Part shown: in pieces, positions 1-62,803 of the stretch
Layout of the letters: each line of letters starts with the position of its first letter
Position numbering within the stretch: the stretch's first letter is position 1
Source: a virus
DNA: 62,803 nt
Virus record (IMG/VR): IMGVR_UViG_3300030106_006483
Coordinates: 1-62,803 of that record
Reading direction: 5' to 3' (one strand)
Notes under the pieces: model-generated
What the model was told of the DNA's origin: nothing
The model's input: only the letters and a program-made list of their open reading frames with translations
Databases searched by the model: none
Made by a program: the position numbers and the translations under genes

Positions 1-1
1 C

Positions 2-99
2 ATGCCTCGCGCTATTCCCTGTACGTCAAGCTGTGACCCCCGCTATGGTAGGGGTAGCCTCGGAGCCTTTGCTCTCCTAGTAGTAAGTGCACTGAACCT
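2..99. repeat. 98-bp terminal direct repeat, left copy
   Basis: Bases 2-99 are identical to 62706-62803. Base 1 (c) does not match the corresponding base 62705 (a). A repeat at both contig ends means the molecule closes into a circle, either as assembler overlap of a circularly permuted genome or as a true short terminal repeat. The repeat is visibly more GC-rich than its surroundings and begins exactly at an ATG. Confidence 0.95.
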
Positions 100-115
100 A
101 GGAGGGTTAGTATGA
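2..115 (+). CDS. Small membrane peptide spanning the circle junction
   Basis: A 37-residue reading frame begins at the first ATG of the terminal repeat. It starts MPRAIPCTSSCDPRYGRG and then has one hydrophobic stretch (about residues 19-37) that could cross the membrane. In the closed circle it lies just downstream of 62679, and its stop overlaps the next ATG (ATGA, 112-115), which suggests translational coupling. Two cysteines precede the hydrophobic part. No function is recognised. It is short, so coding status rests on the overlap, the uninterrupted frame across the junction and vague resemblance to small marine phage peptides. Confidence 0.5.
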   Translation: MPRAIPCTSSCDPRYGRGSLGAFALLVVSALNLGGLV

Positions 116-195
116 TTTGGAGTGTACTAATTGTAATAGGTATTTATGTGGTGATTGTAGGAATGCTAATAATGTGGAACAATGAAACTCGTTAA
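112..195 (+). CDS. 27-residue membrane peptide
   Basis: The frame MIWSVLIVIGIYVVIVGMLI followed by MWNNETR is almost entirely hydrophobic for 22 residues, so it is a single-pass membrane peptide. A strong Shine-Dalgarno AGGAGG at 100-105 sits 6 bases before the ATG. The frame overlaps the deformylase start by 14 bases. Function is unknown; a role in lysis timing or membrane modification is only a guess. Confidence 0.6.
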   Translation: MIWSVLIVIGIYVVIVGMLIMWNNETR

Positions 196-622
196 ACATC
201 CAGATACATTTTTAAGAGGACCAACAGAAGAAATAAGTTTTCCTCTGACTGAAGAAAATAAAATTATTATTAAAAATATGATTAATTTAATGTATCAAGA
301 AAGAGGTATTGGTTTAGCTGCTAATCAAGCAGGATATAATCGAAAGATATTCGTAATGGATGTAAGTAATGAAAAGGATAGTCCACAAGTGTTTATTAAT
401 CCTGTCATTACTGCTAAAAATAATATTAAAATGGGAGATATGGAAGGTTGTTTATCTTGTCCTGGTATAACGGTTAAAATTCCTAGATCTTTATCTGTTA
501 ATTTAAAATGGATATGTGAGCATGGTAAGGAGCAACATAAAACATTCTATCATTTGCCAGGAAGAGTAGTGCAACATGAGATGGATCACCTCAATGGAAA
601 GTTAATTATAGATGAAGTATAA
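182..622 (+). CDS. def: Peptide deformylase
   Basis: This enzyme removes the formyl group from the N-terminal methionine of new proteins in the cytoplasm. All three family motifs are present: GIGLAANQ (residues 42-49), EGCLS (89-93) and QHEMDH (131-136). Cys91, His132 and His136 are the metal ligands and Glu133 the catalytic acid, so it should be active. At 146 residues it ends soon after motif 3, without the C-terminal helix of many bacterial enzymes, as in other marine phage deformylases. The start overlaps the upstream peptide gene. Phage copies are usually explained as supporting rapid maturation of proteins during infection. Confidence 0.95.
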   Translation: MKLVKHPDTFLRGPTEEISFPLTEENKIIIKNMINLMYQERGIGLAANQAGYNRKIFVMDVSNEKDSPQVFINPVITAKNNIKMGDMEGCLSCPGITVKIPRSLSVNLKWICEHGKEQHKTFYHLPGRVVQHEMDHLNGKLIIDEV

Positions 623-794
623 ATTTACAATAACCGAAGATGGAAAAGAAAAAGAAGAAAAGGAAGGAATGTCTTTTAAAAAAATTTTAAAATCTTTAGT
701 AACCCCTAACCCTAAGTGGAGTGGTTCTATTGAATATAGAAATAAAAAAAGTAGAGAGATGTTTCATAAAATATTAAATGGTAAGAAAGTATAA
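612..794 (+). CDS. Small basic protein, unknown
   Basis: This 60-residue lysine-rich protein has a charged middle (KEKEEKEG) and a conserved-looking centre with NPKWSGSIEYRNK. It overlaps the end of def by 11 bases and the start of the HNH gene by 17 bases, so it is part of a tightly packed rightward operon. I do not recognise a family. Confidence 0.6.
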   Translation: MKYKFTITEDGKEKEEKEGMSFKKILKSLVTPNPKWSGSIEYRNKKSREMFHKILNGKKV

Positions 795-1266
795 ATATTC
801 CAAAGCTGATCATGCATATATTAATTCTGAAAAAGGATTTGTGAACGCTGTAATTGGTAGAATTTATAGACCTTCTGCTTTAAAAAAGAGAAAAGGGAGA
901 AAGGTAACCTGGGCTCCAGCTATTACCCGCGAGGAGATGTGGGCTGAATTGTTTTTACATGTTCAAGAAATGAAGGACCAGTACCCAGAGACAAATGGTA
1001 GAATTTGTGAATATTGTAAGAAGCCGTGGACTTACAGCAGGCGACCAGGAACTAGGGGCTTAGGAATACAACCTAGAGGACCTAATACTCCTACAAATTT
1101 TTCTATTGATAGATTAGATACAACTAAAACTTACGAACGAGGTAACTTAGTTTTTTGTTGTTCTGGTTGTAATAATAGAAAGAATCAAGTGAGACTTGAG
1201 GATATAATAAATATTATAAGAGTATGGACAAAAAGACAGCTAGATGAAACAGAAAAAATTGATTGA
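778..1266 (+). CDS. HNH endonuclease
   Basis: The 162-residue protein carries a zinc-stabilised HNH nuclease. Cys77-x2-Cys80 (CEYC) and Cys128-x2-Cys131 (CSGC) frame the core SIDRLDTTKTYERGNLVFCC and the final N-N-R-K. In this phage subclass Asp replaces the first His of the HNH core (Asp111 region). Such proteins are free-standing homing-type nucleases or packaging-associated nickases. No terminase is adjacent, so a homing or DNA-processing role is possible. Cleavage specificity cannot be read from the sequence. Confidence 0.88.
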   Translation: MVRKYKYSKADHAYINSEKGFVNAVIGRIYRPSALKKRKGRKVTWAPAITREEMWAELFLHVQEMKDQYPETNGRICEYCKKPWTYSRRPGTRGLGIQPRGPNTPTNFSIDRLDTTKTYERGNLVFCCSGCNNRKNQVRLEDIINIIRVWTKRQLDETEKID

Positions 1267-1402
1267 ACTACCTAAGTTGAAACAAGACATAATTAAATCT
1301 TTATATACTAAATATAATAAATTTAATGATTTAGTAGATACAATTTTAGATAGAAAAAGAAAGGAGCAGAATGACAAAGGAAAAGACAAAAGACAAGGGT
1401 AG
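1244..1402 (+). CDS. Small charged protein, unknown
   Basis: A 52-residue frame starting MKQKKLIELPKLKQDIIKSL overlaps the end of the HNH gene by 23 bases and the next small gene by 32. It is lysine-rich and probably helical. There is no good ribosome-binding site of its own, so translation would rely on coupling to the upstream gene. Coding status is plausible but unproven. Confidence 0.45.
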   Translation: MKQKKLIELPKLKQDIIKSLYTKYNKFNDLVDTILDRKRKEQNDKGKDKRQG

Positions 1403-1544
1403 AAAATGGGATGGGAGATCACGGATTCCTACTAAAAAATACAAAGAAAATTATGACCGGATTTTTAAAAAGAAGAAAAAAATAAATGGCTATTATTATG
1501 ATTATGATGGAAAAGAGACAATTCTCTATGAGGATGAAAGGTAG
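1371..1544 (+). CDS. Small basic Tyr-rich protein, unknown
   Basis: This 57-residue frame has AAGGAG at 1361-1366 five bases before its ATG. The N-terminal half is basic (MTKEKTKDKGRKWDGRSRIP); the C-terminal half holds NGYYYDYDGKET. It ends six bases before the exonuclease ATG, so it fits the operon. No family is recognised. Confidence 0.6.
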   Translation: MTKEKTKDKGRKWDGRSRIPTKKYKENYDRIFKKKKKINGYYYDYDGKETILYEDER

Positions 1545-1550
1545 TTTAGA

Positions 1551-2249
1551 ATGACTCTAAAGTGGAATAAACTGTATCATTACCCAGCGTCAACGCGTAC
1601 TACAACTGATGGTTTAAGAACTTATGATATTGGTAAACAAAAGTTACCTAGTGTTACAAGTATCTTAGGAAATACTAAGTCAAAAGAGGCTGAAGAATCT
1701 TTAGCCCGGTGGCAGGCGAAAGTAGGCGAGAATGAGGCAACTAGGATCAAGGAACTAGCGGCTTCGCGCGGGACCAACATGCACAAGCACTTGGAAAAAT
1801 ATATTTTAGGAGAAGGTCATTTAGATTTAACGCCCGAAGGCAAAATTGCAAACGACATGGCGACCACGATAATTGATAAAGGATTCAATGATTTACAAGA
1901 AATTTGGGGATCAGAAGTTACTTTACATTATCCAGATTTGTACGCCGGAGCTACAGACTTAGTTGGAGTATACGACTATGAAGATAGTATAATAGATTTT
2001 AAACAATCCAATAAACCAAAGCGTAAAGAATGGATAGATGATTACTTTATGCAACTAGGAGCCTATGCTATGGCCCATAACCATATCTATAGGACAGAGA
2101 TAACTCAAGGTGTTATACTGATGTGCACCCCAGACTGTTACTTTCAAAAGTTTCAAATAAAAGGTCGTGAGTTTATTAAATATCAACATCGGTTTTTAGA
2201 AAGGGTCAATAAGTATTATGAACAAATATCTAATACAGAAAGCAATTAA
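1551..2249 (+). CDS. PD-(D/E)XK exonuclease (RecB/Cas4-like)
   Basis: The 232-residue protein fits phage single-domain exonucleases of the RecB/Cas4 type, which resect DNA during replication, recombination or host DNA breakdown. An N-terminal LPSVTSIL segment (residues 32-39) and RGTNMHKHLE (73-82) precede the nuclease core: Glu122, Asp136 in GATDLVG, the Asp149-x-Lys151 signature (IDFK) and Gln168 in MQLGAYA. The usual Cas4 iron-sulfur cysteines are absent. The next gene overlaps its 3' end. Confidence 0.85.
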   Translation: MTLKWNKLYHYPASTRTTTDGLRTYDIGKQKLPSVTSILGNTKSKEAEESLARWQAKVGENEATRIKELAASRGTNMHKHLEKYILGEGHLDLTPEGKIANDMATTIIDKGFNDLQEIWGSEVTLHYPDLYAGATDLVGVYDYEDSIIDFKQSNKPKRKEWIDDYFMQLGAYAMAHNHIYRTEITQGVILMCTPDCYFQKFQIKGREFIKYQHRFLERVNKYYEQISNTESN

Positions 2250-2466
2250 GAGAGAAATTTCTCAGATGTGGGAAGTAGAAAAAAATCTTAATAAACTTTT
2301 AAGTGTTGAAACAGAAGGTGTTCCTGAAGAAAGGTTGGATGGACTATTTACTAGAATCAGTCAACATTTGAACACAATTGCTTCAGCTCAAGATAGAATT
2401 ATCCTCATTCAAGCAATGGCTGAAGAGTGTGGCATAAATGTCACAGATGAAAATCAAGGAAAATAG
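2218..2466 (+). CDS. Small helical protein, unknown
   Basis: An 82-residue acidic, probably helical protein overlaps the exonuclease end by 32 bases. The middle (RISQHLNTIASAQDRIILIQ) looks like a short coiled coil. It is the last gene before a non-coding stretch. Function unknown. Confidence 0.6.
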   Translation: MNKYLIQKAIKREISQMWEVEKNLNKLLSVETEGVPEERLDGLFTRISQHLNTIASAQDRIILIQAMAEECGINVTDENQGK

Positions 2467-2656
2467 CGGTTCATCACCTCCCTATAGGTTTTCTGAGAAT
2501 ACAAAATTACAAAATCAGCACTTTAAAAATAGAGGTGATCAGGTGTTGAGGTGATCAGCAAGGAATACCAATGGTTTTAGAGAGTATAGGGGTCGCGCGG
2601 TACTTTTGGGTACCTAAATCTAGAAAAAATTCTAGAAAATGTTATAGGGTTAAGAT
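2467..2656. other. Non-coding stretch with direct and inverted repeats
   Basis: About 190 bases without a convincing gene. The 11-base GAGGTGATCAG occurs twice (about 2532-2542 and 2548-2558), and its partial reverse complement ATCACCTC lies near 2473. An inverted repeat TCTAGAA/TTCTAGA with a 4-base loop lies at 2619-2636, and GGTAC/GTACC arms lie just before it. This looks like a regulatory or termination region, but no clear promoter was identified. Confidence 0.45.
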
Positions 2657-2821
2657 ATGATAGGCCGAAATAAATATTGGACAGGACCATCTCCGTGGAT
2701 GGAAGAGTTTAATAAGAAGCATAACCCCGAGATTTACCATGGCAAGAAAAAAACCAAGAAGAAGAAAACAAGTCGTCCCAAGTCAACCGAACGATATCCC
2801 GTATTCAAAGTACAGGATTGA
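2657..2821 (+). CDS. Small lysine-rich protein, doubtful
   Basis: A 54-residue frame beginning MIGRNKYWTGPSPWMEEFNK is open from 2657 and overlaps the next gene by 83 bases in another frame. The N-terminal half (WTGPSPWMEEFNKKHNPE) reads like real protein; the lysine-rich remainder may only reflect the overlapping basic frame. No clear ribosome-binding site. Confidence 0.35.
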   Translation: MIGRNKYWTGPSPWMEEFNKKHNPEIYHGKKKTKKKKTSRPKSTERYPVFKVQD

Positions 2822-3044
2822 GTGGGTGGATGCGTTCAGTGATTCAGGCTGGGCCGATGATAGAGAGTTTACTAAAATGAAATTAGCTAAACCTATTAAT
2901 GAAGGTTGGGTGTTTTCAAAAGATGATGACTCAATTAAAATTTTTGCTTCTTATGATTTAGATCCTGCTACAAAAGAAATTACTTTTGGAGATCGTACTA
3001 TGATTCCTAGATCGTGGGTTACTAAAATGGTTAAATTAAGTTAA
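2739..3044 (+). CDS. Hypothetical protein
   Basis: A 101-residue protein with a very basic N-terminus (MARKKPRRRKQ) that could bind nucleic acid, followed by a compact part with Trp and acidic residues (EWVDAFSDSGWADDREF). It ends at the convergent terminase small subunit gene, overlapping its 3' end by 9 bases. I recall similar proteins in marine phages but know no function. Confidence 0.7.
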   Translation: MARKKPRRRKQVVPSQPNDIPYSKYRIEWVDAFSDSGWADDREFTKMKLAKPINEGWVFSKDDDSIKIFASYDLDPATKEITFGDRTMIPRSWVTKMVKLS

Positions 3045-3566
3045 CGGAAGCTTTGGTTTTACGTCTTCAGGCTTTACCCCTTTTGGTGGGTCCTTCTTTA
3101 CTAACATTACAGCGTTGTCATCAGTTATTTGGTCAATACGCTTATCTAATTCCTGTTCTGATAAGTCTTCTAATTTCCCGGTTCTAACTATTTTTTGTTC
3201 TACATATAATCCACCAACATGTCCTCTTGCTTTCTCAGCAATGGTAGCTGCAGAAAAAGATTTTGCTTTGATGGCTTCATCTCTAATTCTACCTAGTTCA
3301 GTTAGGTGACCTCCATAAGATACACCATATTTTTTATTACGTTCTTCCCTTAGTAGTCCAATGTATTTATGTACTTCAGGAGATAGTTTAGGGTGTTGTA
3401 GTTCATATGCCTCTTGTCGTGCTCTATTCTTACTGTATCCAGCTTCAATGGCACATTCATAAGCATACTTACGTCCTTCAAAAAATACCAATAGTTCGGC
3501 AAACTTTGCCTGCATAGGTGTAAGTCGTGGTGCGGGTCCTCGTTTTTTCTTCACAATTTCCGTCAT
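3036..3566 (-). CDS. terS: Terminase small subunit-like protein
   Basis: The protein has the helix-turn-helix layout of small terminases (Terminase_2-like): LTPMQAKFAELLV, a helix with AYECAIEAGYSKNRARQEAYEL, and PEVHKYI. These subunits recognise packaging DNA and regulate the large subunit. The frame is open to a TTG at 3575, but the ATG at 3566 (MTEIVKKKRG, 176 residues) is preferred because a promoter -10 lies at 3574-3579, so the transcript would start at about this ATG. It is on the opposite strand and about 5.7 kb from the large subunit, an unusual arrangement. The C-terminus (PPKGVKPEDVKPKLPLT) could contact the large subunit. Confidence 0.75.
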   Translation of the reverse strand: MTEIVKKKRGPAPRLTPMQAKFAELLVFFEGRKYAYECAIEAGYSKNRARQEAYELQHPKLSPEVHKYIGLLREERNKKYGVSYGGHLTELGRIRDEAIKAKSFSAATIAEKARGHVGGLYVEQKIVRTGKLEDLSEQELDKRIDQITDDNAVMLVKKDPPKGVKPEDVKPKLPLT

Positions 3567-3568
3567 AG

Positions 3569-3597
3569 TTGACAATATAAATAGATTATCTTATAAA
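3569..3597 (+). promoter_or_regulatory. Sigma-70 promoter for 3605 operon
   Basis: TTGACA at 3569-3574, a 17-base spacer and TATAAA at 3592-3597. The ATG of the next gene begins 7 bases after the -10, where transcription should start, so the mRNA is probably leaderless. It overlaps the opposite-strand terS promoter. Confidence 0.75.
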
Positions 3598-3602
3598 GTC
3601 AA
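3574..3602 (-). promoter_or_regulatory. Sigma-70 promoter for terS
   Basis: Read on the minus strand, TTGACT (3602-3597), a 17-base spacer and TATATT (3579-3574). The terS ATG at 3566 lies 7 bases downstream of the -10, again predicting a leaderless mRNA. The two promoters overlap and should exclude each other. Confidence 0.7.
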
Positions 3603-3604
3603 AT

Positions 3605-3871
3605 ATGAAAGATAAGCGCACATATACTAATATAAAGGAATACAACGAAGAAATGACATATGAAAATGAAGTGAAAATATCACATGATGATAGAGGATCA
3701 GGTGATTTAACTTTTCAAATAGAACAATTAACTAAACAGAAAGAATTTTTACAAGATAAATGCCGACAGGCTGGTGAGACGATTGATGGACTCAGGAAAG
3801 AATTAGATAGATTGTCGGAAGAAAACGGTAACTTAATGACATTGTTGGGAGATAAAAATGTTAAAGGGTAG
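3605..3871 (+). CDS. Coiled-coil protein, unknown
   Basis: An 88-residue acidic protein whose second half (about 37-82) shows heptad-like leucines: QIEQLTKQKEFLQDKCRQAG and then IDGLRKELDRLSEENGNL, which is a coiled coil. No Shine-Dalgarno precedes the ATG, and the overlapping promoter placement suggests leaderless translation. The next gene overlaps its end. Confidence 0.7.
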   Translation: MKDKRTYTNIKEYNEEMTYENEVKISHDDRGSGDLTFQIEQLTKQKEFLQDKCRQAGETIDGLRKELDRLSEENGNLMTLLGDKNVKG

Positions 3872-4094
3872 AGATCTTATTATGATCTTCGAGAGATTCG
3901 TAGGTCCTAAACAGAAAGCAAGTGTTACTCAAGATGCTCGAGTTCAAGTTCGTACGCCGGATGGGCGACATTATGACATCAAAGGTGTAGATTTAGTTGA
4001 AAATAAATTAATTGGTGCTAGAGAGACTCACAGGATTGTAATCTCTACGCACGAAGAAGTCGCTAAAATGGGTAAACCTAAGCTCATTGTGTAA
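3858..4094 (+). CDS. Hypothetical protein
   Basis: A 78-residue protein, likely a small beta-rich fold (VQVRTPDGRHYDIKGVDLVE, then THRIVISTHEEVAK). It overlaps the coiled-coil gene by 14 bases. An internal ATG at 3882 (MIFERF) could be the real start. No family recognised. Confidence 0.6.
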   Translation: MLKGRDLIMIFERFVGPKQKASVTQDARVQVRTPDGRHYDIKGVDLVENKLIGARETHRIVISTHEEVAKMGKPKLIV

Positions 4095-4117
4095 ACATTT
4101 GTAACCTCGGTTTTTTA

Positions 4118-4486
4118 ATGCGTCCAGAAACAAAATTATGGCATGATTTTAAAAAACATACACCGCAAATTAGTTGGACTAGACTTGAAAATTCTTCTGT
4201 ATTGGGCACTCCCGATCTATTGGGTTATAATACTTTTGGTACCTTTTTTACAGTAGAGTTAAAGGTTATTTCGGGTTACAAATTACGCCTCTCCCCACAT
4301 CAAATTGCGTTTCATGTGAAACATCCACAGCACACATTTATACTTGCCTGGAAGGCCTCTCGAAGAGAGTACAAAATGTTTCCAGGCTCTAGTATCTTGA
4401 CACTAGTAAAAGATGGATTTAAGTCACCTGCTGCTTGTGACTATGGGCTTGTAGCTTGCGGGTTATATCTTCAGAATCTTCAGTAG
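4118..4486 (+). CDS. PD-(D/E)XK nuclease, resolvase-like
   Basis: The 122-residue protein matches small VRR-NUC/Holliday-junction-resolvase-like nucleases: LEN (Glu24), GTPDL (Asp33), VELKV (Glu47-x-Lys49) and SPHQIAFH with Gln62. Such enzymes cut branched DNA during replication or packaging. The last ~20 residues (SPAACDYGLVACGLYLQNLQ) are encoded inside the AAGCTTG-type repeat block, so the ancestral C-terminus may have been altered by repeat growth. It converges on leftward genes. Confidence 0.75.
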   Translation: MRPETKLWHDFKKHTPQISWTRLENSSVLGTPDLLGYNTFGTFFTVELKVISGYKLRLSPHQIAFHVKHPQHTFILAWKASRREYKMFPGSSILTLVKDGFKSPAACDYGLVACGLYLQNLQ

Positions 4487-4610
4487 CTTGTGGCTTGCAG
4501 CTTGTAGCTGTAGTAGCTGGTGGCTTGTAGCTTGTAACTTTAGTAGCTTGTAGCTTACGTAGTTTCCGGAGCTCCGCATAATACTTAGGATGTCTCCAGA
4601 CGTGAGTCAC
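4419..4610 (-). CDS. Repeat-encoded small protein, doubtful
   Basis: A 63-residue frame with a GTG start (MTHVWRHPKYYAELRKLRKL) runs into a tail written by the AAGCTTG-type repeat (KLQAT, SYKPPAT and SCKPQAT units). The N-terminal 20 residues look like protein, and the GTG overlaps a preceding short frame's stop, but the rest may simply be repeat read-through. It overlaps the convergent nuclease gene by 68 bases. Confidence 0.35.
   Translation of the reverse strand: MTHVWRHPKYYAELRKLRKLQATKVTSYKPPATTATSCKPQATEDSEDITRKLQAHSHKQQVT
4431..4560. repeat. Degenerate AAGCTTG-type repeat block 1
   Basis: Short units such as GTAGCTTGTGGCTTGCAG and its variants (GTAGCTTG, GGCTTGTA, CAGCTTGTAGC) are strung together about ten times. 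The 12-base TTGTAACTTTAG within it recurs in block 2 (5374-5385). Confidence 0.8.
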
Positions 4611-4679
4611 TTTTTAATTTTCAGGAATCTTAATAATTTACACATCTTGCAATAACATAACCAGTTATATTCGTATTGC

Positions 4680-5291
4680 TTAATGTTTCGGATAAGCCAC
4701 ATTGTTCACCCCCTTGTCCCAGCATTGTCTACAGCTGCCGCATTCATTGCCCTGATCCTGTGCCGGGCAGGTCTTGCCTGCCTGGACTACAGTCGACGTA
4801 TGAGGCCAAAAGTTAACTGGCCTCTGGTCTATCATATGCGAGGACACACGAATGATTAAATTTTTTGGTACAACCTCAGGTTGTATGCCTTTTAATATTT
4901 TTACTTCTCGCGTTGGCATCCAGTGCTGCACGGCCGGCGTGGCTGTGCATACTTCGAATATATTGTTGAGATGATCAAGCCCCTGCAGGTCACCAGAGTC
5001 ATGCCACCTAAACCATGGAACCTTCCTGCTGTACCAGGCCACCAGCGTGGTCATTGCTTCCACCCATTGTGGATGAGTTAAAGAATTCAACCTACGGGTG
5101 AGCGCGTCTTTTACATTTCTAAATCTATATCTCCCCTTCATGGCATAACAGCCGGCGCAGACTGAGCCCGCCACGGCTTGCAGCTTCACCCCTGTGATAC
5201 ACTTCCAGGCTGGCAGGTTGTAGGCGTAACCAGGCATCTTTGATGGAGCTGACAGGCCGCCGGTTATTTCTTTAGCTTCTTTTAATTTCAT
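4680..5291 (-). CDS. GP88-like cysteine protein
   Basis: The 203-residue protein resembles the phage/plasmid 'gene product 88' family of unknown function. Signature parts are CAGCYAMKGRY (residues 45-55), RWHDSGDL (95-102), WMPTR (124-128) and a C-terminal cluster Cys175, Cys184, Cys187, Cys190. The two cysteine groups suggest a metal or iron-sulfur site. Its DNA is clearly more GC-rich than the neighbours, and the gene is bracketed by repeat blocks 1 and 2, both signs of recent acquisition. It has its own promoter (5304-5332) with almost no leader. Confidence 0.75.
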   Translation of the reverse strand: MKLKEAKEITGGLSAPSKMPGYAYNLPAWKCITGVKLQAVAGSVCAGCYAMKGRYRFRNVKDALTRRLNSLTHPQWVEAMTTLVAWYSRKVPWFRWHDSGDLQGLDHLNNIFEVCTATPAVQHWMPTREVKILKGIQPEVVPKNLIIRVSSHMIDQRPVNFWPHTSTVVQAGKTCPAQDQGNECGSCRQCWDKGVNNVAYPKH

Positions 5292-5303
5292 ATTTCTGTA
5301 TCC

Positions 5304-5332
5304 TATATAATCTTATAATACTAGTTTGTCAA
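5304..5332 (-). promoter_or_regulatory. Sigma-70 promoter for the GP88-like gene
   Basis: On the minus strand TTGACA (5332-5327), 17-base spacer and TATATA (5309-5304). The gene's ATG (5291) is only 12 bases past the -10, giving an mRNA leader of about 5-6 bases without a ribosome-binding site. Confidence 0.7.
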
Positions 5333-5380
5333 GCTTGCAGCTTGTGGCTTCAGTAGCCTGTAGCTTGCGGCTTGTAACTT
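5331..5380. repeat. Degenerate AAGCTTG-type repeat block 2
   Basis: Contains AAGCTTGCAGCTTGTGGCTT, GTAGCCTGTAGCTTGCGG and CTTGTAACTT, the same family as block 1. It overlaps the -35 of the GP88-like gene promoter. Confidence 0.75.
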
Positions 5381-5395
5381 TAGAATCATTCTAAA
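5379..5395. promoter_or_regulatory. 17-bp palindromic operator-like site, copy 1
   Basis: Perfect palindrome TTTAGAAT-C-ATTCTAAA. The same arms with a different central base occur at 6842-6858. It lies about 50 bases upstream of the GP88-like gene promoter and just after the stop of the upstream leftward gene. Repetition of an exact 8-base arm suggests a binding site for a dimeric regulator. Confidence 0.6.
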
Positions 5396-5400
5396 CTGGC

Positions 5401-5652
5401 CTATTTAACATACTCGCGCATGCTGTAGGCTAGGCCATCAATTTGTTCCCATAACCATTCACCTGAGCTGCCCTGGTGCGGTTCCCATGCCCACTCTTCC
5501 AGATATTTATTTAATTTTTTATCAGTCCACTTGTCAAAGTCCTGAGGCAGGTGCTGCCCCAGGTAATGACCAGATGCCCATATCAAATCCTGTTTACGCT
5601 TTTTCTCTATGGATACCTGATTTTTTTTAGTTTGTTTTTTTTGCATTTCCAC
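5401..5652 (-). CDS. Hypothetical Trp-rich protein
   Basis: An 83-residue protein with a basic start (MEMQKKQTKKNQVSIEKKRK) and a tryptophan-rich body (DKWTDKKLNKYLEEWAWEPH, SGEWLWEQIDGLAYSMREYV). It overlaps the upstream gene by 26 bases, so the two are translationally coupled. No family recognised. Confidence 0.65.
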   Translation of the reverse strand: MEMQKKQTKKNQVSIEKKRKQDLIWASGHYLGQHLPQDFDKWTDKKLNKYLEEWAWEPHQGSSGEWLWEQIDGLAYSMREYVK

Positions 5653-6193
5653 CTTGTATGATTACATTGTCACCATCGAACCCGGCACCCTTCAACATGT
5701 CTCCAATTTTAGAGATCATCTTAACTTCAGCGTGCTTTTCGTGTTTGTCTTTGTATTTAATATATTCCTTGTTCATGATCACAGGCTCAAATTTAGAGTG
5801 GTACCAGATACCACCATCATAAGAGTTTTTTAATTTTTCTGTGGGAATATATTGAGATGATGATACATGCCATTGATCATTTTTAAAGATGTAAATATAT
5901 TCAATATGACAGTCACCTCTCATATTATACATGTACATCCACTCATCTCTGTAGGTTTTGGCTAGATCTTCTTCTCTGTCCCAGTCTCTTCCATAAAAGC
6001 TACATTCATTTATGGTATCTCCCAGGTAGCTGGCATCTCCATAATTAAATAGTTCTTTTGCCAAATCATATTTATTATAATGATCAACCAGGCATTTTCC
6101 TACGCCATATGGATACCCATCACTGTGAACATATATTACTTTTACTTTTTTTGTCTTTGGGTCTTCTATTGCTATATTGCTTCGTGTACTCAT
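5627..6193 (-). CDS. Conserved phage protein of the STRSNIAI family
   Basis: The 188-residue protein begins MSTRSNIAIEDPKTKKVKVI and continues YVHSDGYPYGVGKCLVDHY, a pattern I know from many phages, plasmids and some bacteria; the function is unknown. In those proteins the first domain binds no obvious cofactor and is followed by GDASYLGD-type text, present here at about 52-59. The C-terminal part is charged and less conserved. A GAGG ribosome-binding site precedes the ATG. Confidence 0.75.
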   Translation of the reverse strand: MSTRSNIAIEDPKTKKVKVIYVHSDGYPYGVGKCLVDHYNKYDLAKELFNYGDASYLGDTINECSFYGRDWDREEDLAKTYRDEWMYMYNMRGDCHIEYIYIFKNDQWHVSSSQYIPTEKLKNSYDGGIWYHSKFEPVIMNKEYIKYKDKHEKHAEVKMISKIGDMLKGAGFDGDNVIIQGGNAKKTN

Positions 6194-6214
6194 TTTTCCT
6201 CTCTTTCTATTCCT

Positions 6215-6243
6215 ATCTTATATTATATAGGATCAATTGTCAA
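6215..6243 (-). promoter_or_regulatory. Sigma-70 promoter for STRSNIAI gene
   Basis: On the minus strand TTGACA (6243-6238), 17-base spacer, TAAGAT (6220-6215). The ATG at 6193 is preceded by a GAGG ribosome-binding site. Confidence 0.55.
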
Positions 6244-6318
6244 GTATTATTTTTAAGCTTGCCGCTTGATGCTTTGACCAGTAACCGCCCACTACTAGCT
6301 AACGCGGGATTCTGTTAC

Positions 6319-6490
6319 TGATCCCAGATCCACCAGGTGCATGTAAGACATTAAAGATCTGCCTAGTGGATCAGGGATCAGGAGATGAGTATGTAGGTAC
6401 AAATTCATCTCAAGTCCTGATCCCAGACCCTACGTTGCAGTAGTTACTACAAGCTTAGCATACACAGCAGGGTCAGGGATCAGGGGGCAT
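6319..6490. other. Cluster of TGATCCC-based hairpins
   Basis: A 19-base arm at 6319-6337 pairs with 6362-6380 (two mismatches) around a 24-base loop. GATCAGGA (from about 6377) pairs with TCCTGATC near 6414-6421. TGATCCCAGACCCT pairs with AGGGTCAGGGATCA near 6470-6483 (one mismatch). The heptamer TGATCCC or its complement recurs at least four times. It could be a structured RNA, a binding array or a replication origin; the sequence does not decide. Confidence 0.6.
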
Positions 6491-6517
6491 CTAAACAAGT
6501 AGCCCCCAGAATTCTAT

Positions 6518-6763
6518 TTAAAATGGCATATCTTCAGTTATATTTACTTCTTTGCCATTCGTTTTGGTTTCAACTTCATTAGTTAAAATCAAAGCTGGGT
6601 TTTCTTGAGCTTGAGTAATAAAGAACATCACATTTTCATTCTCTTCTAAAAGACTTAAAGCTGACAAATATTGATTTGCCTCCTTAATTGTCTTTGCCCA
6701 TTTGGACACAGAATAATCTTCAGAATATTCTGTTTTATATTTTCGTATTATTAAGTATATCAT
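6518..6763 (-). CDS. Hypothetical protein
   Basis: An 81-residue protein of mixed alpha/beta appearance (MIYLIIRKYKTEYSEDYSVS) with an acidic end (VNITEDMPF). It has its own promoter (6792-6820) and an AGAGG ribosome-binding site. It stands apart from the other leftward genes, behind the hairpin cluster. Function unknown. Confidence 0.65.
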   Translation of the reverse strand: MIYLIIRKYKTEYSEDYSVSKWAKTIKEANQYLSALSLLEENENVMFFITQAQENPALILTNEVETKTNGKEVNITEDMPF

Positions 6764-6791
6764 ATATCCTCTTTCTGTCTAATTAACCCAC

Positions 6792-6820
6792 ATTATATCA
6801 GATTAACCCATAAATAGCAA
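6792..6820 (-). promoter_or_regulatory. Sigma-70 promoter for 6518-6763
   Basis: On the minus strand TTGCTA (6820-6815), 17-base spacer and a perfect TATAAT (6797-6792). Confidence 0.6.
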
Positions 6821-6841
6821 GTACCAAATTGTCGCACCTAC

Positions 6842-6858
6842 TTTAGAATTATTCTAAA
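6842..6858. promoter_or_regulatory. 17-bp palindromic operator-like site, copy 2
   Basis: TTTAGAAT-T-ATTCTAAA, same arms as 5379-5395. It sits 9 bases upstream of the -35 of the strong rightward promoter at 6868 and about 20 bases upstream of the leftward promoter, a good place to control both. Confidence 0.6.
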
Positions 6859-6867
6859 AGAAAGTTA

Positions 6868-6896
6868 TTGACAATTATATTAATATAGTATATTAT
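6868..6896 (+). promoter_or_regulatory. Strong sigma-70 promoter for early-type genes
   Basis: TTGACA (6868-6873), 17-base spacer, TATTAT (6891-6896). The leader then carries a GAGAGGA ribosome-binding site before the ATG at 6933. Confidence 0.75.
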
Positions 6897-6932
6897 CCTA
6901 TATATGCAAATAAAAAAAGAAAGAGAGGACAA

Positions 6933-7910
6933 ATGAGTAGACTACGATTAAATCAAGAGTACAGAAATAAAATCGCAAATCGTATGCGAGTACATCTTGA
7001 ACAAGAAGATACTATTGAAAAACAAAACTATGACAAGTTAAAAGGTGAACAAATTGACTTGAATGACAATGCTTGGAAAATGGCAGAAAAAATAGTTAGA
7101 CGACATTATACCGAAGATGATGTTGCTAAAGCACAATATCTTCAAAACAAGTTTGAAAATGTTGATACTATTGCAAAGGATAGTTGTTTCCATTTTCATT
7201 ATCTTGGAACTAAAGAAACAAGAGATTATGACAACAATGCTAGAGTTGAGGACGCAACAATAGAAAGTCATTTTGATTTTAGATTAAATGGAAGTATTGA
7301 TACTGACAATAATTATTCATCTTCAAGAGATAGTGCTTATGGTTATGCTTTATATCGTGATGAACTAAAAGCACAAGATGATTGCAACCCAGATATTTTG
7401 ATTGAACAAGAGGGCAAAGACAACAACCCACATAAAACAAAATATTGTGATAACAATAATAAATATCTTGGTGATGATGACAAAGGTTATGGCAAACAAT
7501 GGAATGAAAAATATCAATTAGATTTAATTGGTAGAAATTATTGTCGTGATAGGTCTATTGCGTGTACTGAGCAAGAGTATATGTTTTTAATAGATTGGAA
7601 AAAACAAAAATCACAATTTGTTATTGCACATCAAAAATGGATTAAATCTATTTTAGACCAGATGAAAGAAATTAAAGTTGGTTTAAAAGGTTATAAATAT
7701 TTAGACGAGGCGATTGAACTTTCAACAGAACTTGGCTTGAATATTTCTGACGCAGAAATAATCAGAACAAACTCAACTGGCTTAACTATCTACAATCCTA
7801 AAAATCTGGCAGACAGAATAAAAGGAATGAAGAATAAGAGAGTTAAGACCAAAGCAGAAAAAATAGCAGAAAGGTTATTATACGAGCAACAAAAACAAAG
7901 TGTAAATTAA
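6933..7910 (+). CDS. Hypothetical early protein, possibly Nmad5-like
   Basis: A 325-residue hydrophilic protein, first gene behind a strong promoter. Its start (MSRLRLNQEYRNKIANRMRV) and overall layout faintly recall the 'nucleotide modification associated domain 5' phage proteins, but I cannot confirm this. The middle is rich in Asp/Asn (DIDTDNNYSS-like text); the C-terminal part (from about 225) has helices and ends in a basic segment (IKGMKNKRVKTKAEKIAERL). Position and promoter suggest an early takeover or DNA-modification-related role, which is inference. Confidence 0.7.
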   Translation: MSRLRLNQEYRNKIANRMRVHLEQEDTIEKQNYDKLKGEQIDLNDNAWKMAEKIVRRHYTEDDVAKAQYLQNKFENVDTIAKDSCFHFHYLGTKETRDYDNNARVEDATIESHFDFRLNGSIDTDNNYSSSRDSAYGYALYRDELKAQDDCNPDILIEQEGKDNNPHKTKYCDNNNKYLGDDDKGYGKQWNEKYQLDLIGRNYCRDRSIACTEQEYMFLIDWKKQKSQFVIAHQKWIKSILDQMKEIKVGLKGYKYLDEAIELSTELGLNISDAEIIRTNSTGLTIYNPKNLADRIKGMKNKRVKTKAEKIAERLLYEQQKQSVN

Positions 7911-7913
7911 CAC

Positions 7914-7942
7914 TTGACATTAATGGGATTATATGTTATAAT
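7914..7942 (+). promoter_or_regulatory. Consensus sigma-70 promoter
   Basis: TTGACA (7914-7919), 17-base spacer and TATAAT (7937-7942), a perfect match to consensus. It starts 3 bases after the stop of the previous gene and drives 7981 onward. Confidence 0.85.
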
Positions 7943-7950
7943 CCCATTAA
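7920..7950. promoter_or_regulatory. 31-bp perfect palindrome over the promoter
   Basis: Left arm TTAATGGGATTATA (7920-7933), 3-base centre TGT, right arm TATAATCCCATTAA (7937-7950). The palindrome fills the spacer and the -10, so a bound dimer would block RNA polymerase. As RNA it could also form a 14-bp hairpin and act on the upstream transcript, but no U tract follows. Confidence 0.75.
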
Positions 7951-7980
7951 TAATTAAAAAAGAAAGAAAGCGAGGAAAGA

Positions 7981-8214
7981 ATGGCAGACACAACACTATC
8001 AAAAATCCCAGAAAAATTTACTATTACATACTGGGCAAACAAACATAAGAAGTTTATCACTCGACAAGGACAATGGACTAAACCAGATGACATCTTTACT
8101 ACTGGCAAGGCTTTTGTTTCTAACAATGGCAAAGTTTGTTTTATCTATTGGGACTTGGACGCGAATGGCTGGCGAATGGCAACCGAACTAATGACCATTA
8201 AGGCAGTAGTCTAA
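7981..8214 (+). CDS. Hypothetical protein
   Basis: A 77-residue protein beginning MADTTLSKIPEKFTITYWAN with a likely beta-rich middle (KVCFIYWDLDANGWRMATEL). GAGGAAAG precedes the ATG and the gene is under the palindrome-covered promoter. Its stop abuts the next ATG (TAATG). No family recognised. Confidence 0.7.
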   Translation: MADTTLSKIPEKFTITYWANKHKKFITRQGQWTKPDDIFTTGKAFVSNNGKVCFIYWDLDANGWRMATELMTIKAVV

Positions 8215-8396
8215 TGTGGTTTGATCACATAATTAATTACAATATAGTGCTATACATAGGTATAGCACTAATTGTTGGTGGTTTTATTTTATTTTTAGTA
8301 GCAGCTCATTTTGAGAGAGAGGCTGAAATAAAACTTTTTAAACTAAAACAATTAGAGGAGGCTTTTTACAAAGCTAAAGAAAATGAGCGATTATAA
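8214..8396 (+). CDS. Single-pass membrane protein
   Basis: A 60-residue protein with one membrane helix at about 10-32 (NIVLYIGIALIVGGFILFLV) and a charged, helical C-terminal tail. It overlaps both neighbours. A small early membrane protein could alter the host envelope; this is inference. Confidence 0.65.
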   Translation: MWFDHIINYNIVLYIGIALIVGGFILFLVAAHFEREAEIKLFKLKQLEEAFYKAKENERL

Positions 8397-8724
8397 CTGG
8401 TGTCATAATCCCAGTTGCCATACAATCCAAACGCAATCAAGGATTCGAGGAACTGGCGACAATAAAGTTTTAAGAACTAGAAGAATTAAAACTTATGGCA
8501 ACGATTGTATATGGACTTATTTTTGTAATCAATCTTGCTTAATGCAATTCTTAAATAATTTTGCGAGAGAAGTTGCTAACATTAGACCAGTACGAGAACC
8601 CAGTGAAAAACCGATAAAAGTTAGAACAGAAAAATATGAAAATTATAGATATAGGTGGAATGGTAACGAACATACAAGAGAGCCTTATCAAGCGACAAGG
8701 AAAATAATTGAAAATAGTTCTTGA
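8383..8724 (+). CDS. Small zinc-binding protein, TRASH/MYM-like
   Basis: The 113-residue protein carries Cys7-x4-Cys12 (WCHNPSC) and Cys48-x3-Cys52 in YFCNQSCLMQFL. The second is typical of MYM/TRASH-like treble-clef zinc modules. The remainder is basic and Tyr/Arg-rich, suggesting nucleic-acid binding. It sits among early-type genes, and its 3' end contains the next promoter. Confidence 0.65.
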   Translation: MSDYNWCHNPSCHTIQTQSRIRGTGDNKVLRTRRIKTYGNDCIWTYFCNQSCLMQFLNNFAREVANIRPVREPSEKPIKVRTEKYENYRYRWNGNEHTREPYQATRKIIENSS

Positions 8725-8749
8725 CAATGCTTGATCTTTCCTATATAAT
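8721..8749 (+). promoter_or_regulatory. Consensus sigma-70 promoter
   Basis: TTGACA (8721-8726), 17-base spacer, TATAAT (8744-8749). The -10 is followed by CCCA as at 7943, then by a GCGAGGA ribosome-binding site and the ATG at 8772. Confidence 0.85.
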
Positions 8750-8771
8750 CCCAGATATGAAAGCGAGGAAT

Positions 8772-9011
8772 ATGAAAACAGATACAGACAATAGAACAGA
8801 AGAAAGAAGAAACAGATTCAATGGCGAATCTGTTATGCTAACTAAAGAAGAAGCAGACAAACATGACGCGTTGTTTATGCATGAACTAATGGCAACAATA
8901 GAAGATAAGACACTAGGCACAGGTGCGAGCAAGCACTGGCAAGAGATGAGAAATCATCTTGATTGGTTTATGAAGAATAATGCCAAAGCATACATGGTTC
9001 TATTAGATTAA
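8772..9011 (+). CDS. Hypothetical protein
   Basis: A 79-residue hydrophilic, helical protein (MKTDTDNRTEERRNRFNGES). The frame is open upstream to a TTG at 8721, but that codon is the promoter -35, so the ATG at 8772 with GCGAGGA before it is the start. It ends just before a terminator, so it is a one-gene transcript with a very strong promoter. Function unknown. Confidence 0.7.
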   Translation: MKTDTDNRTEERRNRFNGESVMLTKEEADKHDALFMHELMATIEDKTLGTGASKHWQEMRNHLDWFMKNNAKAYMVLLD

Positions 9012-9021
9012 TTCAAACTAT

Positions 9022-9049
9022 TACGAGGCGCTAACGCGCCTCGTATCTT
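9022..9049 (+). terminator. Rho-independent terminator
   Basis: A perfect 10-bp stem TACGAGGCGC/GCGCCTCGTA with a TAAC loop is followed by TCTTT. It ends the early-type transcripts ahead of the virion block. Confidence 0.85.
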
Positions 9050-9095
9050 TCTGCTAGTCGCTTAATACTTATATTATTTATTAATGGCTAGTAAC

Positions 9096-9128
9096 TTGGT
9101 ACCTTTATTATTATCATAGAGGTACCAA
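9096..9128. other. Inverted repeat upstream of large terminase
   Basis: TTGGTACCT (9096-9104) and AGGTACCAA (9120-9128) form a 9-bp stem with a 15-base loop. A second small stem ACCCC/GGGGT lies near 9164-9185. The region 9050-9263 carries no other gene. It may terminate or regulate the long late transcript. Confidence 0.5.
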
Positions 9129-9263
9129 CCTCGATCCTAAAAAAGACAATCTATATTAATGTAAAACCCCCTCTCTCAAAAGGGGTCCCACTGCTTTAGA
9201 CTATGTCGCTTGATTTACATGGTCGTTGGTGGTAAAAACGTTTTGACACCCATAAGAGTACTT

Positions 9264-10754
9264 ATGCCTGATATTAAAAAAATTTTAAAAGAATTAGATA
9301 TAAACAACCTAGAACCTGAGACTCGAAAAGAATTAAAAAAATTAATACTTCAAAAAGACCTCAAACAAAAACATAGTAAAATTCAAAATGATTTTATGCA
9401 TTTTGTAAAACATATGTGGCCTGAGTTTATTGAAGGAGACCATCATAAAATTATTGCAGAAAAATTTAATAATTTAAAAGCTAGAAAGATTAAGAGACTC
9501 ATTGTGAATATGCCCCCAAGGCATACAAAATCTGAGTTTGCATCTTTTCTTCTTCCTGCGTGGATGATTGGTAACAACCCAAAATTAAAAATTATTCAAG
9601 CAACCCACACAGCTGAACTTGCTGTAAGGTTTGGTCGTAAGGCTAAACACTTGATGGATAGTGAAGAGTATAAAGAAGTTTTTCCAACTAGACTTATGGA
9701 AGACAGTAAAGCTGCTGGTCGCTGGGAAACAGCACAAGGCGGCGAGTACTTCGCTGTTGGTGTTGAAGGTGCTGTAACTGGAAGAGGTGCTGATTTGTTA
9801 ATTATTGACGATCCACACTCGGAACAAGATGCTATGAACGATAAAGCATTACTTCGAGCTTATGAATGGTACACATCTGGACCAAGACAACGTCTTCAAC
9901 CTAATGGTGTTATTGTTTTAGTAATGACTAGATGGAACACAAAAGATTTAACAGGACTTTTACAAGCTGCACAAAAAGAACCTAAAGCTGATCAATGGGA
10001 AGTTGTAGAATTTCCAGCTATCTTGCCATCAGGTAAACCTGTGTGGCCAGAGTATTGGGACATAGATCAATTACTATCTGTTAAAGCATCTGTTGCATTA
10101 CCTAAATGGAATTCACAGTATATGCAGAACCCGACTTCTGAAGAAGGAGCTATATTAAAACGGGAGTGGTGGAAAAAATGGCCAGAAGATCAAGGCATTC
10201 CCCACTGTGATCACGTAATTCAAAGTTATGATACGGCTTATTTAAAAAAAGAAACGGCAGACTTTAGTGCCATTACAACTTGGGGTGTTTTTAGGCCCAG
10301 TGAAGATGGTCCGCAGCAATTGATTTTACTTGACGCCGTAAAAGATAGATACGAGTTCCCAGAATTAAGACGCGAGGCACTAAAATTATATAAATATTGG
10401 AAACCTGAGACTGTTTTAATAGAGGCAAAAGCCAGTGGTCTTCCTTTAACTTATGAATTAAGGAATATGGGTATTCCCGTTATCAATTTTACCCCGTCTA
10501 GAGGTAACGATAAACACGCTAGAGTTAACTCAGTGGCCCCTTTATTTCAGTCCGGCCAGGTTTGGGCCCCTACTCATCTTCAATTTGCTCAAGAAGTGGT
10601 AGAAGAGTGCGCAGCATTTCCTTTTGGAGACAATGATGACTTAGTGGATAGCACCACCCAAGCAGTTATGAGGTTTAGACAAGGAGGATTCTTAACCCAT
10701 CCGGAAGATTATAAAGACAAACCCCGTCCACATGTGCTAAAAGAATACTACTGA
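9264..10754 (+). CDS. terL: Terminase large subunit
   Basis: This is the packaging motor ATPase and nuclease. In the 496-residue form the Walker A variant MPPRHTKS lies at 83-90 and Walker B LLIIDDP at 178-184. The C-terminal RNase H-like nuclease has Asp323 (SYDTA), Glu387 (IEAKASG) and Asp458/459 (DNDDLVDSTTQA). The frame is open upstream to TTG 9210 and ATG 9219, but the ATG at 9264 (MPDIKKILKELDI) begins the helix-rich text normal for the family. It is followed at a TGATG overlap by the next gene. Confidence 0.95.
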   Translation: MPDIKKILKELDINNLEPETRKELKKLILQKDLKQKHSKIQNDFMHFVKHMWPEFIEGDHHKIIAEKFNNLKARKIKRLIVNMPPRHTKSEFASFLLPAWMIGNNPKLKIIQATHTAELAVRFGRKAKHLMDSEEYKEVFPTRLMEDSKAAGRWETAQGGEYFAVGVEGAVTGRGADLLIIDDPHSEQDAMNDKALLRAYEWYTSGPRQRLQPNGVIVLVMTRWNTKDLTGLLQAAQKEPKADQWEVVEFPAILPSGKPVWPEYWDIDQLLSVKASVALPKWNSQYMQNPTSEEGAILKREWWKKWPEDQGIPHCDHVIQSYDTAYLKKETADFSAITTWGVFRPSEDGPQQLILLDAVKDRYEFPELRREALKLYKYWKPETVLIEAKASGLPLTYELRNMGIPVINFTPSRGNDKHARVNSVAPLFQSGQVWAPTHLQFAQEVVEECAAFPFGDNDDLVDSTTQAVMRFRQGGFLTHPEDYKDKPRPHVLKEYY

Positions 10755-11737
10755 TGAAAACTTTAATTGACATATATAAAAATTTAGCAAAATTAGGAAT
10801 TAAGCCTAAAGATATTATAGGTATTGGTGGAAATATTAAAAAATTTGGTAAATCTTTGTTTAATCATCCAATTGGGACAGACATGTTAAGATGGATTAGA
10901 CAAAATGATAAGTTACCTAACAAAGTTATAGAGCAAATTAAAATTCATGCGCGAAGTTTAAAAAATGCTAATGATAAAGACCTTGTTATTTTTAATGAAA
11001 ACATAAAAAGAATTATAACTGCTAAAAATCCCCCAAGTGCCGACATAGTCAAGTTGCCAGTTTCTAGAATCAAGCGACCAGAGACAAAAATTGATGAGTC
11101 AGATCTACCACCACCAGGAAGTAGAGGTGAACCAGACGATATTGCAGCACCATTTCAAGATGCTGAGACAACAATTGCAAATATAACGAGTCAAATGTCT
11201 AAAATTAATAGGACTTCAAAAAACTTAGAGAAGGCAATCAAGGAATACGAAAATATTTATAAACCTAAAGGTGCAGAAGTCGATAAATGGATGAAAGCTA
11301 TTGCTGATAAAGAAAAACAAATGAATTTTCAAACTTCTGACGTTAAAAATATTGATGTTGCTAAAATATTGTTCAATGAAACAAATGAATTCGCTGCCGC
11401 TAAGGGAGAAGCAAGACTTATTTTAAATCATCTGGAAAAAGACGGTTTAATTAGCGGAGTTATAGATAAATTAAACAAAGGAGCCGATCCTTTGTTAATG
11501 TTCCAAAATACTTTTGGAAATAAGGCTCTACTTAACCTTCCAAATCAAGGATCGGTGCAATCTGCAGAATATTATGCTAAATTTTTGAAAAATGCTAGAG
11601 ATGCGAAAGGATTAAGAGTGGATGATCCAAATTTTAACAGAGAGACACTTGATTTAAGTAAATTAAATTTAGATGACATAGATATGGTACCTCCTTATGC
11701 ACGAGGTGGTATTGCTGATCATTTTAGGAGCAGATAA
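10754..11737 (+). CDS. Virion-block protein with GGIA tail motif
   Basis: The 327-residue protein is not recognised. It has a helical N-terminus, a proline-rich linker near 105-125 (DESDLPPPGSRGEPDD), a long coiled-coil-like middle and ends YARGGIADHFRSR. That last motif recurs in several other virion-block proteins. It lies between terminase and portal in a chain of one-base stop/start overlaps. Confidence 0.7.
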   Translation: MKTLIDIYKNLAKLGIKPKDIIGIGGNIKKFGKSLFNHPIGTDMLRWIRQNDKLPNKVIEQIKIHARSLKNANDKDLVIFNENIKRIITAKNPPSADIVKLPVSRIKRPETKIDESDLPPPGSRGEPDDIAAPFQDAETTIANITSQMSKINRTSKNLEKAIKEYENIYKPKGAEVDKWMKAIADKEKQMNFQTSDVKNIDVAKILFNETNEFAAAKGEARLILNHLEKDGLISGVIDKLNKGADPLLMFQNTFGNKALLNLPNQGSVQSAEYYAKFLKNARDAKGLRVDDPNFNRETLDLSKLNLDDIDMVPPYARGGIADHFRSR

Positions 11738-13662
11738 TGTATACCAATTGGTTACAAAGAAAATATAAACCAAATTTAAGAGAAAGGTTTGATTTAGCAG
11801 ATGGTGGTCGTTTAGGATTCTATGAAGGATCCTTAGTAAAGAAGGGTCCTAACACTGGAAAGTATAGTGTTAAGTTTCCAACTCATACGACCTTAGACGA
11901 AAAATATAAAGGTACTAAATATGGTACTAAAGCTGAAATTGAAGCGCTAATTAAAGAAAGAGCTGTTGTAGCCAAAAAAGCTTATGAAGTAGGATTAGAA
12001 AAAAGTAATATTAAAAAAAAGAACGTTGCCTCTACTAAATTTAAAAATTTAGTAGATGTAATTTTTGAAACAGAAAAATTTGAAGATTTTAAAACCAAAG
12101 TTCCAGAAAAATCTAAAAAATTTGTACTTCCTTCAGGTAATATAAGAATATCTCCAGGTGGGACTATTCCTGAGCACTATATGACCGAATTTAAGACGGC
12201 TATTGATGCGGGAACAGATTCCAAAGAATTTAAGGCTCTTAAAAAGAAATTAAATCGATCTACAGCTGATCTTTTAAAACTGGCTGAAAATTACGGTGCA
12301 ACAGATATTAAAAAACGATCTACCGCTGCTACACTTTCTTGGCCCGAAGATAGAAAATTAACGGCTGAACAGAAAAAGGAAAAAGCTAAATGGACTAAAG
12401 TACTGCGAACCGAGAGAGAAAAACAGTCTTTAAAATATTTAAGTGAACGAGAACTTAAAATTTTAAAATCTCAAAACAATCAAAAGAAAGTACTTAATTA
12501 TTTTTTTAAAAATAACCCTGAAAAGATTCTTACAAAACAGTTTGAGAAAATTCGACAATTAATGGACGTGCGATTAACTCCTGATGGAGAAATAATTTAT
12601 ACTAAAAGACCGGACAAGTATTATATTGATAAAGCTAAAAAAGGAAACATCTTTAGTATTTTTGATATATCACCAGTTAAAAGTGAAAAAAGAAGTATAC
12701 GATTTCCATATAATATTAATCTGGCTCCTTCACAATTTAATTCCGCTTTTATTAGACAACTTGAATCTTATTATCCTAATTTAGATGGAGCTAAACAAAA
12801 AAGTGTACAAAAGTTTTTAGCAGATCTTGGAATAGTTGTTGAAGTAAATGGACAAAGAATTGGATCTACTGAAAAACTTCCCGCAATTGGAAAAAATGGA
12901 CAGCTAACTAATATTTTAAGAACTTTAAATGCATTAAAGATTCCCAATAAATTAAAAACTATTGCATTAGGTGGTGCGGTTACTGTGACAGCTATGTCAA
13001 GCGCTATGGCTGGTGACAATGAAGTCAGTGAAGAAGATAAAAGTTTTGCAGATGAAATTGCAGGAGGTGCTACAATTATTGGAACGGATCTTGCTATTAA
13101 TAAAGCTCGAGTAAGTAAGTGGGCTTTGGATAAATTTGGTAAAGCTATTGCTCCTTTGGCAATGCCAGGAGTGCAAGGTGTGTATGAAACAGGTAAAGCA
13201 ATAGTAAAGGAAGAATTGCCCGATGCACCGGATTTAAGTAATCCGCTGACTTGGATGACTCCAGCATTTTGGAGTTGGGGAGTTAAACAATGGGGTTTTG
13301 ATAAAACACTAGAAAATTTTGGTAAGTCTTTAAGTCATTTGTCTAAAGGAGACAAAGTACGAGTAATAAGAAATCTGGTGGCCAGAGGATTTATGAAACC
13401 GGAACAATTACTTAAGATACGAAATTTTTCTGTTCCTTGGATAGCTGCTACTACAGTTGGAAAAGTATTTAAGCATGCAGAACCAAATCTTTTACGTGAT
13501 GAAAAAGGAGATCCTTTAGTGGAGCCTGATAAGGCACCTTTCTTATTAAGCGAAATGATTAAGGCTCACGATAAAAAATTCTTACCAGCTGACGTATATG
13601 AAAAAGAACATGGAGATTCTGAGCCCGATCTTCCTGATGTGTTTAAAGAACGGATCGAATGA
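11737..13662 (+). CDS. Large virion-block protein, unknown
   Basis: The 641-residue protein is not recognised. Near its start it has ADGGRLGFYEG (21-31), related to the GGR motif elsewhere, then a compact module (VKKGPNTGKYSVKFPT, YGTKAEIEALIKER) that recalls small DNA-binding or arm domains. The middle is basic and helical. Around 405-425 a hydrophobic glycine/alanine stretch could enter a membrane. Its location between terminase and portal suggests a virion or DNA-delivery protein. Confidence 0.7.
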   Translation: MYTNWLQRKYKPNLRERFDLADGGRLGFYEGSLVKKGPNTGKYSVKFPTHTTLDEKYKGTKYGTKAEIEALIKERAVVAKKAYEVGLEKSNIKKKNVASTKFKNLVDVIFETEKFEDFKTKVPEKSKKFVLPSGNIRISPGGTIPEHYMTEFKTAIDAGTDSKEFKALKKKLNRSTADLLKLAENYGATDIKKRSTAATLSWPEDRKLTAEQKKEKAKWTKVLRTEREKQSLKYLSERELKILKSQNNQKKVLNYFFKNNPEKILTKQFEKIRQLMDVRLTPDGEIIYTKRPDKYYIDKAKKGNIFSIFDISPVKSEKRSIRFPYNINLAPSQFNSAFIRQLESYYPNLDGAKQKSVQKFLADLGIVVEVNGQRIGSTEKLPAIGKNGQLTNILRTLNALKIPNKLKTIALGGAVTVTAMSSAMAGDNEVSEEDKSFADEIAGGATIIGTDLAINKARVSKWALDKFGKAIAPLAMPGVQGVYETGKAIVKEELPDAPDLSNPLTWMTPAFWSWGVKQWGFDKTLENFGKSLSHLSKGDKVRVIRNLVARGFMKPEQLLKIRNFSVPWIAATTVGKVFKHAEPNLLRDEKGDPLVEPDKAPFLLSEMIKAHDKKFLPADVYEKEHGDSEPDLPDVFKERIE

Positions 13663-13820
13663 AAAACCCAACATTAGTTAAAAACATGAAGAATGTTAAA
13701 TGGAAAGCAATTCCTCCTTTAAGAGGACCAGACCCGAAAGGGTTGATTAATAAGCCAAAACAAGATAAACCAGAAAGATTGGAGAAAACAAATGGCAGAT
13801 ATAGACAAATCCTTACCTAA
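13659..13820 (+). CDS. Small conserved-type protein
   Basis: A 53-residue frame starts in an ATGA overlap with the preceding stop and reads MKNPTLVKNMKNVKWKAIPP then LRGPDPKGLINKPK. It overlaps the portal start by 29 bases. The KWKAIPPLRGPDPKGL text resembles short proteins I recall beside portals in marine phages. Function unknown. Confidence 0.6.
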   Translation: MKNPTLVKNMKNVKWKAIPPLRGPDPKGLINKPKQDKPERLEKTNGRYRQILT

Positions 13821-16314
13821 CGTAAGGCAGACTACTACAATTCCCGGACCACAACAAGAAGCAGAAATAGTTTCTCAAATGCAAGAAACTGTTCCTACTC
13901 ACCAAGATACAGAAGTTACAGAAAACGAGGATGGAAGTGTAGACGTTAATTTTTCTCCTGGAGCAGTGGCTCCGGAGCAAGGATCAAATCATTACCAAAA
14001 TTTAGCTGAACTTTTACCTGATTCAATTTTAGAACCTCTTGGATCTGAGTTGATGGGTAACTATACAGATTACAGAGAATCCAGAAGAGAATGGGAAAGA
14101 TCTTATGCAAAAGGTTTAGATCTTTTAGGATTTCAGTTTGAACAAAGAACACAACCATTTCAAGGAGCTTCAGGTGCTACTCACCCCGTTTTAGCTGAAG
14201 CTGTCACACAGTTTCAATCACAAGCTTATAAAGAATTACTTCCTGCGAATGGTCCAATTAGGACTCAAATTTTAGGAATGGCTACTCCTCAAAAACAGGA
14301 CCAAGCGACAAGAGTAAAAGATTTTATGAACTACCAACTTATGGATGTCATGAAAGAGTATGAACCTGAATTTGATCAAATGTTATTCTATTTGCCATTA
14401 GCAGGTTCAACATTTAAAAAAGTTTATTACGACGATTTAATGGGACGAGCTGTATCAAAGTTTGTTCCGGCGGATGACTTAGTGGTTCCGTATTCGGCTA
14501 CCTCATTAGAGGATGCGGAATCCATATGTCATGTATTAAAAATTTCAGAGAACGATTTACGTAAACAGCAGGTTGGAGGATTTTATAGAGATATAGAACT
14601 CTATGCACCTTATGCAGAAGAATCTGAAGTTAAGAAAAAAGAACGAGAGCTAGAAGGTACTTCAGCAACGGGTTATCAAAAAGATAATAAGATATACACG
14701 TTAATTGAATGCCATGTCGATCTAGATCTTGAAGGGTTTGAAGACAGAGGCGAAGATGGAATGCCAACAGGAATTAAGCTTCCATACATTGTCACAATTG
14801 ATAGTAGCTCAAGAAAAGTTTTATCAATTAGAAGAAACTTTAAAGTTGATGATCCCAAGAAATTAAAAACACAATACTTTGTGCATTTTAAGTTTTTGCC
14901 TGGTTTAGGTTTTTATGGATTTGGATTAATTCATATGATTGGCGGTTTAACAAGAGCAGCCACAAGTGCTCTTCGTCAACTTTTAGATGCAGGTACCCTC
15001 TCCAATTTGCCTGCAGGATTTAAGCAGAGAGGAATTCGTGTAAACAACGATGCCCAATCTCTCCAACCTGGTGAATTTCGAGATGTCGATGCACCAGGTG
15101 GAAACCTTAAAGATGCTTTTATGACTTTGCCTTACAAAGAACCTTCAGCGACATTATTACAATTGATGGGAATTTGTGTTACGGCTGGACAGCGATTCGC
15201 GTCAATTGCTGACATGCAGGTAGGTGACGGGAACCAACAGGCTGCTGTTGGAACTACTGTAGCTCTTTTAGAACGTGGTTCGAGAGTCATGTCAGCGATA
15301 CATAAGAGACTGTATGCGTCTATGAAAATTGAGTTTGTTTTATTAGCAGATGTATTTTCAACGTATCTACCTCCAGTGTATCCGTATGATGTGGTGGGTG
15401 GGAATAATCAAATTAAACAACAAGATTTTGACGATAAAATAGATATACTTCCTGTAGCAGATCCAAATATATTTTCTTCTACTCAAAGAGTTTCTATTGC
15501 ACAAACAGAATTACAATTAGCACAATCAAATCCCCAAATGCATAATATGTACGAAGCGTATAGGGATATGTATGAGGCAATAGGTGTTAAAAACATTGAT
15601 CAAGTACTACCGCCTCCTGCACAGCCTCAACCAAAAAATCCAGCATTAGAACACATAGATGCTTTAGGTGGAAAACCTTTTCAAGCATTTACTGGACAAG
15701 ACCATCAATCACACATTACAGCGCACTTAGCTTTTATGGGTACAAACATGGCAATGAATAATCCGGTGATTTTATCAGCTTTAGAAAAAAATATTTTTGA
15801 ACACATGGCATTAATGGCCGATGAACAAGTTCAACTAGAGATGAGAGATAATATTATGCAAATACAACAGATTCAGCAAACAATTCAACAAAATCCACAA
15901 ATGCAAGAGGATCCTCAAATTAAACAAGAGCTAGAAAGACTTCAATTAGAAGTAGAAGCTAGAAAAGCTGTTTTAATTGCAGAAATGATGGAAGAGTTTG
16001 TTAAAGAGCAACAAAAAGTAATGGGAGGTTTTGGTAATGACCCAATTGCTAAATTAAGAGCTAGAGAACTAGATCTTAAGGCTCAAGACAATAAGAGAAA
16101 AGAAAAAGAAGACGAAGCTCGAATTAATTTAGATAAAACTAAAATGTTAATGAATAGAGATCTTCAAGAAGAGAAAATGGATCAAAACGAAGAATTAGCT
16201 ATGCTTAGAGCTGCAACATCTATTGAAAAACAAAAAATGTCAAATCGTGCAAAAGCAAAATCAGATGCAACGAAAAGATTTGATGTTACTAAACTCAAAG
16301 GTCCTAGAAGCTAA
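13792..16314 (+). CDS. Portal protein (P22-type)
   Basis: The 840-residue protein forms the DNA channel at the head-tail vertex. Its size, long helical C-terminus and text such as EWERSYAKGLDLLGFQFEQR, PFQGASGATHPVLAEA, FKFLPGLGFYGFGLIHMIGG and LRQLLDAGTLSNLPAGFK fit podovirus-like portals of the P22 class. The C-terminal region (about 690-820) is a long Gln/Glu-rich coiled coil, comparable to the P22 barrel. It follows terminase as usual and is preceded by a GGAG ribosome-binding site. Confidence 0.88.
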   Translation: MADIDKSLPNVRQTTTIPGPQQEAEIVSQMQETVPTHQDTEVTENEDGSVDVNFSPGAVAPEQGSNHYQNLAELLPDSILEPLGSELMGNYTDYRESRREWERSYAKGLDLLGFQFEQRTQPFQGASGATHPVLAEAVTQFQSQAYKELLPANGPIRTQILGMATPQKQDQATRVKDFMNYQLMDVMKEYEPEFDQMLFYLPLAGSTFKKVYYDDLMGRAVSKFVPADDLVVPYSATSLEDAESICHVLKISENDLRKQQVGGFYRDIELYAPYAEESEVKKKERELEGTSATGYQKDNKIYTLIECHVDLDLEGFEDRGEDGMPTGIKLPYIVTIDSSSRKVLSIRRNFKVDDPKKLKTQYFVHFKFLPGLGFYGFGLIHMIGGLTRAATSALRQLLDAGTLSNLPAGFKQRGIRVNNDAQSLQPGEFRDVDAPGGNLKDAFMTLPYKEPSATLLQLMGICVTAGQRFASIADMQVGDGNQQAAVGTTVALLERGSRVMSAIHKRLYASMKIEFVLLADVFSTYLPPVYPYDVVGGNNQIKQQDFDDKIDILPVADPNIFSSTQRVSIAQTELQLAQSNPQMHNMYEAYRDMYEAIGVKNIDQVLPPPAQPQPKNPALEHIDALGGKPFQAFTGQDHQSHITAHLAFMGTNMAMNNPVILSALEKNIFEHMALMADEQVQLEMRDNIMQIQQIQQTIQQNPQMQEDPQIKQELERLQLEVEARKAVLIAEMMEEFVKEQQKVMGGFGNDPIAKLRARELDLKAQDNKRKEKEDEARINLDKTKMLMNRDLQEEKMDQNEELAMLRAATSIEKQKMSNRAKAKSDATKRFDVTKLKGPRS

Positions 16315-17702
16315 TGCCTTTTCAATCTGAAAAGCAACGAAGATTTCTACACGCTAATCATCCACAAATAGCAAAGCGTTGGGAAAAAGAATATGCAGGG
16401 GGTGGAACTGCACATTTAAATTTTGAACTTAATCAACTGCCTGAATATTATTTGCAAGCTAAAAAAGGAGGCATTGCAAATCATTTTAGAAAAAAGTTTG
16501 AAGATGGAACAGAAGATCCTGAATATTTAGGATGGTTAAAAACATATGAAATAAATCCAGATGCAGCAGCCATGCATCCTAATCATGAACACTATTTACA
16601 GATATATAATGAAAGTATGATGCAACAAACATCTAGTAATGGAATTTTAGATACTGAAGAAAGTGAAATGGATGTCACAACCGCAGAAGCTCCAGATGAA
16701 AATACTGGAGGAGAAATGATCAATCTTTTTGCAGAAAATGTTGAAGATCAATCTAATGCTCCTACAACTTTATTTATGAACAGTGGGGGAATATCACAGC
16801 TAGTTAAATCTAGTGGCAATGGTAAACGACCTGGATATAGAGGTAGTGACTGGGGGGATTGGGCAGGTGGAGAATTTGATACTTCAGCACCAAAGAGTTC
16901 AGCTCCTAGTACAGTTAACATAGGAGCGAGTCTCCATGGTGGACCTTCGGTTAAAGAAACTTTTAAAAATTTGGAAGAAAAAAAACATAGAGAAGCAGTT
17001 AATACAGAATTTCAAGGTACTGTGGAAATGCCCTACGCTTTAGATCTGCATGGAATAACACCTTCAAAGAATCAACGAGTAACAATTCATCAGAAGAACG
17101 TAGATAAGAAAAAATTAAACTATGAGAAAACATTAGCCACTCAAAAATCAAAAATGATGAAGACGGGACTAAGCAAACTTGTTATGCCCGCTATTATGAT
17201 AGCCTTCGGAGTTCCACCTAAAACGGCTGTAAAGAGTATTTCATTGGGTAAAGGTGATTTTTATAACATAGTAAAAAACAGCATTCCTGTAATGCAAGCA
17301 AAAAAAGAATATATTAGAGCTCTTGAAAATGCCAAAGGAGTGATATTATCAGATGTTGATTTGAATAATCCGAAGGAAATGAAAAGTCTAGAAGAGACAA
17401 CCAATCTTGTAAAAATAAATGAAGAGATAAAAAATTTAACTAAAAAGAAAGATGATGATGAAGAGACTAGAGATGGTCAACCAGAATTACCTCCTATTTT
17501 AGAGGAACCTGCTGATGAAGAGGACCAGTATGCTTCATTTATAACTGATTATTTAGGAAAAATTCGAGAGAAACAACAATTAAGGGCTTCTTTAAAAGAT
17601 AAAGATATAATTCAAGATAATGAAATTGCAACAGACGATATAACAATGACATTAAATAAGGGTGGACTTGCAAACTTATTTAGAGTAAAAAATCAATATT
17701 AG
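16314..17702 (+). CDS. Virion-block protein with GGIA motifs
   Basis: The 462-residue protein starts MPFQSEKQRRFLHANHPQIA, a start I know from marine phage proteins of unknown function. It carries KGGIANHFRKKF (51-62), a Gly/Ser-rich linker (about 155-200) and ends NKGGLANLFRVKNQY. The middle includes a hydrophobic part (LVMPAIMIAFGVPP, about 291-305). It sits directly after the portal (TAATG overlap). Probably a virion or assembly protein. Confidence 0.72.
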   Translation: MPFQSEKQRRFLHANHPQIAKRWEKEYAGGGTAHLNFELNQLPEYYLQAKKGGIANHFRKKFEDGTEDPEYLGWLKTYEINPDAAAMHPNHEHYLQIYNESMMQQTSSNGILDTEESEMDVTTAEAPDENTGGEMINLFAENVEDQSNAPTTLFMNSGGISQLVKSSGNGKRPGYRGSDWGDWAGGEFDTSAPKSSAPSTVNIGASLHGGPSVKETFKNLEEKKHREAVNTEFQGTVEMPYALDLHGITPSKNQRVTIHQKNVDKKKLNYEKTLATQKSKMMKTGLSKLVMPAIMIAFGVPPKTAVKSISLGKGDFYNIVKNSIPVMQAKKEYIRALENAKGVILSDVDLNNPKEMKSLEETTNLVKINEEIKNLTKKKDDDEETRDGQPELPPILEEPADEEDQYASFITDYLGKIREKQQLRASLKDKDIIQDNEIATDDITMTLNKGGLANLFRVKNQY

Positions 17703-17711
17703 GAGAAAATT

Positions 17712-17942
17712 ATGAGAAATGATTTTGGAAATAGACCTTATAAACCTAGATTCCCATATTCATCAGATAAGGGATCTAAGAAACAGGGCTATGATGACAG
17801 ACTTGACGAATCTCTAGGAATGAGAGACGGCAAAGAATCAACTAAGTCTCAAAGCTTTAAAGCTAGAAGAGACGAATCAAAAGGCATGGAGAAAGCATCT
17901 GGTAATAGAGCTTATGCTTCTGTCGGAACTATGGATAAATAA
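17712..17942 (+). CDS. Small repeat protein A
   Basis: A 76-residue hydrophilic protein with KKQGYDDRLDESLGMRDGKE and later SFKARRDESKGM. The same phrase with small changes appears in the next gene, so the two share a duplicated module. AGGAG precedes the ATG. I recall RRDES(K)GM phrases in marine phage small proteins; function unknown. Confidence 0.68.
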   Translation: MRNDFGNRPYKPRFPYSSDKGSKKQGYDDRLDESLGMRDGKESTKSQSFKARRDESKGMEKASGNRAYASVGTMDK

Positions 17943-17943
17943 T

Positions 17944-18294
17944 ATGGCAAATACTAGAAGAATGAATAGACTTGAAGAACTTGGAAGAGTAGATGCAGAA
18001 AAAGCATGGACTAAAAAAGGTAAAAGAAATCTTAAAGACGAGAAAAAAAGAATCGTAAGAGAACTTAAAGCTACCGGTGGCTCTGTTAAAAAACAAGGCT
18101 ACAAAGATAGAGAAGATGAATCTCTAGGTATGAGAACTGGAAAAGAATCCACTAAGAAACAGTCTATGAAAGATCGTAGAGATGAGTCTTATGGAAAATG
18201 GGGTAGTAGACCAAACCAAAGCATTAATAAAAAAGGTGGTGGAATTGCTAAAAGAGGTTTAGGAAAAGCTTTTAGAGGCGGTGGTTTAGTCTAA
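17944..18294 (+). CDS. Small repeat protein B with Gly-rich tail
   Basis: The 116-residue form starts MANTRRMNRLEELGRVDAEK; an ATG 30 bases upstream is less likely because it lies deep in the previous gene. It contains KKQGYKDREDESLGMRTGKE and KKQSMKDRRDESYGKW, paralogous to protein A, and ends GGGIAKRGLGKAFRGGGLV, a version of the shared glycine motif. Function unknown. Confidence 0.68.
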   Translation: MANTRRMNRLEELGRVDAEKAWTKKGKRNLKDEKKRIVRELKATGGSVKKQGYKDREDESLGMRTGKESTKKQSMKDRRDESYGKWGSRPNQSINKKGGGIAKRGLGKAFRGGGLV

Positions 18295-18488
18295 TGAAAG
18301 ATTGGCAAAAAGGATCTGGTTACGTTGCAGAACCAAAAATTAAAAAAGACCCTTGGTCTAGCAAAGATGGTTATGCACAAGCTAAAACAATTGAAGCAAC
18401 TGATCCAACAGAATCTCAAACTGTTACAGTAAAAGGTAATAGAGCAATCAGAAAAGATAAGAAGCCAGTTAAAGCTACTTGGTACTAA
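18294..18488 (+). CDS. Hypothetical protein
   Basis: A 64-residue basic protein (MKDWQKGSGYVAEPKIKKDP) in the post-portal chain of small genes, overlapping the preceding stop (TAATG). No family recognised. Confidence 0.65.
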   Translation: MKDWQKGSGYVAEPKIKKDPWSSKDGYAQAKTIEATDPTESQTVTVKGNRAIRKDKKPVKATWY

Positions 18489-18491
18489 TTT

Positions 18492-18878
18492 ATGGCTTGG
18501 TTCAGCTTAGCTAAAATCGCATTACAAGCTGGCGGTAAAATTTACGCTAATAGACAAAAAGCAAAAGTTGCTATGTCTGATGCACAACTTTTACACGCAG
18601 AGCGTCAAGCTCGTGGTGAGGAAGCTTACCAGGGAAAATTATTAGAAGCGCGTCAATCAGACTACAAGGACGAATTTGTCCTCGTGATTATTTCGGCGCC
18701 CATAATTGTGTTAATGTGGGCAGTGATGTCGGACGATCCGGCAGCAATGGAGAAAGTAAAGCTTTTCTTCGAATATTTCCAGTCATTGCCGTCATGGTTC
18801 ACCAATTTGTGGATACTTGTAGTTGCGTCGATTTTTGGTATAAAGGGAACACAAATTTTTAGAGGAGGCAAAAAATAA
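18492..18878 (+). CDS. Holin-like membrane protein
   Basis: The 128-residue protein has an N-terminal amphipathic part, membrane helix 1 at 62-79 (FVLVIISAPIIVLMWAVM) and helix 2 at 104-119 ending IFGIKGTQIFRGG. Layout and end resemble GTA_holin_3TM-type proteins, which permeabilise the inner membrane for lysis. It lies within head genes, away from the endolysin at 49.8 kb, as often happens in marine phages. Confidence 0.6.
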   Translation: MAWFSLAKIALQAGGKIYANRQKAKVAMSDAQLLHAERQARGEEAYQGKLLEARQSDYKDEFVLVIISAPIIVLMWAVMSDDPAAMEKVKLFFEYFQSLPSWFTNLWILVVASIFGIKGTQIFRGGKK

Positions 18879-19225
18879 TGCCAGAATATTTTAGAAGTAC
18901 AGCAAAGAAACCAGCATCTACTAAAGTCCGTAAAGGATATAAAAAAGGTGATTGGATTCAAGATGCAATTAAAAGACCGGGAGCATTTACCAAAAAAGCC
19001 AAAGCCGCAGGAATGTCTGTAGGGGCATATGCTAATAAGGTTTTAAAGAAAGGAAGCGACGCTTCAACTAGAACCAAGAGACAAGCTAATCTTGCAAAAA
19101 CTTTAAGAAGTTTTCATGCAGATGGTGGTTTAACTAAAGTTGGTGGTTACAAACCAGTTTTAGGAAGTAATAAATTTGGATATCCAAGTGGTGGGGTACC
19201 CGTTAAAAAAGGTGGAAAAGTATAA
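18878..19225 (+). CDS. Basic virion-block protein
   Basis: The 115-residue lysine-rich protein contains WIQDAIKRPGAFTKKAKAAG and RTKRQANLAKTLRSF, a pattern seen in small basic proteins of many viruses and phages. It ends with several Gly-Gly phrases (ADGGLTKVGGYK, YPSGGVPVKKGGKV). It could bind packaged DNA; function is unproven. Confidence 0.65.
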   Translation: MPEYFRSTAKKPASTKVRKGYKKGDWIQDAIKRPGAFTKKAKAAGMSVGAYANKVLKKGSDASTRTKRQANLAKTLRSFHADGGLTKVGGYKPVLGSNKFGYPSGGVPVKKGGKV

Positions 19226-19461
19226 TGGAAGGAATGCATTTACTTTTTAAGTTACAGAAAGAAATTAAAACTGTTCAAGATAATTTGTCAGGTGTTCTGT
19301 TAAATGGACAGGTTGACAAATGGGAAAAATATCAATATATGGTAGGACAGCTAAAAGCGTATCAAATAGTATTACAGGAAATCTCTAACCTGCTAAAAGA
19401 TAAGGAGCATGAAAATGAAGACACAACAACCAATATCCACAAACTCAAACCAAAAGATTAA
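19225..19461 (+). CDS. Small coiled-coil protein
   Basis: A 78-residue helical protein (HLLFKLQKEIKTVQDNLSGV, then WEKYQYMVGQLKAYQIVLQE). It overlaps the co-chaperonin gene by 47 bases. Similar short proteins occur before GroES-like genes in marine phages, so it may be an assembly helper; unproven. Confidence 0.65.
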   Translation: MEGMHLLFKLQKEIKTVQDNLSGVLLNGQVDKWEKYQYMVGQLKAYQIVLQEISNLLKDKEHENEDTTTNIHKLKPKD

Positions 19462-19861
19462 ATTACCCGATACATCTTTAGTAGGTTTAAAAAAATCAGA
19501 AGAACAAAAAGAAGTTACCAACGAAAGCTCCAAATTACCTCAACCAACTGGTTGGAGAATTTTAGTTTTACCATTTAAAATGAGTGAAAAAACTAAAGGT
19601 GGAGTAATTATGAATGAGTCTACGTTAGAACGACAACAAGTAGGTTCACAAGTAGGAAACGTTTTAGCTATGGGACCAGAAGCTTACACAGGTAAGCGAT
19701 TTGAAAATTCTGGACCGTGGTGTAAAAAAGGAGACTGGGTAGTGTTCGCACGATACGCAGGATCTAGAATACAAATAGAGGGTGGTGAAGTGCGTTTGCT
19801 GAACGATGATGAAGTTTTAGCAACAGTCAAGGATCCAATGGATATCTTGCATCAATACTAA
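19415..19861 (+). CDS. GroES-like co-chaperonin
   Basis: The cpn10 domain spans about 44-139: GWRILVLPFKMSEKTKGGVI (mobile loop with Val64-Ile65-Met66 in place of the usual hydrophobic triplet), GNVLAMGP, KKGDWVVFARYAGSRIQIEG and DEVLATV. It likely caps host GroEL, as T4 gp31 does, to fold the capsid protein. The N-terminal 43 residues are an unusual disordered extension. ATG 19415 is chosen over 19409 because AAGGAG (19402-19407) is 7 bases from it. It is placed immediately before scaffold and capsid genes. Confidence 0.88.
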   Translation: MKTQQPISTNSNQKIKLPDTSLVGLKKSEEQKEVTNESSKLPQPTGWRILVLPFKMSEKTKGGVIMNESTLERQQVGSQVGNVLAMGPEAYTGKRFENSGPWCKKGDWVVFARYAGSRIQIEGGEVRLLNDDEVLATVKDPMDILHQY

Positions 19862-19876
19862 TATAAGGAGAAAACT

Positions 19877-20866
19877 ATGCCAGAAACAGAAAAAAAAGAT
19901 GATAAGATCATAGACTTACCAACAGATGGTCCAGGAGCCGAAGTTACATTACCAGAAGAAACGGTAAAAACTGATATTGACGTTCCTGAAAAAAAACCCG
20001 AGGGAGAAGTAGAAATTAAAGAGACTCCTCCTAAGGAAGAAAAACCTTCCGAGTTAATTAAGGAAGAAGAACCTAAAAAAGAAGAGCCTAAAAAAGAATT
20101 AGAAGAGTATAGCGAAGGAGTTAAGAAAAGAATCGCTAAACTTACTAAACGTATGCGTGAATCAGAACGTCAAAGGGATGAGGCAACGAAATACGCAAGA
20201 ACGGTTCTTCAAGATAATACTAGTCTTAAAAGTAGGTTATCTAAATTAGATACAGGTTATGTATCTGAAATGGAAAATAGAATTTCGTCTTCACTTAGTG
20301 CCGCTCAATCTAAATTAGCTGCAGCGAGAGAAGAAGGAAGTATAGCCAAAGAAGTAGAGGCCCAAAAGGAAATTGCTAAACTAGGTTATGAAGAAGCAAG
20401 ATTAGCTGAAATGAAGACAAGACAAGCTAATAGTGCAAAAAAAGAGGAAAGTGTATTAAAACAACCTGATATTCAACAAGATATTCAGCCATCTCAAAGA
20501 CCAAAACCTGATGCAAGAGCAACAGAATGGGCAGAAAACAACGAATGGTTTGGTAAAGATAGTGCCATGACCTACACAGCGTTTGATTTGCACAAAAAAT
20601 TGGTTGAAGATGAAGGGTATGACCCCCAATCTGAAGATTATTATGGAGAACTCGATAGAAGAATAAAGCTTGAGTTTCCCCATAAATTTGGTAAGAATAC
20701 AGAACAATCGACTAAGCCGACTCAAACTGTAGCATCTGCTACGCGAGCCGTAAATAAAGCTGGTCGCAGAACTGTGAAACTCACATCATCGCAGGTAGCA
20801 ATTGCTAAAAAATTGAATGTGCCACTTGAAGAATATGCTAAACAATTAAGTAACGTAGAGGAGTAG
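19877..20866 (+). CDS. Scaffolding protein
   Basis: The 329-residue protein is acidic and Lys/Glu/Pro-rich at its start, coiled-coil in the middle (about 75-200), and basic at its end, typical of head scaffolds that shape the procapsid and then leave. The phrase ARATEWAENNEWFGKDSAMT resembles marine phage scaffolds. It lies between GroES-like and capsid genes, with AAGGAG before the ATG. Confidence 0.8.
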   Translation: MPETEKKDDKIIDLPTDGPGAEVTLPEETVKTDIDVPEKKPEGEVEIKETPPKEEKPSELIKEEEPKKEEPKKELEEYSEGVKKRIAKLTKRMRESERQRDEATKYARTVLQDNTSLKSRLSKLDTGYVSEMENRISSSLSAAQSKLAAAREEGSIAKEVEAQKEIAKLGYEEARLAEMKTRQANSAKKEESVLKQPDIQQDIQPSQRPKPDARATEWAENNEWFGKDSAMTYTAFDLHKKLVEDEGYDPQSEDYYGELDRRIKLEFPHKFGKNTEQSTKPTQTVASATRAVNKAGRRTVKLTSSQVAIAKKLNVPLEEYAKQLSNVEE

Positions 20867-20870
20867 AAGC

Positions 20871-21365
20871 ATGAAAAAAAATAAAACTAAAGTGACTGAA
20901 ACTGCTGAAGCAGTAGAGGTTAAAGAAGACTCTCGCGCATCCACAACTAGAGAAGCTGAAAAGCGTCCTGTTGAATGGAAAGAACCAAATGCTTTGGATT
21001 CACCCCCTGCGCCGGATGGATTTCGACACAGATGGATAAGAGCCGAAAGCTTAGGATTCGATGACACTAAAAATATTGCTGGTAAATTAAGATCAGGATA
21101 TGAATTAGTTAGAGCAGACGAATATGAAGCACAGGGTTATCCAGTCGTTGCAACTGGCAAACATAAGGGAATAATCGGAGTAGGAGGTCTGTTGCTGGCC
21201 AGAATACCTAATGAGATCGCCGACGCACGAAGTCGTTTTTATAGCCAAAAAGCTCAAGAGCGAAACGATGCAGTCAAGAACGATCTGCTGAAGGATCAGC
21301 ACCCGAGTATGCCTATCAGTTATGATAGTACAAGTACTCGTAGCAAATCTTTCGGTGGTAAGTAA
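20871..21365 (+). CDS. Conserved head-region protein
   Basis: The 164-residue protein contains PPAPDGFRHRWIRAESLGFD, LRSGYELVRADEYEA and GKHKGIIGVGGLLLARIPNE, which I recognise as a recurring neighbour of capsid genes in marine podophages. It may be a capsid assembly or minor head component; biochemical function is unknown. Confidence 0.72.
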   Translation: MKKNKTKVTETAEAVEVKEDSRASTTREAEKRPVEWKEPNALDSPPAPDGFRHRWIRAESLGFDDTKNIAGKLRSGYELVRADEYEAQGYPVVATGKHKGIIGVGGLLLARIPNEIADARSRFYSQKAQERNDAVKNDLLKDQHPSMPISYDSTSTRSKSFGGK

Positions 21366-21404
21366 AAGTTTTTTAACAATTACGACCAACGGAAATAATT
21401 AACC

Positions 21405-21433
21405 GTGACTGGAGGTCCGCAAGGACAGGTCAC
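21405..21433 (+). other. Stem-loop in leader of capsid genes
   Basis: GTGAC (21405-21409) pairs with GTCAC (21429-21433), and GTCC/GGAC close a GCAA tetraloop inside. It lies just upstream of the GGAGGAAAC ribosome-binding site of 21451. It could be an RNA processing or stability element. Confidence 0.5.
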
Positions 21434-21450
21434 ACACGGAGGAAACAACT

Positions 21451-22047
21451 ATGGCTAATCAAGATGCCGCTTTCGGTCTAAGACCGTTAAAAACTGTTGG
21501 TCAACAAGATGATTCCACTGGAATGGGACAACATTGGATAGACGCTGGAGAAGCTAGTGCTATGTATCAAGGTTCTTTGGTGAGTTCACCAGGAACAGGA
21601 ACTGGATACATTGATATCGCTGGTTTAACTGATGTCTTAAATGTTGGAGCATTTTGGGGATGTTTCTATGATGATCCAACTACAAGAAAACCTACGTTCA
21701 AAAACTACTACCCTGGAGGAATAACTCCTCCTCAGAGTCAAGATATTGAAGCTTTTGTTTATGACAGCCCGTATCAGATGTTTGAAATTCAATCAGCTGC
21801 TACAGGTGCTTCTGCTCAGGCAGACATCTACAAATGTTGCGATCTTGCTTCTAATAGTGGAAGTACTTCGAACGGAGTATCAAGCGCTGAATCTGCAGAC
21901 ACTTTTGGAGCAGGTCCAGCCCAATTAAAAGTAATGGGAGTTTCTAGAGATCCAAAAAATAACGAGATAGGTTCAGCTAATGTAAATTGGCGTGTTCAGA
22001 TCTGTGAACATTTATTTGGTTCTGGAACTGCCGGCGCAGCCAACTAA
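21451..22047 (+). CDS. Capsid decoration-like head protein
   Basis: The 198-residue protein starts MANQDAAFGLRPLKTVGQQD and has GTGYIDIAGLTDVLNVGAFW and SRDPKNNEIGSANVNWRVQI. I know this layout from proteins next to the major capsid gene in marine phages; they are probably head decoration or minor capsid proteins. An excellent ribosome-binding site (GGAGG) indicates high expression. Confidence 0.72.
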   Translation: MANQDAAFGLRPLKTVGQQDDSTGMGQHWIDAGEASAMYQGSLVSSPGTGTGYIDIAGLTDVLNVGAFWGCFYDDPTTRKPTFKNYYPGGITPPQSQDIEAFVYDSPYQMFEIQSAATGASAQADIYKCCDLASNSGSTSNGVSSAESADTFGAGPAQLKVMGVSRDPKNNEIGSANVNWRVQICEHLFGSGTAGAAN

Positions 22048-22065
22048 TAGGGAAGGAGATAACTA

Positions 22066-22986
22066 ATGGCAATATCACGACAACAACTAGTTAAAGAACT
22101 AGAGCCAGGTTTGAACGCCCTGTTCGGCTTGGAATATAAAAGATATGATTCAGAGCATGAAGAAATTTATGCAAAAGAATCTTCTGACAGAGCTTTTGAA
22201 GAAGAAGTAATGTTATCTGGCTTTGCTAATGCATATGTTAAACCTGAGGGTTCAGCGGTTGCATTTGACAACGCACAAGAAACATTTACTGCAAGATATA
22301 CTAATGAAACAGTAGCTCTTGCATTCGCTTTAACTGAAGAAGCTATGGAAGACAACCTGTATGACAGACTTGCGTCTCGTTATACAAAAGCACTAGCAAG
22401 ATCAATGGCTAACGCTAAACAGATCAAGGCAGCAACACCTTTGAACCAAGGACTACCGTCAGTAGCGGCAGCTTCTTCGTTTCAATCAGGTGACAATGTT
22501 AACTTGTTCAACACAGCGCACCCAACGATTGCTGGTTCTTTCCAAAACACGTTAACAACTCAGGCAGACCTTAACGAAACTTCATTGGAGCAAGCTTTAA
22601 TAGACATTGCAGCAATGACAGATGAGAGAGGGTTAAAAATTGCAGCTAGAGGAATGAAAATGATCGTTCCACCTGAAAATCAATTTAATTCTGACAGATT
22701 GTTAAAATCTCAAGGAAGAACTGGTACTGCAGATAATGATATCAATGCAATCAAAAACATGGGAATGATCCCTGAAGGTTACAGAGTAAATCATTATTTA
22801 ACAGATACTGATTCTTGGTATATCATCACTGATGTGCCGAATGGGATGAAGTACTTTGAAAGATTACCTATCCAAACTAAAATGGAAGGTGATTTCTCAA
22901 CTGGAAACGTGAGATACAAAGCTAGAGAAAGATACGTCTTCGGATGTTCTGACCCTAGAGGTATCTTCGGAGTTGAAGGTAACTAA
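22066..22986 (+). CDS. Major capsid protein
   Basis: The 306-residue protein follows scaffold and decoration genes, has a strong GGAAGGAG ribosome-binding site and is followed by its own terminator. The text (VMLSGFANAYVKPEGSAVAF, ETVALAFALTEEAMEDNLYD, LFNTAHPTIAGSF, DERGLKIAARGMKMIVPPEN) fits phage head proteins of the HK97-fold class seen in marine podophages. A separate gp5-like protease is not needed or seen. Confidence 0.85.
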   Translation: MAISRQQLVKELEPGLNALFGLEYKRYDSEHEEIYAKESSDRAFEEEVMLSGFANAYVKPEGSAVAFDNAQETFTARYTNETVALAFALTEEAMEDNLYDRLASRYTKALARSMANAKQIKAATPLNQGLPSVAAASSFQSGDNVNLFNTAHPTIAGSFQNTLTTQADLNETSLEQALIDIAAMTDERGLKIAARGMKMIVPPENQFNSDRLLKSQGRTGTADNDINAIKNMGMIPEGYRVNHYLTDTDSWYIITDVPNGMKYFERLPIQTKMEGDFSTGNVRYKARERYVFGCSDPRGIFGVEGN

Positions 22987-22996
22987 TCAATAAATT

Positions 22997-23025
22997 AAGA
23001 GGCCGCCTAAAAACGGCCTCTTTCT
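22997..23025 (+). terminator. Terminator after capsid gene
   Basis: Stem AAGAGGCCG/CGGCCTCTT with an 8-base loop, followed by TCTTAATT. It separates the highly expressed capsid genes from the next. Confidence 0.8.
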
Positions 23026-23045
23026 TAATTATAACAGGTGTGTTC

Positions 23046-23300
23046 ATGAAAAAATTCCTAGTACAGATATGGGCTTACGATTATCACGCTAAATTTGAAG
23101 TTTTAGCGGAAGATAGCGTTGATTCTATTGAACAATCAATCCTTGACAAAATAGGAGAAAAGACTATAAAATGGGAATACATGGGGGAGAATGTTTATTC
23201 TACCCAAGTTAACAGAATAACTTATGAGGAAGTTATCTATGATACAAGACCTATACAAACACAAAAGGTCCTTGGAGTTGAGGTGGCAACTAGAGTATGA
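23046..23300 (+). CDS. Hypothetical protein
   Basis: An 84-residue protein (MKKFLVQIWAYDYHAKFEVL) with alternating hydrophobic residues suggesting a small beta/alpha fold. ATG 23046 is chosen; a GTG six bases upstream is less likely. It overlaps the next small gene. No family recognised. Confidence 0.6.
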   Translation: MKKFLVQIWAYDYHAKFEVLAEDSVDSIEQSILDKIGEKTIKWEYMGENVYSTQVNRITYEEVIYDTRPIQTQKVLGVEVATRV

Positions 23301-23448
23301 ACAGTTTGGTAAATATACTCTGGATATGGTCAGAATTGATGACAAAATTAAAGAAGTCATCACTGAGATCAAACTCGAAGAAAATAAGATTGCTGATAGA
23401 CAAAATGCAATCGAACAGGCTGCTGCCCAAGTTTCTGTGGCTACTTAA
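23239..23448 (+). CDS. Small coiled-coil protein
   Basis: A 69-residue helical protein (MIQDLYKHKRSLELRWQLEY, then DDKIKEVITEIKLEENKIAD). GAGGA seven bases before ATG 23239 supports this start over the ATG at 23224. Function unknown. Confidence 0.6.
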   Translation: MIQDLYKHKRSLELRWQLEYEQFGKYTLDMVRIDDKIKEVITEIKLEENKIADRQNAIEQAAAQVSVAT

Positions 23449-23544
23449 ATAAACGCCACATCGCTGAAATCGTACATTTCCTGTAGGATCTCTTGCACTC
23501 TACTCAAATCTAATATATAAATTACTCACTATACATTTTAAAAC

Positions 23545-23587
23545 GATATATAGACGCGTATAGTCGACGGCCTAGAGACTATATATC
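23545..23587. other. Inverted repeat in 160-bp gap
   Basis: GATATATAG (23545-23553) and CTATATATC (23579-23587) enclose a GC-richer loop (ACGCGTATAGTCGACGG). The rest of 23449-23608 shows no gene; it ends with CTAGGAGG before the next ATG. It may be a 5' leader structure or regulatory site. Confidence 0.45.
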
Positions 23588-23608
23588 AGAAACTAGGAGG
23601 ATAAAATT

Positions 23609-24616
23609 ATGGCAAGAACAAACTTTTCTGGACCTATCAATGAAGGTAATGTCCAGCAAAACAATCAAAGTAACACGACAACTTACAAACCAGGGTTAAC
23701 AAGAAACGTAGGGTTTGTAGTAGCAGGTCAATCTTTTTGGCTTGATCACAATGCGTTTACTTTAACAGCAGCAGGCGTTGCTAACGTAGCAGCGGCAGCA
23801 CAACCAACAGATGGTAATATGGTTTTAACTGGTGATGCAGCTACAATCGGAACTACTATTATGCCGTCAATTAACGGTTATGGTGGAGCAGCACAAGTTA
23901 CTATAACTTCTGCAGCAGACGATAGTGGAAACGAAATGGTGTTAACAGGAACTGATATTTACGGTTTACCGCAAACAGAAACTGTTCAACCTATGGCTAA
24001 TGCTGGAGTAGTACAATCTACTAAAACTTTTGCATCTATTTCAAGTGCACAAGTTAACTTAACATCTAGTGGAGCGGCTCAACAACCAGCAGGTAACGTT
24101 TCAATTGGTGTTTTAGCAACAGATAAAATGACGGTGCTTTGTCAATCAACTTACAATGGTTTTCCAGGAGTTGGTTTTGGTACTGCAGGTTATCAACCAA
24201 GTGGAACTTATGGGGAAACTGTCCAAAGTAACTTAGCAAATAATATTGTAATTCCAAAAAATTCAAGAATTATGAATATTTCGTTAATCACTGTTGAAGA
24301 CCCAGGTCAAACAGCAGCGTTTGAATTTGGAGCTAACATCGGTCAATCAAGCACTACTGATACACACGACCTAAACTACTTTACAACTACATCAGCTAGT
24401 TTAAGAGCAGTTGGTCAGTATAATTTAGGTGGAGCTGGTGGAGCTGGTGGTTTAGTTCCTGATCATGCTAATTGTTACAACACTTCATATGGAGACACTA
24501 ATCCATTTGCAGCTGATAAATTAGTAACAGTTACATGTGACTTTGGTGCAGCTATCACTGCAGGTGAGTGGATGATTAATTTCACTTACTTACAAGGTGT
24601 TAACGGTACTAACTAA
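23609..24616 (+). CDS. Virion structural protein, unknown
   Basis: A 335-residue Gly/Ala/Thr/Asn-rich, beta-rich protein with no charged core (MARTNFSGPINEGNVQQNNQ). A strong GGAGG ribosome-binding site and its own terminator suggest it is abundant, perhaps a head decoration or tail fibre protein. No exact family known. Confidence 0.68.
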   Translation: MARTNFSGPINEGNVQQNNQSNTTTYKPGLTRNVGFVVAGQSFWLDHNAFTLTAAGVANVAAAAQPTDGNMVLTGDAATIGTTIMPSINGYGGAAQVTITSAADDSGNEMVLTGTDIYGLPQTETVQPMANAGVVQSTKTFASISSAQVNLTSSGAAQQPAGNVSIGVLATDKMTVLCQSTYNGFPGVGFGTAGYQPSGTYGETVQSNLANNIVIPKNSRIMNISLITVEDPGQTAAFEFGANIGQSSTTDTHDLNYFTTTSASLRAVGQYNLGGAGGAGGLVPDHANCYNTSYGDTNPFAADKLVTVTCDFGAAITAGEWMINFTYLQGVNGTN

Positions 24617-24625
24617 TAATTAATT

Positions 24626-24651
24626 AAAGTGCTCCTTCGGGAGCACTTTTT
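24626..24651 (+). terminator. Rho-independent terminator
   Basis: Perfect 10-bp stem AAAGTGCTCC/GGAGCACTTT capped by a UUCG tetraloop and followed by TT, just before AAGGAG of the next gene. Confidence 0.88.
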
Positions 24652-24666
24652 AAGGAGAAAAAAATT

Positions 24667-25275
24667 ATGAGTAATGTAACAGCGATAAAGTCACTTTATA
24701 TGGCACCTTTAAGTGCTAGTACAAATAATGTTGTAAATAATGAAACTTCTGCAGGTACTGCCGATCTTACGTTAGAATCCACAGCAGCTGGATTTGCTGA
24801 ATGGGGTAATGTAGCAGCTACATTAAAATTTACATCTGGTAGTGCTACAACTAATGCTATTGTTTTTACAATTGTAGGAACAGATAAAGATGGAAAAGCT
24901 GTGACTCACGAACACACTGGTCCAGGAGGAAGTTCTAATAATGACACAAGTATTACTTTTACTTCAGTCACAAGTATTTCAAAACCTTCAACAGCTACAA
25001 GTTTATCTATAGGTACAAACGCTTCTGGCGCAGGACCTATTTTTGCTGGTAGAACAAGATTAAGAGGAATGCACGTTCATGCTGGTGCAGGCGCAGTAGG
25101 TTTAATTGTGAGAGACGCATCCACTACAGGAACAATCGGTTTGCATATGGGAATTCCGGCAGGAGCTACAATTCAAACAGATCCTTATATTCCAGATAAT
25201 GGAATATTATTTCCAAATGGTGCATATACTGATGTCACAGGATTAGGTTCGGCTACATTCTTCTATGATGGATAG
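24667..25275 (+). CDS. Virion structural protein, unknown
   Basis: A 202-residue Ser/Thr/Gly-rich beta protein (MSNVTAIKSLYMAPLSASTN) similar in style to its upstream neighbour and probably exposed on the particle. AAGGAG precedes it. Confidence 0.66.
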   Translation: MSNVTAIKSLYMAPLSASTNNVVNNETSAGTADLTLESTAAGFAEWGNVAATLKFTSGSATTNAIVFTIVGTDKDGKAVTHEHTGPGGSSNNDTSITFTSVTSISKPSTATSLSIGTNASGAGPIFAGRTRLRGMHVHAGAGAVGLIVRDASTTGTIGLHMGIPAGATIQTDPYIPDNGILFPNGAYTDVTGLGSATFFYDG

Positions 25276-25283
25276 GAGGGTAG

Positions 25284-26039
25284 ATGGCAAACACTACTTC
25301 AGGTACTACAACATTTGATAAAAACCTTTTCATTGATGATATTATAGAAGAGGCTTATGAAAGATGTGGACTTAGAGGAGTTGCTGGTTACCAGCTTAAA
25401 ACTGCTCGAAGATCATTAAATATTCTTTTTCAAGAATGGGCTAATAGAGGAATACACCTTTGGCAAATTGCTGATGGTTACTGTACACTAGTGGCCGATA
25501 CAAATGAATATATTGCCTATCGTTCTAGTGGCGATGGAACATCTACATTATTAGATAATGCAGGTGCGCAATTATTTAGTGTAGACGATATTTTTGAAGC
25601 TTCATACAGAAATAATGCTGGGACTACTAGTCAATCAGATAGTCCATTAACAAAAATTTCAAGATCAACTTATTCTTCTTTATCTAATAAATTAGCTACA
25701 GGACAACCCTCACAATATTGGGTTCAAAGATTTATTGATAGAGTTACAATTACTTTATACACTACTCCAAGTTCAAGTCAGGCTGGAGATAGAGTTTTCT
25801 TTTACTACATGAAAAGAATTGATGATGTTGGGGATTATACAAATGCAACTGATGTTCCCTATTATTATGTTCCATGTATGTGCGCAGGCTTAGCTTATTA
25901 TTTAAGTTTAAAATATGCTCCTGATAGAACACAAAATTTAAAATTACTTTACGAAGATGAATTATTAAGAGCGGAGGCAGCGGATGGTTCGGAAGCAAGT
26001 ACTTACATTACACCGAAAACGTACTATCCTAGTATTTAA
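25284..26039 (+). CDS. P22 gp4-like tail accessory factor
   Basis: The 251-residue protein has ERCGLRGVAGYQLKTARRSL followed by NILFQEWANRGIHLWQ, the recognisable start of gp4-like head-completion/tail accessory proteins. These bind below the portal in P22-type tails. DRVFFYYMKRIDDVGDYTNA and YYYVPCMCAGLAYYLSLKYA also match. It supports a short-tailed, P22-like particle. Confidence 0.78.
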   Translation: MANTTSGTTTFDKNLFIDDIIEEAYERCGLRGVAGYQLKTARRSLNILFQEWANRGIHLWQIADGYCTLVADTNEYIAYRSSGDGTSTLLDNAGAQLFSVDDIFEASYRNNAGTTSQSDSPLTKISRSTYSSLSNKLATGQPSQYWVQRFIDRVTITLYTTPSSSQAGDRVFFYYMKRIDDVGDYTNATDVPYYYVPCMCAGLAYYLSLKYAPDRTQNLKLLYEDELLRAEAADGSEASTYITPKTYYPSI

Positions 26040-26041
26040 TT

Positions 26042-26884
26042 ATGGCTCGTTTTGCAAAAGGGAAATATGCTTTAGCAGTTTCTGATATTAGTGGACAATC
26101 ATTTCCATGGAATGAGATGGTTACACAATGGAATGGTTTATTTGTACACTATTCTGAATTTGAATCTAAACAACCTCAATTAGACCCTAAACCAAGTGCT
26201 GCAGATCCAACAGCTTTACCTACAACAAGACCACAACAACCCCCTTCAGAGGCTTTAAGGTTTTTAAGTTTTAATCCTATTACAACTTTTGCAGCGGGAA
26301 GCCCTATAGTAAATGTTTTTGAGGAAAATCATGGAAGAAATCATGCGAGTTATGTTAGATTTAGAGGACCACCAGGAGTAGCTGGAGCATTTAATAATAT
26401 AGCTACTATTGATGGAATCACGGGAGCTCAGATTTGTGATGCTTCAGGACATAAACTTATTCCTGGAATATGGACAAGTACTACAACTACCCTTGTTGGA
26501 ACGATTAATGCTACTCAAACCACTGGAATAACTTTAACAAGTTCTACAGGATTTGAAGTGGAGAGTCCTCGTACTCCTGGAAGCGTGAATTTTTTTTCAG
26601 ATGGAACACCTATCAATGCAGTAATTATTGCAGCAGAATTAATTGCTTATACTGGCATTACTAATAACGTATTAGATGGCGTAGTAAGAGGATCTTTTTC
26701 TTCTACTGCTACAGCACATACTGCGGGCGATGCCATTAGATGTCTTCCAGATCCATTAAATAATTATAGAGTGGATACTTCAGATCAAGGTGGTACAGAT
26801 ACAGCAACCACTGGACAAATCGGTGGAGGAGGATATAATACATCCTCAGGACCAGTAACATTAAAAACGATAGGACCACAATAA
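26042..26884 (+). CDS. Conserved virion protein
   Basis: A 280-residue protein beginning MARFAKGKYALAVSDISGQS, a start I recall from marine phage tail-region proteins. It has a Pro-rich segment (about 45-75) and a Thr-rich beta repeat part (about 140-230). Placed between two head-tail connection genes, so likely a tail or connector component. Confidence 0.7.
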   Translation: MARFAKGKYALAVSDISGQSFPWNEMVTQWNGLFVHYSEFESKQPQLDPKPSAADPTALPTTRPQQPPSEALRFLSFNPITTFAAGSPIVNVFEENHGRNHASYVRFRGPPGVAGAFNNIATIDGITGAQICDASGHKLIPGIWTSTTTTLVGTINATQTTGITLTSSTGFEVESPRTPGSVNFFSDGTPINAVIIAAELIAYTGITNNVLDGVVRGSFSSTATAHTAGDAIRCLPDPLNNYRVDTSDQGGTDTATTGQIGGGGYNTSSGPVTLKTIGPQ

Positions 26885-26885
26885 T

Positions 26886-27632
26886 ATGGCATTTGTAGAC
26901 GATGGATTCACATACGCAACTTTAACAACAGCAATTCAAAATTACTGTGAAGTAGATACTTCTGTATTTACCGCTGCTATTACAGATGAATTTATTGGAA
27001 ATGCAAGTTTAAGATGTTTAAGAGATTTAAATATAGATGCGTATAGAGCTTCACAAGTAGGGTCTCTTGTAATTGGACAACAATATATTAATGCTCCTGC
27101 AGGATGCTTATTTGTAAGATCTATTCAAATAACAGAAGATGATACGACTCCTGATACTACTAAGTACTTAGAAAAAAGAGATGTTACTTTTATAAATGAG
27201 TATAATAAATTTGCAGATCAAGGAAGCGGCGTTACTACAGGTAGAGATATACCTAAATATTATGCAATGTTTGGAGGAACTACGACTATGACCGGGGTTA
27301 CAGATAGTTCTTCAGGGACAATTATGTTTGCTCCATGCCCAGATAAAACATACAGTTTTCAAGTGAATTTTTCAAAAAGACCTCCAGGTCTTACAGGAAG
27401 TAATACAACTACTTATTTAAGTATGAATTTTCCAAATGGACTCTTATATGCCTGTTTGGTAGAGGCTTTTGGATATTTAAAAGGCCCTATGGACATGTTG
27501 ACATATTATGAACAAAGATATAATAATGAGATTGAAAAGTTCGCAATGGAACAAATAGGTCGAAGAAGAAGAGACGATTATGATGATGGAACACTTAGAT
27601 TATATATTGACTCGCCTTCACCTTCAAAGTAA
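26886..27632 (+). CDS. Head-tail adaptor-like protein
   Basis: The 248-residue protein has LTTAIQNYCEVDTSVFTAAI at its start, LVEAFGYLKGPMDMLTYYEQ and a basic end (QIGRRRRDDYDDGTLR). This matches the adaptor/connector proteins found after gp4-like genes in marine podophages. Exact position in the tail is inferred. Confidence 0.7.
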   Translation: MAFVDDGFTYATLTTAIQNYCEVDTSVFTAAITDEFIGNASLRCLRDLNIDAYRASQVGSLVIGQQYINAPAGCLFVRSIQITEDDTTPDTTKYLEKRDVTFINEYNKFADQGSGVTTGRDIPKYYAMFGGTTTMTGVTDSSSGTIMFAPCPDKTYSFQVNFSKRPPGLTGSNTTTYLSMNFPNGLLYACLVEAFGYLKGPMDMLTYYEQRYNNEIEKFAMEQIGRRRRDDYDDGTLRLYIDSPSPSK

Positions 27633-27654
27633 AAGGGATTAGGAGAAAAAAATT

Positions 27655-28176
27655 ATGGCTATAACTTCAGCAGTATGTAATACTTTCAAAGCAGAATTAA
27701 TGAAAGGTGGACATAACTTTAATACATCAGTTCAAACACCAGCTGGACATGCATTTAAATTAGCTTTGTATTCATCAGCCTCGGCAAACTTAGATGGTAC
27801 AACAAGTCAATGGACAGTAGCGTCTGATCCAACAGCAGATCCAACAAATACATATGAAGTAACAACAACTTCATCTGGTTATGCTTCTGGCGGAAAAGCT
27901 TTAACTAACCTTGGTGTAACTGGAACTTCTTCAACAACAACAAGTTATACAGATTTTGCAGACCTATCTACAGCAAACGGTACATCTTGGACTTCAGCAA
28001 CTTTTACAACACATGGTTGTTTAATTTATAATACAAATGTAACGAGTGGATTTACAACTAACAGATCAGTATGTGTTGTTTCATTTGGCGGAGCTAAAAC
28101 AGTTTCTAATGGAACTTTTTCTATTGAGTTTCCAACAGCAAGTACATCAGCAGCGATTCTGAGAATAACATCATAA
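27655..28176 (+). CDS. Virion/tail structural protein
   Basis: A 173-residue Thr/Ser/Gly-rich protein (MAITSAVCNTFKAELMKGGH; then FKLALYSSASANL). Similar proteins are frequent in phage tail-fibre regions and are probably surface-exposed beta proteins. AGGAG precedes the ATG. Confidence 0.68.
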   Translation: MAITSAVCNTFKAELMKGGHNFNTSVQTPAGHAFKLALYSSASANLDGTTSQWTVASDPTADPTNTYEVTTTSSGYASGGKALTNLGVTGTSSTTTSYTDFADLSTANGTSWTSATFTTHGCLIYNTNVTSGFTTNRSVCVVSFGGAKTVSNGTFSIEFPTASTSAAILRITS

Positions 28177-28191
28177 GGAGTTAAGTCCTTA
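28174..28191 (+). promoter_or_regulatory. Hairpin hiding the ribosome-binding site
   Basis: TAAGGA (28174-28179) can pair with TCCTTA (28186-28191) around GTTAAG. The stem holds both the previous stop codon and the next gene's AAGGAG, and reaches its ATG. A ribosome ending the upstream gene would open it. Confidence 0.5.
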
Positions 28192-29390
28192 TGGCTGATT
28201 CTACAATCACAGTCACAGTCGGCACAGGTACACAGTATCTTGTAGGCGGTTCAGGTAATGTATTTAAATTTGATGGTGCACAACCTTCAAGTTTTACTTT
28301 TCCTTGGGTTGAAACAGCCACTGTAAGATTAGATCAATCAGCTGCTTCAAACGATAATCATCCTTTAATTTTTACTACTTCTAATAGTACCGACACGGTT
28401 ACGATGAGAAGTGGAATTATTTCATCTAATGTAACTTATTATTTAGATGGATCATCTAATCAATCCGATTACACTAATACAACTACTTTTAACGCAGCCA
28501 CAACAAGATATATAGAAATTGCTCCGGCAACATCCAGTGATTTTTATTTTGCATGTTGGGTACATGGAATTTCTATGGGAGGAATTGTAGATATTACAGG
28601 TAATACTTGGGGTGCACTTACATGGGGAGAAAATGAATGGAATGATCAAGGTGATGAAACTGTAACTTTAACTGGTCAAGCTATGACTGTAGTTGCAAAT
28701 ACAGCTGGAGTTGTTGCTACACAATTCCCTGGTTGGGGTACTTTAGACTGGGGTGAAAACGGTTGGGGTAGTGTTAATGAAGCTAAAGAAGTTTTACCGG
28801 GTCAAGCGGCAAGTATGTCGGTAGGCACATTAACTCCAGTTATAGGAGAAGTATTAACTGGTTTCCAAATTCAAACAGTAGTGGGCACTCCTACAACTAG
28901 TTTTGATTTTGCACTTTCCATAACAGGTCAAGAAATGAGTGTAGCTCAAGGTGTTCTAGGTATTAACTCTGATGAAGATACAGAAGTAGGAATGCCTAGT
29001 AATTTAAACACTATGTCTGTAGGTGCTTTAACTGTTAATCAAAATTCAGATGTAAATGTAGGACTTTCTGGTTTTTCAATGTCTACAGACGTTGGAAATT
29101 TAATAGAAGCAACACAGGTAAAAGTTACCCTTACTGGTCAAGCTATGACAGGAGCTGTAGGTTCTATTAGTCCAGACGATATGGCTGTAGGAGCTGTTTC
29201 TCCAGGTGCTATGACAACTACTGTTAATCCTGCTGTAACTGTTCCCAATTATGACACTCGGGTATCATTGACTGGATTTGAAATAACTGTTAATATAGGA
29301 ACGCAGTTTGGTATTTTACACTATGGAGATGTTGACACGGGAACCAATACATCATATACAGATGTAGATACAACGCAAGCAGCGGCTTAA
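28191..29390 (+). CDS. Fibre-like repeat protein with cupredoxin-like domain
   Basis: The 399-residue protein has an N-terminal domain (about 1-137) with the ligand pattern of blue-copper proteins: His57 in SNDNHPLIF, then Cys122-x2-His125-x3-Met129 in YFACWVHGISMGGIVDI. Two WG phrases follow (WGALTWGENEW at 140-150; WGTLDWGENGW), then about six short beta repeats with TGQAM(S/T)V-like text. This suggests a metal-binding head on a fibre-like repeat shaft. Whether copper is really bound is untested. It lies among tail/fibre genes. Confidence 0.65.
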   Translation: MADSTITVTVGTGTQYLVGGSGNVFKFDGAQPSSFTFPWVETATVRLDQSAASNDNHPLIFTTSNSTDTVTMRSGIISSNVTYYLDGSSNQSDYTNTTTFNAATTRYIEIAPATSSDFYFACWVHGISMGGIVDITGNTWGALTWGENEWNDQGDETVTLTGQAMTVVANTAGVVATQFPGWGTLDWGENGWGSVNEAKEVLPGQAASMSVGTLTPVIGEVLTGFQIQTVVGTPTTSFDFALSITGQEMSVAQGVLGINSDEDTEVGMPSNLNTMSVGALTVNQNSDVNVGLSGFSMSTDVGNLIEATQVKVTLTGQAMTGAVGSISPDDMAVGAVSPGAMTTTVNPAVTVPNYDTRVSLTGFEITVNIGTQFGILHYGDVDTGTNTSYTDVDTTQAAA

Positions 29391-29400
29391 GGAGAAAACT

Positions 29401-29985
29401 ATGGCATCGACATATAATAGTCTAGGTATTCAATTAATGGCAACCGGAGAAAATGCCGGTACATGGGGTACTAATACAAATAATAATTTAAATTTCATCA
29501 TGAATACCCTTGGGTATATTGATGTTGCATTAACGGCTGATAGAACTTTAACAATTCCAGATGGATCTACAGGAACTTATGATGGTAGAGCTATGTGGAT
29601 TAATTTATCGGGAACTACCGGTGGGTCTAGAGTTTTAGATATAGCAGCACAAGCAGGAGATCCTGCAGCAAATATTGAAAAACCTTTTATCATAGTCGAT
29701 AATACAACAAGAAGTGCACCAGCTAATACAATTACATTTAAAGTAACAGGTCAAACAGGAATTTTAATACCTACTGGGGGAACAGTTTTATGTTTTCACA
29801 ATGGAACAGATATTATTTCTTCTGGTTTCCCTAGCACTACAGGTACTCAACCTACTTATACCTTACCATCAGCAGATGGGACAGCGAATCAGGCTTTAGT
29901 TACTAATGGTTCAGGGGTAGTTAGCTTTGGAGACGCAGGAATATCAACAGGAAAAGCTATTGCAATGGCAATGATTTTCGGTTAA
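29401..29985 (+). CDS. Tail fibre-like protein
   Basis: A 194-residue protein whose text NSLGIQLMATGENAGTWGTN and PSADGTANQALVTNGSGVVS matches phage tail fibre repeats of the marine type. It lacks an obvious receptor-binding tip, so it may be a base or connecting piece. AAGGAG precedes the ATG. Confidence 0.68.
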   Translation: MASTYNSLGIQLMATGENAGTWGTNTNNNLNFIMNTLGYIDVALTADRTLTIPDGSTGTYDGRAMWINLSGTTGGSRVLDIAAQAGDPAANIEKPFIIVDNTTRSAPANTITFKVTGQTGILIPTGGTVLCFHNGTDIISSGFPSTTGTQPTYTLPSADGTANQALVTNGSGVVSFGDAGISTGKAIAMAMIFG

Positions 29986-30006
29986 AAAACAAAAGGAAAT
30001 TAAATT

Positions 30007-30399
30007 ATGGCAAACCCAAATATAGTAGCAGTAGCAAGTATTTACGGTGAATCGCAAGGATTCAATTTAAGTAATACAACAACTACAACTTTGATCGCAG
30101 CAGTGAGTTCAGGCAAATTAATGAAAGTTAACAGAATTACAGTCGCTAATGTTGATGGAACAAATGCAGCTGATGTAGATGTTTCAATTGTTAAAGCAGG
30201 ATTTACTTCTGCAGCTAATGGTGCTTCCATTGGTACGTCAACATCATTTTTGGCAAAAACAATTTCAGTCCCAGCAGATGCGTCTTTGGTTTTATTAGAC
30301 ACACCAATTTATTTACAAGAGGGTGACGTACTTAGAGGTGGAGCAAGTGCTGCGAGTGATTTAGATTTATTCATATCGTACGACGTCATTGCGGTCTAG
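30007..30399 (+). CDS. Small virion protein
   Basis: A 130-residue beta-rich protein (MANPNIVAVASIYGESQGFN; KLMKVNRITVANVDGTNAAD). A similar layout is seen again at 40349-40693. Such proteins often decorate fibres or heads in marine phages. Function inferred only from position. Confidence 0.62.
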   Translation: MANPNIVAVASIYGESQGFNLSNTTTTTLIAAVSSGKLMKVNRITVANVDGTNAADVDVSIVKAGFTSAANGASIGTSTSFLAKTISVPADASLVLLDTPIYLQEGDVLRGGASAASDLDLFISYDVIAV

Positions 30400-30412
30400 G
30401 AGGTAATTAGCT

Positions 30413-33058
30413 ATGGCAAATGGCGGAATTATCGGACCTGTTAATACAGTCGCAGGCAAACCAGCACAATTAACAACTCAGATTAATTCTACTGGATCTC
30501 ATACACTTCAATCAACAACATCAACTGTAGATTTTATAGCAGTCGCTGCCGGAGGTGGTGGAGGCGGTAACTATGGTGGCGGTGGTGGAGCAGGTGGAGT
30601 TTTAAAAAGTTTTTGTAATGCATGTTTAGCAGCAATTCCAGTTTGTGGAGGAGCAAGTGTCCCAGTAACAATTAATGGTGGTGGATCGGGTGGAGTAAAT
30701 AGTGGACCTGGTCAAGGAGGAGATGGTGGTACTTCAGTAGTAATATTAGGTGGAACAACTTACACAGCAACCGGTGGCGGTGGCGGTGGTGGTCGTGGTA
30801 TGACAGGTGGTAGAGATGGTGGATCTGGTGGTGGTAAATCTGCGGGATCTGCAGGATCAGGAAATACACCGGCGATCGCGGCACCCTTAGGAGGACCTCA
30901 AGGAAACGCAGGTGGTGGAACTGCTTGTGGTGCTGGGGGTGGTGGCCGTGGCGAAGCTGGTTGTACCGATGGAACAAGAGCAGGTGGTGATGGAATTGCA
31001 TTAACAATTGGTGGAACACCTTATACACTCGCAGGTGGTGGTGGAGGTGGTGGACCAACAGGTTGTCCAGGAACTTCTCCAGGTGGAGATGGAGGTGGTG
31101 GAAATGGATCATTAACTGCTGAAGGATCGGCAGGAACTACAAACACTGGCGGTGGCGGTGGCGGTGGAAATAGTACACCTTTCGTTAATGGTAAAACTGG
31201 TGGTTCAGGAACAGTAATTCTTCAAGAAAATTATACATGCGGCCAACAGGCCCCAGGTGTTTGGCAACTGAACACCGTATATGATTTCGTAAAAAATGAT
31301 AATTGGATTTATAATCAAGCAGATGTAGATTATTTAGTAGTAGCCGGAGGTGGTGGAGGTGGTTATCAATCAACTGGAGGTGGTGGAGCTGGAGGTTATA
31401 GAGCTTCTGGTTACGGACCTTCTCCATTACAAGGATGTTCATTAAAGCTAAAATGGGGAACTTATCCTGTCACAGTTGGAGGCGGCGGTGCCGGTGCAAC
31501 TGGATCTGGATGTAGAGGAACAAGCGGACAAAATTCAGTTTTTGAAACAATTACTTCAAGCGGCGGTGGTGGCGGTGGAGGAGATGGTTCAATGACCGGT
31601 AATCCAGGAGGTTCTGGTGGTGGAGGAGCAAATGGTGGTGCTGGAGGATCAGGTAATGCAGGTGGATTTCCAAAAGCAGAAGGTCAAGATGGAGGTACGG
31701 CAACCCCTAGTTCTCCTTCAGGAGCAGGTGGTGGTGGAGCACTTGTAGCTGGTGCTGCAAATTCAGGACCCTCTGGAGGTGATGGTGGTGCAGGAGCACC
31801 AAATGCCATTACCGGATCAGCACTTTTTTATGCTGGTGGAGGTGGTGGAGGAAGTAGACCAGGTACTACCCCAGCCGCATCATCAGGTGGAGCTGGTGGA
31901 GGTGGACTCGGTGGAACTTGTGATGCAACAGGAACGGTTGGAACCGCAAATACTGGTGGTGGCGGTGGTAATGGAAGATCTAATGGAACGGGATGTTGTG
32001 CACCAGGTAGAACAGGTGGTCCAGGAGTCGTAATTTTAAGGTCATGTGCCTTTTTAAAAACAGATAGTAATTGTGCACCAGTTAGTTCACCTGATGGTGG
32101 TACAGGTACATTTATAGCAGAATTTAAAGCGTCAGCTAATGTAACCATTGGAGGCAGTGCTCCTTCTAATGGTTTTGATTATCTAGTAGTTGCTGGCGGT
32201 GGTGGCGGAGGTGGAATTTGTGGATCTGTTGCTTCTGGTGGTGGCGGAGGTGGAGCTGGTGGTTATAGAACTTCTTTTCCAGGCGGAACAAAAGTATTTT
32301 TAGAAACAGGATCTAATCAAGTAGTAGTAGGTGCTGGTGGAGCAGGTGGTATGGGTACCGCTTGTGGTCAAATTTCAACAATAGGAAAACCAGGTACTGA
32401 TTCTTATGTAGGATACATTACTTCTTTTGGTGGTGGAGGAGGTGGAGGAACCGCTTGTAATAGTATTGGATTCGGTACTGATAATGGACAACCAGGAGGA
32501 TCAGGTGGTGGTGCTGGAGCATGGGCTGGAAATAATGCCCCAGGTGGAACTGGAAATATTCCTGCCGTTAGTTCACCAGGCGCTCCTGTTCAAGGAAATA
32601 ATGGTGCCCCAAGTAATTCAGCAGGTGCATCAGGTTATGGATCTGCCGGAGGTGGTGGAGCATGTGCTGCCGGTAGTTCAGGAACCCCAACAGATGGTGG
32701 AGATGGTGGTGCAGGAAAAGCAAATTCAATTACAGGAGGCTCAGTTACCTATGCAGGTGGTGGTGGAGGATCTACTTATTCTGGTGGAAGTGGTGGAAGT
32801 GGAGGTGCCGGTGGTGGTGGAGCTGGAGCTACAGGTCCAGGTGTAGGAACTAATGGAACCGCAAATACTGGTGGTGGTGCAGGGGGAAGTAATAATAACG
32901 CATCTAGTGCAACAGGAGGCTCAGGAATCATTATTTTAAGAATACCAACAGCTTGTGCACCAGGTAGTTTAGCAGCTGCTCCAGGTACTAATACAATAAC
33001 AGTAGATGGGTCTTGTAAAGTAGCAACATTTACAGTAACTGGGACATTGACAGTATAG
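30413..33058 (+). CDS. Giant glycine-rich adhesin-like protein 1
   Basis: The 881-residue protein is dominated by glycine. It has three modules, each opening with a hydrophobic strand and poly-Gly (the second with VDYLVVAGGGGGG near 305, the third with FDYLVVAGGGGGG near 587), with GGYRASGYGP-type phrases, and closing with a strand like VILR. It ends with a domain shared with 33577-35307 (KVATFTVTGTLTV). Poly-Gly helices packed as in T4-like gp38 adhesins are a reasonable model. It probably recognises the host surface. The poly-Gly text reads as repeats on the other strand; those are not genes. Confidence 0.78.
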   Translation: MANGGIIGPVNTVAGKPAQLTTQINSTGSHTLQSTTSTVDFIAVAAGGGGGGNYGGGGGAGGVLKSFCNACLAAIPVCGGASVPVTINGGGSGGVNSGPGQGGDGGTSVVILGGTTYTATGGGGGGGRGMTGGRDGGSGGGKSAGSAGSGNTPAIAAPLGGPQGNAGGGTACGAGGGGRGEAGCTDGTRAGGDGIALTIGGTPYTLAGGGGGGGPTGCPGTSPGGDGGGGNGSLTAEGSAGTTNTGGGGGGGNSTPFVNGKTGGSGTVILQENYTCGQQAPGVWQLNTVYDFVKNDNWIYNQADVDYLVVAGGGGGGYQSTGGGGAGGYRASGYGPSPLQGCSLKLKWGTYPVTVGGGGAGATGSGCRGTSGQNSVFETITSSGGGGGGGDGSMTGNPGGSGGGGANGGAGGSGNAGGFPKAEGQDGGTATPSSPSGAGGGGALVAGAANSGPSGGDGGAGAPNAITGSALFYAGGGGGGSRPGTTPAASSGGAGGGGLGGTCDATGTVGTANTGGGGGNGRSNGTGCCAPGRTGGPGVVILRSCAFLKTDSNCAPVSSPDGGTGTFIAEFKASANVTIGGSAPSNGFDYLVVAGGGGGGGICGSVASGGGGGGAGGYRTSFPGGTKVFLETGSNQVVVGAGGAGGMGTACGQISTIGKPGTDSYVGYITSFGGGGGGGTACNSIGFGTDNGQPGGSGGGAGAWAGNNAPGGTGNIPAVSSPGAPVQGNNGAPSNSAGASGYGSAGGGGACAAGSSGTPTDGGDGGAGKANSITGGSVTYAGGGGGSTYSGGSGGSGGAGGGGAGATGPGVGTNGTANTGGGAGGSNNNASSATGGSGIIILRIPTACAPGSLAAAPGTNTITVDGSCKVATFTVTGTLTV

Positions 33059-33098
33059 AAAAATTAAATTATAAATATAACTTTTAAGGAGTAAAAAT

Positions 33099-33566
33099 AT
33101 GGCACATTTCGCAGAACTTAAAGCAATGACAGATCCTACTGGATTTACGTCAGATTCACATCAAGTAGTACAAAGAGTTGTCGTTGTAGGCAATGATATT
33201 TCTACAGCAGCCGGTGATTTAGGAAATAATGACATGCATGTTGATGGAGAAAATTGGTGCGTTAATTTTTTTAAAGGTGGTATCTGGAAACAAACTTCTT
33301 ATAATCATAATTTTAGAAAACAATATTGTGGTAAAGGATATGTTTACGATCCATTAAAAGATAAATTCTTAGCCCCACAACCATATCAATCTTGGTCATT
33401 AGACGGTAATGATGATTGGCAAGCGCCAGTTACATATCCAACTGATACTACAGATAAGTTTATTAGTTGGGACGAACCTAATCTAAGATGGATCGCACAA
33501 GATAACTCAGATCCAGTAAATAATTTTAATTGGGATGCATCAGCGCTAGCTTGGGTATCCGCATAA
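33099..33566 (+). CDS. Conserved fibre-region protein
   Basis: The 155-residue protein (MAHFAELKAMTDPTGFTSDS; VVQRVVVVGNDI; GGIWKQTSYNHNFRKQYCGK; WEAPVTYP-like ending) matches a family very common in marine cyanophage and pelagiphage fibre regions. Function unknown; perhaps an attachment or chaperone part of the adhesin, as it sits between two adhesin-like genes. Confidence 0.72.
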   Translation: MAHFAELKAMTDPTGFTSDSHQVVQRVVVVGNDISTAAGDLGNNDMHVDGENWCVNFFKGGIWKQTSYNHNFRKQYCGKGYVYDPLKDKFLAPQPYQSWSLDGNDDWQAPVTYPTDTTDKFISWDEPNLRWIAQDNSDPVNNFNWDASALAWVSA

Positions 33567-33576
33567 GGAGACTCAT

Positions 33577-35307
33577 ATGGCTAGTCCTTCAGGATCAGCA
33601 AACGGCGGTATTATAGGACAAACGAATAACTCTTCGTTTGGTAAGTGTACTATTACTACTAAAACAGCAACAGGTTGTTTTACAACACAACCAGGAACAA
33701 GAGTTGTTCAAGCTTTATTAGTCGCTGGCGGTGGATCAGGTGGATCTGGAGCTGCTGGTGGTGGCGGTGGAGCTGGTGGTTATCTATGCACTCAAGTAAA
33801 CGTCTGTGCATCAACAGCATACAAATTAACTATAGGGGGCGGAGGAGCAGCCACACCTGCAACAGGTGCTTGTGCTTGTGATTCATTAGGAAAAGGAACT
33901 TCTGGAGAATCTACAATATTATCTCCTGCACCTAGCGTGCCAACGGCTTTAGCAACGGCTGTTGGTGGAGGAGCAGCAGGTGGATTTAGAGATACACCGG
34001 GAGTACCTGGTGGATCAGGCGGAGGTGGTGGAGCTTTTAATCCTAGCGGTTGTCCAGGACCTAATCCAGGTGGAACTGGAACAGCTTGTCAAGGTAGTAA
34101 CGGAGGACTAGGTTTTAGAGCATGTGGAGTTGACGCTGGCGGTGGTGGCGGTGGTGCATCAGCTGTAGGAGCAAATGGTTGTGGTGGAGCCGGTGCTGGA
34201 AATGGTGGTGCTGGAAGTTCTGCATCTCCTTTATCTCCGTGCACATTTGGTGGTGGTGGCGGAGGTGGAGCTGATAGTACTGTGCCCGCAGCTGGAAGTG
34301 GTGGATCTGGCGGTGGTGGAGCCGGTGCAAAAGGACCCTCAGGTAATGGAACTGCAGGAACTGCAAACACTGGCGGTGGTGGCGGTGGAGGTGGTAATCC
34401 TGGAACGTCAGCAGGTGGAGCAGGTGGTTCTGGTAGAGCCGTAGTAAAAGAATTAACTAAAGCAAGTGGTGTGTGGTCACTGCAATCACAGTTTGAATCG
34501 CAAACAGCAGGAACATGGCCTAGATTTATAGCAACTTATCCAAGTGTAGATTATTTAGTAGTAGCCGGTGGTGGAGGAACTTTAGCGTGTACTCCCGCAT
34601 CAGCGGGTGGAGGTGGAGCTGGAGGTTATAGAGCTTCTGGTTATGGCCCTGCACCTTTACAAGGAACAGCTTTAACAGTGGAAGAAGGATGTCACGCAGT
34701 AGTAATTGGAGGTGGGGGAACAGGCCCTGCTGCTTGTAGTAGCGGACAAAATTCAAGTTTTGCTGCCGCAGAATCTTTTGGAATAACTTCAAGTGGTGGT
34801 GGTAGAGGTGGAGGTGGTCCTTCATGTACAGGAACAAATGCTGCGGGAGTACCCGGAGGTTCTGGAGGTGGTGGAGTTGGTTATGGAGGTTATGCTGGCG
34901 GTAGTGGTAATGCTGGAGGTTATACTCCTCCAGAAGGAAATCCAGGTGGTCAAGGTGGTGGATCATTTAATGGTGGTGGCGGTGGAGGCGCTGGTGGAGC
35001 AGGTTCTAATGGACCTCCAAGTGCTGCTGGAGCAGGAGTACCAAACGATATTTCAGGAAGTGGAGTAACATATGCTGCAGGTGGAGCAGGTCAACCTGGT
35101 GGACCAGGTGCAGCCGGAGGTAATAATACAGGAGATGGCGGTAATGCTCATCCAGCTGCAAAAGCTGGTGGTTCAGGAATTGTTATATTAAGATTTCCAG
35201 ATAGTGCAGGTTTAAGTGCCAGCCCAGGAACAAATACTGTAGCACCTGCGCCAGGTTCTACAAAAATTGCTACCTTTACTGTTACAGGGACTTTAACTGT
35301 TTCATAA
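33577..35307 (+). CDS. Giant glycine-rich adhesin-like protein 2
   Basis: The 576-residue protein has the same plan as 30413-33058 with two poly-Gly modules (VQALLVAGGGSGG near 43; VDYLVVAGGGGT near 324) and the same end (ASPGTNTVAPAPG, then TKIATFTVTGTLTVS). The GGAGGYRASGYGPAPLQG phrase is nearly identical in both, so one arose by duplication. Likely a host-recognition fibre tip or its alternative. It directly precedes the four oxygenases. Confidence 0.76.
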   Translation: MASPSGSANGGIIGQTNNSSFGKCTITTKTATGCFTTQPGTRVVQALLVAGGGSGGSGAAGGGGGAGGYLCTQVNVCASTAYKLTIGGGGAATPATGACACDSLGKGTSGESTILSPAPSVPTALATAVGGGAAGGFRDTPGVPGGSGGGGGAFNPSGCPGPNPGGTGTACQGSNGGLGFRACGVDAGGGGGGASAVGANGCGGAGAGNGGAGSSASPLSPCTFGGGGGGGADSTVPAAGSGGSGGGGAGAKGPSGNGTAGTANTGGGGGGGGNPGTSAGGAGGSGRAVVKELTKASGVWSLQSQFESQTAGTWPRFIATYPSVDYLVVAGGGGTLACTPASAGGGGAGGYRASGYGPAPLQGTALTVEEGCHAVVIGGGGTGPAACSSGQNSSFAAAESFGITSSGGGRGGGGPSCTGTNAAGVPGGSGGGGVGYGGYAGGSGNAGGYTPPEGNPGGQGGGSFNGGGGGGAGGAGSNGPPSAAGAGVPNDISGSGVTYAAGGAGQPGGPGAAGGNNTGDGGNAHPAAKAGGSGIVILRFPDSAGLSASPGTNTVAPAPGSTKIATFTVTGTLTVS

Positions 35308-35332
35308 TTTTTAATCTTTACTTTTTCTTTAA

Positions 35333-35356
35333 CGTAATATAAAACATATGTATAAA
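35333..35356 (+). promoter_or_regulatory. Possible promoter of the oxygenase group
   Basis: TATAAA at 35351-35356, with a weak TTTAAC -35 17 bases upstream. The ATG at 35362 is 5 bases after the -10, and no ribosome-binding site is visible, as at 3605. Weak evidence. Confidence 0.35.
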
Positions 35357-35361
35357 GACAT

Positions 35362-35991
35362 ATGAACTTAAGTAATTATTATTGGTATTTTCAATCAGCC
35401 ATTCCTCATCGCATCTGTGATGATATTGTACGCTATGGAAAACAATTACAAGATGGTTTAGCTACTACAGGTGGTTATGGCGATGTTAAAAAATTAAACC
35501 AATCTCAAATTAAAGATTTAAAAAAGAAAAGAGATTCAAATATAGTTTGGATGTCTGATCGGTGGATTTATAAAGAAATACAACCTTATATTCATCAAGC
35601 TAATCAATCTGCAGGATGGAATTTTCAATGGGATTTTTCAGAGTCTTGTCAATTCACTAAATATAATAAAGGTCAATATTACGATTGGCATTGTGATGGA
35701 TGGGATAGACCGTATCAAAGACAACAAGGGGATCCTTCAAATGGTAAAATAAGAAAGCTATCCGTAACTGTTACATTATCGGATCCTAAAGAATATAAAG
35801 GTGGAGAATTAGAATTTGATTTTAGAAATTTAGATCCCGATAAAAAACCTAATGTACATAAATGCAAAGAAATATTACCTAAAGGATCTTTAGTAGTGTT
35901 TCCTGGCTTTGTGTGGCATAGAGTATGCCCAGTTAAAAAAGGATCAAGACATAGTTTAGTAATATGGAATTTAGGATGGCCTTATAAATGA
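35362..35991 (+). CDS. 2OG-Fe(II) oxygenase 1, prolyl hydroxylase-like
   Basis: The 209-residue protein has the full metal and co-substrate set: His110-x-Asp112 in YYDWHCDGW, His186 in FPGFVWHRVCPV and Arg196 in KGSRHSLVIW. KGGELEFDF lies between, as in P4Hc-type enzymes. These enzymes use 2-oxoglutarate and oxygen to hydroxylate proteins, small molecules or nucleic acids. Start without ribosome-binding site; possibly leaderless. It is first of four such genes. Confidence 0.85.
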   Translation: MNLSNYYWYFQSAIPHRICDDIVRYGKQLQDGLATTGGYGDVKKLNQSQIKDLKKKRDSNIVWMSDRWIYKEIQPYIHQANQSAGWNFQWDFSESCQFTKYNKGQYYDWHCDGWDRPYQRQQGDPSNGKIRKLSVTVTLSDPKEYKGGELEFDFRNLDPDKKPNVHKCKEILPKGSLVVFPGFVWHRVCPVKKGSRHSLVIWNLGWPYK

Positions 35992-36731
35992 AAAAGAAAC
36001 AAAAGAAAGCAAGAAAAGTAAAGATTCAAAAAGAATTGGATAAGATATCCTGTGGAAGTGCCAAATCATTTCCTAAACAATTAACTCGAGAAGATTTATT
36101 TAGATGTCCTATATGGTTTGCTGATGAACCTGCATTCGTAGATGATTTAAATAAAGCGTCTGATAAATATATAGAAGATTCTAAAAAGAATTTAAAAAAA
36201 GATATTGATAAAAGGAATAAGGAATTTGGAGATAAAGGAGATATGGGTAACGTGTTTCATTCTACATCATTAATCGGTGATCCTAATTTTAAACAATTAC
36301 AAGATTATATAGGTGCTACAGCCCATAATTTATTGGTAGAAATGGGTTTTGACTTAACCAATTATCAATTGTTTACTACAGAAATGTGGGTACAAGAGTT
36401 TGCTAAAAGAGGTGGTGGACACCATACTTTACATACTCATTGGAATGGTCACATATCCGGTTTTTATTTTTTAAAAGCTAGTGAGAAAACCTCTCGGCCT
36501 TTATTTGAAGATCCTCGGCCAGGAAACATAATGAATCTTTTACCAGAAAAAGATAAAACACAAGTAACCTATGCAAGTTCTCAAATTAATTATGATGTAA
36601 GACCAGGTCGTCTGATATTCTTCCCGTCTTATATGCCCCATCAATATATAGTAGATATGGGATATGAGCCATTTAGGTTTATTCACTGGAACTGTCAAGC
36701 TATACCGAAAGGAGTATTAAATGTCACCTAA
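35988..36731 (+). CDS. 2OG-Fe(II) oxygenase 2
   Basis: The 247-residue protein begins with a basic tail (MKKKQKKARKVKIQK), then a helical part. Its core TEMWVQEFAKRGGGHHTLHT followed by HWNGHISGFYFL and the later PGRLIFFPSYMPHQY matches putative 2OG-Fe(II) oxygenases with His149-x-His151 in place of His-x-Asp, His218 and Arg230. It overlaps gene 1 by 4 bases (ATGA) and gene 3 by 11. Substrate unknown. Confidence 0.8.
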   Translation: MKKKQKKARKVKIQKELDKISCGSAKSFPKQLTREDLFRCPIWFADEPAFVDDLNKASDKYIEDSKKNLKKDIDKRNKEFGDKGDMGNVFHSTSLIGDPNFKQLQDYIGATAHNLLVEMGFDLTNYQLFTTEMWVQEFAKRGGGHHTLHTHWNGHISGFYFLKASEKTSRPLFEDPRPGNIMNLLPEKDKTQVTYASSQINYDVRPGRLIFFPSYMPHQYIVDMGYEPFRFIHWNCQAIPKGVLNVT

Positions 36732-37218
36732 AGTTGTAGAAAATTTTTTATCTCCTTCGAATTATAATGCTTTATACAGTGCCCTTACGAATGAATATTT
36801 TCCCTGGTATTATAATAATTATAAAGTTAAAGAAGTATCTGATAAATTATTTCACTATCAATTTACTCATGTTTTTTTTGAAAATAATAAAATTAATTCT
36901 AGTTATTTTACTATTTTACAATCTTTACTTGAAAAATTAAAACTTAAAACTTTAAAAAAAGTTAAAGCTAATTTAAACCCTATTAGTGACAAGTTAATAG
37001 AATTTAGTGAACATCAAGATGCTTTCAAAGAATTACAATGTACGAGCATGATATATTATCTTAACACTAATAACGGCTATACTAAAATAAAAAATAAAAA
37101 AATAAAATCTAAAGCAAATAAAGCTGTTTTTTTTCCATCTCACGCTTTTCATTTTGGAACAAATTCAACGGATTGTAATAACAGAATGGTGATAAATATA
37201 ATATATAAGGAGGATTAA
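36721..37218 (+). CDS. 2OG-Fe(II) oxygenase 3 (small)
   Basis: The 165-residue protein shows His98-x-Asp100 (SEHQDAF), YYLNTNNGYTKI, then FPSHAFHFGTNSTDCNNRMV with His144 and Arg155. The start (VVENFLSPSNYNALYSALTN; EYFPWYY) fits a short oxygenase family known from cyanophages. AAAGGAG precedes the ATG. The DNA here is more AT-rich and the protein more Lys/Asn-rich than its neighbours. Confidence 0.7.
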   Translation: MSPKVVENFLSPSNYNALYSALTNEYFPWYYNNYKVKEVSDKLFHYQFTHVFFENNKINSSYFTILQSLLEKLKLKTLKKVKANLNPISDKLIEFSEHQDAFKELQCTSMIYYLNTNNGYTKIKNKKIKSKANKAVFFPSHAFHFGTNSTDCNNRMVINIIYKED

Positions 37219-37854
37219 ATGTCATTCAAAAAGAATAAATATACAGTGTTAAAGGGAGTTATCAATAGAGAGATGGCTGATTTTTGTTTTGCTTATTTCT
37301 TAAATAAAAGAAAGGTAGCAAGATTTTTATTTGATCAAAAATATATATCCCCTTTTACTGAGTACTGGGGTGTATGGAATGATCAACAAGTCCCTAATAC
37401 TTATTCTCATTATGGAGATTTAGTCATGGAAACTTTATTACAAAAAGTTCAACCCGTTATGGAAAAACATACCGCGCTTAAGTTATGTCCTACATATTCC
37501 TATGCAAGAATTTATAAAAAAGGGGATGTGTTAGCTAGACATAAAGATAGATATTCGTGTGAAATTTCTACTACCTTAAATTTAGGAGGAGATGATTGGC
37601 CTATTTATTTAGAACCTTCTGGAAGAACGGGTCAAGCAGGTATTAAAGTAGATCTTAAACCTGGTGATATGTTAATATATTCAGGATGTGATCTTGAACA
37701 TTGGAGAGAAGAATTTACAGGCAAAGATTGTGCTCAAGTATTTTTACATTACAATAAAAAAGGTTCTAAACTAGCTAAAGAAAATGAGTTTGATAAGCGT
37801 CCATTTTTAGGACTTCCCGCTTGGTATAAAGGCTTTACATTACCTAAAAAATAA
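37219..37854 (+). CDS. 2OG-Fe(II) oxygenase 4
   Basis: The 211-residue protein has YARIYKKGDVLARHKDRYSC (His108-x-Asp110), STTLNLGGDDWPIYL, PGDMLIYSGCDLEHWREEF (His161) and CAQVFLHY. It resembles 2OG-Fe(II) oxygenases of marine cyanophages. AGGAGG lies before the ATG, which directly follows the third oxygenase stop. It ends the group before a hairpin. Confidence 0.82.
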   Translation: MSFKKNKYTVLKGVINREMADFCFAYFLNKRKVARFLFDQKYISPFTEYWGVWNDQQVPNTYSHYGDLVMETLLQKVQPVMEKHTALKLCPTYSYARIYKKGDVLARHKDRYSCEISTTLNLGGDDWPIYLEPSGRTGQAGIKVDLKPGDMLIYSGCDLEHWREEFTGKDCAQVFLHYNKKGSKLAKENEFDKRPFLGLPAWYKGFTLPKK

Positions 37855-37873
37855 ATTATAATAAAATCTGGTT

Positions 37874-37898
37874 GGGGGAACTCCACCACAATTCCCCC
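37874..37898 (+). terminator. Hairpin after oxygenase genes
   Basis: GGGGGAA (37874-37880) and TTCCCCC (37892-37898) with an 11-base loop. The tail (GACTTTATC) is a poor U-tract, so this may be a processing site or partial terminator. Confidence 0.5.
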
Positions 37899-37931
37899 GA
37901 CTTTATCATATTGATAAATCATTCGATCTAG

Positions 37932-37937
37932 TATAAT
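37932..37937 (+). promoter_or_regulatory. Possible -10 promoter element
   Basis: TATAAT preceded by CTAG. The best -35 (TTGATA) is only 15 bases away, so the promoter is weak or alternative. AGGAG and the ATG at 37955 follow. Confidence 0.35.
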
Positions 37938-37954
37938 TTCAATCAGGAGATTAT

Positions 37955-40162
37955 ATGTTAACAAAAATCACATTAAAACCGGGGTTAGATAAACAATCCT
38001 CAGATACAGGAGCAGAAGGTCGTTGGGTAAATGGCGATTATATGCGATTTAGATATAGTTATCCTGAGAAGATAGGAGGCTGGCAACAGCTTACGTCTAG
38101 TAATTTAGTAGGAGCTGGAAGAGATCAACATGCTTGGGTAGATAGAGCCGGAAATAAATATGTAGCAATTGGAACTAATAAAATGCTTTATGTTTATTTT
38201 GAAGGAGCAGTTTATGATATTACTCCATTAGATACTACAAAATCTCAAGCCGGGGTAGGAATTGGAACTTCGAATGGTTCCGATATAATTACTCTTACCT
38301 TTGCATCTGCTCACAATTTAGAGGTGGGAGACATTATATTATGTAGAAATGGTACCACAGTTTTTACTGCTCCACCTTCAAGTTCTTTTATAGCAGCTGA
38401 TTTTGATAATGATTTATTTGAAGTTTTAACTACTCCAAGTACTAAAACTTTAACTATTAAGATGACTCTTCTAGCTAATAATAATGAAACCGGAACTGGA
38501 GGAGCAGTAGCCACAACCACAATTGATCCTTATTATGCAATAGGGCCAGTTACTCAAGGTTATGGTTATGGATGGGGAACTAATACTTTTGGTGGTAGAG
38601 TTATTCCCCCTACACTAACTACTTTGAATGGAGCTCTAGCTGATGATGCTAATGGTAATAATGGTTCGGCTACAGAAATTACTTTAACATCAACTTCAGG
38701 ATTTACAGTTCCTTCTTCATCAACAGAAATTATTCAAGTAGGAAATGAGTTAATTGGATATACAGGAATTACAGGAAATAAAGTAACAGGAATTACAAGA
38801 GCATACAGCGGAAGTGCAAGATCTTCTCACTTGAATGGAGCTACGGTTTATGATGCCAGTAGCTATGTGGGTTGGGGCAGTGCAAGTACATCAGCTCAAG
38901 TTGTATTAGAACCAGGACAATGGAGATTAACTAACTATGGAGAAAACTTATTGGCTTTAGTACATAATAAAAAAGTATTTGAATGGGATCCAGATAGTGG
39001 ATCTGGTTTAACTGTTAGAGCAACTGTTTTAGCAAATGCACCAACTTCTTCAAGAGACATGGCTGTTTCTACTCCTGATAGACATTTAGTGTTTATTGGA
39101 ACCGAAACAACAATAGGTAGTTCAGGAACACAAGATGATATGTTTGTAAGATTTTCGGATCAAGAAAGTATTAACGCAACAGACTCTTATACTCCTAGTG
39201 CAACTAACACCGCGGGATCTCAAAGATTACCTGATGGATCTAAATTAATGGCAGTTATTGCGGGTAAAACAGCTTTATATGTTTGGTCGGATACAGCGAT
39301 GTATACTATGAAGTTTGTAGGTCAACCATTTACTTTTGGTTTTGAACAGGTTGGAACTAATTGCGGTATATCTAGTCAGCATGCACCTGTTGAAATAGAT
39401 GGTGTAGCTTATTGGATGGGACCAAATGGATTCTTTAAATATACTGGAGGTAGGGTTTACAGTATGCCTTGTCTAGTAGAAGATTACGTATTTGAAAATA
39501 TAAATGTTAATGCCAACCAACAAATTCATGGAGCAGTTAATAATTTATTTGGTGAAGTAACTTGGTTTTATTGTAGCAAAGGATCCGATGAAGTGGATCG
39601 TTCAGTAAGTTATAATTATATAGAATCTACAGACAGAGACCCTATTTGGACTACATCTTCTTTAGCAAGAACTACTTGGACTCCAGAAGGAGTTTACGGA
39701 AAACCTTATGCTACACAATACAAAACAGCTGTTGCTCCTACTGCTCCTGAAGTTAACGGAGTTACAAATGGGGCAAGTTATTTTTGGCAACATGAAATTG
39801 GAACTGATGAAGTTTTTGCTAGTGGTACCACTAATGCAATTACAGCAAGTATTGAATCAGGAGATTACGATATAAGTAAGGATCAGGGGCTACCAGGAGA
39901 AGGAGAATATATAATGAGAATTAGTAGATTTATACCTGACTTTGGAGCTCAAACAGGTGATGCTCAAGTAAGACTGACAACTAAAGCTTTTCCTAATAGT
40001 GTTGCGGTAGCTAATAACTATACCGCTACTACTTCAACAACCCAACTTAACACTAGGGTGAGAGCAAGACAAATTGCATTTAGAGTAGCAAATACAGGAA
40101 CCGGTGAAAACTGGCGACTAGGAACTTTTAGATTAGACATACACGCAGGAGGTAGAAGATAA
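37955..40162 (+). CDS. Tail hub/stabilisation protein, P22 gp10-like
   Basis: The 735-residue protein begins MLTKITLKPGLDKQSSDTGA, then EGRWVNGDYMRFRYSYPEKI and AWVDRAGNKYVAIGTNKMLY. This is a family seen in many podophages and probably a beta-propeller-like tail hub equivalent to P22 gp10. The middle has repeated beta phrases (GFTVPSSSTEIIQVGNELIG). With the gp4-like gene it supports a short P22-style tail. AGGAG precedes the ATG. Confidence 0.7.
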   Translation: MLTKITLKPGLDKQSSDTGAEGRWVNGDYMRFRYSYPEKIGGWQQLTSSNLVGAGRDQHAWVDRAGNKYVAIGTNKMLYVYFEGAVYDITPLDTTKSQAGVGIGTSNGSDIITLTFASAHNLEVGDIILCRNGTTVFTAPPSSSFIAADFDNDLFEVLTTPSTKTLTIKMTLLANNNETGTGGAVATTTIDPYYAIGPVTQGYGYGWGTNTFGGRVIPPTLTTLNGALADDANGNNGSATEITLTSTSGFTVPSSSTEIIQVGNELIGYTGITGNKVTGITRAYSGSARSSHLNGATVYDASSYVGWGSASTSAQVVLEPGQWRLTNYGENLLALVHNKKVFEWDPDSGSGLTVRATVLANAPTSSRDMAVSTPDRHLVFIGTETTIGSSGTQDDMFVRFSDQESINATDSYTPSATNTAGSQRLPDGSKLMAVIAGKTALYVWSDTAMYTMKFVGQPFTFGFEQVGTNCGISSQHAPVEIDGVAYWMGPNGFFKYTGGRVYSMPCLVEDYVFENINVNANQQIHGAVNNLFGEVTWFYCSKGSDEVDRSVSYNYIESTDRDPIWTTSSLARTTWTPEGVYGKPYATQYKTAVAPTAPEVNGVTNGASYFWQHEIGTDEVFASGTTNAITASIESGDYDISKDQGLPGEGEYIMRISRFIPDFGAQTGDAQVRLTTKAFPNSVAVANNYTATTSTTQLNTRVRARQIAFRVANTGTGENWRLGTFRLDIHAGGRR

Positions 40163-40329
40163 TGGCTAAAATATCAGAAGTGGTTGCAACAATTGAAGGA
40201 CCAGAATTTGATCAACAAAATGTTCAGAACTTGGCTAACAATGTTATTTCCATTGTACAAAAAATGAATACTACATATCAACAACAATTAAAGGACGAAC
40301 TAGAAGCCTTTACTTTATTTGTAGATTAA
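40162..40329 (+). CDS. Small helical protein
   Basis: A 55-residue protein (MAKISEVVATIEGPEFDQQN; VQNLANNVISIVQKMNTTYQ) starts in a TAATG overlap with the preceding gene. It has a coiled-coil look. Function unknown. Confidence 0.6.
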   Translation: MAKISEVVATIEGPEFDQQNVQNLANNVISIVQKMNTTYQQQLKDELEAFTLFVD

Positions 40330-40348
40330 GTTAGGATAAGAAAAAGAC

Positions 40349-40693
40349 ATGGCGAATGCATATAAAAATAGCATCTATACTACTACAGGAACAGGAGCGG
40401 AAACTATTTATACCGTACCATCTGCAACCGTAGGAATTGTTAAATCCCTTTCTATATTTAATGGAGTGGCAGGTACTACTAATCTAACTATTTCAATACT
40501 AGATAGCAGTGCAGGGACAACTACTTTTTATGCTAAAAACTCCAGTGTAGCAGCGGATGCTAAGGTAGAAATATTTGAAGGCGAAGCTAGCACTGTATTA
40601 GTTTTAGAAGAAGCAGACGCTATTAAAGTAACATCAAGCGGAGGTGCAGGAGTAGTCTGTACTTTAAGCGTATTACAACAGGATAGAGCATAA
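40349..40693 (+). CDS. Small virion protein
   Basis: A 114-residue beta-rich protein (MANAYKNSIYTTTGTGAETI; TVGIVKSLSIFN) comparable in plan to 30007-30399. Probably a decoration or fibre-associated protein. Function inferred only from place. Confidence 0.64.
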   Translation: MANAYKNSIYTTTGTGAETIYTVPSATVGIVKSLSIFNGVAGTTNLTISILDSSAGTTTFYAKNSSVAADAKVEIFEGEASTVLVLEEADAIKVTSSGGAGVVCTLSVLQQDRA

Positions 40694-40893
40694 TGACAAA
40701 AACAGTAAAAGTAGATGGCCAAGATGTGCCATTAATTGAACCAACAGAAATAATAGAAACCTTTACCAATATTAAAACAGGAGAAGTTTATAAGGATGAA
40801 GCAGCCTATAAAGCAGCTAATATTCCCCCAGAAGACTTAAGAAAAGATGTCAAAGTAATCATGCCTCCTCTTGATTTATTTGGTAAAAGCTAG
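40693..40893 (+). CDS. Hypothetical small protein
   Basis: A 66-residue acidic protein (MTKTVKVDGQDVPLIEPTEI; TNIKTGEVYKDEAAYKAANI). The phrase TGEVYKDEAAYKAAN is like small tail-region proteins in cyanophages. Stop/start overlap with the preceding gene. Confidence 0.64.
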   Translation: MTKTVKVDGQDVPLIEPTEIIETFTNIKTGEVYKDEAAYKAANIPPEDLRKDVKVIMPPLDLFGKS

Positions 40894-40962
40894 TAATAGT
40901 ATATATTCAGGCAAAATACCTGCACTCAAAGAGTATAACATTTTCAAGGAGAATTAAAAATT

Positions 40963-42720
40963 ATGGCCGATTGGTGGGATATAGTAAAAACAGGAGCTGA
41001 TATAGTCCTTTCAGGCGGAAAGGCTTACTTAGATTACAAGAGCAAAAAGAAACAAAATGAGATGATTCAAAAGTCTTATGATGATTATATGGCTCAACAA
41101 AAAGAAGCAGCTAAAGTTGCACAGAGAGCTGTTTCAACTAATCTTACCCCCATGACCGTTTTTAATAAACCCTCTACTAAAGCAGATGTAACAGACTTTA
41201 CTGCTGTTAAAGATGGCGGAATTATGAATTTAAAAAATGGATCTCGTCCAACATACCAAGAAGGAATTGGTCCATTGGTTGAACAAGTTTCTATGCAAGA
41301 AGATGTATCTGAAGTACCAGCAGGCGGAGATATGCCACCTGAACTTGCAGAATTAATTAGAAGTTTACACGCAGAACATTATGAAAGATTAAAAGCTATG
41401 GGTAAAACCGACGAAGAAATTATGAAAATTCTTATGGACATGGCTATGAGTATGATTCAAGCAGACGCACAAGGTAAAACTCCTGAAGGAATGGGAGTAG
41501 AGGTTCAAGCTGAAGAAATGATTGATGTAAAAAATGGTGGTATTATGGGACTAAGAAAAGGTGGTAGAAGTAATTATAGATCTCAAGGAATTGTAACAGA
41601 ATCGATAACTCAAGAAAATGAAATAGAGTCTCCACCTCAAGATGAAGTTAGGGTAAATGACATGCTTCTTGGAAGCCCAGATTATCAAGGAGGAATTACA
41701 ACCAGCGATATTATTAATCCAACAAGAACAGATGAAGACGTCCAAGCTGCAAGAGCAGATATAGAAAAATCTAACCAAGCAAATCAAATTCAAGAAACAG
41801 CTACAGTTCTTATAGAAGAACTGATACTGCCTCCAGAGGAAGCTCTAGAAGGAGCCCACAAGATAAACGCAGTTGAAAAAGCGGTTCCTGGTGCTAGTCG
41901 TATTGCTCTAATGTTAATAAAAAATCAGCTAATGGATGTAGACTCAGCTATAGACGCAGCTGTAAGGATGGTAAAGAGCTCTCAAATTGATCAATCATTA
42001 GCTCAAGGTGGTATCATAGGACTAAGAAAAGGTGGTAGAAGTAATTATAGATCTCAAGGTTTTGTAGATGAAGATGAAGATATAGAAGTAATGGACCCTG
42101 AATCACTAGGAGACTATGAACTTAAAATGGAAGAAGGAGTTGACATTGGTCCAATGGCTACTGGCCCGAGTGATAAATATGAAGCACAAATTCAAAAACT
42201 TATGCAAGAAATGAATATTAGTAGAGAATTAGCTGAAGCATTAATACTTGGTTCTGATCCTGCTTCAGTAGATTTCTTAAAAAATTTAAGAAAAGGTGGT
42301 ATTGCAGGTTTAAGACAAGGCGGAAGAATTGGGTATTCTGAAGGTAGTTGGGAAGCAGAATGGGACAGGCTTTATAACGACTACAAAGCAAAACAGATTG
42401 AATTAGGAAAAGAATTTGTATCTAAAGAAGAGTTTATAGATATGCATAGAGATAACAATGCTCAAGGCGGAAGAGTTCAAAGATACGGTGGGGGTGTGAT
42501 GGATCTTGGGGGAATAGAAAAAGATTATAGAACAACTGGGGGCTTTGTTGACATTGGTGGTAGAGAAAGAGCGGATGATGTTCCAGCTCGATTAAGTAGA
42601 AATGAATTTGTAATGACAGCCGATGCAGTAAGAGCTGCCGGCGGTGGTAGTATTAATAAAGGTGCACAAAGAATGTATAATGTAATGAAACATTTAGAAA
42701 CAAAAGGAGCTGCAGCTTAA
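40963..42720 (+). CDS. Virion protein with repeated GGIM/GGR motifs
   Basis: The 585-residue protein has a short N-terminal domain (MADWWDIVKTGADIVLSGGK) and many GGI/GGR phrases: DGGIMNLKNG, KNGGIMGLRKGGRSNYRSQG, QGGIIGLRKGGRSNYRSQG and RKGGIAGLRQGGRIGYSEG. Its end (RADDVPARLSRNEFVMTADA then VRAAGGGSINKGAQRMYNVM) is a strongly conserved phrase known from the ends of phage tail and injection proteins. Likely an ejection/internal protein. Confidence 0.72.
   Translation: MADWWDIVKTGADIVLSGGKAYLDYKSKKKQNEMIQKSYDDYMAQQKEAAKVAQRAVSTNLTPMTVFNKPSTKADVTDFTAVKDGGIMNLKNGSRPTYQEGIGPLVEQVSMQEDVSEVPAGGDMPPELAELIRSLHAEHYERLKAMGKTDEEIMKILMDMAMSMIQADAQGKTPEGMGVEVQAEEMIDVKNGGIMGLRKGGRSNYRSQGIVTESITQENEIESPPQDEVRVNDMLLGSPDYQGGITTSDIINPTRTDEDVQAARADIEKSNQANQIQETATVLIEELILPPEEALEGAHKINAVEKAVPGASRIALMLIKNQLMDVDSAIDAAVRMVKSSQIDQSLAQGGIIGLRKGGRSNYRSQGFVDEDEDIEVMDPESLGDYELKMEEGVDIGPMATGPSDKYEAQIQKLMQEMNISRELAEALILGSDPASVDFLKNLRKGGIAGLRQGGRIGYSEGSWEAEWDRLYNDYKAKQIELGKEFVSKEEFIDMHRDNNAQGGRVQRYGGGVMDLGGIEKDYRTTGGFVDIGGRERADDVPARLSRNEFVMTADAVRAAGGGSINKGAQRMYNVMKHLETKGAAA
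41536..41588 (+). repeat. 53-bp intragenic repeat, copy 1
   Basis: Encodes GGIMGLRKGGRSNYRSQG. Differs from 42007-42059 at two bases, much closer than the surrounding code, so it spread by recent duplication or is strongly selected. Confidence 0.85.
42007..42059 (+). repeat. 53-bp intragenic repeat, copy 2
   Basis: Encodes GGIIGLRKGGRSNYRSQG, in frame with copy 1, 471 bases downstream. Confidence 0.85.
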
Positions 42721-43637
42721 TGGCACAACAATTTGATACATCGGGAATGGGGTTACTCCCTTCTGGGGTTCTTCAACCGTACGGTGAAAATATTCTTAAA
42801 TATGGTATCGGGCAACTAGGATCTCCTATCGATGTAGGAGGATTAACTCCTAAAGTTGCAGGACAAACTGCTTTTCAACAACAAGCAGCTCAGGGAATTG
42901 CTGACCTTGCTGGTTTAGGTCAAGTTCAAAGAGACGCTAGTGGCCAGGTTACAGGGTTTACAGGCGGTACAGGTGTTGCATCTTATCAACCTTACTTAGA
43001 TCAAATTTCTCAACAACAGTTAATGGATCCTTCTCAAAGCTATCAACAATTTATGTCACCTTATCAGACAGCTGTAATAGATGAAACTTTAAAAGAATTT
43101 GACAAACAAGCAGCTATTCAAAAACAACAAATTGGAGGAGATGCCTATACTGCAGGAGCTTATGGAGGAGCTAGACAAGGTGTGGCAGAAGCAGAATACC
43201 AAACAGGCTCCGATAGAAACAGAGCAGCTTTAGTGGCAGGATTACAAAGTGATGCATATAACCAAGCTTTAACAAGAAGAGACCAACAGTTAGCTGATCT
43301 ACAAAATATGGCAACTTTTGTTCCCGGATTACAACAAACAAATATTGCAGCAATGGATGCATTAGGTGCACAAGATCAAGCATTAGAACAACAAAAATTA
43401 AACCAATTAGCAGCAGCTAATCAAACTGCATATCAATTACCACTGGATAGAATTACAGATGTTGCAAACGTTTACGGTACAGTATCTGGAGCAATGCCTG
43501 GATCACCAACACAGAAATTTACACAGGACCCAATACTTTCTGGTATTGGAGGATTTTCACAAATGTATTCAATGTTAAATCCAGCTGAAGGTAAAGGTGC
43601 AACGCAATCGTTAATAGATATGATTAGAGGAGCATAA
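42720..43637 (+). CDS. Probable DNA ejection protein
   Basis: The 305-residue Gln/Ala-rich protein has FMSPYQTAVIDETLKEFDKQ and GDAYTAGAYGGARQGVAEAE, which resembles injection/internal head proteins of marine podophages. The middle is a long helix with many Gln. TAATG overlap with the preceding gene. It fits the class of proteins released into the host with DNA. Confidence 0.68.
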   Translation: MAQQFDTSGMGLLPSGVLQPYGENILKYGIGQLGSPIDVGGLTPKVAGQTAFQQQAAQGIADLAGLGQVQRDASGQVTGFTGGTGVASYQPYLDQISQQQLMDPSQSYQQFMSPYQTAVIDETLKEFDKQAAIQKQQIGGDAYTAGAYGGARQGVAEAEYQTGSDRNRAALVAGLQSDAYNQALTRRDQQLADLQNMATFVPGLQQTNIAAMDALGAQDQALEQQKLNQLAAANQTAYQLPLDRITDVANVYGTVSGAMPGSPTQKFTQDPILSGIGGFSQMYSMLNPAEGKGATQSLIDMIRGA

Positions 43638-44785
43638 TGTTTAATAGAATTTTAAAAAGACCCATGTTTAGAAGAGGAGGAGCTAGCTTTTCTGTTCAAG
43701 GAACGGGAATTACTTCAGGGTTAGATACACCTAGAAGAGGATATAAAAGAGGACTGGTAGTTGAACCAGGAGGTTATCAAGGAGACATAGAGGTAGCTAC
43801 TATCAATAAACTTGAAGCCAAAGACAAATATAAGAAAGCGATAGAAGATCAGGGAAAAACTATTACTGAATCAATTAAAGCACCTAGTGGAGACATATTA
43901 GATTACTTTGCATCATTTTCTGATGTTCAAAAAGATCAATATGGTAATGACGAGACTGCGGGTCAAACAAGTTATCGAGGATACGAAAAGGTAATGGATA
44001 AAAGAAGAGAATACCAAGACAAAAAAGCTGCCGCACAAATAGCAGCAGGAGAAGCAGGTGTTGAAGGTGCTAAAACTATTTATGAAGCCACAACAGATGC
44101 AGAGATTAAAATGTTAACTCAAAAGTTAGCTAACGAAGGAGCAATTAACGTAGCAGAAATTGCAAACGCTTTTGAAAATACAGCTACAGGTGGAATGATT
44201 CAAGAAATTAAATCTAGAACAGATATTGATGAAAAGACAAAAAATAAAATGATTCAAGAAATAATAATGAAAAGTAATAAGCCAAAACTAATTGCTAATC
44301 TTACGCAAGCTATTCTAGATAATGCTAGTGCTAATATGATTAAAATGGATCCAGAAAAAGCTGCGCAACAAGCTGCTTCAATTGTAGGAAACATATATCT
44401 AATGATAGGTCTGGGGCAAACTTTTGCTAAAGGTGGCAGAGTTGGATTGCAACAATCTTATCCAGGAACTGTAGGACAAGCTCAAGTAGCTGCACCTCAA
44501 CAAGCTAGTTTTACAGAAACCGAGAATATTATGACTCCTAACCAAGACGTTCAAATTTCAGAAACTGAAACTGTTACTGGACAAAGACCAGTAGTTCAAA
44601 TGCCTTATGAAGAATTTAGAGCAGCCATCCCTGCTGAGGTTAGTGATGAAGTGGTACAATTAATCTATTATAATGAAGACGCCTTTGCAGATTTTTCTTC
44701 CATAAGTACTCAAGCGGATATCTATGCTTTCAACAACAAATACGGAGTGACTCTCGTGTTACCTATGGACACGGAGACAGTGTAG
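43637..44785 (+). CDS. Virion protein with GG motifs
   Basis: The 382-residue protein begins MFNRILKRPMFRRGGASFSV, an arginine/glycine start typical of the GG motif set, and has FAKGGRVGLQQSYPG near 270. The centre is helical (EIKMLTQKLANEGAINVAEI). The C-terminal part (FRAAIPAEVSDEVVQLIYYN) looks like a small compact domain. Probably an internal virion protein. Confidence 0.68.
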   Translation: MFNRILKRPMFRRGGASFSVQGTGITSGLDTPRRGYKRGLVVEPGGYQGDIEVATINKLEAKDKYKKAIEDQGKTITESIKAPSGDILDYFASFSDVQKDQYGNDETAGQTSYRGYEKVMDKRREYQDKKAAAQIAAGEAGVEGAKTIYEATTDAEIKMLTQKLANEGAINVAEIANAFENTATGGMIQEIKSRTDIDEKTKNKMIQEIIMKSNKPKLIANLTQAILDNASANMIKMDPEKAAQQAASIVGNIYLMIGLGQTFAKGGRVGLQQSYPGTVGQAQVAAPQQASFTETENIMTPNQDVQISETETVTGQRPVVQMPYEEFRAAIPAEVSDEVVQLIYYNEDAFADFSSISTQADIYAFNNKYGVTLVLPMDTETV

Positions 44786-44790
44786 GATGA

Positions 44791-47700
44791 ATGGCAGATC
44801 AAAACACATTTCCCAATAGCGAACTAGAAAACGAAAATAAGAAAATTGAGAAAAAAATTTTCGATATCAATGCTATTATTAAAAAAAGATTAGAAGAAAA
44901 TAAAAACAGTGACAACGCGGTTGATATTAATAAACTTATAGAGGAAAGATTAAAAGGAAACACTTCCGATACTGAAGCCTCAGACGTTAATAAAAAAATT
45001 TCTGAAAGATTAGGTATAGACGTTTCGACCTTAGGGAAAACTAATGACATTATCTCCGACGAAGATCGTTCTTATGTAAACACTTTAGGAACGAAAGATC
45101 ATGAAAAAGTTTTATTATACCTAGATATTTTTAGAGACAATCCTGAGATTGTAACAGACTATTTACAAACTATTAAAAAATGGGGATCAGAAAAAGCTGC
45201 TAAAGAAGCAGGTTCCGATAGCCTATTGCTTTATCCTAAAAAGATAAGCAAAGTAATTAAAGAAAACCCCGAACAATTTACAGAAGCAAGCGCAAAAAGA
45301 TTTAGTTTTTATAATGATTTAGGCGAGCATCTTTATAATATTCAAATAAGAGAAGACCAATGGGGAAGAAAATATCAAAAAGAATGGCTTGGTAAAAAAC
45401 GAACTAAAGCTGGACTAGCAGTTGCAGAAGCGCTCGGAGATAGTGCGAGAGGTCTAACACTAACTCTTTCTGGTCTTATTGATAGGGTGGGACCTGAGAA
45501 TGCAGTCAGCGCTGTTGAGTGGATAGAAGCGAACTGGCCTAAAGCAGACGATATTAAATATCCAAATAAACTTTCACCTTTTGCACAAGAAAGTCTGTTT
45601 GCAGACTTAGTACAAGGGTTAGCTCAGTTTGGAATAGATGTTTATCTCGGGGGGAGAATACTTAAAGCATTTAAATGGAGTATTGGAAAAGTTGCCCCGG
45701 GATGGGTTAGCCAAACTACTAAAGAACTTTCAAAGAAAAAACCTAAACTAGATAAATACGGAAAAGAAATAGCCGATGAGTTTGGTAATATTAAATACGC
45801 TTCAAGCATTGCACAGAGGATGGGTTTCTGGGGATTACCTGTTAAGTATGGAATAGGATCAGCACTTACTGATGACCGTCCTCAAGATATGTTAATTAGT
45901 GAAGTAGCTACTCAGGCTGCTCATCAATATGGTCTTACTGAAGAAAATTTAATTCCTTTAAAAGATAAAGAGTGGTACGAAAAACTTACTAAAAAAGAAA
46001 AAGCTTCTTATATTTTAAAAAGAAAATTACTTCATGGAGTAGAAGGTGTTGCTTTATTTGCAGGGTTAACTAAAGCAATTCCTATAGCCGGTAAAGGTAT
46101 ATGGGGAACAACGAAATGGGTGGGTAGAGGAGTGTCAAAGCCAGTTAGCATAGTAATGAATCCTATATCTCAAATAATGGCAAGTAGAAAAACAGGACTT
46201 CCCCAACTTGTAAAAGGAATTAGAAATGCTGGAGGATTTATTGGAAGTAAGGTTTTAAAAATTCCTCCTTATAAAAACTGGGCATTTTTTTCTACTAGCA
46301 TGGGACCATGGAGAGAAAGATTAGCAGCCACAATTGAAGAAAAAATTCTTCCTAGTTTAAGAGTGAGAGGTCCTTGGACTAAAGAAGCATCTCAAATACT
46401 TCAAAAAGGTGACGAGATGGTAAGAAGATATAAAAGAGAAGTGGGACTTCTAATAGGCCAAATAGATAGAGCTGTTTATACTATGCTAAACAAAGGATTA
46501 GCTAATAGAATTATGACTACATCCAGCTCTCAAAGTGGAAAACAATATTGGGATGATGTCATTGCTTATCTTAGAGGAGATATAAAACTTGAGGCTTTAC
46601 CAGCAGTTCTAAGACAACCAGCTAAAGATATTCAAAAGTTAATAGAAAAATTAAGTCAAAAAATTAAACCGTTTGTAAAGAACCAAGAAATTAAAAAAGA
46701 AATTGTAGATGGAATGGGAAAATATTTAACTACTTCTTACAAAATATTTCAAGGAACTTTTAAACCTAATAAAGCTGAGATAGAAGCAGCTCAAAAATAC
46801 TTTGTAGACTTAATTAAAAGAACAGACCCTGCATTTAAAAATGTTAGAGCCGGATCTAAGAAATGGAGTTTATTAAATAGACTAGCTTCTCAAAAAGTAG
46901 ATGATATTTTACAATTTGGTAAAGAAGGAAGTAGTCCTATTGGAAGATTAAATGAAATTAAAAAATTAGTTAGTCCCGATGGAATTTTAAAACCAAAACA
47001 ACAACTTCCAAAAGTAATTGAAGATTTAATGGGTAAAGTTGATGATGGCACTGCCATTATTATGGACACCGTATCCTCTCAAGCCGAACTGTTATCACAC
47101 TTATTTGTTCACAAAAGTATTTTAAGAGAAGGTTTAAAATCAGGGTGGATTGTAACGGACCCTAAAAAATTTGCTATAGAAGGAGTTCAAGAATGGGTAG
47201 CTAAATCTTTAGTTCCTATTTCACAAATAGCTCGAACCTCTAATATTGATATAGCAAAAATATATGCTCATAAAGGTGGCAACTACTACACAACTACAGC
47301 TATTGCTAATGCAATTAGAACGGACGCATTGGCTTCTGATGCAGTATTACAATGGTGGTGGTACCAACCATTCCTAGCCGCGAAGACTGCTTCTCAATTA
47401 AGTAAAACAGTTTTATCTTTAATGACTCAATCAAGGAACTTTGAAACAGCCATGTTCTTTTCTATTATGCAAGGACATATTGGTCCGCAAGCGAGTGTAA
47501 TGGAAGCAATGAAATTTGTTTTTGGAGATGTAGTAGGATCAGGAAAAGTTAATCCTCTTGCTATGAGAAAAAAATTAACCGAATGGACTGAGGTTGGAAT
47601 TTTAGATACTTCTATTGTGGCAGGAGAAATGGAAGCAGTCATAGGGGACATAGTTAAAGGACGATTTGCTAACACGGGTCAGTTGTTTAAATATTTATTA

Positions 47701-49650
47701 AAAAATCCTATCTTTAGAAAAGCTACAGAGTTTTATCAAGGTTCAGACAGTGTATGGAAAGCTTACGGCTATGAGTTTACAAAATCTCAATTGCTGGCAG
47801 CTATTCCTATTAGAGGATTAACTGTAGCAAATGCTAAACGTCTAGGTTTTATTGTAGATAAAGGTAGAACCGTCCCTTACAATTGGAAAGACCTAGTCTC
47901 TACTCAAATGAGAGAAATTTTTGGTATGAAATGGAACCCTTTAAGAATTGATGGAACTGAAAAAACATATGGGGATGCTTTAAAAGAAATTGCAGGGAAA
48001 TATATTAAAGATGTTTATCCTAACTATAATATTGTACCCACGTTAGTTAAAAACTGGAGACGTTTTCCACTAGGAAATTTCATAGCGTTTAGATCAGAAA
48101 ACATTAGAAATACCTTCAATACTATGGCCTATGCTATGAGAGAAATGAGTTCAAGTAACCCTTTCCTAAGACAAATGGGTGCTAAAAGATTAATGGGATT
48201 ATCAGCTACGTTTTATGGTATTGAAAAAGGATTAAGTTTATTTACCAGTACGCTTACGGGTCTTGATGAAGAGTGGATGGGAAAATATAAAAGATGGTTT
48301 GTTCCTTACTACGATAAGACGTCAACCTTATTTGCAGTCAGTAAACCAGATAAAGACTTTAAATTTTGGACTTTAAACTGGACCAGAGAAAACCCTTATG
48401 AAGGAATGCAAGATGCTTTTGCAGTAATGTTTACCGAACTATTTAACCCTGTAAATGATGACTGGGGTATGGGAAAAAGATTTTACAATGCATTCTTCTA
48501 CAACGTAGAAGAAGATACTCCAGGATCTATCTACTTAATGTTTGAACCTTTTATAACTCCAGGTTTATTTTTCAAAGCAGTTGTGGACATCGCTCCAGCG
48601 GAATGGACAGGAGGACTGGGAAAGAATGGAGTTACAGACACTGGAAAAGTTATATACGATATAAGAAATGATTCTCCAGGAGAAATTTTAGCTAAAATCT
48701 ATGGCCATATATGGGAGGATCTTGAGCCAACTACAGCTAAGAACGCAGGTGAAGTATTAGGGGCAGCTGAAGGAGAACTAACTAGGTCAGGTAAAGAAAT
48801 TAACACTATCAACAAACTTTTTAAAACAGTTCTTGGAATAGGTCTCGAGAAACAAGATCCTAAGGCAGGTATTACATATGTTATAAGTCAATTTACTGAC
48901 AGAATTACTTCAACACAGACAGATTTTATTAGAGAAGCAACAAATATTAATCAACTTCTTTTGGATCCATTTTTATTTCCTAAAAAATTTGAAGAGCTTC
49001 AGCAAAATAGATACCGAGAGTATAGTAGACTGTATGATTTTATAACATTTTTAAAAGATGATTTAAAAATGACTAACGCCGAGATTTGGGCACAGGTTAA
49101 GAATAGAAAAGGATTTTCAAGACAGACTCTTAACCTAATGTATCAAGGAGTATTTGATCCAGCTAACCTACCACCTTTTGAATATACATCTATCTTCCCA
49201 GGTATATTAAGAAGAATAAACAATACGGATCGTTATAAAGATAATCAATTAGAGTTAAGAGATATTTATGACATTGAAAAAATAAGAGACATTAAAAGAA
49301 AATGGTTAAGAGTTCCACTTGGATTAAGTGACTCTGAATTACAAGAATATTTTATTACAGGTAAAGATCCTAGAGTAGAAGAAGAAGACAAAGAAGTAGA
49401 AGATGACAAAACATCTATGGTGTTACCAAATATTACAGAACAACAACCTAAAAAAATAGTGAGTAGACAGCTCCCTCAAATAGTTCCTAATCAGACACTA
49501 AAAACAACAGAAGTAGCAGACAATGTATTACAAGCTTCTGCTCAACCAGTTAATGTTGATCAAAAAACTGGCTTGACAAGAGTAGAGGATGCATTACTAT
49601 CTAACGAAGAAAAAGCTATTAAGCTTAGAAACAAAGGAGTGAGGGTATAA
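44791..49650 (+). CDS. 1619-residue internal virion protein
   Basis: This is the longest gene. It starts with three helical repeats (FDINAIIKKRLEEN, VDINKLIEERLKGN, SDVNKKISERLG), then a long helix-rich body with hydrophobic patches (IAGKGIWGTTKWVGRGVSKP region). No enzyme motif such as a transglycosylase site is clear. Size and position at the end of the virion genes match T7 gp16-like or P22-type ejection proteins that form a channel across the host envelope. Acidic C-terminal tail (about 1530-1545). Confidence 0.7.
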   Translation: MADQNTFPNSELENENKKIEKKIFDINAIIKKRLEENKNSDNAVDINKLIEERLKGNTSDTEASDVNKKISERLGIDVSTLGKTNDIISDEDRSYVNTLGTKDHEKVLLYLDIFRDNPEIVTDYLQTIKKWGSEKAAKEAGSDSLLLYPKKISKVIKENPEQFTEASAKRFSFYNDLGEHLYNIQIREDQWGRKYQKEWLGKKRTKAGLAVAEALGDSARGLTLTLSGLIDRVGPENAVSAVEWIEANWPKADDIKYPNKLSPFAQESLFADLVQGLAQFGIDVYLGGRILKAFKWSIGKVAPGWVSQTTKELSKKKPKLDKYGKEIADEFGNIKYASSIAQRMGFWGLPVKYGIGSALTDDRPQDMLISEVATQAAHQYGLTEENLIPLKDKEWYEKLTKKEKASYILKRKLLHGVEGVALFAGLTKAIPIAGKGIWGTTKWVGRGVSKPVSIVMNPISQIMASRKTGLPQLVKGIRNAGGFIGSKVLKIPPYKNWAFFSTSMGPWRERLAATIEEKILPSLRVRGPWTKEASQILQKGDEMVRRYKREVGLLIGQIDRAVYTMLNKGLANRIMTTSSSQSGKQYWDDVIAYLRGDIKLEALPAVLRQPAKDIQKLIEKLSQKIKPFVKNQEIKKEIVDGMGKYLTTSYKIFQGTFKPNKAEIEAAQKYFVDLIKRTDPAFKNVRAGSKKWSLLNRLASQKVDDILQFGKEGSSPIGRLNEIKKLVSPDGILKPKQQLPKVIEDLMGKVDDGTAIIMDTVSSQAELLSHLFVHKSILREGLKSGWIVTDPKKFAIEGVQEWVAKSLVPISQIARTSNIDIAKIYAHKGGNYYTTTAIANAIRTDALASDAVLQWWWYQPFLAAKTASQLSKTVLSLMTQSRNFETAMFFSIMQGHIGPQASVMEAMKFVFGDVVGSGKVNPLAMRKKLTEWTEVGILDTSIVAGEMEAVIGDIVKGRFANTGQLFKYLLKNPIFRKATEFYQGSDSVWKAYGYEFTKSQLLAAIPIRGLTVANAKRLGFIVDKGRTVPYNWKDLVSTQMREIFGMKWNPLRIDGTEKTYGDALKEIAGKYIKDVYPNYNIVPTLVKNWRRFPLGNFIAFRSENIRNTFNTMAYAMREMSSSNPFLRQMGAKRLMGLSATFYGIEKGLSLFTSTLTGLDEEWMGKYKRWFVPYYDKTSTLFAVSKPDKDFKFWTLNWTRENPYEGMQDAFAVMFTELFNPVNDDWGMGKRFYNAFFYNVEEDTPGSIYLMFEPFITPGLFFKAVVDIAPAEWTGGLGKNGVTDTGKVIYDIRNDSPGEILAKIYGHIWEDLEPTTAKNAGEVLGAAEGELTRSGKEINTINKLFKTVLGIGLEKQDPKAGITYVISQFTDRITSTQTDFIREATNINQLLLDPFLFPKKFEELQQNRYREYSRLYDFITFLKDDLKMTNAEIWAQVKNRKGFSRQTLNLMYQGVFDPANLPPFEYTSIFPGILRRINNTDRYKDNQLELRDIYDIEKIRDIKRKWLRVPLGLSDSELQEYFITGKDPRVEEEDKEVEDDKTSMVLPNITEQQPKKIVSRQLPQIVPNQTLKTTEVADNVLQASAQPVNVDQKTGLTRVEDALLSNEEKAIKLRNKGVRV

Positions 49651-49841
49651 TGGCTAAAGATAACGCATTACAAAGAATAGATTCCCATGAGAAGTTATGT
49701 AGAATTATGCAAAAGCAAACTCATGAAAGAATTTCTAGAATAAAAAAACAAATCGATAGAATTGAAAGTATTCTATTAGTGTCTGTAGGTGCATTGATTA
49801 CAGGCATGGCTTATGTTATCTTCGCATTAATTCCACAATAA
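49650..49841 (+). CDS. XhlA-like membrane peptide
   Basis: The 63-residue protein has an N-terminal charged helix (HEKLCRIMQKQTHERISRIK) and a membrane helix at about 41-61. This is the layout of XhlA-type haemolysin/holin partners in phage lysis cassettes. It lies directly before the endolysin. The preceding gene's stop overlaps its ATG. Confidence 0.65.
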   Translation: MAKDNALQRIDSHEKLCRIMQKQTHERISRIKKQIDRIESILLVSVGALITGMAYVIFALIPQ

Positions 49842-49845
49842 AATC

Positions 49846-50340
49846 ATGAAACTTTCCAAAAATTTTAGCTTGGCAGAGCTTACTAAATCGCAAACAGCCG
49901 AACGTATGGGCTTGGACAATAACCCTAATGAAGATGAAACAGAAAACTTAAGATTGCTCTGTGAGAGGGTCCTACAGCCCGTTAGGGACCATTTTGACGA
50001 CGTAGTTACCATCAGCTCGGGCTATCGAAACGAAATTTTAAGCCAAAAAATAGGCAGCTCAAGCAAGAGCCAACATTGCAAGGGGATGGCGGCGGATTTT
50101 GAGATCTTTGGTGTTGATAATAATAAGGTCAGCGATTGGATCAAAGAGAACCTTATGTTTGACCAGCTGATCCTTGAGTACTATGAACCGGGCCAACCAA
50201 ACTCAGGCTGGATCCACGTGTCCTATAATAGAGATGTTAATCTGAACCGAAAAGAATATCTCATGGCTGTCAAAAATAGTTCTGGCAAAACGGAGTATAA
50301 ACCTATACTAGGTCTGTCTACGGACAGATATGCAAAATAG
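49846..50340 (+). CDS. M15-type peptidase endolysin
   Basis: The 164-residue enzyme should cut peptidoglycan cross-links at lysis. The zinc set of M15 peptidases is present: His77 and Asp84 in SQHCKGMAADFE, and His124 in GWIHVSYN; SSGYRNEILSQKIG precedes. There is no signal peptide, so export depends on a holin. It follows the XhlA-like gene at 4 bases. Confidence 0.88.
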   Translation: MKLSKNFSLAELTKSQTAERMGLDNNPNEDETENLRLLCERVLQPVRDHFDDVVTISSGYRNEILSQKIGSSSKSQHCKGMAADFEIFGVDNNKVSDWIKENLMFDQLILEYYEPGQPNSGWIHVSYNRDVNLNRKEYLMAVKNSSGKTEYKPILGLSTDRYAK

Positions 50341-50716
50341 GTTATTAGTACATAAACATTTAATTATAAGAGCAGAAGCAATAAAGCCCCCTGTGGACGA
50401 AAAGCTATTAAAAGAATGGTTTCTGGAGTTTGTTAAAGCTATCAACATGAAACTATTCATGGGGCCTTATGTAAAGTACTGTGAAATGAAAGGTAATAGA
50501 GGTATTACAGCTGTTGCCATTATAGAAACTTCACATATAGCAATGCATATATGGGATGAAGTAAGCCCTGCTTTAATGCAGTTTGATGTCTATTCTTGTG
50601 GTGATTTAAATGTTGAGGATATCTGTAGGAAAATTGAAAACGATTTTGAAATCCGGAAAATGGAGTTTAAATTTTTGAACCGCGAGGCCGGCCTTCAAGA
50701 AATTTCTAAAAAATAA
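50330..50716 (+). CDS. SpeD-like pyruvoyl decarboxylase
   Basis: The 128-residue protein matches bacterial S-adenosylmethionine decarboxylase: ETSHIAMHIWDEV and FDVYSCGDLN. Ser68 would become the pyruvoyl group, with His73 and Cys90 as the expected active-site residues. The residue before the cleavage Ser is Thr67 rather than the usual Glu. Known SpeD makes decarboxylated AdoMet for spermidine synthesis, and some phage relatives act on amino acids instead, so substrate is uncertain. It overlaps the endolysin by 11 bases; no other polyamine gene is present. Confidence 0.78.
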   Translation: MQNRLLVHKHLIIRAEAIKPPVDEKLLKEWFLEFVKAINMKLFMGPYVKYCEMKGNRGITAVAIIETSHIAMHIWDEVSPALMQFDVYSCGDLNVEDICRKIENDFEIRKMEFKFLNREAGLQEISKK

Positions 50717-50752
50717 AATTCCAGCGCGCCCACACGTATATCCTACATTTTC

Positions 50753-52183
50753 TTATATCCATTCTTTTAATTGTTCCCCTAATATCTCTGATGCTATATT
50801 TATTTTTTTACGTAAAGCTTTAACTATTCTTTCATCAACTGTATCTTCACATATAATATCTATATACGTCATAGGTTTTTCTTGTCCTATTCGGTCAATT
50901 CTCGCTTCTGACTGTTGACGCTTCTCTAGGTCATATCCGTTAGAATAGTAAATCATGGTGTTTGCAGCCGTCAAAGTTATCCCATAGCCGCCCGTAGAAG
51001 GGGTTCCAACAAGAAACCGGCACTTAGGGTCGGACTGAAATTTCTTGATATTATCTTGTCTGTCTTCATTTGGGGTTTTACCATAATAGTCCACAACCGA
51101 GTCATCACCATATTCTTTTTTAATTGAGTCAATAATTGTTTGGACGTCATATTGGTAATGGGCCCATATAACAGCCTTACCCTCTACTTCATCCAATAAT
51201 TCTAGTAATTCATTTAATCTATTATTTTTAACGAGCTGTGTAGAGCCATCGTCGGCTTTAAAATGTCCACACGTAATTTGATGCAATCGCATTAACTGAG
51301 TTAATGCACTAGCCGTAGTAATAACTTTACCATTCAATTGAGCCAAAGCCATTTGTTTCATTTGTTTATAGACTTTATCTTGTTCTGCGCTTAGACTAAT
51401 AACCCTTTTCATAAAAGTTTTTTTAGGTAAATCTAAGCAATCGTCTTTTAATACTCTATAGGAAAAAGGTTTTAATTTATCGGAAAGCTCTCCTAAATTT
51501 TTATAACCTACTACAATCTCTACGGATCTCCCATTAAAATGAGCTTTACGCATAATGGCATATCGAGTTCTAAAAGTATAATAAGAAGAGTGGTCTAATA
51601 AGTATTCATCTAAGAATTCACATTGTTTAAAAAGATCTAATGGGGATTTAGTTACAGGAGAACCTGTCATTATCCTACGAAATTTTGCGTATTTACCAAG
51701 TCCTACAATATTTTTTGTTCGTTTGGCCCCGGGATTTTTAATCGTTGTGGATTCATCAATTGCCATAAAAGTATTATGGCAATTTAAAAATTTACCAGCA
51801 AATTCTACACCTTTTTGAGTACTAAAAGCTTCCACATTCATAATAAGGATATGAAGATCTTCACCAGGTTCAAATAAAGTGTCTAATAATTTTTGTTGTT
51901 TTTTATTAATAGTCGCTTGCCATAGAACTGTTCTATGTTCTACATGTTTTGCTAAGTGAGTGGGAAGCTCTTCGGAATACCAGTTTTTATAAACACCTTT
52001 AGGTGCTATAATTAAAGCACCGTTAATTTTACCTTTATCATAAAGCATAGAGATATTATCAATGGCTACTTTAGTTTTACCAGTTCCCATTTCCATAAAA
52101 TAGGCAAATACTTTTTTATCCCATGAAAGCTCTAAAGCTTTTAATTGATGGGCATACGGTTTTGTTTTAAATTTATATTTCAT
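50753..52183 (-). CDS. SNF2-type helicase
   Basis: The 476-residue SF2 ATPase has MGTGKT (32-37), DEST (143-146) in place of DEAH, TGSP (173-176), and near the end QSEARIDRIGQ. These are the SNF2-family motifs; the enzyme probably remodels or translocates on DNA during replication or recombination. It is the only large gene on the minus strand in this half, divergent from the replication operon. Confidence 0.88.
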   Translation of the reverse strand: MKYKFKTKPYAHQLKALELSWDKKVFAYFMEMGTGKTKVAIDNISMLYDKGKINGALIIAPKGVYKNWYSEELPTHLAKHVEHRTVLWQATINKKQQKLLDTLFEPGEDLHILIMNVEAFSTQKGVEFAGKFLNCHNTFMAIDESTTIKNPGAKRTKNIVGLGKYAKFRRIMTGSPVTKSPLDLFKQCEFLDEYLLDHSSYYTFRTRYAIMRKAHFNGRSVEIVVGYKNLGELSDKLKPFSYRVLKDDCLDLPKKTFMKRVISLSAEQDKVYKQMKQMALAQLNGKVITTASALTQLMRLHQITCGHFKADDGSTQLVKNNRLNELLELLDEVEGKAVIWAHYQYDVQTIIDSIKKEYGDDSVVDYYGKTPNEDRQDNIKKFQSDPKCRFLVGTPSTGGYGITLTAANTMIYYSNGYDLEKRQQSEARIDRIGQEKPMTYIDIICEDTVDERIVKALRKKINIASEILGEQLKEWI

Positions 52184-52201
52184 AATTTATTCTTCTTTCT
52201 A

Positions 52202-52237
52202 TTGACAAGCTCTATATTATAAAGTAGACAATGTCAA
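52202..52237. promoter_or_regulatory. Overlapping divergent promoters of the replication block
   Basis: On the plus strand TTGACA (52202-52207), 17-base spacer, TAGACA (52225-52230), with ATG 52237 seven bases on. On the minus strand TTGACA (52237-52232) faces the helicase gene, with a TATAGA 15 bases away. The outer heptamers ATTGACA/TGTCAAT are a perfect inverted pair. The layout copies that at 3569-3602. Confidence 0.5.
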
Positions 52238-52614
52238 TGAAAGAAAATATTGAGGATAAAGAACCTATAGTATATGTACTCCAGGAAGTACCAGGAACCC
52301 GAGCAGGGCGACCTAAATTTAATATTATAGGGGCTCAAAAATATGGTAAACTTAAAGTTCTTTTAAGAGAAGATAGTCAAGTTGTAATGAGTCCTGGTCC
52401 TATTAAACATAAACTGGAGAGACTTTTAAAAGATTTTTCTGATAAAGATTATTTATTATTATCAGGAGACCCACAAATAATTTTTATGGTTGGAGCTGTT
52501 ATTGCAAAAGTAAATAATGGTAGAGCCAAAAGTTTAAAATGGGATAGACAAGAGCAAACCTATTATCCTCTTGAGTTTGATTTATACGAGAAAGGAGAAA
52601 TAGATGTCGATTAA
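52237..52614 (+). CDS. Conserved replication-block protein
   Basis: The 125-residue form starts MKENIEDKEPIVYVLQEVPG; an ATG six bases upstream is also possible. TRAGRPKFNIIGAQKYGKLK and LSGDPQIIFMVGAVIAKVNN look like a compact phage family I recall from cyanophage/pelagiphage replication regions. Function unknown. Start choice follows the promoter spacing. Confidence 0.65.
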   Translation: MKENIEDKEPIVYVLQEVPGTRAGRPKFNIIGAQKYGKLKVLLREDSQVVMSPGPIKHKLERLLKDFSDKDYLLLSGDPQIIFMVGAVIAKVNNGRAKSLKWDRQEQTYYPLEFDLYEKGEIDVD

Positions 52615-53194
52615 ACAAACAATAAAGTTCAAAGAAGAGAACTTAGAAAAAATGTTTGTGGAGGATGCTCCACAACAAGTTGATGAACTTGAAAATGTTA
52701 GAAGTCTTTCTAACTATGTAATAGATCTTCAACGTTTAGAAAACGAAATAGAAACTGCAGAGGCAAATTTAAAAATGAAAAAAGAAAGAGCTGATAAAAT
52801 TTCTGCAGAAGTGATTCCTGAAATAATGGAACAAATGAAACTAAAAACTCTTAAACTTCAAGATGGTTCTGCCATAGAAGTTAAAGAAGTTTATAGCGCA
52901 ACTATTCCTGTTGCAAATAGGGAGGGCGCTTTTAAATGGCTTCGAGATAACGACCTGGGTGATCTTATTAAAAATGAGATTACTGTTTCCTTTGGTCGTG
53001 GCGAAGATAACAAGGCGAACGATTACGCTAGCCTTGCTGAGAAGAATGGGTATCAACCTACACAAAAGTTGAAGGTAGAACCAATGACTCTCAAAGCACT
53101 GTACAGAGAGCGAGTTGAAGCAAAGCAAGACTTGCCTTCTGAACATTTTAATCTGTTTAAGGGAAACAAAACAAAAATAACAAGGAGCAAATAA
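52604..53194 (+). CDS. Conserved replication-block protein, coiled-coil
   Basis: The 196-residue protein has a coiled coil (VIDLQRLENEIETAEANLKM) and DLGDLIKNEITVSFGRGEDN then MTLKALYRERVEAKQDLPSE. I know this as a common neighbour of single-strand-binding and polymerase genes in podophages. Function unknown. Overlaps its neighbour by 11 bases. Confidence 0.7.
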   Translation: MSIKQTIKFKEENLEKMFVEDAPQQVDELENVRSLSNYVIDLQRLENEIETAEANLKMKKERADKISAEVIPEIMEQMKLKTLKLQDGSAIEVKEVYSATIPVANREGAFKWLRDNDLGDLIKNEITVSFGRGEDNKANDYASLAEKNGYQPTQKLKVEPMTLKALYRERVEAKQDLPSEHFNLFKGNKTKITRSK

Positions 53195-53195
53195 C

Positions 53196-53954
53196 ATGTC
53201 ACAAGAGACAAGCGACCTAACGGTCAAAAAAGAAGGTAACTTACCAGCGGAAATGAATTTCGTTCAAGATGCTGGAGCTGGACTTGAGAATATAGATAAA
53301 GACGATATGGCTTTACCATTTCTTAAGTTATTACAAACAAGTTCGGATGAAACTAAAAAGAAACATGCGAACTATGTTGAAGGAGCAGAAGCTGGAATGT
53401 TTTATAATACGGTTACAAAAAAACTGTATAATGGTGAGAAAGGTATTGAAGTAATACCTGTTTTCTACAAGTTAACATTTCCAGAGTGGGCACCTTTCGA
53501 ACGTAAGGAAGGTAGACCAATTAGCCCTGATAGAGGTCCAGAAATTTTAGCTAAAACTAAAAAGAACTCTTCAGGAAAAGATTGTTTAGATAATGGTAAT
53601 GAAATTATCAAAACAGCTAATCATTTTGTTATCATCAATGGAGAAAAACCAGAAAAAGCTTTAATGGCTATGAAATCTACTCAGTTAAAAGTGAGTAGAG
53701 GCTGGAACTCATTGATGCAAGATCAATTTGAAACTGATCCTAAAACAAATAAAAATGTACCAGCACCGATGTTTTCTAGAATTTATACTTTAAAGTCTGT
53801 TGAAAACACAGGTAGTTTTACTTGGCACGGATACAGAGTATCTTTGGCAAGGAAAGTGGATAATGCATCGCTATATCAAATGGCGAAAGAATTCCATAAT
53901 TCTTTAAAGAAAAGTAACGCTGCAGCTGACGCACAAGAAGAATCTAATTATTAG
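53196..53954 (+). CDS. Candidate single-stranded-DNA-binding protein
   Basis: The 252-residue protein contains DDMALPFLKLLQTSSDETKK, GMFYNTVTKKLYNGEKGIEV and LTFPEWAPFERKEGR, a phage family always near replication genes and often thought to bind ssDNA. The end is acidic (NAAADAQEESNY), as in other SSBs. The assignment rests on family position, not proof. Confidence 0.65.
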   Translation: MSQETSDLTVKKEGNLPAEMNFVQDAGAGLENIDKDDMALPFLKLLQTSSDETKKKHANYVEGAEAGMFYNTVTKKLYNGEKGIEVIPVFYKLTFPEWAPFERKEGRPISPDRGPEILAKTKKNSSGKDCLDNGNEIIKTANHFVIINGEKPEKALMAMKSTQLKVSRGWNSLMQDQFETDPKTNKNVPAPMFSRIYTLKSVENTGSFTWHGYRVSLARKVDNASLYQMAKEFHNSLKKSNAAADAQEESNY

Positions 53955-53972
53955 ATTCCTCTAACGAGGATA

Positions 53973-54002
53973 GGGGCAGTGAAGCGAGAGTGGACCTGCC
54001 CC
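53973..54002 (+). other. Hairpin before primase
   Basis: GGGGCAG (53973-53979) and CTGCCCC (53996-54002) form a 7-bp GC-rich stem with a 16-base loop, unusual in this AT-rich DNA. It lies between the SSB-like and primase genes and could adjust their relative expression. Confidence 0.55.
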
Positions 54003-54016
54003 GACCCGGGATCATT

Positions 54017-55588
54017 ATGGAAAATGAATTTATAGAACTATTTACTGGTTATCAGGGAGATTTTGGCATAGCTGACATGTCAAGGACTTCGATTGACTCA
54101 GACAAAAATAAAATTAAACCGAATTATGAATGGGCCGGTCGTCCCCTTACAATAGCCGACTACAAAGATCACTTACTTGGTAAAATTTCAATTGGGATTC
54201 AACCATGCAGACTAAATAAAACAGCACAGTTTGGATGTATTGATATTGATCCGCCAAATTACGGCGAATTTAAAATAGAAAAATATTTAGGACTATTTCA
54301 ACAATTTAAATTACCTTTAGTACCTATCTTATCTAAAAGCGGAGGACTACATTGTTATTTGTTTTTAAAAGAACCAATACCGGCTATCGATTTAATCGAT
54401 GGTTTAAAAGCTTTTCTGCTCCCATTAGGATTAAAACCTACCACAGAAATTTTTCCTAAACAGAAAGAACTAAAAGAAGATGAAAAAGGAGATATTAAAC
54501 CAGGAAACTTTATTAACCTACCTTACTATAATAATGGAGACACTAATCGCTACGCAATAGATAAGAATAATTCTAAACTCGATATTCACCAATTTCTTAA
54601 AACTGCACAAGAATCTAAAATTAGTAAAGAAGAATTAGATAATCTTGTTGAACAGACACATCATAATATTTTATTAGGCACAGATCCAGAATTTTCAGAC
54701 GGACCTCCATGTTTAGCTCTATGTTCTAAACATAAATTAGAAGATGGAAGAGATAGATTTATGTATAATTATATGGTCTTTGCTAAGAAAAAATACAAAG
54801 AACAGTGGCCTGATCAAGTTTCAAAAGCAAACTATAGCTACTTACAAACCCCGTGGGACAAAGCTAAATTAGATACTAAAATTAAAGCATGGAAAGGAGA
54901 GACAGCAGGACATACATGCTACGAAGAACCTATTAAAGATAAATGTATGCGGAGCCTTTGCTACAAAAAACCTTTTGGGATAGCCTCTGATACTATCTCC
55001 GTCTTTCCTAGTATAACTAATTTTCAAATTATTAAGTACATCGAACCTGAATACAGATTTAATGTTGTTATGCCTAACGACGATAAAATAGAAGTAATTG
55101 TGGCTAACACTAAATTAATGACAACTCAAAAAGAAGTTTTAAATTTAATTTGGGAACAAACCGGTGTTTATTTTGAACCTTTAAAACCAAAAGATTATAG
55201 AGCAAAATTAAATGAATGGAGAGGACCTGGGTGCACCGTTATTAAACCACCTGCGGGAACTCAAATTGGAGATAGATTAAAAGATGAACTCTATCAATAC
55301 TGTGTGAATGGTCCCCAAGCTAAACAAAGAACACAAATTAAAAACGGTGCATGTTGGACCGAAGAAGGATTTCATTTTTTTAAGTTTAGATCTTTTATTG
55401 AACACTTAGGAAACAGTTGGAAGATATCCGAAGAACGAATTGCACGACAGTTAGAAAAAGACTGCAAAGTTGAATTTAATCATTCTTTAAATGTTGATGG
55501 CAAGACATTAAAAGTTTGCCGTGTTCCACAGCTCCACGTGGATCAGATAGCTTATAAACCTGTGGAGAGAAAAGAGAATAACTACTAA
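54017..55588 (+). CDS. AEP-type primase
   Basis: The 523-residue form starts at ATG 54017; the frame is open to a GTG at 53990 inside the hairpin. Archaeo-eukaryotic primase motifs are present: Asp76-x-Asp78 in GCIDIDPP, SGGLH (108-112) and TEIF with Glu144. The C-terminal half has Cys-rich and unclassified domains. It would make primers or initiate replication and lacks an obvious fused helicase, which the next gene could supply. Confidence 0.82.
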   Translation: MENEFIELFTGYQGDFGIADMSRTSIDSDKNKIKPNYEWAGRPLTIADYKDHLLGKISIGIQPCRLNKTAQFGCIDIDPPNYGEFKIEKYLGLFQQFKLPLVPILSKSGGLHCYLFLKEPIPAIDLIDGLKAFLLPLGLKPTTEIFPKQKELKEDEKGDIKPGNFINLPYYNNGDTNRYAIDKNNSKLDIHQFLKTAQESKISKEELDNLVEQTHHNILLGTDPEFSDGPPCLALCSKHKLEDGRDRFMYNYMVFAKKKYKEQWPDQVSKANYSYLQTPWDKAKLDTKIKAWKGETAGHTCYEEPIKDKCMRSLCYKKPFGIASDTISVFPSITNFQIIKYIEPEYRFNVVMPNDDKIEVIVANTKLMTTQKEVLNLIWEQTGVYFEPLKPKDYRAKLNEWRGPGCTVIKPPAGTQIGDRLKDELYQYCVNGPQAKQRTQIKNGACWTEEGFHFFKFRSFIEHLGNSWKISEERIARQLEKDCKVEFNHSLNVDGKTLKVCRVPQLHVDQIAYKPVERKENNY

Positions 55589-57042
55589 TGAAAAAATATA
55601 GAGTAATAGGACCCCCGGGAACAGGTAAAACACGCAGTTTATTGGAAACTGTACAACAATATAGAGATAAAGGAATTGCTTTAGATGATATTGGATATTT
55701 TGCTTTTACCAGAAAAGCGGCCGGAGAAGCTAGAGATAGATTCTTAAAAGCAAATACAGAACTGACAAAAAAAGATATTAAATATTTTCAAACTCTTCAC
55801 TCGTTTGCATTTAATCAACTAGGATTAAAAGAAGAAAACGTAATGCAGGAAGCACACTATCAAAAGATTGGCGAGACATGTGGAATTCAGATTAAGTATG
55901 CCTCTCATGAAAAGAATCAATGGAATGGAATTTTTACATCTGACAGTGAGTACTTAAGTCTTATTAATTTAGCACGACTCCAACAGATTAGTCCTCTTGA
56001 ACAGTTTGATAAAAACGAACATTTGACATGGATTGAAAGATTTAAATTAGAAGCAATCGCTGCAGAAATAAATAACTATAAAAAAACCTACGGTCTTATT
56101 GACTATAATGATATGATTGAAAAATTTTTAAAGGCAGAAAGTAGTAAAGCTTTTAAAGTTATTATAGTAGATGAAGCGCAGGATCTTTCTAAACTACAGT
56201 GGAAAATGCTCGACGTTCTTATAAAAAACAGCGAAGAAAAATTTCAACCACATGTATGGGTGGCAGGAGATGATGATCAAGCTATTTTTGGATGGGCTGG
56301 AGCTGACGTTAGATCTTTTATTAATTTTAAAGGCAATGATATTAGATTAACTAAATCTCGAAGAGTTCCTATTAATGTACAAACAAAGGCTTTAGATATA
56401 ATAACTCGCGTAGGAGTACATAGACTTCAAAAAGATTATCTGCCAAGAGATGAAAAAGGTGAAATTATAGAACGTTTTAAATTAAGTGACATAGATCTTA
56501 CGCAAGGAGACTGGCTAATTTTAGCAAGGACTAATTCCTTATTACAACCAGTTCTTCCTTTTTTAAAAAGACAGGGTCTATTTTTTCAAACCGCTCAAGG
56601 AAACAGCATTGGCAAAACTTTACATGAAGATATAAAAATTTGGAATGAATTTGTTCAAGGATTAAATCCTCCAGATATAAAAAGACAAAGACTTGAAGAA
56701 TTAACAGGAGAAACTAATCTCAATGCTCATCTTACATGGTATGAAGCTTTTAAAAATGTACCTGTTACTAAAAAAGAATATATGAAAGCTATGTTAGTTA
56801 ATGGTGAAGACTTAAGTAAAGATCCCAGAATAAAAGTTTCAACAATTCATGGAGCAAAAGGTGGGGAAGCTACTAATGTAGTTCTATTTTTAAATCAAAC
56901 GGCGAATACTATCAAAGGAGCAAAAAAATCTCAAGAAAAACAAGATGAGGAATATCGTGTATGGTATGTAGGAGTTACTCGAACCAAACAAAATTTATAT
57001 TTAATAAAATCAAACAATAAAGGAAAAGAATTTAAAATATGA
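55588..57042 (+). CDS. UvrD-like SF1 helicase
   Basis: The 484-residue helicase has GPPGTGKT (8-15), YFAFTRKAAGEAR, VDEAQDLS, GDDDQAIFGWAGADVRS, STIHGAKGGEATNVV and YVGVTRTK, the complete UvrD/Rep motif series. It probably unwinds DNA ahead of the polymerase. TAATG overlap with the primase gene. Confidence 0.9.
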   Translation: MKKYRVIGPPGTGKTRSLLETVQQYRDKGIALDDIGYFAFTRKAAGEARDRFLKANTELTKKDIKYFQTLHSFAFNQLGLKEENVMQEAHYQKIGETCGIQIKYASHEKNQWNGIFTSDSEYLSLINLARLQQISPLEQFDKNEHLTWIERFKLEAIAAEINNYKKTYGLIDYNDMIEKFLKAESSKAFKVIIVDEAQDLSKLQWKMLDVLIKNSEEKFQPHVWVAGDDDQAIFGWAGADVRSFINFKGNDIRLTKSRRVPINVQTKALDIITRVGVHRLQKDYLPRDEKGEIIERFKLSDIDLTQGDWLILARTNSLLQPVLPFLKRQGLFFQTAQGNSIGKTLHEDIKIWNEFVQGLNPPDIKRQRLEELTGETNLNAHLTWYEAFKNVPVTKKEYMKAMLVNGEDLSKDPRIKVSTIHGAKGGEATNVVLFLNQTANTIKGAKKSQEKQDEEYRVWYVGVTRTKQNLYLIKSNNKGKEFKI

Positions 57043-57305
57043 AAAATCCATATGATAAACAAATTGGCGGATCACATTATCAGAAATTTAAAATTCAGCC
57101 AAGTAAATTCGTAATCGAAAATGAGTTGCTTTATCCTGAAGGTTGCGTTATAAAATATATCTTGAGACACAGACTGAAAGGAAAAAAACAAGATTTAGAA
57201 AAAGCAATTCACTTTATAGAAATGATTATTGAAAGAGATTACGCTACTAAAGAAATTAAAAAAGAAACTAAACCAACACCTAACTCCTGGGGGATAAATA
57301 AATGA
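57039..57305 (+). CDS. DUF3310 family protein
   Basis: The 88-residue protein matches DUF3310 (sometimes called SaV-like nucleotide kinase): GGSHYQKFKIQPSKFVIEN, YPEGCVIKYILRHRLKGKKQ and DLEKAIHFIEMII. It is common in T7-like and cyanophage replication regions; real activity is unclear. Overlaps both neighbours by 4 bases. Confidence 0.8.
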   Translation: MKNPYDKQIGGSHYQKFKIQPSKFVIENELLYPEGCVIKYILRHRLKGKKQDLEKAIHFIEMIIERDYATKEIKKETKPTPNSWGINK

Positions 57306-59143
57306 TGTTTGAAGCACAAACAGAATGGGTTAAGCCTGATGAATTTCCAGACTTAAGACAAGCAGATACAATTGCAATAGATTTAGAAACATATGATCCA
57401 GATTTAAAATCAATGGGATCAGGTTCTGTAATTGGTAAGGGTAAAGTTGTAGGGATTGCTGTAGCTGTTGATGGCTACTCAGGATACTTTCCTTTCGATC
57501 ATGAAGGTGGTGGGAACCTTGAAAAAAGTAAGGTAATTCAATGGTTTACGGACATTTGTCAATCCCCTTCAGATAAAATTTTTCACAATGCAATGTATGA
57601 TGTGTGTTGGATTCGATCGATGGGAATAAAAATAAATGGAAATATTTATGACACCATGATTGCAGCGTCACTCGTCAATGAAAATAGATTTAGATATGAT
57701 CTTAATAGTTTAGGTTGGGATTATGTTGGTAAAGGTAAAAACGAAACAGAATTAAGAGCTGCTGCTAATGAATGGGGAGTTGATCCTAAAGCAGACATGT
57801 GGAAGCTACCATCAATGTATGTTGGAACTTACGCAGAACGTGACGCAGAAATAACTTTAGCTTTATGGAAAGTCTTGCAAAAAGAATTAAGCGACCAGGA
57901 TCTAGGAGCTATTTTTGAATTAGAGACTGATCTTTTTCCTTGTCTGGTTGACATGCGATTTCTTGGTGTGAAAGTGGACGTGAGCAAAGCTCATGAAGTG
58001 AAGCGACAGTTAACATTACAAGAAGAAATGTTACTCCACAAAATAAAAAAAGACACAGGAATAGAACCTCAAATATGGGCAGCACGATCGATTGCCAAAG
58101 TTTTTGAAAAATTAAATTTACCTTTCGAACGAACTGCGAAAACACAAGCTCCATCATTTACAAAAAATTTCCTTTCGTCTCATGAACATCCTTTAGTTAA
58201 GATGATAGCAGAAGCGAGAGAAGTTAACAAGGCTCATACAACATTTATTGATACAATTATTCGCTATGAACATTGTGGGAGAATCCATGCAGATATTAAT
58301 CAAATTAGATCTGACAATGGAGGAACAGTAACTGGTAGATTTAGTTACTCTAACCCAAATTTACAACAAATTCCCGCTCGTAACAAAGACCTGGGTCCAT
58401 TGATCCGATCCCTCTTTATACCTGAGTCTGGTTGCGACTGGGGATGCTTTGACTACAATCAACAAGAGCCACGATTAGTAGTTCACTATGCATCCCTGGA
58501 TCAAGACGCAAGCGTCTTTAATGTAAAAAATGCCTACCAAGAAGGAGACGCAGACTTTCATACTATTGTTGCAAAGATGGCAGACATTCCTAGAAGTCAA
58601 GCTAAAACAATTAATCTAGGATTATTTTATGGAATGGGAAAAGCAAAACTTCAAGCAGAACTTGGGGTGAGTAAGGAAAAAGCAGAGGAACTTTTTTCTA
58701 TTTATCATAACAAAGTTCCATTTGTTAAGTCTTTAATGAAAGGCGTTTCTAACAGAGCCCAACAAAGAGGACAAATTAGAACATTGGGAGGGAGACTATG
58801 TCGTTTCCATTTATGGGAACCAAACACTTTTGGTATGCATAAAGCGTTACCATTTGAACAAGCAGTACAAGAACATGGTCCAGGTATTAGAAGGGCATAT
58901 ACATACAAGGCTTTAAATAAATTAATTCAAGGATCCGCTGCTGATATGACTAAAAAATCTATGTTAGAGTTATATAAAGAAGGAATTGTTCCTCATATAC
59001 AGATACATGATGAACTGGATATTTCTGTAGAAAGTGATAAACAAGCTAAATTAATTAAAGAAGTTATGGAATCAGCAGTTGACTTAGAGATACCAAACAA
59101 GGTAGACTATGAGTCCGGTAAAAACTGGGGAGACATACATTAA
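57302..59143 (+). CDS. Family A DNA polymerase
   Basis: The 613-residue replicative polymerase has a 3'-5' exonuclease (Asp27-x-Glu29 in AIDLET, Asp100 in FHNAMYD, YAERDAEIT near 177-185) and palm motifs: Asp384 (CFDYNQQEPRL), Arg431/Lys435 (RSQAKTINLG), Tyr443 and His569-Asp570-Glu571. No 5'-3' exonuclease domain, as in T7. Leu439 aligns with Phe762 of E. coli Pol I. Confidence 0.92.
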   Translation: MMFEAQTEWVKPDEFPDLRQADTIAIDLETYDPDLKSMGSGSVIGKGKVVGIAVAVDGYSGYFPFDHEGGGNLEKSKVIQWFTDICQSPSDKIFHNAMYDVCWIRSMGIKINGNIYDTMIAASLVNENRFRYDLNSLGWDYVGKGKNETELRAAANEWGVDPKADMWKLPSMYVGTYAERDAEITLALWKVLQKELSDQDLGAIFELETDLFPCLVDMRFLGVKVDVSKAHEVKRQLTLQEEMLLHKIKKDTGIEPQIWAARSIAKVFEKLNLPFERTAKTQAPSFTKNFLSSHEHPLVKMIAEAREVNKAHTTFIDTIIRYEHCGRIHADINQIRSDNGGTVTGRFSYSNPNLQQIPARNKDLGPLIRSLFIPESGCDWGCFDYNQQEPRLVVHYASLDQDASVFNVKNAYQEGDADFHTIVAKMADIPRSQAKTINLGLFYGMGKAKLQAELGVSKEKAEELFSIYHNKVPFVKSLMKGVSNRAQQRGQIRTLGGRLCRFHLWEPNTFGMHKALPFEQAVQEHGPGIRRAYTYKALNKLIQGSAADMTKKSMLELYKEGIVPHIQIHDELDISVESDKQAKLIKEVMESAVDLEIPNKVDYESGKNWGDIH

Positions 59144-59152
59144 GGAGAAACT

Positions 59153-59254
59153 ATGGAAAAAATAAAAGTTCAAGTTCAAAAATTATGGCTAGATCATAAA
59201 ATTACTGCAGCGGCGGTAATTGTTGGTATTGTAATTGGCTCTATAATATTCTAA
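59153..59254 (+). CDS. 33-residue membrane peptide
   Basis: MEKIKVQVQKLWLDHKITAA followed by a hydrophobic AVIVGIVIGSIIF tail. AAGGAG lies five bases before the ATG, right after the polymerase. A single membrane helix; similar short peptides follow polymerase genes in marine phages. Function unknown. Confidence 0.65.
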   Translation: MEKIKVQVQKLWLDHKITAAAVIVGIVIGSIIF

Positions 59255-59277
59255 ACTAATCTAACAGCGAGGGATCT

Positions 59278-59433
59278 ATGGAAGATAAAGCACAGAATAG
59301 GTGTAAGAATTGTAATTGTCTATGTCATTGTAGCAAAGATGCTCACAGTGATTTATATGGTTCTTGCAGTTGCGCAGATTGTGCATGTAATGATCCTAAA
59401 AATGATGGAGAAGAGTGTCTGTCATGTCAATAA
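59278..59433 (+). CDS. Cysteine-rich, metallothionein-like peptide
   Basis: A 51-residue protein with 11 cysteines in C-x-C and C-x2-C spacing: CKNCNCLCHC (9-18), CSCADCAC (30-37) and CLSC (47-50). GAGGG precedes the ATG. The density of Cys suggests metal binding like metallothionein or a small zinc knuckle. In a phage with four Fe(II) enzymes and a deformylase, a role in metal handling is thinkable but speculative. Confidence 0.7.
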   Translation: MEDKAQNRCKNCNCLCHCSKDAHSDLYGSCSCADCACNDPKNDGEECLSCQ

Positions 59434-59462
59434 AGTTAAAGGAACAACTATGAGGGTATTAA

Positions 59463-59675
59463 ATGAATACGAATCAGAAGTTGAGGATCCTGTTAGCACA
59501 AAAAAAGATTCTTAAGCTCCAAAGAGTAAAAAAATATTATATTGCATTGCTTTGGGGTGCATTAATCCTTTTAGCTCTATATGGGTCACCAGGGCATACT
59601 CCAAAGCCCTTATTGAAAATAGACCAAAAAGACTATATACTTCCTAAGCCAAAACCAAAGGTAAATAATGATTGA
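59463..59675 (+). CDS. Small membrane protein
   Basis: The 70-residue protein has a basic helix, one membrane helix (about 25-41) and a Pro/Lys tail (YILPKPKPKVNND). GAGGG is 6 bases before the ATG. A 21-codon frame starting at 59450 overlaps it. Function unknown. Confidence 0.6.
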   Translation: MNTNQKLRILLAQKKILKLQRVKKYYIALLWGALILLALYGSPGHTPKPLLKIDQKDYILPKPKPKVNND

Positions 59676-59919
59676 AAAATTAATGACATTATTAGTCGGA
59701 ATTTTACTAGCCCTAGCTGGCTGGAGTCTGACTCGTACGTTCGAGCTGTCTACTCAACAAGCAGTGGTCTTAGATAAAGTAGATAAACTTGAAAGAACAG
59801 TAGAAAAGTTAGAAGATAAAATGGATCGTATGATGGATTCAGATGAAGAAATCATGGAACAACACGAAAAGTTATTTAAAAAATTAGAACAAGGCAACAC
59901 AGGGTATAGTTATAACTAA
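59668..59919 (+). CDS. Membrane-anchored coiled-coil protein
   Basis: An 83-residue protein with an N-terminal membrane helix (LMTLLVGILLALAGWSLTRT) and a coiled coil (VVLDKVDKLERTVEKLEDKM). The layout is that of a small inner-membrane spanin-like or scaffolding protein; unproven. Confidence 0.66.
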   Translation: MIEKLMTLLVGILLALAGWSLTRTFELSTQQAVVLDKVDKLERTVEKLEDKMDRMMDSDEEIMEQHEKLFKKLEQGNTGYSYN

Positions 59920-60329
59920 TGGCACTCAAGATTTCAGAAGAAGCTAAAGTACAAATGCCGATGAAGACGGTTGCCAGCCTGATCGCGCTGGTCGCAATCG
60001 GCACATGGGCATATTTTGGGATCATTGAGACCCAAAACCGACTTTCCACGCAAGTAGAATTAATGTCTAAAGATTTAATTGAAAATACAGAATTTAGAAT
60101 CAAATGGCCGCGGGGCCAACTTGGTTCGCTTCCTGCAGATAGCGAACAATTTATGCTTATAGAACATATGAGTGGACAAGTAGAAAAAATAGAAACAGCA
60201 ATGCAGGATATGATGTCAAATACAGTTAACATAGAACGTTTACAAAAAGATGTAGAAAAGATATTATCTGATATTGAAAAATTAAAAGACAAGCAAAGAA
60301 CTTTTGCTAATGGAAACGGAACTCACTAA
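59919..60329 (+). CDS. Membrane-anchored coiled-coil protein, conserved
   Basis: The 136-residue protein has one membrane helix (about 16-36), then NTEFRIKWPRGQLGSLPADS followed by EQFMLIEHM, a phrase I recall as widely conserved in marine phages, and a C-terminal coiled coil. Function unknown; perhaps part of the lysis or envelope-remodelling apparatus with its neighbour. TAATG overlaps on both sides. Confidence 0.7.
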   Translation: MALKISEEAKVQMPMKTVASLIALVAIGTWAYFGIIETQNRLSTQVELMSKDLIENTEFRIKWPRGQLGSLPADSEQFMLIEHMSGQVEKIETAMQDMMSNTVNIERLQKDVEKILSDIEKLKDKQRTFANGNGTH

Positions 60330-60544
60330 TGGTTGAAATAGTTTTTGCATTATTAATGATAGTGGACCATGAAATTAAGGAACACTTACATATGGACAGC
60401 CTCTCAAAATGCCTTAAAGGGAAGCGTATCGCGGAGAGACAGTTAAAAGCTGAAAGTAGAGTGCAGTATAAATGCATTAAATCTAAAGCTAACACTGAAA
60501 TATATATGGGAGAGAAGAAAATTCTTTCTTTAATCCTTGAATAA
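60329..60544 (+). CDS. Small possibly exported protein
   Basis: A 71-residue protein with a hydrophobic start (MVEIVFALLMIVDHEIKEHL) and two cysteines (SKCLKGKR; YKCIKSKA). Similar short proteins with the SxCLKxKR phrase occur in marine phages; function unknown. Confidence 0.62.
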   Translation: MVEIVFALLMIVDHEIKEHLHMDSLSKCLKGKRIAERQLKAESRVQYKCIKSKANTEIYMGEKKILSLILE

Positions 60545-60698
60545 AAAATCATACGCATTTTTCCTTAAAAAGAATAGACCAAGAAATAGGGTGGCTCAAC
60601 AATTAAGTGATGGACGTTACCAACCCCGTGTGGTAAAGAATAAAAAGGTATATAATAGAAAAAATAAATATGACGAAGATCAGGGATATAACGAGTGA
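60537..60698 (+). CDS. Small basic protein, TTG start
   Basis: A 53-residue frame starting with TTG overlaps the previous stop by 8 bases and reads NKKSYAFFLKKNRPRNRVAQ, QLSDGRYQPRVVKNKKVYNR. The RYQPRVVKNKK-YNRK text matches a small protein family widespread in T7-like marine phages, so it is likely real despite the unusual start. Function unknown. Confidence 0.6.
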   Translation: MNKKSYAFFLKKNRPRNRVAQQLSDGRYQPRVVKNKKVYNRKNKYDEDQGYNE

Positions 60699-60894
60699 AG
60701 TCATAGTACCAAGGCCAGTTAAAAAGACTCAAAACGATGAATCTTTTTTTATTGGACAAGTACCAATGGACACGCCACCAGAAACTACAGACATAGAAGT
60801 ATCTGGAAAGCAACCCATTAAACAACCTCACTTGGATTATTCGGAATCAACGGACATAGATACAAGATGGAAATCTATTAAGGATATATATTAA
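60670..60894 (+). CDS. Hypothetical protein
   Basis: A 74-residue hydrophilic protein (MTKIRDITSEVIVPRPVKKT), Pro-rich in the middle, ending RWKSIKDIY. Overlaps neighbours on both sides. No family recognised. Confidence 0.6.
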   Translation: MTKIRDITSEVIVPRPVKKTQNDESFFIGQVPMDTPPETTDIEVSGKQPIKQPHLDYSESTDIDTRWKSIKDIY

Positions 60895-61091
60895 TGATTA
60901 CAAAATTTTTAAATTGGATAAAAGGTTTATTCACGCCAACAAAAATAGAAAAAGATCCACACTTAGAACTATACGAAGATACTCCGGAGCCAGAAATTCC
61001 AGTATATGTTCCGTTTGTTTGCTCAACTCACGCGCGATTTAAAAAATCATGCGCAGACTGTCAAAAACAAGCTCAAGAACATGGCCGATAA
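60894..61091 (+). CDS. Small Cys/His protein
   Basis: A 65-residue protein ending VCSTHARFKKSCADCQKQAQ, a Cys/His cluster that likely binds zinc. The front (MITKFLNWIKGLFTPTKIEK) is an amphipathic helix. The overlapping small-gene layout is normal here. Function unknown. Confidence 0.64.
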   Translation: MITKFLNWIKGLFTPTKIEKDPHLELYEDTPEPEIPVYVPFVCSTHARFKKSCADCQKQAQEHGR

Positions 61092-61320
61092 AAAATTAAA
61101 ACTACTTCAAGAAGGTACTAAAATAGAAGCTGAAATAGTAAATGGAGATTGTCCTAATTGTAAGTCTCATACAGTTCTTGTATCAATATATGAATGTATT
61201 TTTAGGTGTATGACTTGTGGTTTTGATCTTGAACAAAAAGTTAATGGAAAAATAAGTTATATTCCTCATGGTGCAAGCAAGGGTGATATTAAATTAGAGT
61301 CTCCACATGGCCAGGATTAA
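61081..61320 (+). CDS. Zinc-ribbon protein
   Basis: The 79-residue form starts MADKKLKLLQEGTKIEAEIV; an upstream in-frame ATG at 61006 is less likely, being deep within the previous gene. CPNC and CMTC form a zinc ribbon, followed by FDLEQKVNGKISYIPHG, a phrase I recall from marine phages. It may bind DNA or RNA. Confidence 0.68.
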   Translation: MADKKLKLLQEGTKIEAEIVNGDCPNCKSHTVLVSIYECIFRCMTCGFDLEQKVNGKISYIPHGASKGDIKLESPHGQD

Positions 61321-61435
61321 ATTTACTAGCTTTACACCTAGAGACAAACCTCCAAAGCGTCCTAGAGTTCACAAAAAACGAAAAAATAAATCAGAAAAAA
61401 GAAGTTTTAAACCATACAACCGTCAGGGGAGATAA
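61307..61435 (+). CDS. Short very basic protein
   Basis: A 42-residue frame (MARIKFTSFTPRDKPPKRPR; VHKKRKNKSEKRSFKPYNRQGR) overlaps the zinc-ribbon gene by 14 bases. The KFTSFTPRDKPPKRP pattern resembles short proteins recurring in marine phages. Probably nucleic-acid binding. Confidence 0.6.
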   Translation: MARIKFTSFTPRDKPPKRPRVHKKRKNKSEKRSFKPYNRQGR

Positions 61436-61439
61436 CTTC

Positions 61440-61499
61440 CTGCCTTTAAAGAAATAAAGGCAGAAAGAAAAAGGTGTGTGGTGTGACATTTATATCACA
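61440..61499. terminator. Hairpins between convergent genes
   Basis: CTGCCTTTA/TAAAGGCAG (61440-61463, 6-base loop) and GTGTGA/TCACAC near 61480-61500 lie between the rightward small genes and the leftward gene at 61507. Both are suitable for bidirectional termination, though U-tracts are weak. Confidence 0.5.
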
Positions 61500-61506
61500 C
61501 TCTATA

Positions 61507-61746
61507 TTAAGTCAAGCTTCCTTTTTTCTCAGGAGGATAATCCTTTTCCGGCATACAGAAAAATTTTATAATAGTTCCATATTCATTAATATCTTTTGGA
61601 CCAATTTCTTTTGCTTTATCTATAGCTTCATTGTAGCCGGCTAACATGCAGTCATAATGACTATCGTATCTCTCTGTCATGGGAAAGGGCTCCAAACATT
61701 GTTGGTAAACACTTGTACATATAATCATTGTTAAAATAAATTTCAT
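61507..61746 (-). CDS. Small exported Cys protein
   Basis: A 79-residue protein with a hydrophobic start (MKFILTMIICTSVYQQCLEP) and ERYDSHYDCMLAGYNEAIDK, then FFCMPEKDYP. I recognise this arrangement from phage proteins in marine metagenomes. Three or four cysteines suggest disulfides in the periplasm. It is alone on the minus strand here. Function unknown. Confidence 0.66.
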   Translation of the reverse strand: MKFILTMIICTSVYQQCLEPFPMTERYDSHYDCMLAGYNEAIDKAKEIGPKDINEYGTIIKFFCMPEKDYPPEKKGSLT

Positions 61747-61753
61747 AATCCCC

Positions 61754-61781
61754 TTGACATCTTTTAGAAGTTGTATATTAT
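61754..61781 (+). promoter_or_regulatory. Sigma-70 promoter
   Basis: TTGACA (61754-61759), 16-base spacer, TATTAT (61776-61781). AAGGA then precedes the ATG at 61808. It drives the last genes, which run on through the circle junction. Confidence 0.65.
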
Positions 61782-61807
61782 CCTATACTATATAACAAAA
61801 AGGAAAT

Positions 61808-61990
61808 ATGACAGACACAACTAAATTTAAAAACATTTGCGTTAATAAACCAACTTATAATAACGTAATTGTATTGAGTAAAGAAATATTTGAGGTGCCT
61901 TTGTCTTTGTCAAAGACTCTTGAATACATAGTAGAGAAAGAAATGAAAAGATTAAAAAAAGGTAAACCAAATGGAAACACCAAAGACTAA
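61808..61990 (+). CDS. Ribbon-helix-helix regulator candidate
   Basis: A 60-residue protein: a strand-like FKNICVNKPTYNNVIVLSKE segment, then PLSLSKTLEYIVEKEMKRL, which fits the RHH/CopG DNA-binding plan (strand, helix, turn, helix). It is first behind a promoter, as expected of a regulator. It could bind one of the palindromes noted elsewhere; this is inference. Confidence 0.55.
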   Translation: MTDTTKFKNICVNKPTYNNVIVLSKEIFEVPLSLSKTLEYIVEKEMKRLKKGKPNGNTKD

Positions 61991-62153
61991 AATTTGTCCC
62001 AAGTGTAAAGGTAATGGGTATTTAAAAGCATTGATCGAAGAAGGACGTGAAGAAATTGTCCTTCAATGTTCTTTGTGTGAATCAGAAGGGGAAGTAAGTG
62101 AAACTAATAATCACTTGTATATTACTGCTGATGGTATGCACAAGTTGCAGTAA
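61971..62153 (+). CDS. DnaJ-type zinc-knuckle protein
   Basis: A 60-residue protein with CPKCKGNGY and CSLCESEG, the C-x2-C-x-G-x-G pattern of DnaJ-like zinc modules. Very short, so perhaps a stand-alone chaperone-like or RNA-binding knuckle. Overlaps its neighbour by 20 bases. Confidence 0.65.
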   Translation: METPKTKICPKCKGNGYLKALIEEGREEIVLQCSLCESEGEVSETNNHLYITADGMHKLQ

Positions 62154-62200
62154 AGACTTTGACCTTAACCCTTGGACAACTGTTTTAAAAAAAACACTTA

Positions 62201-62386
62201 ATGGTAAAGAAAGTAGTAATAAAAAGTAGTAACATAACTCCTAAACAATGGTCTGTACTATTGTTAGAGTTAAACTTAATAAAACAAGCATGGCGCCCAT
62301 ATGCTAAACTAGAACTTGAAGCGCCAGGTTTGAAAAAAATAATATCCTGGGGGACAAGAAAACATGATGACAAAGAAGATAAATGA
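62201..62386 (+). CDS. Conserved small protein
   Basis: A 61-residue protein (NITPKQWSVLLLELNLIKQA; WRPYAKLELEAPGLKKIISW). I recall ITPKQW-starting small proteins in marine phages. Function unknown. It overlaps the next gene by 23 bases. Confidence 0.65.
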   Translation: MVKKVVIKSSNITPKQWSVLLLELNLIKQAWRPYAKLELEAPGLKKIISWGTRKHDDKEDK

Positions 62387-62570
62387 AATGGCCCAGCTTT
62401 GGGAAAAAACTAAAGATCCTAAATACAAAGATCTCTGGTATAAATACATAAAGGAGTTTGCAGATGGAATTAATAATTCTAACGGACGGGTTATACCATT
62501 TAGTCCCCGTAACAAAAGAAATGTTAAAGGGATTAAGTTTGATAAAACAAGTTGGTATAACTTGCTTTGA
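62364..62570 (+). CDS. Conserved small protein
   Basis: A 68-residue protein (MMTKKINEMAQLWEKTKDPK; YKDLWYKYIKEFADGINN) with a basic end. The LWEKTKDPKYKDLWYK text resembles short marine phage proteins. It overlaps the next frame heavily. Function unknown. Confidence 0.6.
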   Translation: MMTKKINEMAQLWEKTKDPKYKDLWYKYIKEFADGINNSNGRVIPFSPRNKRNVKGIKFDKTSWYNLL

Positions 62571-62679
62571 TATGTGTGATATTTTGAGATTAAAACTAAC
62601 TACCTATTACGGTGAGCCGATAAATGCTCACGTGATGAATGATGGTAGTGGTGATTTTTTTGGATGTATATGCAGATAG
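62464..62679 (+). CDS. Small protein overlapping previous gene
   Basis: A 71-residue frame (MELIILTDGLYHLVPVTKEM; LKGLSLIKQVGITCFDMCDI) has AAGGAG 7 bases before ATG 62464, a textbook ribosome-binding site, but overlaps 62364-62570 by 107 bases in another frame. Contains Cys phrases at the end (FFGCICR). One of the two may be unreal, or both are used. Confidence 0.45.
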   Translation: MELIILTDGLYHLVPVTKEMLKGLSLIKQVGITCFDMCDILRLKLTTYYGEPINAHVMNDGSGDFFGCICR

Positions 62680-62705
62680 ATTTGAAAAGGACCGGCGTCC
62701 AAATA

Positions 62706-62803
62706 ATGCCTCGCGCTATTCCCTGTACGTCAAGCTGTGACCCCCGCTATGGTAGGGGTAGCCTCGGAGCCTTTGCTCTCCTAGTAGTAAGTGCACTGAA
62801 CCT
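62706..62803. repeat. 98-bp terminal direct repeat, right copy
   Basis: Identical to bases 2-99. It carries the start of the 37-residue junction peptide. A small GGAC-CGGC-GTCC hairpin (62689-62700) lies immediately upstream. Confidence 0.95.

Follow-up and report, generated by a model that had tools for sequence, protein, structure and literature searches.

Integron gene cassettes, with their attC elements, combine border elements of the same orientation with variable cargo. Among operators built of short direct repeats, that of KfrA from plasmid RA3 has been described as five 9-bp direct repeats overlapping its own promoter, with repression depending both on the number and orientation of the repeats and on oligomerisation of the protein (PMC7783346). 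At the RNA level, the TRAP site of the Bacillus trp leader is reported to consist of 11 GAG/UAG triplets spaced by two or three nonconserved nucleotides (PMC3913778).

The window analysed here (62,803 nucleotides, the whole stretch of IMG/VR record IMGVR_UViG_3300030106_006483) is a member of the HTVC027P/HTVC023P pelagiphages (SAR11 viruses), and contains rows of the motif CAAGC, each followed by two free bases, next to accessory genes on the minus strand. In open-licence literature on pelagiphages, heptamer repeats and phage gene cassettes, no description of these arrays was found. Like the KfrA operator, they are short direct repeats standing in a row at a promoter, and their single orientation and their place at promoter-like sequences would suit an operator of that kind; they differ in that the unit has five fixed and two or three free bases, in that several arrays accompany different genes, one of them between convergent genes, and in that they are known here from sequence alone. 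With the TRAP site they share a short fixed motif, two or three free spacer bases, many copies and one orientation, but TRAP recognises an RNA site in a leader, whereas the pelagiphage arrays are located upstream of promoters and between genes, some of them upstream of any minus-strand gene. As in integrons, variable gene units are found between borders of the same orientation; the border is, however, a row of 5-mers, there is no attC-like hairpin, and a Pfam scan of ten ORFs around the locus identified neither an integrase nor a transposase, the latter in line with the original prediction. An identical 7-bp unit is present in the CAAGCNN heptads of Pseudomonas, Halomonas and Alcanivorax chromosomes. 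These differ from the phage arrays in that neighbouring spacers are identical in 589 of 659 cases (at loci selected for the pattern), in that only one of 101 is followed by TTGAC, and in that they are scattered over both strands.

The repeats had been described as three blocks of a degenerate AAGCTTG type, a reverse-strand appearance of what reads on the minus (coding) strand as heptads of CAAGC+NN. Blocks 1 and 2 were located where they had been placed: allowing two mismatches, GYRGCTTGYRGCTT matched at 4444-4556 and 5330-5380, the window holding 15 matches against 3.2 expected (attained in none of 100 shuffles; one of the 15, at 5173, falls within the GP88 gene), and TRF reported a period of 7 with 10.0 copies in block 1 and 6.7 in block 2. 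The 12-mer said to be common to both, TTGTAACTTTAG, has exact copies in the window only at 4532 and 5372. Block 3, predicted at 6255-6275, is a short imperfect run at 6254-6274 that is weak by itself, as the same detector gives zero to three such runs per shuffled window (30 shuffled windows); its sole support is the full arrays that relatives carry at the corresponding place. Array 1 lies between the convergent genes NUC, which we take to be nuclease-like, and GP88 with its small downstream ORF, overlapping the 3' end of NUC, and has a counterpart of identical place and orientation in relatives, in an unbiased sample and in the isolate HTVC027P. The final CAAGC of array 2 (5337-5333) abuts TTGACA at 5332-5327, upstream of GP88. 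The palindrome beside array 2 has a second exact copy at 6842-6858, near the promoter of g325. The coordinates of all features are collected in Table 1.

Table 1. Genes, repeat arrays and probable promoters at the locus (positions in the window).
Feature	Position	Strand	Description
NUC, left border	4118..4486	+	122-aa conserved gene; PHROG 2165, annotated DNA helicase
Small ORF downstream of GP88	4419..4610	-	Conserved HPKYYAELRK-type N-terminus; C-terminal tail encoded by array 1
Array 1	4431..4560	-	About 10 heptad units CAAGC+NN (GNNGCTTG on plus), TA interruptions
GP88 gene	4680..5291	-	PF17338, 203 aa, seven invariant Cys
Probable GP88 promoter	5304..5332	-	TTGACA, 17 nt, TATATA (by eye)
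Array 2	5330..5380	-	About 6-7 heptad units, upstream of GP88
Palindrome TTTAGAATNATTCTAAA	5379..5395		Directly beside array 2
Accessory ORF	5401..5652	-	83 aa
C188, accessory gene	5627..6193	-	188 aa; PHROG 1987
Probable C188 promoter	6215..6243	-	TTGACA, 17 nt, TAAGAT; promoter scan; conserved in relatives
Block 3	6254..6276	-	Single short imperfect run, 10 nt before the -35 box of C188

Over 1655 heptads, selected for at least four of five matches to CAAGC with the spacers left unselected, the positions of the motif are 91-99% conserved and all 16 spacer dinucleotides are present. At 102 phage loci sampled without regard to the repeat, adjacent spacers were identical in 41 of 542 cases (chance 0.078), so that neighbours are not copied over the whole unit as in a slippage-type tandem repeat. 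The spacers are thus random where slippage copies would match, and the arrays are unlike an ordinary slippage repeat; for the same reason they are not long identical repeats, which fits protein binding better than homologous exchange.

Looking for the repeats in related phages, as proposed earlier, showed arrays in most relatives. One sample of 91 loci was fetched via the neighbouring genes g325 or TerS and not selected for the repeat (158 loci, reduced to 124 by dropping near-identical ones, with 22 lacking NUC and 11 too short set aside); arrays are present at the locus in 76 of them, whereas HTVC023P, DSL-LC04 and 15 of the 91 manage without. The region holds 236 arrays against none in 449,519 bp outside it, and an array of opposite orientation was seen inside it in one of the 91 loci. 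In 130 dereplicated family contigs (190 loci reduced to 143 representatives, less 13 without NUC, GP88 or TerS), a sample mixing selected and unselected loci as L146-L190 were fetched using the repeat itself, 268 of 279 arrays fall in the NUC-g325/g77 region, all in a single orientation, and the remaining 11 are outside it and in the other orientation. The borders of many loci follow an n+1 pattern (array-unit-array-unit-array). The heptad pattern was found in just three of 385 alphaproteobacterial genomes, one of them a seed chosen for having it and SAR11 not being singled out, and integration into host repeats was rejected on this ground.

Some relatives have an 8-bp register, which is constant across all sites of one genome. 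Comparing different sites per genome, both were in register 7 in 73 cases and both in register 8 in ten, with three mixed and two ties (Fisher 2e-10, relatedness not corrected for). In 21 of 21 loci the arrays before C188 and before GP88 share one register, and the spacing before C188 is at odds with the genome register in two of 39. Ten loci have their nearest C188 relative in a genome of the other register, and in all ten the array before C188 follows the register of its own genome, although these few units contributed in part to the genome call. Beyond relatedness, no gene could be shown to co-segregate with the register.

The probable GP88 promoter was missed by the promoter scan, whose rule requires a T at position 6 of the -10 hexamer. 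In most GP88 promoters (63 of 118 examined) the array is flush with the -35 box or ends 2 nt before it, the gap between CAAGC and TTGAC being 0 in 42 and 2 in 21. Among 73 C188 promoters this gap is 0 in 18 and 11-13 in 16. Forty of the 118 GP88 upstream stretches are exceptional, 32 having no TTGAC and eight no CAAGC within 20 nt of it, and these include ORFs whose start codon was probably placed too early or too late. Array 1 has no adjoining promoter, so that promoter control alone cannot explain it and a promoter rule for all arrays fails there; a rule placing an array after the 3' end of every gene fails at arrays before C188 that have no upstream minus-strand gene. Only a border rule covers all arrays.

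The identification of GP88 was borne out by a match to PF17338 (E 4e-29, 102.5 bits, curated cut-off 24.4). As had been noticed, the gene is also richer in GC than the phage background, at 0.497 compared with 0.365 for the whole window. Among the 12 ORFs richest in GC, out of 56 with at least 100 aa, it has the highest GC3 (0.534). In 123 of 123 loci it surpasses its neighbours in GC content, which makes this an old property of the gene and no sign of recent gain; in the unbiased sample, moreover, 71 of the 76 loci with arrays also have GP88, while six of 77 GP88-bearing loci have no array. A recent gain of the gene is therefore not supported. GP88 does lie on the minus strand, but this strand also holds TerS (small terminase) and the next three genes beyond GP88, and strand alone does not distinguish it. 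The small ORF has homologues at the equivalent place in many relatives and is annotated gp32 in HTVC027P, and C188 is present in 44 of 72 complete NUC-g325 intervals. Radical-SAM enzymes have a CX3CX2C or an extended cluster motif within a partial (beta/alpha) barrel. The invariant cysteine motif of GP88, C31-X13-C45-X2-C48, is near the cluster motif CX14CX2C given for QueE (PMC4389238). The predicted structure weakly resembles radical-SAM enzymes: the best VIA rows were QueE (Z 6.2, rmsd 3.5 over 133) and a viperin-like protein (Z 5.9), and the best Foldseek E was only 0.12. No other firm family emerged among the fold-comparison matches listed.

Neutral short tandem repeats arising by slippage, functionless and tolerated in intergenic gaps, would agree with the variable array length and with the mostly homogeneous heptads of Pseudomonas chromosomes. 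This origin was already disfavoured by random spacers beside a conserved 5-mer, and the confinement of the arrays to one region in one orientation, together with a register common to the sites of one genome, makes it hardly credible. We consider it quite improbable that the arrays act as an RNA or single-strand element, in which AAGCNNC repeats of the minus strand would be wrapped by a TRAP-like ring or filament protein for termination, processing or protection between units. The arrays have a fixed orientation with respect to genes on the minus strand, they often follow genes and read into small-ORF tails, and a short motif with two or three free spacer bases suits the wrapping of a flexible strand; however, arrays in the C188|g325, C188|g77 and C188|g81 gaps have no upstream minus-strand gene to transcribe them, the flush abutment of the -35 box points to DNA, and no special RNA fold was detected (z +0.5 and +1.2 for array 1, -1.4 and -2.2 for array 2 with the palindrome). 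A scan of 3500-7500 gave no Rfam match for the arrays at E up to 1. A replication, packaging or partition site, in which the arrays would be iterons or a pac site close to the gene for the small terminase, appears very improbable: the end of TerS is about 0.9 kb away from array 1 and arrays occur only in this region, but each genome has several, associated with accessory promoters and spread across as much as about 2 kb, the register is maintained even though TerS proteins of octad genomes share a median identity of only 30%, relatives free of such arrays exist, and no GC-skew turn was seen beyond that from the minus-strand genes.

The original prediction favoured repeat-delimited exchange cassettes, in which recombination between the arrays of co-infecting phages would insert, delete or swap units. 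Neither an invariant gene set nor a restriction of the repeats to this genome was found: arrays of one family border minus-strand accessory units in most relatives and their cargo varies, with 72 complete NUC-g325 intervals showing 53 different content sets, arrays accompanying other genes without GP88 in L375 and L156, and c102, c50, c404 or nothing between the borders of the close relatives L150-L178. This part of the idea stands, together with the n+1 pattern, but GP88 itself is nearly constant. Homology breakpoints lie near arrays in 113 of 848 cases against 40.1 expected, and among intergenic breakpoints 81 of 350 are at arrays against 49.2 expected (1.65-fold), an excess that differing gene rates could explain; discordance is likewise higher at the NUC|GP88 array junction (17 of 68) than at g78|NUC (3 of 84). 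These breakpoint and discordance counts rest on non-independent pairs of loci. Recombination at the repeats is not supported by these data: the array-free g101|TerS junction is as discordant (15 of 43), the array-free g325-TerL interval is as variable (43 sets in 54 loci), the break in L162/L174 falls at a gene start outside the arrays, and the random spacers offer poor long homology. Pairwise gene-identity correlations gave no clean cassette signal, being low nearly everywhere. We therefore regard exchange at the arrays as rather unlikely.

The explanation to which we would give about an even chance is that the arrays are rows of recognition sites for a putative oligomerising factor that borders and controls each minus-strand accessory unit. 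Starting from the motif with its random spacers, the register and its agreement across sites, the orientation, the confinement and the abutment of the -35 box, we infer a protein, its binding, repression and a border function. A putative nucleic-acid-binding protein, probably phage-encoded, would oligomerise on CAAGC at a fixed 7-bp register (8-bp in some relatives), and the arrays, all in one orientation, would delimit every accessory transcription unit on the minus strand in this region. Where an array precedes a gene, the protein bound to it would lie next to the -35 box and control the promoter, most simply through repression by occlusion; at the opposite end, where NUC and GP88 converge, it would form a border separating units. 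Such borders may also ease the swapping of variable cargo. Against the binding-site explanation, a period of 7 or 8 bp places neighbouring sites on different faces of B-DNA, the 40 exceptional GP88 stretches and the array-free GP88 loci do not conform, and chromosomes of the Pseudomonas type are likewise rich in CAAGCNN heptads, which there resemble slippage products more closely. A bolder version, which we think unlikely, is a "register code", in which an oligomeric phage protein would read CAAGC at a pitch of 7 or 8 bases specific to each genome and every accessory unit in this region would need matching borders. If this were true, the arrays would combine three roles in some of the most abundant phages of the ocean, those of operator, of insulator and of an entry ticket for cargo that can be exchanged.

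Pelagiphages of the HTVC023P type have been described as widespread and as ranking among the most abundant pelagiphages (PMC9599517), and the early genes of HTVC027P were all reported to be of unknown function (PMC12753301). Conserved and oriented rows resembling binding sites at accessory promoters are a handle on gene regulation, and perhaps on gene swapping, in pelagiphages, and the two registers of 7 and 8 provide a built-in test for any candidate binding protein.

The IMG/VR virus record, of 62,803 bases, was assigned to the SAR11-infecting HTVC023P/027P group because its large terminase shares 73% identity with its counterpart in Pelagibacter phage HTVC027P and 62% with the one in HTVC023P. 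The original prediction had described repeat blocks of one family around the GP88-like gene, and these are present. On the coding strand of GP88, the minus strand, each unit consists of CAAGC and then two further bases. Among 1655 heptads from dereplicated relatives, the CAAGC positions are 91-99% conserved, a range biased upwards by the choice of units through CAAGC match, while the unselected spacer pair occurs in all 16 combinations. Neighbouring spacers were identical in 41/542 cases (expected fraction 0.078) in the 102 loci fetched irrespective of the repeat, and in 160/964 once pattern-fetched loci were added. Slippage, by contrast, would give identical copies. A minority of relatives carries CAAGC at 8-base spacing, also with free spacers (2/120 neighbours identical).

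Positions in the window of the features discussed
Feature	Position	Strand
ORF resembling peptide deformylase (by eye)	182-622	
NUC	4118-4486	+
Array 1	4431-4560	-
GP88 (PF17338)	4680-5291	-
TTGACA next to array 2	5332-5327	-
Final unit of array 2	5337-5333	-
Array 2	5330-5380	-
TTTAGAATNATTCTAAA, next to array 2	5379-5395	
C188 (188-aa gene)	5627-6193	-
Inverted repeats on CTGATCCCAGATCC / GGATCAGGGATCAG	6300-6500	
TTTAGAATNATTCTAAA, near g325 promoter	6842-6858	
g96 family gene, before terminase	8721-9011	+
Long GC-rich ORF	30413-33058	
Long GC-rich ORF	33577-35307	

The same heptads are found in cellular genomes, where neighbouring spacers were identical in 589/659 cases (pattern-selected loci). 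CAAGCNN arrays are common in Pseudomonas, Halomonas and Alcanivorax chromosomes (loci L191-L310); one such genome (G002, locus L195) holds 88 forward and 62 reverse four-unit matches. These arrays often lie right after stop codons, and 33 of 101 intergenic ones are located between convergent genes. A description of them was not found in the literature searched.

In 130 dereplicated family contigs, all 268 arrays between NUC and g325/g77 share one orientation, and the 11 arrays of opposite orientation are all located outside that region. The arrays lie between NUC and GP88 (104), GP88 and C188 (51), GP88 and g325 (30), or beyond C188. A sample baited only by g325 or the small terminase (TerS) comprised 158 loci, 124 after dereplication, of which 91 were usable: GP88 was accompanied by an array in 71 and stood without one in 6, 5 had an array but no GP88, and 9 lacked both (Fisher 9e-6). 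This sample contained 236 arrays inside the region versus 0 in 449,519 bp outside, with an array of the other orientation at one locus. The only rule covering all cases is that an array lies on either side of each minus-strand unit.

Among isolates, HTVC027P has a GP88 homologue (49% identity) flanked on both sides by arrays. Phage 023Pt_psg01 has GP88 at 48% identity and, as read from its sequence, GCTCG/GCTTG-rich repeats of different pitch, without heptads, in the same places. Neither HTVC023P nor DSL-LC04 showed an array at the equivalent locus, and both are absent from the 18 phage records matching GP88. An annotated peptide deformylase of 023Pt_psg01 lies at a similar place to the ORF near the start of the window.

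Of 118 stretches upstream of GP88, the last CAAGC is flush with TTGAC in 42 and 2 nt before it in 21, while TTGAC is absent from 32 and 8 lack CAAGC within 20 nt. For C188, the upstream gap measures 0 in 18/73 and 11-13 in 16/73. In the window, array 2 directly adjoins TTGACA; array 1, located between NUC and the convergent GP88 with its small partner ORF, has no adjoining promoter of that kind.

The spacing class of the arrays after and before GP88 agreed in 83 of 86 clear-class loci (73 at 7 bp, 10 at 8 bp; 3 mixed, plus 2 further ties), and that before GP88 and before C188 in 21/21, counts that are inflated by relatedness. The nearest C188 protein often belongs to a genome with the other register; where this held and the array before C188 was measurable, it followed its own genome's register in 10/10 loci, a partly circular result since the genome class was called over a stretch including those few units. 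Among all 39 loci, 2 disagreed. We take this behaviour as hinting at a trans-acting factor.

GP88 exceeds its neighbours in GC by a median of +0.12 in 123/123 loci. High GC is therefore a family trait and no sign of recent gain. Alignment A2 (56 sequences) contains seven invariant cysteines, including C31-X13-C45-X2-C48, and the confidently predicted model (pLDDT 93.1, pTM 0.90) gave radical-SAM proteins as best structural matches (QueE, Z 6.2; viperin-like, 5.9; EpeE, 5.6), at scores below the trustworthy level. We infer a radical-SAM-like Fe-S enzyme; nothing in this analysis points to a recombinase.

Short ORFs follow GP88 and, in many relatives, also lie between arrays; they extend into the arrays, combining conserved starts (HPKYYAELRK, RIKHNDLxxxF, CHCSRCLDK and others) with array-encoded K/Q/A/S/T-rich tails. 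By inspection, the common CAAGCYR units are stop-free in every minus-strand frame, so that the conserved starts, and not an open frame alone, are evidence of coding. HTVC027P_gp32 (7927-8175 of locus L311), annotated in HTVC027P as an 83-aa hypothetical protein, is the ORF running through array 1, and the tail that the array encodes may not be genuine protein.

The inverted repeats beyond C188 fold very stably (z -5.2 and -5.5) and matched nothing in Rfam. Their motif had 206 matches in the region of 118 relatives versus 3 elsewhere, a variant is visible in 023Pt_psg01, and they may be a control element, acting as RNA or as DNA, at the divergent border. The palindrome TTTAGAATNATTCTAAA (up to 1 mismatch) had 72 copies in 339,138 bp of the region in relatives versus 12 in 570,187 bp outside it; CAAGC follows within 30 nt in 46 of the 72, and the palindrome looks like the operator of a dimeric regulator. 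Elsewhere in the window, both long GC-rich ORFs (GC 0.485 and 0.501; GC3 just ~0.12) are packed with GGT/GGA repeats and probably encode Gly-rich structural proteins.

As to the purpose of the arrays, the main alternative is that they delimit exchange cassettes. Different cargo between the same arrays, as the original prediction had envisaged, does occur: 120-aa and 82-aa genes take the place of GP88 in one relative (L375), and a 68-aa gene does so in another (L156). Seven close relatives (L150, L159, L161, L162, L174, L176, L178) share NUC and GP88 and differ in accessory units (c102, c50, c404 or none); between L174 and L162 the break falls at a gene start, not inside the array. The NUC-g325 interval, for which GP88 and C188 themselves served as baits, showed 53 distinct gene sets among 72 complete loci (GP88 in 71, C188 in 44), and the array-free interval from g325 to the large terminase 43 among 54. 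Breakpoints near arrays exceed expectation. Since unequal rates of evolution in adjacent genes could give the same signal, and discordance is equally high at the array-free g101|TerS junction, exchange of cargo units is plausible only. Genes of the g96 family also occur on the minus strand between NUC and g325 in five relatives (L049, L061, L064, L177, L185), a sign of relocation between regions.

As to mechanism, the main alternative is a TRAP-like wrap on RNA, of the kind described in PMC3913778; it and exchange cassettes are not mutually exclusive. The reading we prefer is a row of operators, which would be expected to show the features seen here: a fixed 5-mer with free spacers, a constant pitch that agrees across the genome, one orientation only, and contact with the -35 element. 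The nearest described analogue found is the KfrA operator, where a promoter carries five direct repeats of 9 bp whose orientation and number matter, according to PMC7783346. In these phages, the arrays would serve an oligomerising protein; we infer this factor itself as well as its binding and effect.

What the first reader, a model, noticed from the sequence alone, without database searches (positions are those of the whole stretch)
10754..44785. A shared glycine motif (GGIA..FR / GGR.GY) scattered over unrelated virion-block proteins
At least seven otherwise unrelated proteins of the virion block carry short copies of one theme: RGGIADHFR (end of 10754-11737), DGGRLGFYEG (start of 11737-13662), KGGIANHFRKKF and KGGLANLFR (16314-17702), GGGIAKRGLGKAFRGG (17944-18294), DGGLTKVGG (18878-19225), four to five copies in 40963-42720, and KGGRVGLQQ in 43637-44785. 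They often lie at protein ends. None were seen in replication genes. This looks like a common sorting, packaging or processing tag, or a short element that spreads between genes. I recall similar phrases in many uncultured marine phages without a known role.
Basis: seen in the sequence. Interest (0 to 1): 0.75.

Follow-up and report, generated by a model that had tools for sequence, protein, structure and literature searches.

The report
Shared peptide joints in phage cargo proteins
In a group of very common ocean phages, a recurring peptide of about 13 residues marks the joints and ends of otherwise different, rapidly reshuffled proteins that are probably packed in the virus head and injected into the host, which suggests an unrecognised tagging system for phage cargo.

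Summary
The window is an HTVC023P-type pelagiphage-like genome. In 172 loci (window plus relatives), GGR[VILAM][GNQ][YFL] occurs 199 times against 1-2 in shuffled proteins. The full motif is about [KFMY]-A-D-G-G-R-[IV]-G-[FY]-x-x-G-[GST], with featureless flanks. It is absent from TerL, portal and 609 ORFs upstream of TerL. It concentrates in a hypervariable slot between TerL and portal and in two proteins of a putative ejection cassette. A related C-terminal tag (GGLAxMLGE) independently finds the same slot proteins. The motif sits in predicted disordered linkers, at module boundaries and at gene-fusion points; slot proteins and ejection protein 1 share modules beside it. Its codons are diverse, so it is selected as peptide, not a DNA element. 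Best explanation: a loading/ejection tag that doubles as module joint (about 0.45). Virion location, binding partner and cleavage are untested. No paper found mentions it.

The parts
9210..10754 (+). Terminase large subunit (left border of the variable slot); no motif
   Evidence: phrog_38 E=1.4e-104, Pfam Terminase_6C; motif 0 of 85 TerL
10754..11737 (+). Slot ORF 1 (327 aa, unknown); C-terminal tag ARGGIADHFRSR
   Evidence: N-terminal 111 aa 47% identical to N-terminus of the 1135-aa L017 slot ORF
11699..11734 (+). C-terminal tag ARGGIADHFRSR (GGIA..FR dialect)
11737..13662 (+). Slot ORF 2 (641 aa, unknown); motif near N-terminus
11794..11832 (+). Motif LADGGRLGFYEGS, PSSM 27.8
13792..16314 (+). 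Portal protein (right border of the slot); no motif
   Evidence: phrog_1216 E=8e-68, Pfam SU10_portal E=4e-10; motif 0 of 77 portals
16314..17702 (+). Post-portal ORF (462 aa) with internal GGIANHFRKKFEDGTE and C-terminal NKGGLANLFRVKNQY
   Evidence: 16-aa identity to L017 slot ORF
16461..16508 (+). KKGGIANHFRKKFEDG
17655..17699 (+). C-terminal tag NKGGLANLFRVKNQY
18232..18291 (+). C-terminal KGGGIAKRGLGKAFRGGGLV of small post-portal ORF 17914-18294 (weak, different dialect)
   Evidence: no PSSM hit >=10
19118..19156 (+). ADGGLTKVGGYKP in 18878-19225 (weak)
   Evidence: no PSSM hit >=10
40963..42720 (+). Putative ejection protein 1 (585 aa): helical modules joined by motif-bearing linkers, tape-measure-like C-terminus
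41206..41244 (+). Motif copy VKDGGIMNLKNGS
41527..41589 (+). Motif copy VKNGGIMGLRKGGRSNYRSQG; contains 41-nt repeat 41548-41588
41590..41997 (+). Stretch between the two repeat-bearing motif copies; the extra 157-aa unit (one motif copy plus this stretch) is absent at this junction from L001, L002, L003, L005, L006
41998..42060 (+). Motif copy LAQGGIIGLRKGGRSNYRSQG; contains 41-nt repeat 42019-42059
42286..42348 (+). Double motif LRKGGIAGLRQGGRIGYSEGS (canonical copy, PSSM 28.6)
42457..42495 (+). Motif copy NAQGGRVQRYGGG
42538..42630 (+). GGFVDIGGRERADDVPARLSRNEFVMTADAV: tape-measure-like C-terminal element
   Evidence: phrog_5448 E=1.9e-6; Gordonia and Tsukamurella phage tape measures 57-65% identity over 37-41 query residues
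42720..43637 (+). Putative ejection protein 2, no motif
   Evidence: phrog_4287 DNA ejection protein E=0.0028 (weak); 0 of 90 homologues with motif
43637..44785 (+). Putative ejection protein 3 with motif
   Evidence: 37 of 64 homologues with motif
44423..44461 (+). Motif FAKGGRVGLQQSY, PSSM 21.8
44791..49650 (+). Putative ejection protein 4 (1619 aa), essentially no motif
   Evidence: 3 of 57 homologues with motif; the large ORF in the same cassette of DSL-LC04 is annotated DNA transfer protein

Best explanation
The motif is a peptide-level tag and joint for cargo proteins packed in the head of HTVC023P-type pelagiphages and ejected into the host. Shown: a conserved 13-residue peptide embedded in unrelated, predicted-disordered flanks; restriction to the TerL-portal slot, two proteins of the putative ejection cassette and a few post-portal ORFs; a C-terminal partner tag; position at module edges and gene-fusion points; module sharing between slot proteins and ejection protein 1. 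Inferred: (1) a common partner in the growing head (portal, inner core or scaffold) binds the peptide and so loads whatever is attached; (2) the flexible glycine linkers let the cargo pass the portal and tail as a string of small modules; (3) because every module is bounded by the same acceptable peptide, modules can be gained, lost, fused or split at it without loss of the tag, which makes the slot hypervariable.
For: 199 against 2.1 expected; 95% G at +8 and 68% A at -2, positions the regex did not ask for. Reversed-peptide control 3 against >=120; in frame in 76 of 76 viral loci examined but only 12 of 80 bacterial-genome loci examined. Category table: slot 59 of 152 ORFs, ej1 70 of 90, ej3 37 of 64, against 0 of 609 upstream ORFs, 0 of 85 TerL, 0 of 77 portals, 0 of 90 ej2. 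C-terminal tag scan: 60 new loci, 41 with the internal motif, 28 of 33 complete ORFs >=200 aa, 51 beside a portal. Module edges: indels with both ends at motif 81 against 12.3+-4.1; with motif masked 55 against 9.9+-3.5; random-site masking 19-23. 19 of 120 slot ORFs share non-motif modules with ej1, 0 of 247 upstream ORFs; edges near motif 26 of 76 against 11.6+-3.4. Linkers: all six copies of window ej1 lie in pLDDT<50 stretches between helical modules; slot protein L186 motif (within 137-193) and most of its C-terminal tag likewise. The same 16 residues in two unrelated proteins with silent differences only.
Against: No virion proteome was available, so head location is inferred from gene neighbourhood and module sharing. 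Motif-free ej2 and nearly motif-free ej4 suggest that ejection does not require it. HTVC023P and DSL-LC04, two of four named relatives, lack the canonical GGR[IV]G[FY] and have only looser GG[IL] forms. About half of slot ORFs >=150 aa (50 of 108) have no PSSM hit; 22 of 108 have neither hit nor C-terminal GG tag. In slot proteins motif codons were not more conserved than flanks (2.29 against 1.59; only 52 codons). All copies in disordered linkers is weak alone, since 359 of 585 residues of that low-confidence model (mean pLDDT 47) are below 50.
Confidence: 0.45

Rival explanations
1. Processing site: a protease cuts at or next to the Gly-Gly, so that multi-module ORFs are polyproteins and the C-terminal tag is a removable tail. 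The Tat-like RRxF[LMI]K module that often follows would then gain a free N-terminus.
For: 27 of 166 slot motifs are followed within 20 aa by a Tat-like RRxF[LMI]K sequence against 1.4 expected; three stand-alone ORFs begin exactly at that module (L023, L035, L036); 12 of 27 junctions keep a Met between motif and RR; up to five motifs per ORF.
Against: No head-maturation protease was recognised besides hits of the capsid protein to fused capsid-protease profiles, although not every window ORF was scanned; conservation extends on both sides of GG (A -2, R, I, F/Y, G +8), more than a cleavage site usually needs; most motif copies are not followed by RRxF.
Confidence: 0.2
2. Neutral joint: a flexible linker kept because recombination at its coding repeats shuffles modules, with no binding partner.
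For: Motif at module edges; perfect 41-nt direct repeat flanking the extra module in the window; disordered in models.
Against: Codons are diverse and flanks unlike, so most copies are not recombining repeats; specific residues R, I/V, F/Y are not needed for flexibility; related tags stand at C-termini where nothing is joined.
Confidence: 0.22
3. Small conserved mini-domain or remnant of one ancestral protein family spread by ordinary divergence.
For: With motif masked, 127 of 186 motif ORFs are linked by some local similarity.
Against: Those links are partial modules; ej3, post-portal and several slot ORFs remain unlinked; information content drops to background outside -3..+9.
Confidence: 0.08
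4. GroEL-binding decoy: GGI[AM]xL resembles the GroES mobile loop, and these phages encode GroES.
For: Window GroES carries KGGVIM (19409-19861); some dialect copies read GGIMGL. The mobile-loop consensus is recalled.
Against: The dominant form has Arg and Gly at positions that are hydrophobic in the mobile loop (loop recalled); no test of binding.
Confidence: 0.03

Closest known systems
T4 capsid targeting sequence (CTS) on internal proteins IPI-III
   Same: A short peptide on otherwise divergent, variable internal proteins that brings them into the prohead; carriers differ between related phages (PMC9026906, passages read).
   Different: The CTS is N-terminal, 10-19 residues, and removed by the gp21 protease; here the peptide is internal, repeated up to five times or C-terminal, in a podophage-type genome without a recognised separate prohead protease.
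Long propeptides of giant-phage ejection proteins (SPN3US, phiKZ)
   Same: Targeting role proposed for ejected head proteins (PMC5694885, passages read).
   Different: Mostly more than 100 residues, N-terminal, cut by a prohead protease.
Siphophage tape-measure C-terminal element (DDVPARLSxxEFVMTA type)
   Same: ej1 of the window carries it.
   Different: The GGR motif is separate from it and also on proteins that lack it.
Twin-arginine (Tat) signal peptide
   Same: RRxFLK plus weakly hydrophobic stretch after many slot motifs; Pfam TAT_signal E=0.00044 and 0.0039, below its cut-off.
   Different: Mostly internal; N-terminal only in three stand-alone ORFs; absent from the window's slot ORFs by reading.
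Polymorphic toxin / Rhs architecture (recalled)
   Same: Conserved ends with variable interior modules.
   Different: No such toxin domain was recognised by Pfam in ten slot proteins; the only hit above cut-off is one PcfJ.

Membership tests
T4-type capsid targeting sequence | N-terminal position | tested here: not met
   Motif positions spread over slot proteins, most in the middle (histogram by tenths: 19 10 6 15 23 29 43 27 14 11)
T4-type capsid targeting sequence | Shared by otherwise divergent proteins of one phage group | tested here: met
T4-type capsid targeting sequence | Carrier is packaged in the head | not testable with these tools
   needs virion proteomics
T4-type capsid targeting sequence | Removed by a prohead protease | not testable with these tools
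   no separate protease recognised among scanned ORFs
Tat signal peptide | N-terminal (S/T)RRxFLK with hydrophobic core | tested here: not met
   internal in the fused forms; N-terminal only in L023, L035, L036 ORFs
Tape measure protein | C-terminal DDVPARLS element | tested here: met
   ej1 only: phrog_5448 E=1.9e-6
Tape measure protein | Long alpha-helical rod setting the length of a long tail | tested here: inconclusive
   window ej1 is modelled as short helical modules with disordered linkers, mean pLDDT 47; HTVC023P-type genomes are described as Podoviridae (PMC9599517, start of abstract in search listing)
DNA ejection protein cassette | Homology to known ejection proteins | tested here: inconclusive
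   phrog_4287 E=0.0028 for 42720 only; DSL-LC04 annotation 'DNA transfer protein'
Double-glycine (C39) leader (recalled) | Gly-Gly at end of an N-terminal leader cut by a C39 peptidase | tested here: not met
   motif internal or C-terminal

The most novel reading that the evidence does not exclude
These abundant ocean phages run an open cargo platform: a hypervariable slot between TerL and portal supplies interchangeable effector modules, each bounded by the same peptide joint and closed by a C-terminal tag, loaded in the head by one receptor, injected, and in part released at the joint so that Tat-like membrane modules are directed to the host envelope. Modules are exchanged between slot proteins and ejection protein 1 at the joints.
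Probability: 0.2. Interest if true: 0.92.

Novelty: categorically new. Interest (0 to 1): 0.8.

Why it matters
[quoted passage not shown] A peptide that predicts which unknown ORFs are cargo would annotate a large part of that dark matter at once, give a search handle for ejected effectors in viral metagenomes, and, if the tag works by itself, give a loading signal that can be tested with one fusion protein. It also suggests a rule for how phage virion proteins are remodelled: module exchange at a conserved peptide joint.

Tried and rejected
Mobile DNA element: rejected for most copies because codons are diverse and flanks unlike; only the pair in window ej1 was seen as a perfect DNA repeat. 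Chance or composition: rejected. Bacterial origin: the pattern in genome contigs is in frame at about the one-in-six chance rate (12 of 80 examined); one of the 12, in a 3.3-kb SAR86 contig (L294), looks like phage. tblastn of a 22-residue motif peptide in the phage collection: no match. tblastn of three full carriers: none for L244; only HTVC027P and 023Pt_psg01 for L187, and these plus DSL-LC04 for L238, so named phages outside this group give no annotation. Control phages HTVC010P (whole record) and CRP-901 (first 50 kb of 53 kb): no motif. Structure search of the slot-protein model: no PDB match at E<=0.001; three viral matches at that level, all uncharacterised. PDB sequence search: nothing for ej2, two chains near E=0.03 for ej1, taken as chance. 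Papers: full-text search for GGRIGF, GGRIGY, GGRVGF, GGRVGY, ADGGRIG, SGGLARMLGE found 0; searches listed nothing to the point; in PMC9599517 a term search found no 'glycine', 'ejection' or 'portal' in the main text. BLAST-boundary test without masking is biased towards the motif, so the masked version is the one to trust: 183 against 106+-10.

Caveats of method. The ORF caller is mechanical and greedy. The PSSM was trained on the loci it then counted. Glycine-rich ORFs (>16% Gly) were dropped from the shuffle counts and from PSSM hits. Whole-genome records put many ORFs in 'downstream of portal'. Module-edge counts treat related proteins as independent. The motif codon test compares only places where both proteins keep the motif, which favours conservation. 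The pattern loci used (slot list) were chosen for ADGGRIG; searches exclude them.
Full report
What the window is. The window is a virus record of 62,803 bases. Its terminase is closest to Pelagibacter phage HTVC027P (73% identity), phage 023Pt_psg01, DSL-LC04 and HTVC023P, so it belongs with the HTVC023P-type pelagiphages. The late block starts with TerL (9210-10754), two unknown ORFs (10754-11737 and 11737-13662), the portal (13792-16314), small ORFs, GroES, capsid, tail proteins, and a four-gene cassette at 40963-49650 that I call the ejection cassette (ej1 to ej4). That name is an inference: a weak hit of 42720-43637 to a DNA ejection protein family (phrog_4287, E=0.0028), the annotation 'DNA transfer protein' of the large ORF in the same cassette of DSL-LC04, and a tape-measure-like C-terminus of 40963-42720.

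The motif is real. In 172 loci (window, four named phages, 167 IMG/VR loci) the pattern GGR[VILAM][GNQ][YFL] occurs 199 times in 2,357 distinct ORFs with at most 16% glycine; shuffling gives 1.1 (residues) or 2.1 (dipeptides kept). From 188 distinct instances the logo is [KFLMY]-A(68%)-[DNE]-G-G-R-[IV]-[G/N]-[FYL]-x-x-G(95%)-[GST]; the A and the last G were not part of the search. Outside positions -3 to +9 the flanks carry little information. All 76 new viral loci examined have the peptide in a called ORF, against 12 of 80 bacterial-genome loci examined; both scans found more stretches than were listed.

Where it is. With a score threshold of 10 (314 real, 4 shuffled sites), the motif is in 59 of 152 ORFs of the TerL-portal slot, 70 of 90 at the ej1 position, 37 of 64 ej3, 10 of 383 other ORFs downstream of the portal, 4 of 586 upstream of the ejection cassette, 3 of 57 ej4, 1 of 57 other cassette neighbours, 2 of 10 unplaced, and in none of 609 ORFs upstream of TerL, 85 TerL, 77 portals, 90 ej2 or 173 ORFs downstream of the cassette. 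The slot varies from no ORF at all to several ORFs, the longest about 1,400 residues, with up to five motif copies in one.

A C-terminal partner. 59 of 107 slot ORFs >=150 aa end with GG[ILVMA] in the last 20 residues, against 3 of 130 upstream ORFs. Typical ends are ASGGLAxMLGE, GGLATMFKEKR, GGIADHFRSR, and a second type RGPxxQGLxxLxKR. A scan for the DNA of GG-x-A-x-MLGE-stop, made without regard to the internal motif, gave 60 new loci: 41 of the tagged ORFs have the internal motif (28 of 33 complete ones >=200 aa), 51 loci hold a portal homologue and 28 a TerL. So two peptides mark one class of protein.

A joint between modules. AlphaFold models put all six motif hits of window ej1 into low-confidence linkers between short helical modules (mean pLDDT 47, so weak), and the same for the motif and most of the C-terminal tag of slot protein L186:2326-3363. 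Close ej1 homologues differ by whole modules. In the window an extra 157-residue unit lies between two motif copies that share a perfect 41-nt direct repeat (41548-41588 and 42019-42059); L001, L002, L003, L005 and L006 have a single copy at this junction. Over 105 ej1 proteins, indels with both ends within 15 residues of a motif number 81 against 12.3+-4.1 expected; with the motif masked before alignment 55 against 9.9+-3.5, while masking random sites gives 19-23. For slot proteins the pairs are few: 16 of 30 indels with at least one end at a motif against 5.0+-2.0, both ends 1.

Gene fusions at the motif. Three phages have a separate ORF that begins with MNRRAFLK, MNRRSFIK or MIKRDFLK; for two of them (L023, L036) related sequence elsewhere sits inside larger slot proteins and in several cases starts directly after GGR[IVA]G[FY]xxG; the homology reported for the L035 ORF lies in another part of that protein. 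In L017 the N-terminus of window slot ORF 1 and a region related to slot ORF 2 are in one 1,135-residue protein, with GGIANHFRKKF copies between. There the 16 residues GGIANHFRKKFEDGTE equal those of the unrelated window ORF 16314-17702; the DNA printed differs at 9 codons, all silent by my reading.

Slot and ejection protein 1 share modules. With the motif masked, 19 of 120 slot ORFs match an ejection-cassette protein, in each best case ej1, against 0 of 247 upstream ORFs. Example: L080 residues 317-374, between motifs at 296 and 386, match ej1 of L155 residues 296-353, between motifs at 274 and 361; L083 residues 698-853, between a motif and the C-terminal tag, match ej1 of L126 between two motifs. 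Edges near motifs: 26 of 76 against 11.6+-3.4, maximum 24 in 1,000 trials. Many other edges are not at motifs. This link is my main reason to place slot proteins in the same compartment as ej1.

Independence of the carriers. Coverage-based clustering gives 33 motif-bearing clusters, but any local similarity at E<1e-3 reduces 186 motif ORFs to 19 components, the largest with 127. So the carriers are a module-sharing network plus unlinked proteins, not dozens of fully independent families.

Selection. Motif codons show replacement/silent ratios of 1.11 against 2.40 in nearby flanks for ej1 and 0.44 against 1.77 for ej3, but 2.29 against 1.59 for slot proteins on only 52 codons. The comparison uses only places where both proteins keep the motif, which favours conservation.

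How it most likely works. Shown: peptide, distribution, joint position, module sharing. Inferred: a head-assembly partner binds the peptide and loads the cargo; flexible joints help passage through the tail; a universal joint makes module exchange harmless. The nearest known thing in function is the T4 capsid targeting sequence, but position differs and processing is untested, so I do not file it there. The chief rivals are a processing site, supported by the Tat-like modules after 27 of 166 slot motifs, and a neutral joint. Against my reading: HTVC023P and DSL-LC04 have only looser GG motifs, 22 of 108 slot ORFs have neither tag, slot codons did not show added conservation, and no virion data exist here.

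Novelty. The six-string full-text search found no paper; Pfam and PHROGs gave no informative family for the motif or for nearly all slot ORFs scanned, one PcfJ domain excepted. A tag that is at once internal, repeated, C-terminal and a module joint on phage cargo matches no kind I know; the function remains to be shown.

Noticed in passing
L023:6356-7030, L035:6642-8267, L036:4774-5973 and internal copies in L074, L080, L092, L009:8406-11084: Tat-like RRxF[LMI]K plus weakly hydrophobic glycine-rich segment in slot proteins, about 40 times denser than in ORFs upstream of TerL.
   Followed up: partly
L009:8406-11084, L080:3572-4555, L054:7287 and others: Slot-2 proteins from different clusters share an N-terminal string like MKxxxYNxMMAYLTRPGFxxGT (15 of 160 slot proteins by a strict pattern).
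   Followed up: partly
window 18878-19225: GDWIQDAIKRPGAFTKKAK string; short weak matches to phrog_15706 and Fusellovirus VP2 cover the same residues 25-37.
   Followed up: no
window 17712-18294 and post-portal ORFs of L026, L036, L038, L058: Small basic post-portal proteins with KKQGYKDRxDESLGMR repeats, or C-terminal GGGIAKRG / GG[FR][IV]A[RK]GCG strings.
   Followed up: partly
window 50330-50716: S-adenosylmethionine decarboxylase-like gene (phrog_3125, E=3.1e-18).
   Followed up: no
window 35362-37854: Four adjacent ORFs that look like 2OG-Fe(II) oxygenases by reading and by annotation of genes at similar places in relatives.
   Followed up: no
L012:10344-12821 (DSL-LC04): Slot protein with a PcfJ domain (Pfam E=5.2e-9), the only slot protein of ten scanned with a Pfam hit above cut-off.
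   Followed up: no
L012:43137-45416 (DSL-LC04): ej1 homologue annotated as tail tape measure protein, probably from its C-terminal element alone.
   Followed up: no

Follow-up and report, generated by a model that had tools for sequence, protein, structure and literature searches.

Oxygenase genes near phage tail fibres are already known. A 2014 paper placed those from the variable islands of marine phages under host recognition (PMC3909814), and oxygenases co-located with a 'ferrochelatase' were described in HTVC023P-type pelagiphages (Wittmers et al. 2022, PMC9599517). These genes belong to the same phage group and are of the same kinds as those in the DNA analysed here; they were read as auxiliary metabolic genes with a heme/iron partner, whereas here the 'ferrochelatase' is itself a 2OG oxygenase. 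The 2022 paper draws no link to Gly-rich fibres, and the word 'glycine' is absent from its text. A 2024 study identified the 'ferrochelatase' as phrog2954 and reported its seasonal enrichment in the abstract (PMC11561400).

Viral prolyl hydroxylases and glycine-rich fibres have also been described. PBCV-1 is reported to encode a prolyl 4-hydroxylase (Eriksson et al. 1999, via PMC9301287), which, as in the proposal made below, is a virus-encoded prolyl hydroxylase linked to viral proteins. However, PBCV-1 is a virus of a eukaryotic alga and not a tailed phage, and the enzyme is not linked there to a Gly-rich adhesin. One paper names viral P4H and tail-fibre collagen side by side and calls their use cryptic (PMC9301287), and a 2026 paper points out phage proteins similar to the human prolyl hydroxylase EGLN3 (PMC12774648). 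The fibre tips Pam3 gp24 and S16 gp38 have a Gly-rich adhesin domain, as do the adhesins studied here, and the descriptions consulted mention no oxygenase for either. Collagen-like proteins of bacteria and phages include viral fibres rich in Gly and Pro, for which the question of hydroxylation has already been raised, but these proteins are built of Gly-X-Y repeats, unlike the domain studied here (longest run 9 residues). To our knowledge, hydroxylation of prolines in its own receptor-binding proteins has not been shown for any tailed phage.

The DNA analysed is a 62.8-kb IMG/VR virus record (62,803 nt, hereafter the window) from a podovirus-like marine phage that is kin to the HTVC023P type. 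As shown in Table 1, it carries a host-recognition cassette of two Gly-rich receptor-binding adhesins, a phrog_7759 protein and four 2OG-Fe(II) oxygenases. The four adjacent oxygenase genes reported by the sequence-only reading are real, with ORFs that overlap or abut on the + strand, and the two Gly-rich proteins are also as it had described them, matching Gly_rich_2 (PF21722) with 165.9 and 89.8 bits against a curated cut-off of 24.3. Scans for promoters and terminators gave matches near chance level. The phrog_7759 protein adjoins Gly_rich_2 fibres near-constantly, whether oxygenases are present or not; its profile had no match in the PDB, and it is possibly a fibre chaperone or a virion part.

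Table 1. Genes of the cassette and its downstream flank in the window.
Feature	Coordinates	Strand	Assignment and remarks
Gly-rich adhesin 1, 881 aa	30413..33058	+	Gly_rich_2 PF21722 / phrog_2295; Gly region 4.9% Pro
phrog_7759 'MAHFA' protein, 155 aa	33099..33566	+	Consistently next to Gly-rich fibres
Gly-rich adhesin 2, 576 aa	33577..35307	+	Gly_rich_2; Gly region 6.6% Pro
ox1, 2OG-Fe(II) oxygenase, PKHD/P4H-like	35362..35991	+	PF13640, phrog_61; H110, D112, H186, R196
ox2, 2OG-Fe(II) oxygenase, TIGR02466-like	35988..36731	+	PF13759, phrog_81; HxH...H, H149/H151/H218
ox3, 2OG-Fe(II) oxygenase	36721..37218	+	phrog_274; model nearest PHD/PHD2; H98, D100, H144, R155
ox4, 2OG-Fe(II) oxygenase	37219..37854	+	phrog_2954; model nearest P. 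putida EF-Tu prolyl 4-hydroxylase; H108, D110, H161
Virion structural protein phrog_3287	37955..40162	+	Downstream flank; context, outside the proposed mechanism

The residues that had been named for the four enzymes were found at their expected positions and are conserved in relatives. The metal ligands were invariant in alignments of 35, 30 and 34 relatives of ox1, ox2 and ox4, respectively, while in relatives of ox3 H98 and D100 were invariant and H144 was at least 90% conserved. Three of the four enzymes (ox1, ox3 and ox4) have the classical HxD...H iron triad. In ox2, HxH...H replaces it in all 30 relatives, which is an unusual ligand set. R196 of ox1 and R155 of ox3, both conserved, are candidates for the basic residue that binds the 2OG carboxylate, and in ox4 several invariant candidates (R97, R163 and Q173) compete for this role. 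The view that the four genes are not recent copies of each other holds, because no mutual sequence similarity was detectable by blastp (best E about 0.3).

In Pfam searches, ox1 matched PF13640 (E=1e-16), ox2 matched PF13759 (E=3e-14) and ox3 matched PF13640 (2OG-FeII_Oxy_3) at E=9e-7, above the cut-off, while ox4 had no Pfam match even at E=1. AlphaFold models of ox3 and ox4, made from alignments of the relatives' loci, had a mean pLDDT of 92.8 and 92.5, respectively. Structure prediction had been suggested as a check, and both models matched 2OG oxygenases of the PDB in Foldseek with probability 1.00. The best matches of ox3 were Dictyostelium PHD and human PHD2 (E=1.8e-7). The best match of ox4 was the EF-Tu prolyl-4-hydroxylase of P. 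putida (E=1.6e-9; PDB 4iw3, 4j25), the nearest solved structure, which shares 10-12% identity with ox4 and differs in being a bacterial enzyme with EF-Tu as its substrate; further matches of ox4 included oxygenases of quite different substrates. The ox1 profile matched PKHD-type hydroxylases and, more weakly, P4Hs, and the ox2 profile matched two uncharacterised solved proteins (3bvc and 2rg4). The double-stranded beta-helix fold is thus assigned by model and Foldseek for ox3 and ox4 and by profile to solved members for ox1 and ox2. Judged by their models, ox3 and ox4 fold as prolyl-hydroxylase-like 2OG enzymes. The PHROG names of both are therefore wrong: a ferrochelatase (phrog_2954) was ruled out for ox4 by the Pfam result and the fold, and a DNA endonuclease V (phrog_274) was ruled out for ox3 by its 2OG-FeII_Oxy_3 match and PHD-like fold.

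The proline content of the Gly-rich regions was then compared among loci with and without oxygenases. In the first comparison, Pro was 6.6% with oxygenases (177 loci) and 2.1% without them (16 loci; p=1.5e-10). Pro in other proteins was equal, and GC differed such that lower Pro would be expected where oxygenases are present. When the MAHFA tree (161 loci) was taken into account by phylogenetic regression, ox1/ox4 raised Pro by 4.4 points (p about 3e-17; under Brownian motion 9.5e-7), and neither GC nor Pro in other proteins had an effect. Of the 20 residues, Pro gave the strongest effect of ox1/ox4 by a wide margin. The content of Asn, Asp and Lys showed no difference in phylogenetic regression, and Pro in the MAHFA protein and other neighbours did not differ by ox1/ox4. 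Thr in the Gly-rich regions was down by 2.9 points with ox1/ox4 (p=2e-6) as Pro rose.

Fresh loci for validation were supplied by two new MAHFA scans aimed at oxygenase-free lineages. Under the original rule, Pro was 4.4% with ox1/ox4 (n=14) and 2.8% with none (n=39; p=9e-4), so that the effect was weaker. The oxygenase-free fresh loci with the highest Pro (L382, L459 and L461) encoded true Gly-X-Y collagen-like proteins, and among the fresh loci Pro was higher with ox4 than with ox1 alone. Some phage proteins that are truly collagen-like have high Pro although no oxygenase was found in their vicinity. After collagen-like proteins were removed and the enzymes were split with a focus on ox4 rather than ox1, both decided after the data had been seen, mean Pro was 6.5% with ox4 nearby (n=153), 3.4% with ox1 alone (n=3), 2.9% with ox2/ox3-type enzymes only (n=12) and 2.1% without any oxygenase (n=51). 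Pro reached at least 4% in 147/153, 0/12 and 2/51 of the loci with ox4, with ox2/ox3-type enzymes only and with none, respectively, and was below 4% in six loci with ox4. These later family counts used profiles built from curated alignments, since the early iterated-profile labels were loose between ox2 and ox3. Separation of ox4 loci from loci with none gave an AUC of 0.98 for the discovery loci and of 1.00 for the new loci, where ox4 had an n of only 4. The Gly-rich Pro of the window, 5.5%, is within the ox4 group.

In the combined phylogenetic regression, ox4 added 4.7 points (p=3e-18; 4e-12 under Brownian motion), other oxygenases added 1.0 points (p=0.02) and GC was not significant; these p-values lean on an uncertain backbone, because only two independent pairs lie on well-supported branches of a best tree with about 10 state changes. 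The independent-pairs test on supported branches had only 1 and 2 pairs in its two runs. Phages of one host, HTCC1062, could also be compared. HTVC025P and Greip, in which no oxygenase was found, had 1.6-3.4% Pro, and HTVC033P and HTVC023P, which carry ox1/ox4, had 5.9-11.3% except for one copy at 2.0%. This copy is the fifth Gly-rich gene of HTVC023P (L003, 15338-16264), which is located apart from the other four (7.8-11.3% Pro) and adjoins a PF13759 oxygenase. Kyanoviridae with other gene orders (S-SM1, MS29 and Mosig) had 6.2-6.5% Pro. Neither GC content nor general proline usage was supported as the cause by the regressions or by Pro in other proteins. The Pro enrichment accompanies ox4 and is limited to the Gly-rich domain. 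That the fibres are Pro-rich when ox4 is nearby suggests that these phages modify their own host-recognition proteins chemically. No earlier report of this coupling, or of the corrected identities of ox3 and ox4, was found among open-licence PMC papers, and subscription journals may hold some.

The cassette block is found again in many IMG/VR contigs and in pelagiphage isolates. Blocks of this kind are carried by the named phages HTVC033P, HTVC023P and 023Pt_psg01 and, among larger phages, by HTVC008M, Mosig, S-SM1 and MS29. In close relatives the order is Gly-rich gene, phrog_7759, Gly-rich gene, ox1, ox2, (ox3) and ox4, followed by a virion protein with the size and place of phrog_3287. A Gly-rich gene was located within 3 kb upstream in 44/44 ox1-anchored loci, and a MAHFA gene in 42/44; these loci, chosen for having at least 2.5 kb of upstream sequence, are 80-90% identical and, as close relatives, represent few independent events. 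HTVC033P, which is treated in a paper on the HMO-2011 type (PMC9038755), has ox1 and ox4 that are 82% and 81% identical to those of the window, respectively. No relative of the window's portal from HTVC033P was found among the records matching that portal, so the cassette appears in two phage backbones. A run of four oxygenases had been considered unusual, which did not hold up: strictly adjacent runs of at least four were present in 37 of 506 loci, the longest having seven, and three was the commonest run length where oxygenases occur in this survey. HTVC023P-type phages encode a 167-aa protein between the MAHFA protein and the oxygenases (L003, 11511-12014; L004, 11032-11535); no Pfam match was obtained for the HTVC023P copy, and many IMG/VR loci have a gene of this size in that position.

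Oxygenases and Gly-rich fibres are not strictly paired, as HTVC027P and the divergent ox4 loci show. It is also common for Gly-rich fibres to occur where none of the searched oxygenases was found; for example, ten records with Gly_rich_2 (W16-W25) had no match to PF13640, PF13759 or ox4. One part of a 133-kb contig (L190) encodes seven Gly-rich and several MAHFA genes in 16 kb with no oxygenase detected. In a scan for divergent ox4, a Gly-rich gene was located within 3 kb upstream in 13 of 61 loci and was absent in 48, so the co-occurrence that the sequence-only reading had suggested as a check is very strong for the close ox1 loci but not for these. Oxygenase runs apart from Gly-rich fibres, named beforehand as the counter-example, exist in part, as three oxygenases but no ox4 in HTVC027P and as divergent ox1-ox4 pairs. 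HTVC027P, a relative of the window's phage, has no Gly_rich_2 gene, and its three oxygenases (L171, covering 32001-52000; 10092-11753, - strand) are on the opposite strand and adjoin a Phage Tail Collar fibre. In T4-like contigs (L325, 9165-10759; L352, 9063-10504), an ox1-ox4 pair with no Gly-rich gene in its neighbourhood is located between genes that, judged by sequence, encode capsid-like proteins on one side and a uvsW-like helicase on the other, which suggests another substrate there. The ox1-ox4 pairs of L318, L328 and L288 adjoin Pro-rich tail-collar-like or other tip proteins. In L318 (3212-4945) and L328 (7678-9729), ox4-ox1 comes after tip proteins in tandem that are tail-collar-like and contain 5-10% Pro; this may be the Pro coupling again, on a different adhesin fold. 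The ox4 loci away from Gly-rich genes indicate that the enzyme family is broader than the cassette.

The Gly-rich profile matched the Pam3 fibre chains 7ypx and 7yfw (E about 7e-7). In Pam3 gp24, the Gly-rich strands build a lattice stem, and the variable distal tip at its end is the proposed receptor-binding part (PMC9608196). In the surveyed Gly-rich set, 96% of prolines were outside the glycine cores, which fits loops. The longest Gly-X-Y runs in the two window adhesins were 9 and 6 residues, so that a collagen-like fibre was ruled out for them. Pro-Gly pairs were not enriched (30%, compared with 33% in shuffles), and the collagen-type rule of Pro directly before Gly is therefore not indicated. 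The earlier proposal that the enzymes hydroxylate the adhesins as collagen is hydroxylated is retained in part. It agrees with the co-occurrence with Gly-rich fibres and with Pro tracking the oxygenases, ox4 especially. The analogy with collagen is a loose one: the domain is more like the Gly-rich tip of Pam3 gp24 than like Gly-X-Y collagen, and its prolines lie between glycine cores. Probably not all four enzymes act on proline, because loci with ox2/ox3-type enzymes alone lack high Pro.

We propose, with a probability of roughly 0.55, that the prolines lying between the adhesins' glycine cores are hydroxylated by ox4, probably together with ox1. The adhesin genes, phrog_7759 and ox1-ox4 apparently form one operon. 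Late in infection, as we infer, ox4, being prolyl-4-hydroxylase-like, and probably ox1 would act on the adhesins, hydroxylating prolines between the cores while the adhesins fold. By analogy with Pam3 gp24, among these inter-core segments would be the variable distal loops for which contact with the receptor has been proposed, and hydroxylation would alter both the rigidity of the loops and the chemistry of their surface, and hence binding. In this scheme, ox2 and ox3 would have different targets, either other residues or other proteins. A broader prediction, that marine tailed phages, including pelagiphages and some cyanophages, use a dedicated enzyme, encoded alongside, for the post-translational hydroxylation of prolines in the Gly-rich proteins with which they bind receptors, is held more tentatively, at slightly less than even odds.

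Other explanations were weighed against the same data. The targets may be the host surface, translation factors such as EF-Tu, or nucleotides, with the fibre neighbourhood serving as a hot spot of gene exchange. The best structural match of ox4 is in keeping with this, as are the many ox4 relatives without Gly-rich genes, the oxygenases of HTVC027P and the occurrence of both gene types in marine phage variable islands (PMC3909814). However, it leaves unexplained why ox4-dependent Pro is found in the Gly-rich domain and not in other neighbours, and we consider it unlikely. It is also possible that the adhesins are modified mainly at Asn, Asp, Lys or other residues and that Pro richness is a by-product of receptor type. 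Four enzymes without mutual similarity suggest several target residues, and ox2, with its different Pfam family, HxH...H site and PDB neighbours, points the same way; but only Pro (up) and Thr (down) differ strongly while Asn, Asp and Lys are unchanged, and the ox1 profile, like the models of ox3 and ox4, indicates a prolyl hydroxylase, which makes this explanation quite unlikely.

The Pro correlation could mainly reflect shared ancestry, Pro-rich adhesin lineages having spread with linked oxygenases that have no enzyme-substrate relation to them. Strictly independent contrasts on supported branches are few, and most high-Pro loci are marine and related. The ox4 effect nevertheless holds under Brownian motion, the same-host contrasts and the Kyanoviridae with other gene orders also show it, and within HTVC023P the Gly-rich copy apart from the others is the Pro-poor one; we give this explanation little credence. 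A role in iron/heme metabolism, in which 2OG oxygenases paired with a ferrochelatase steer host iron use, rests on the published name of phrog_2954 (PMC9599517, PMC11561400). The failure of ox4 to match Pfam at E=1, its 2OG fold at probability 1.00 and its invariant HxD...H make such a role scarcely credible. Hydroxylation of adhesin prolines by ox4, probably with ox1, is the reading that we prefer.

Two names in use are corrected by this work, the 'ferrochelatase' of phrog_2954 and the 'DNA endonuclease V' of phrog_274, and the Pro coupling turns the matter into a question directly testable by mass spectrometry on phages already in culture. If the adhesins are hydroxylated, receptor binding would not be predictable from their sequence alone, and fibres produced recombinantly in the absence of the enzymes could misfold or lack activity. 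If true, the chemistry of host recognition in these phages would be extended beyond the 20 amino acids.
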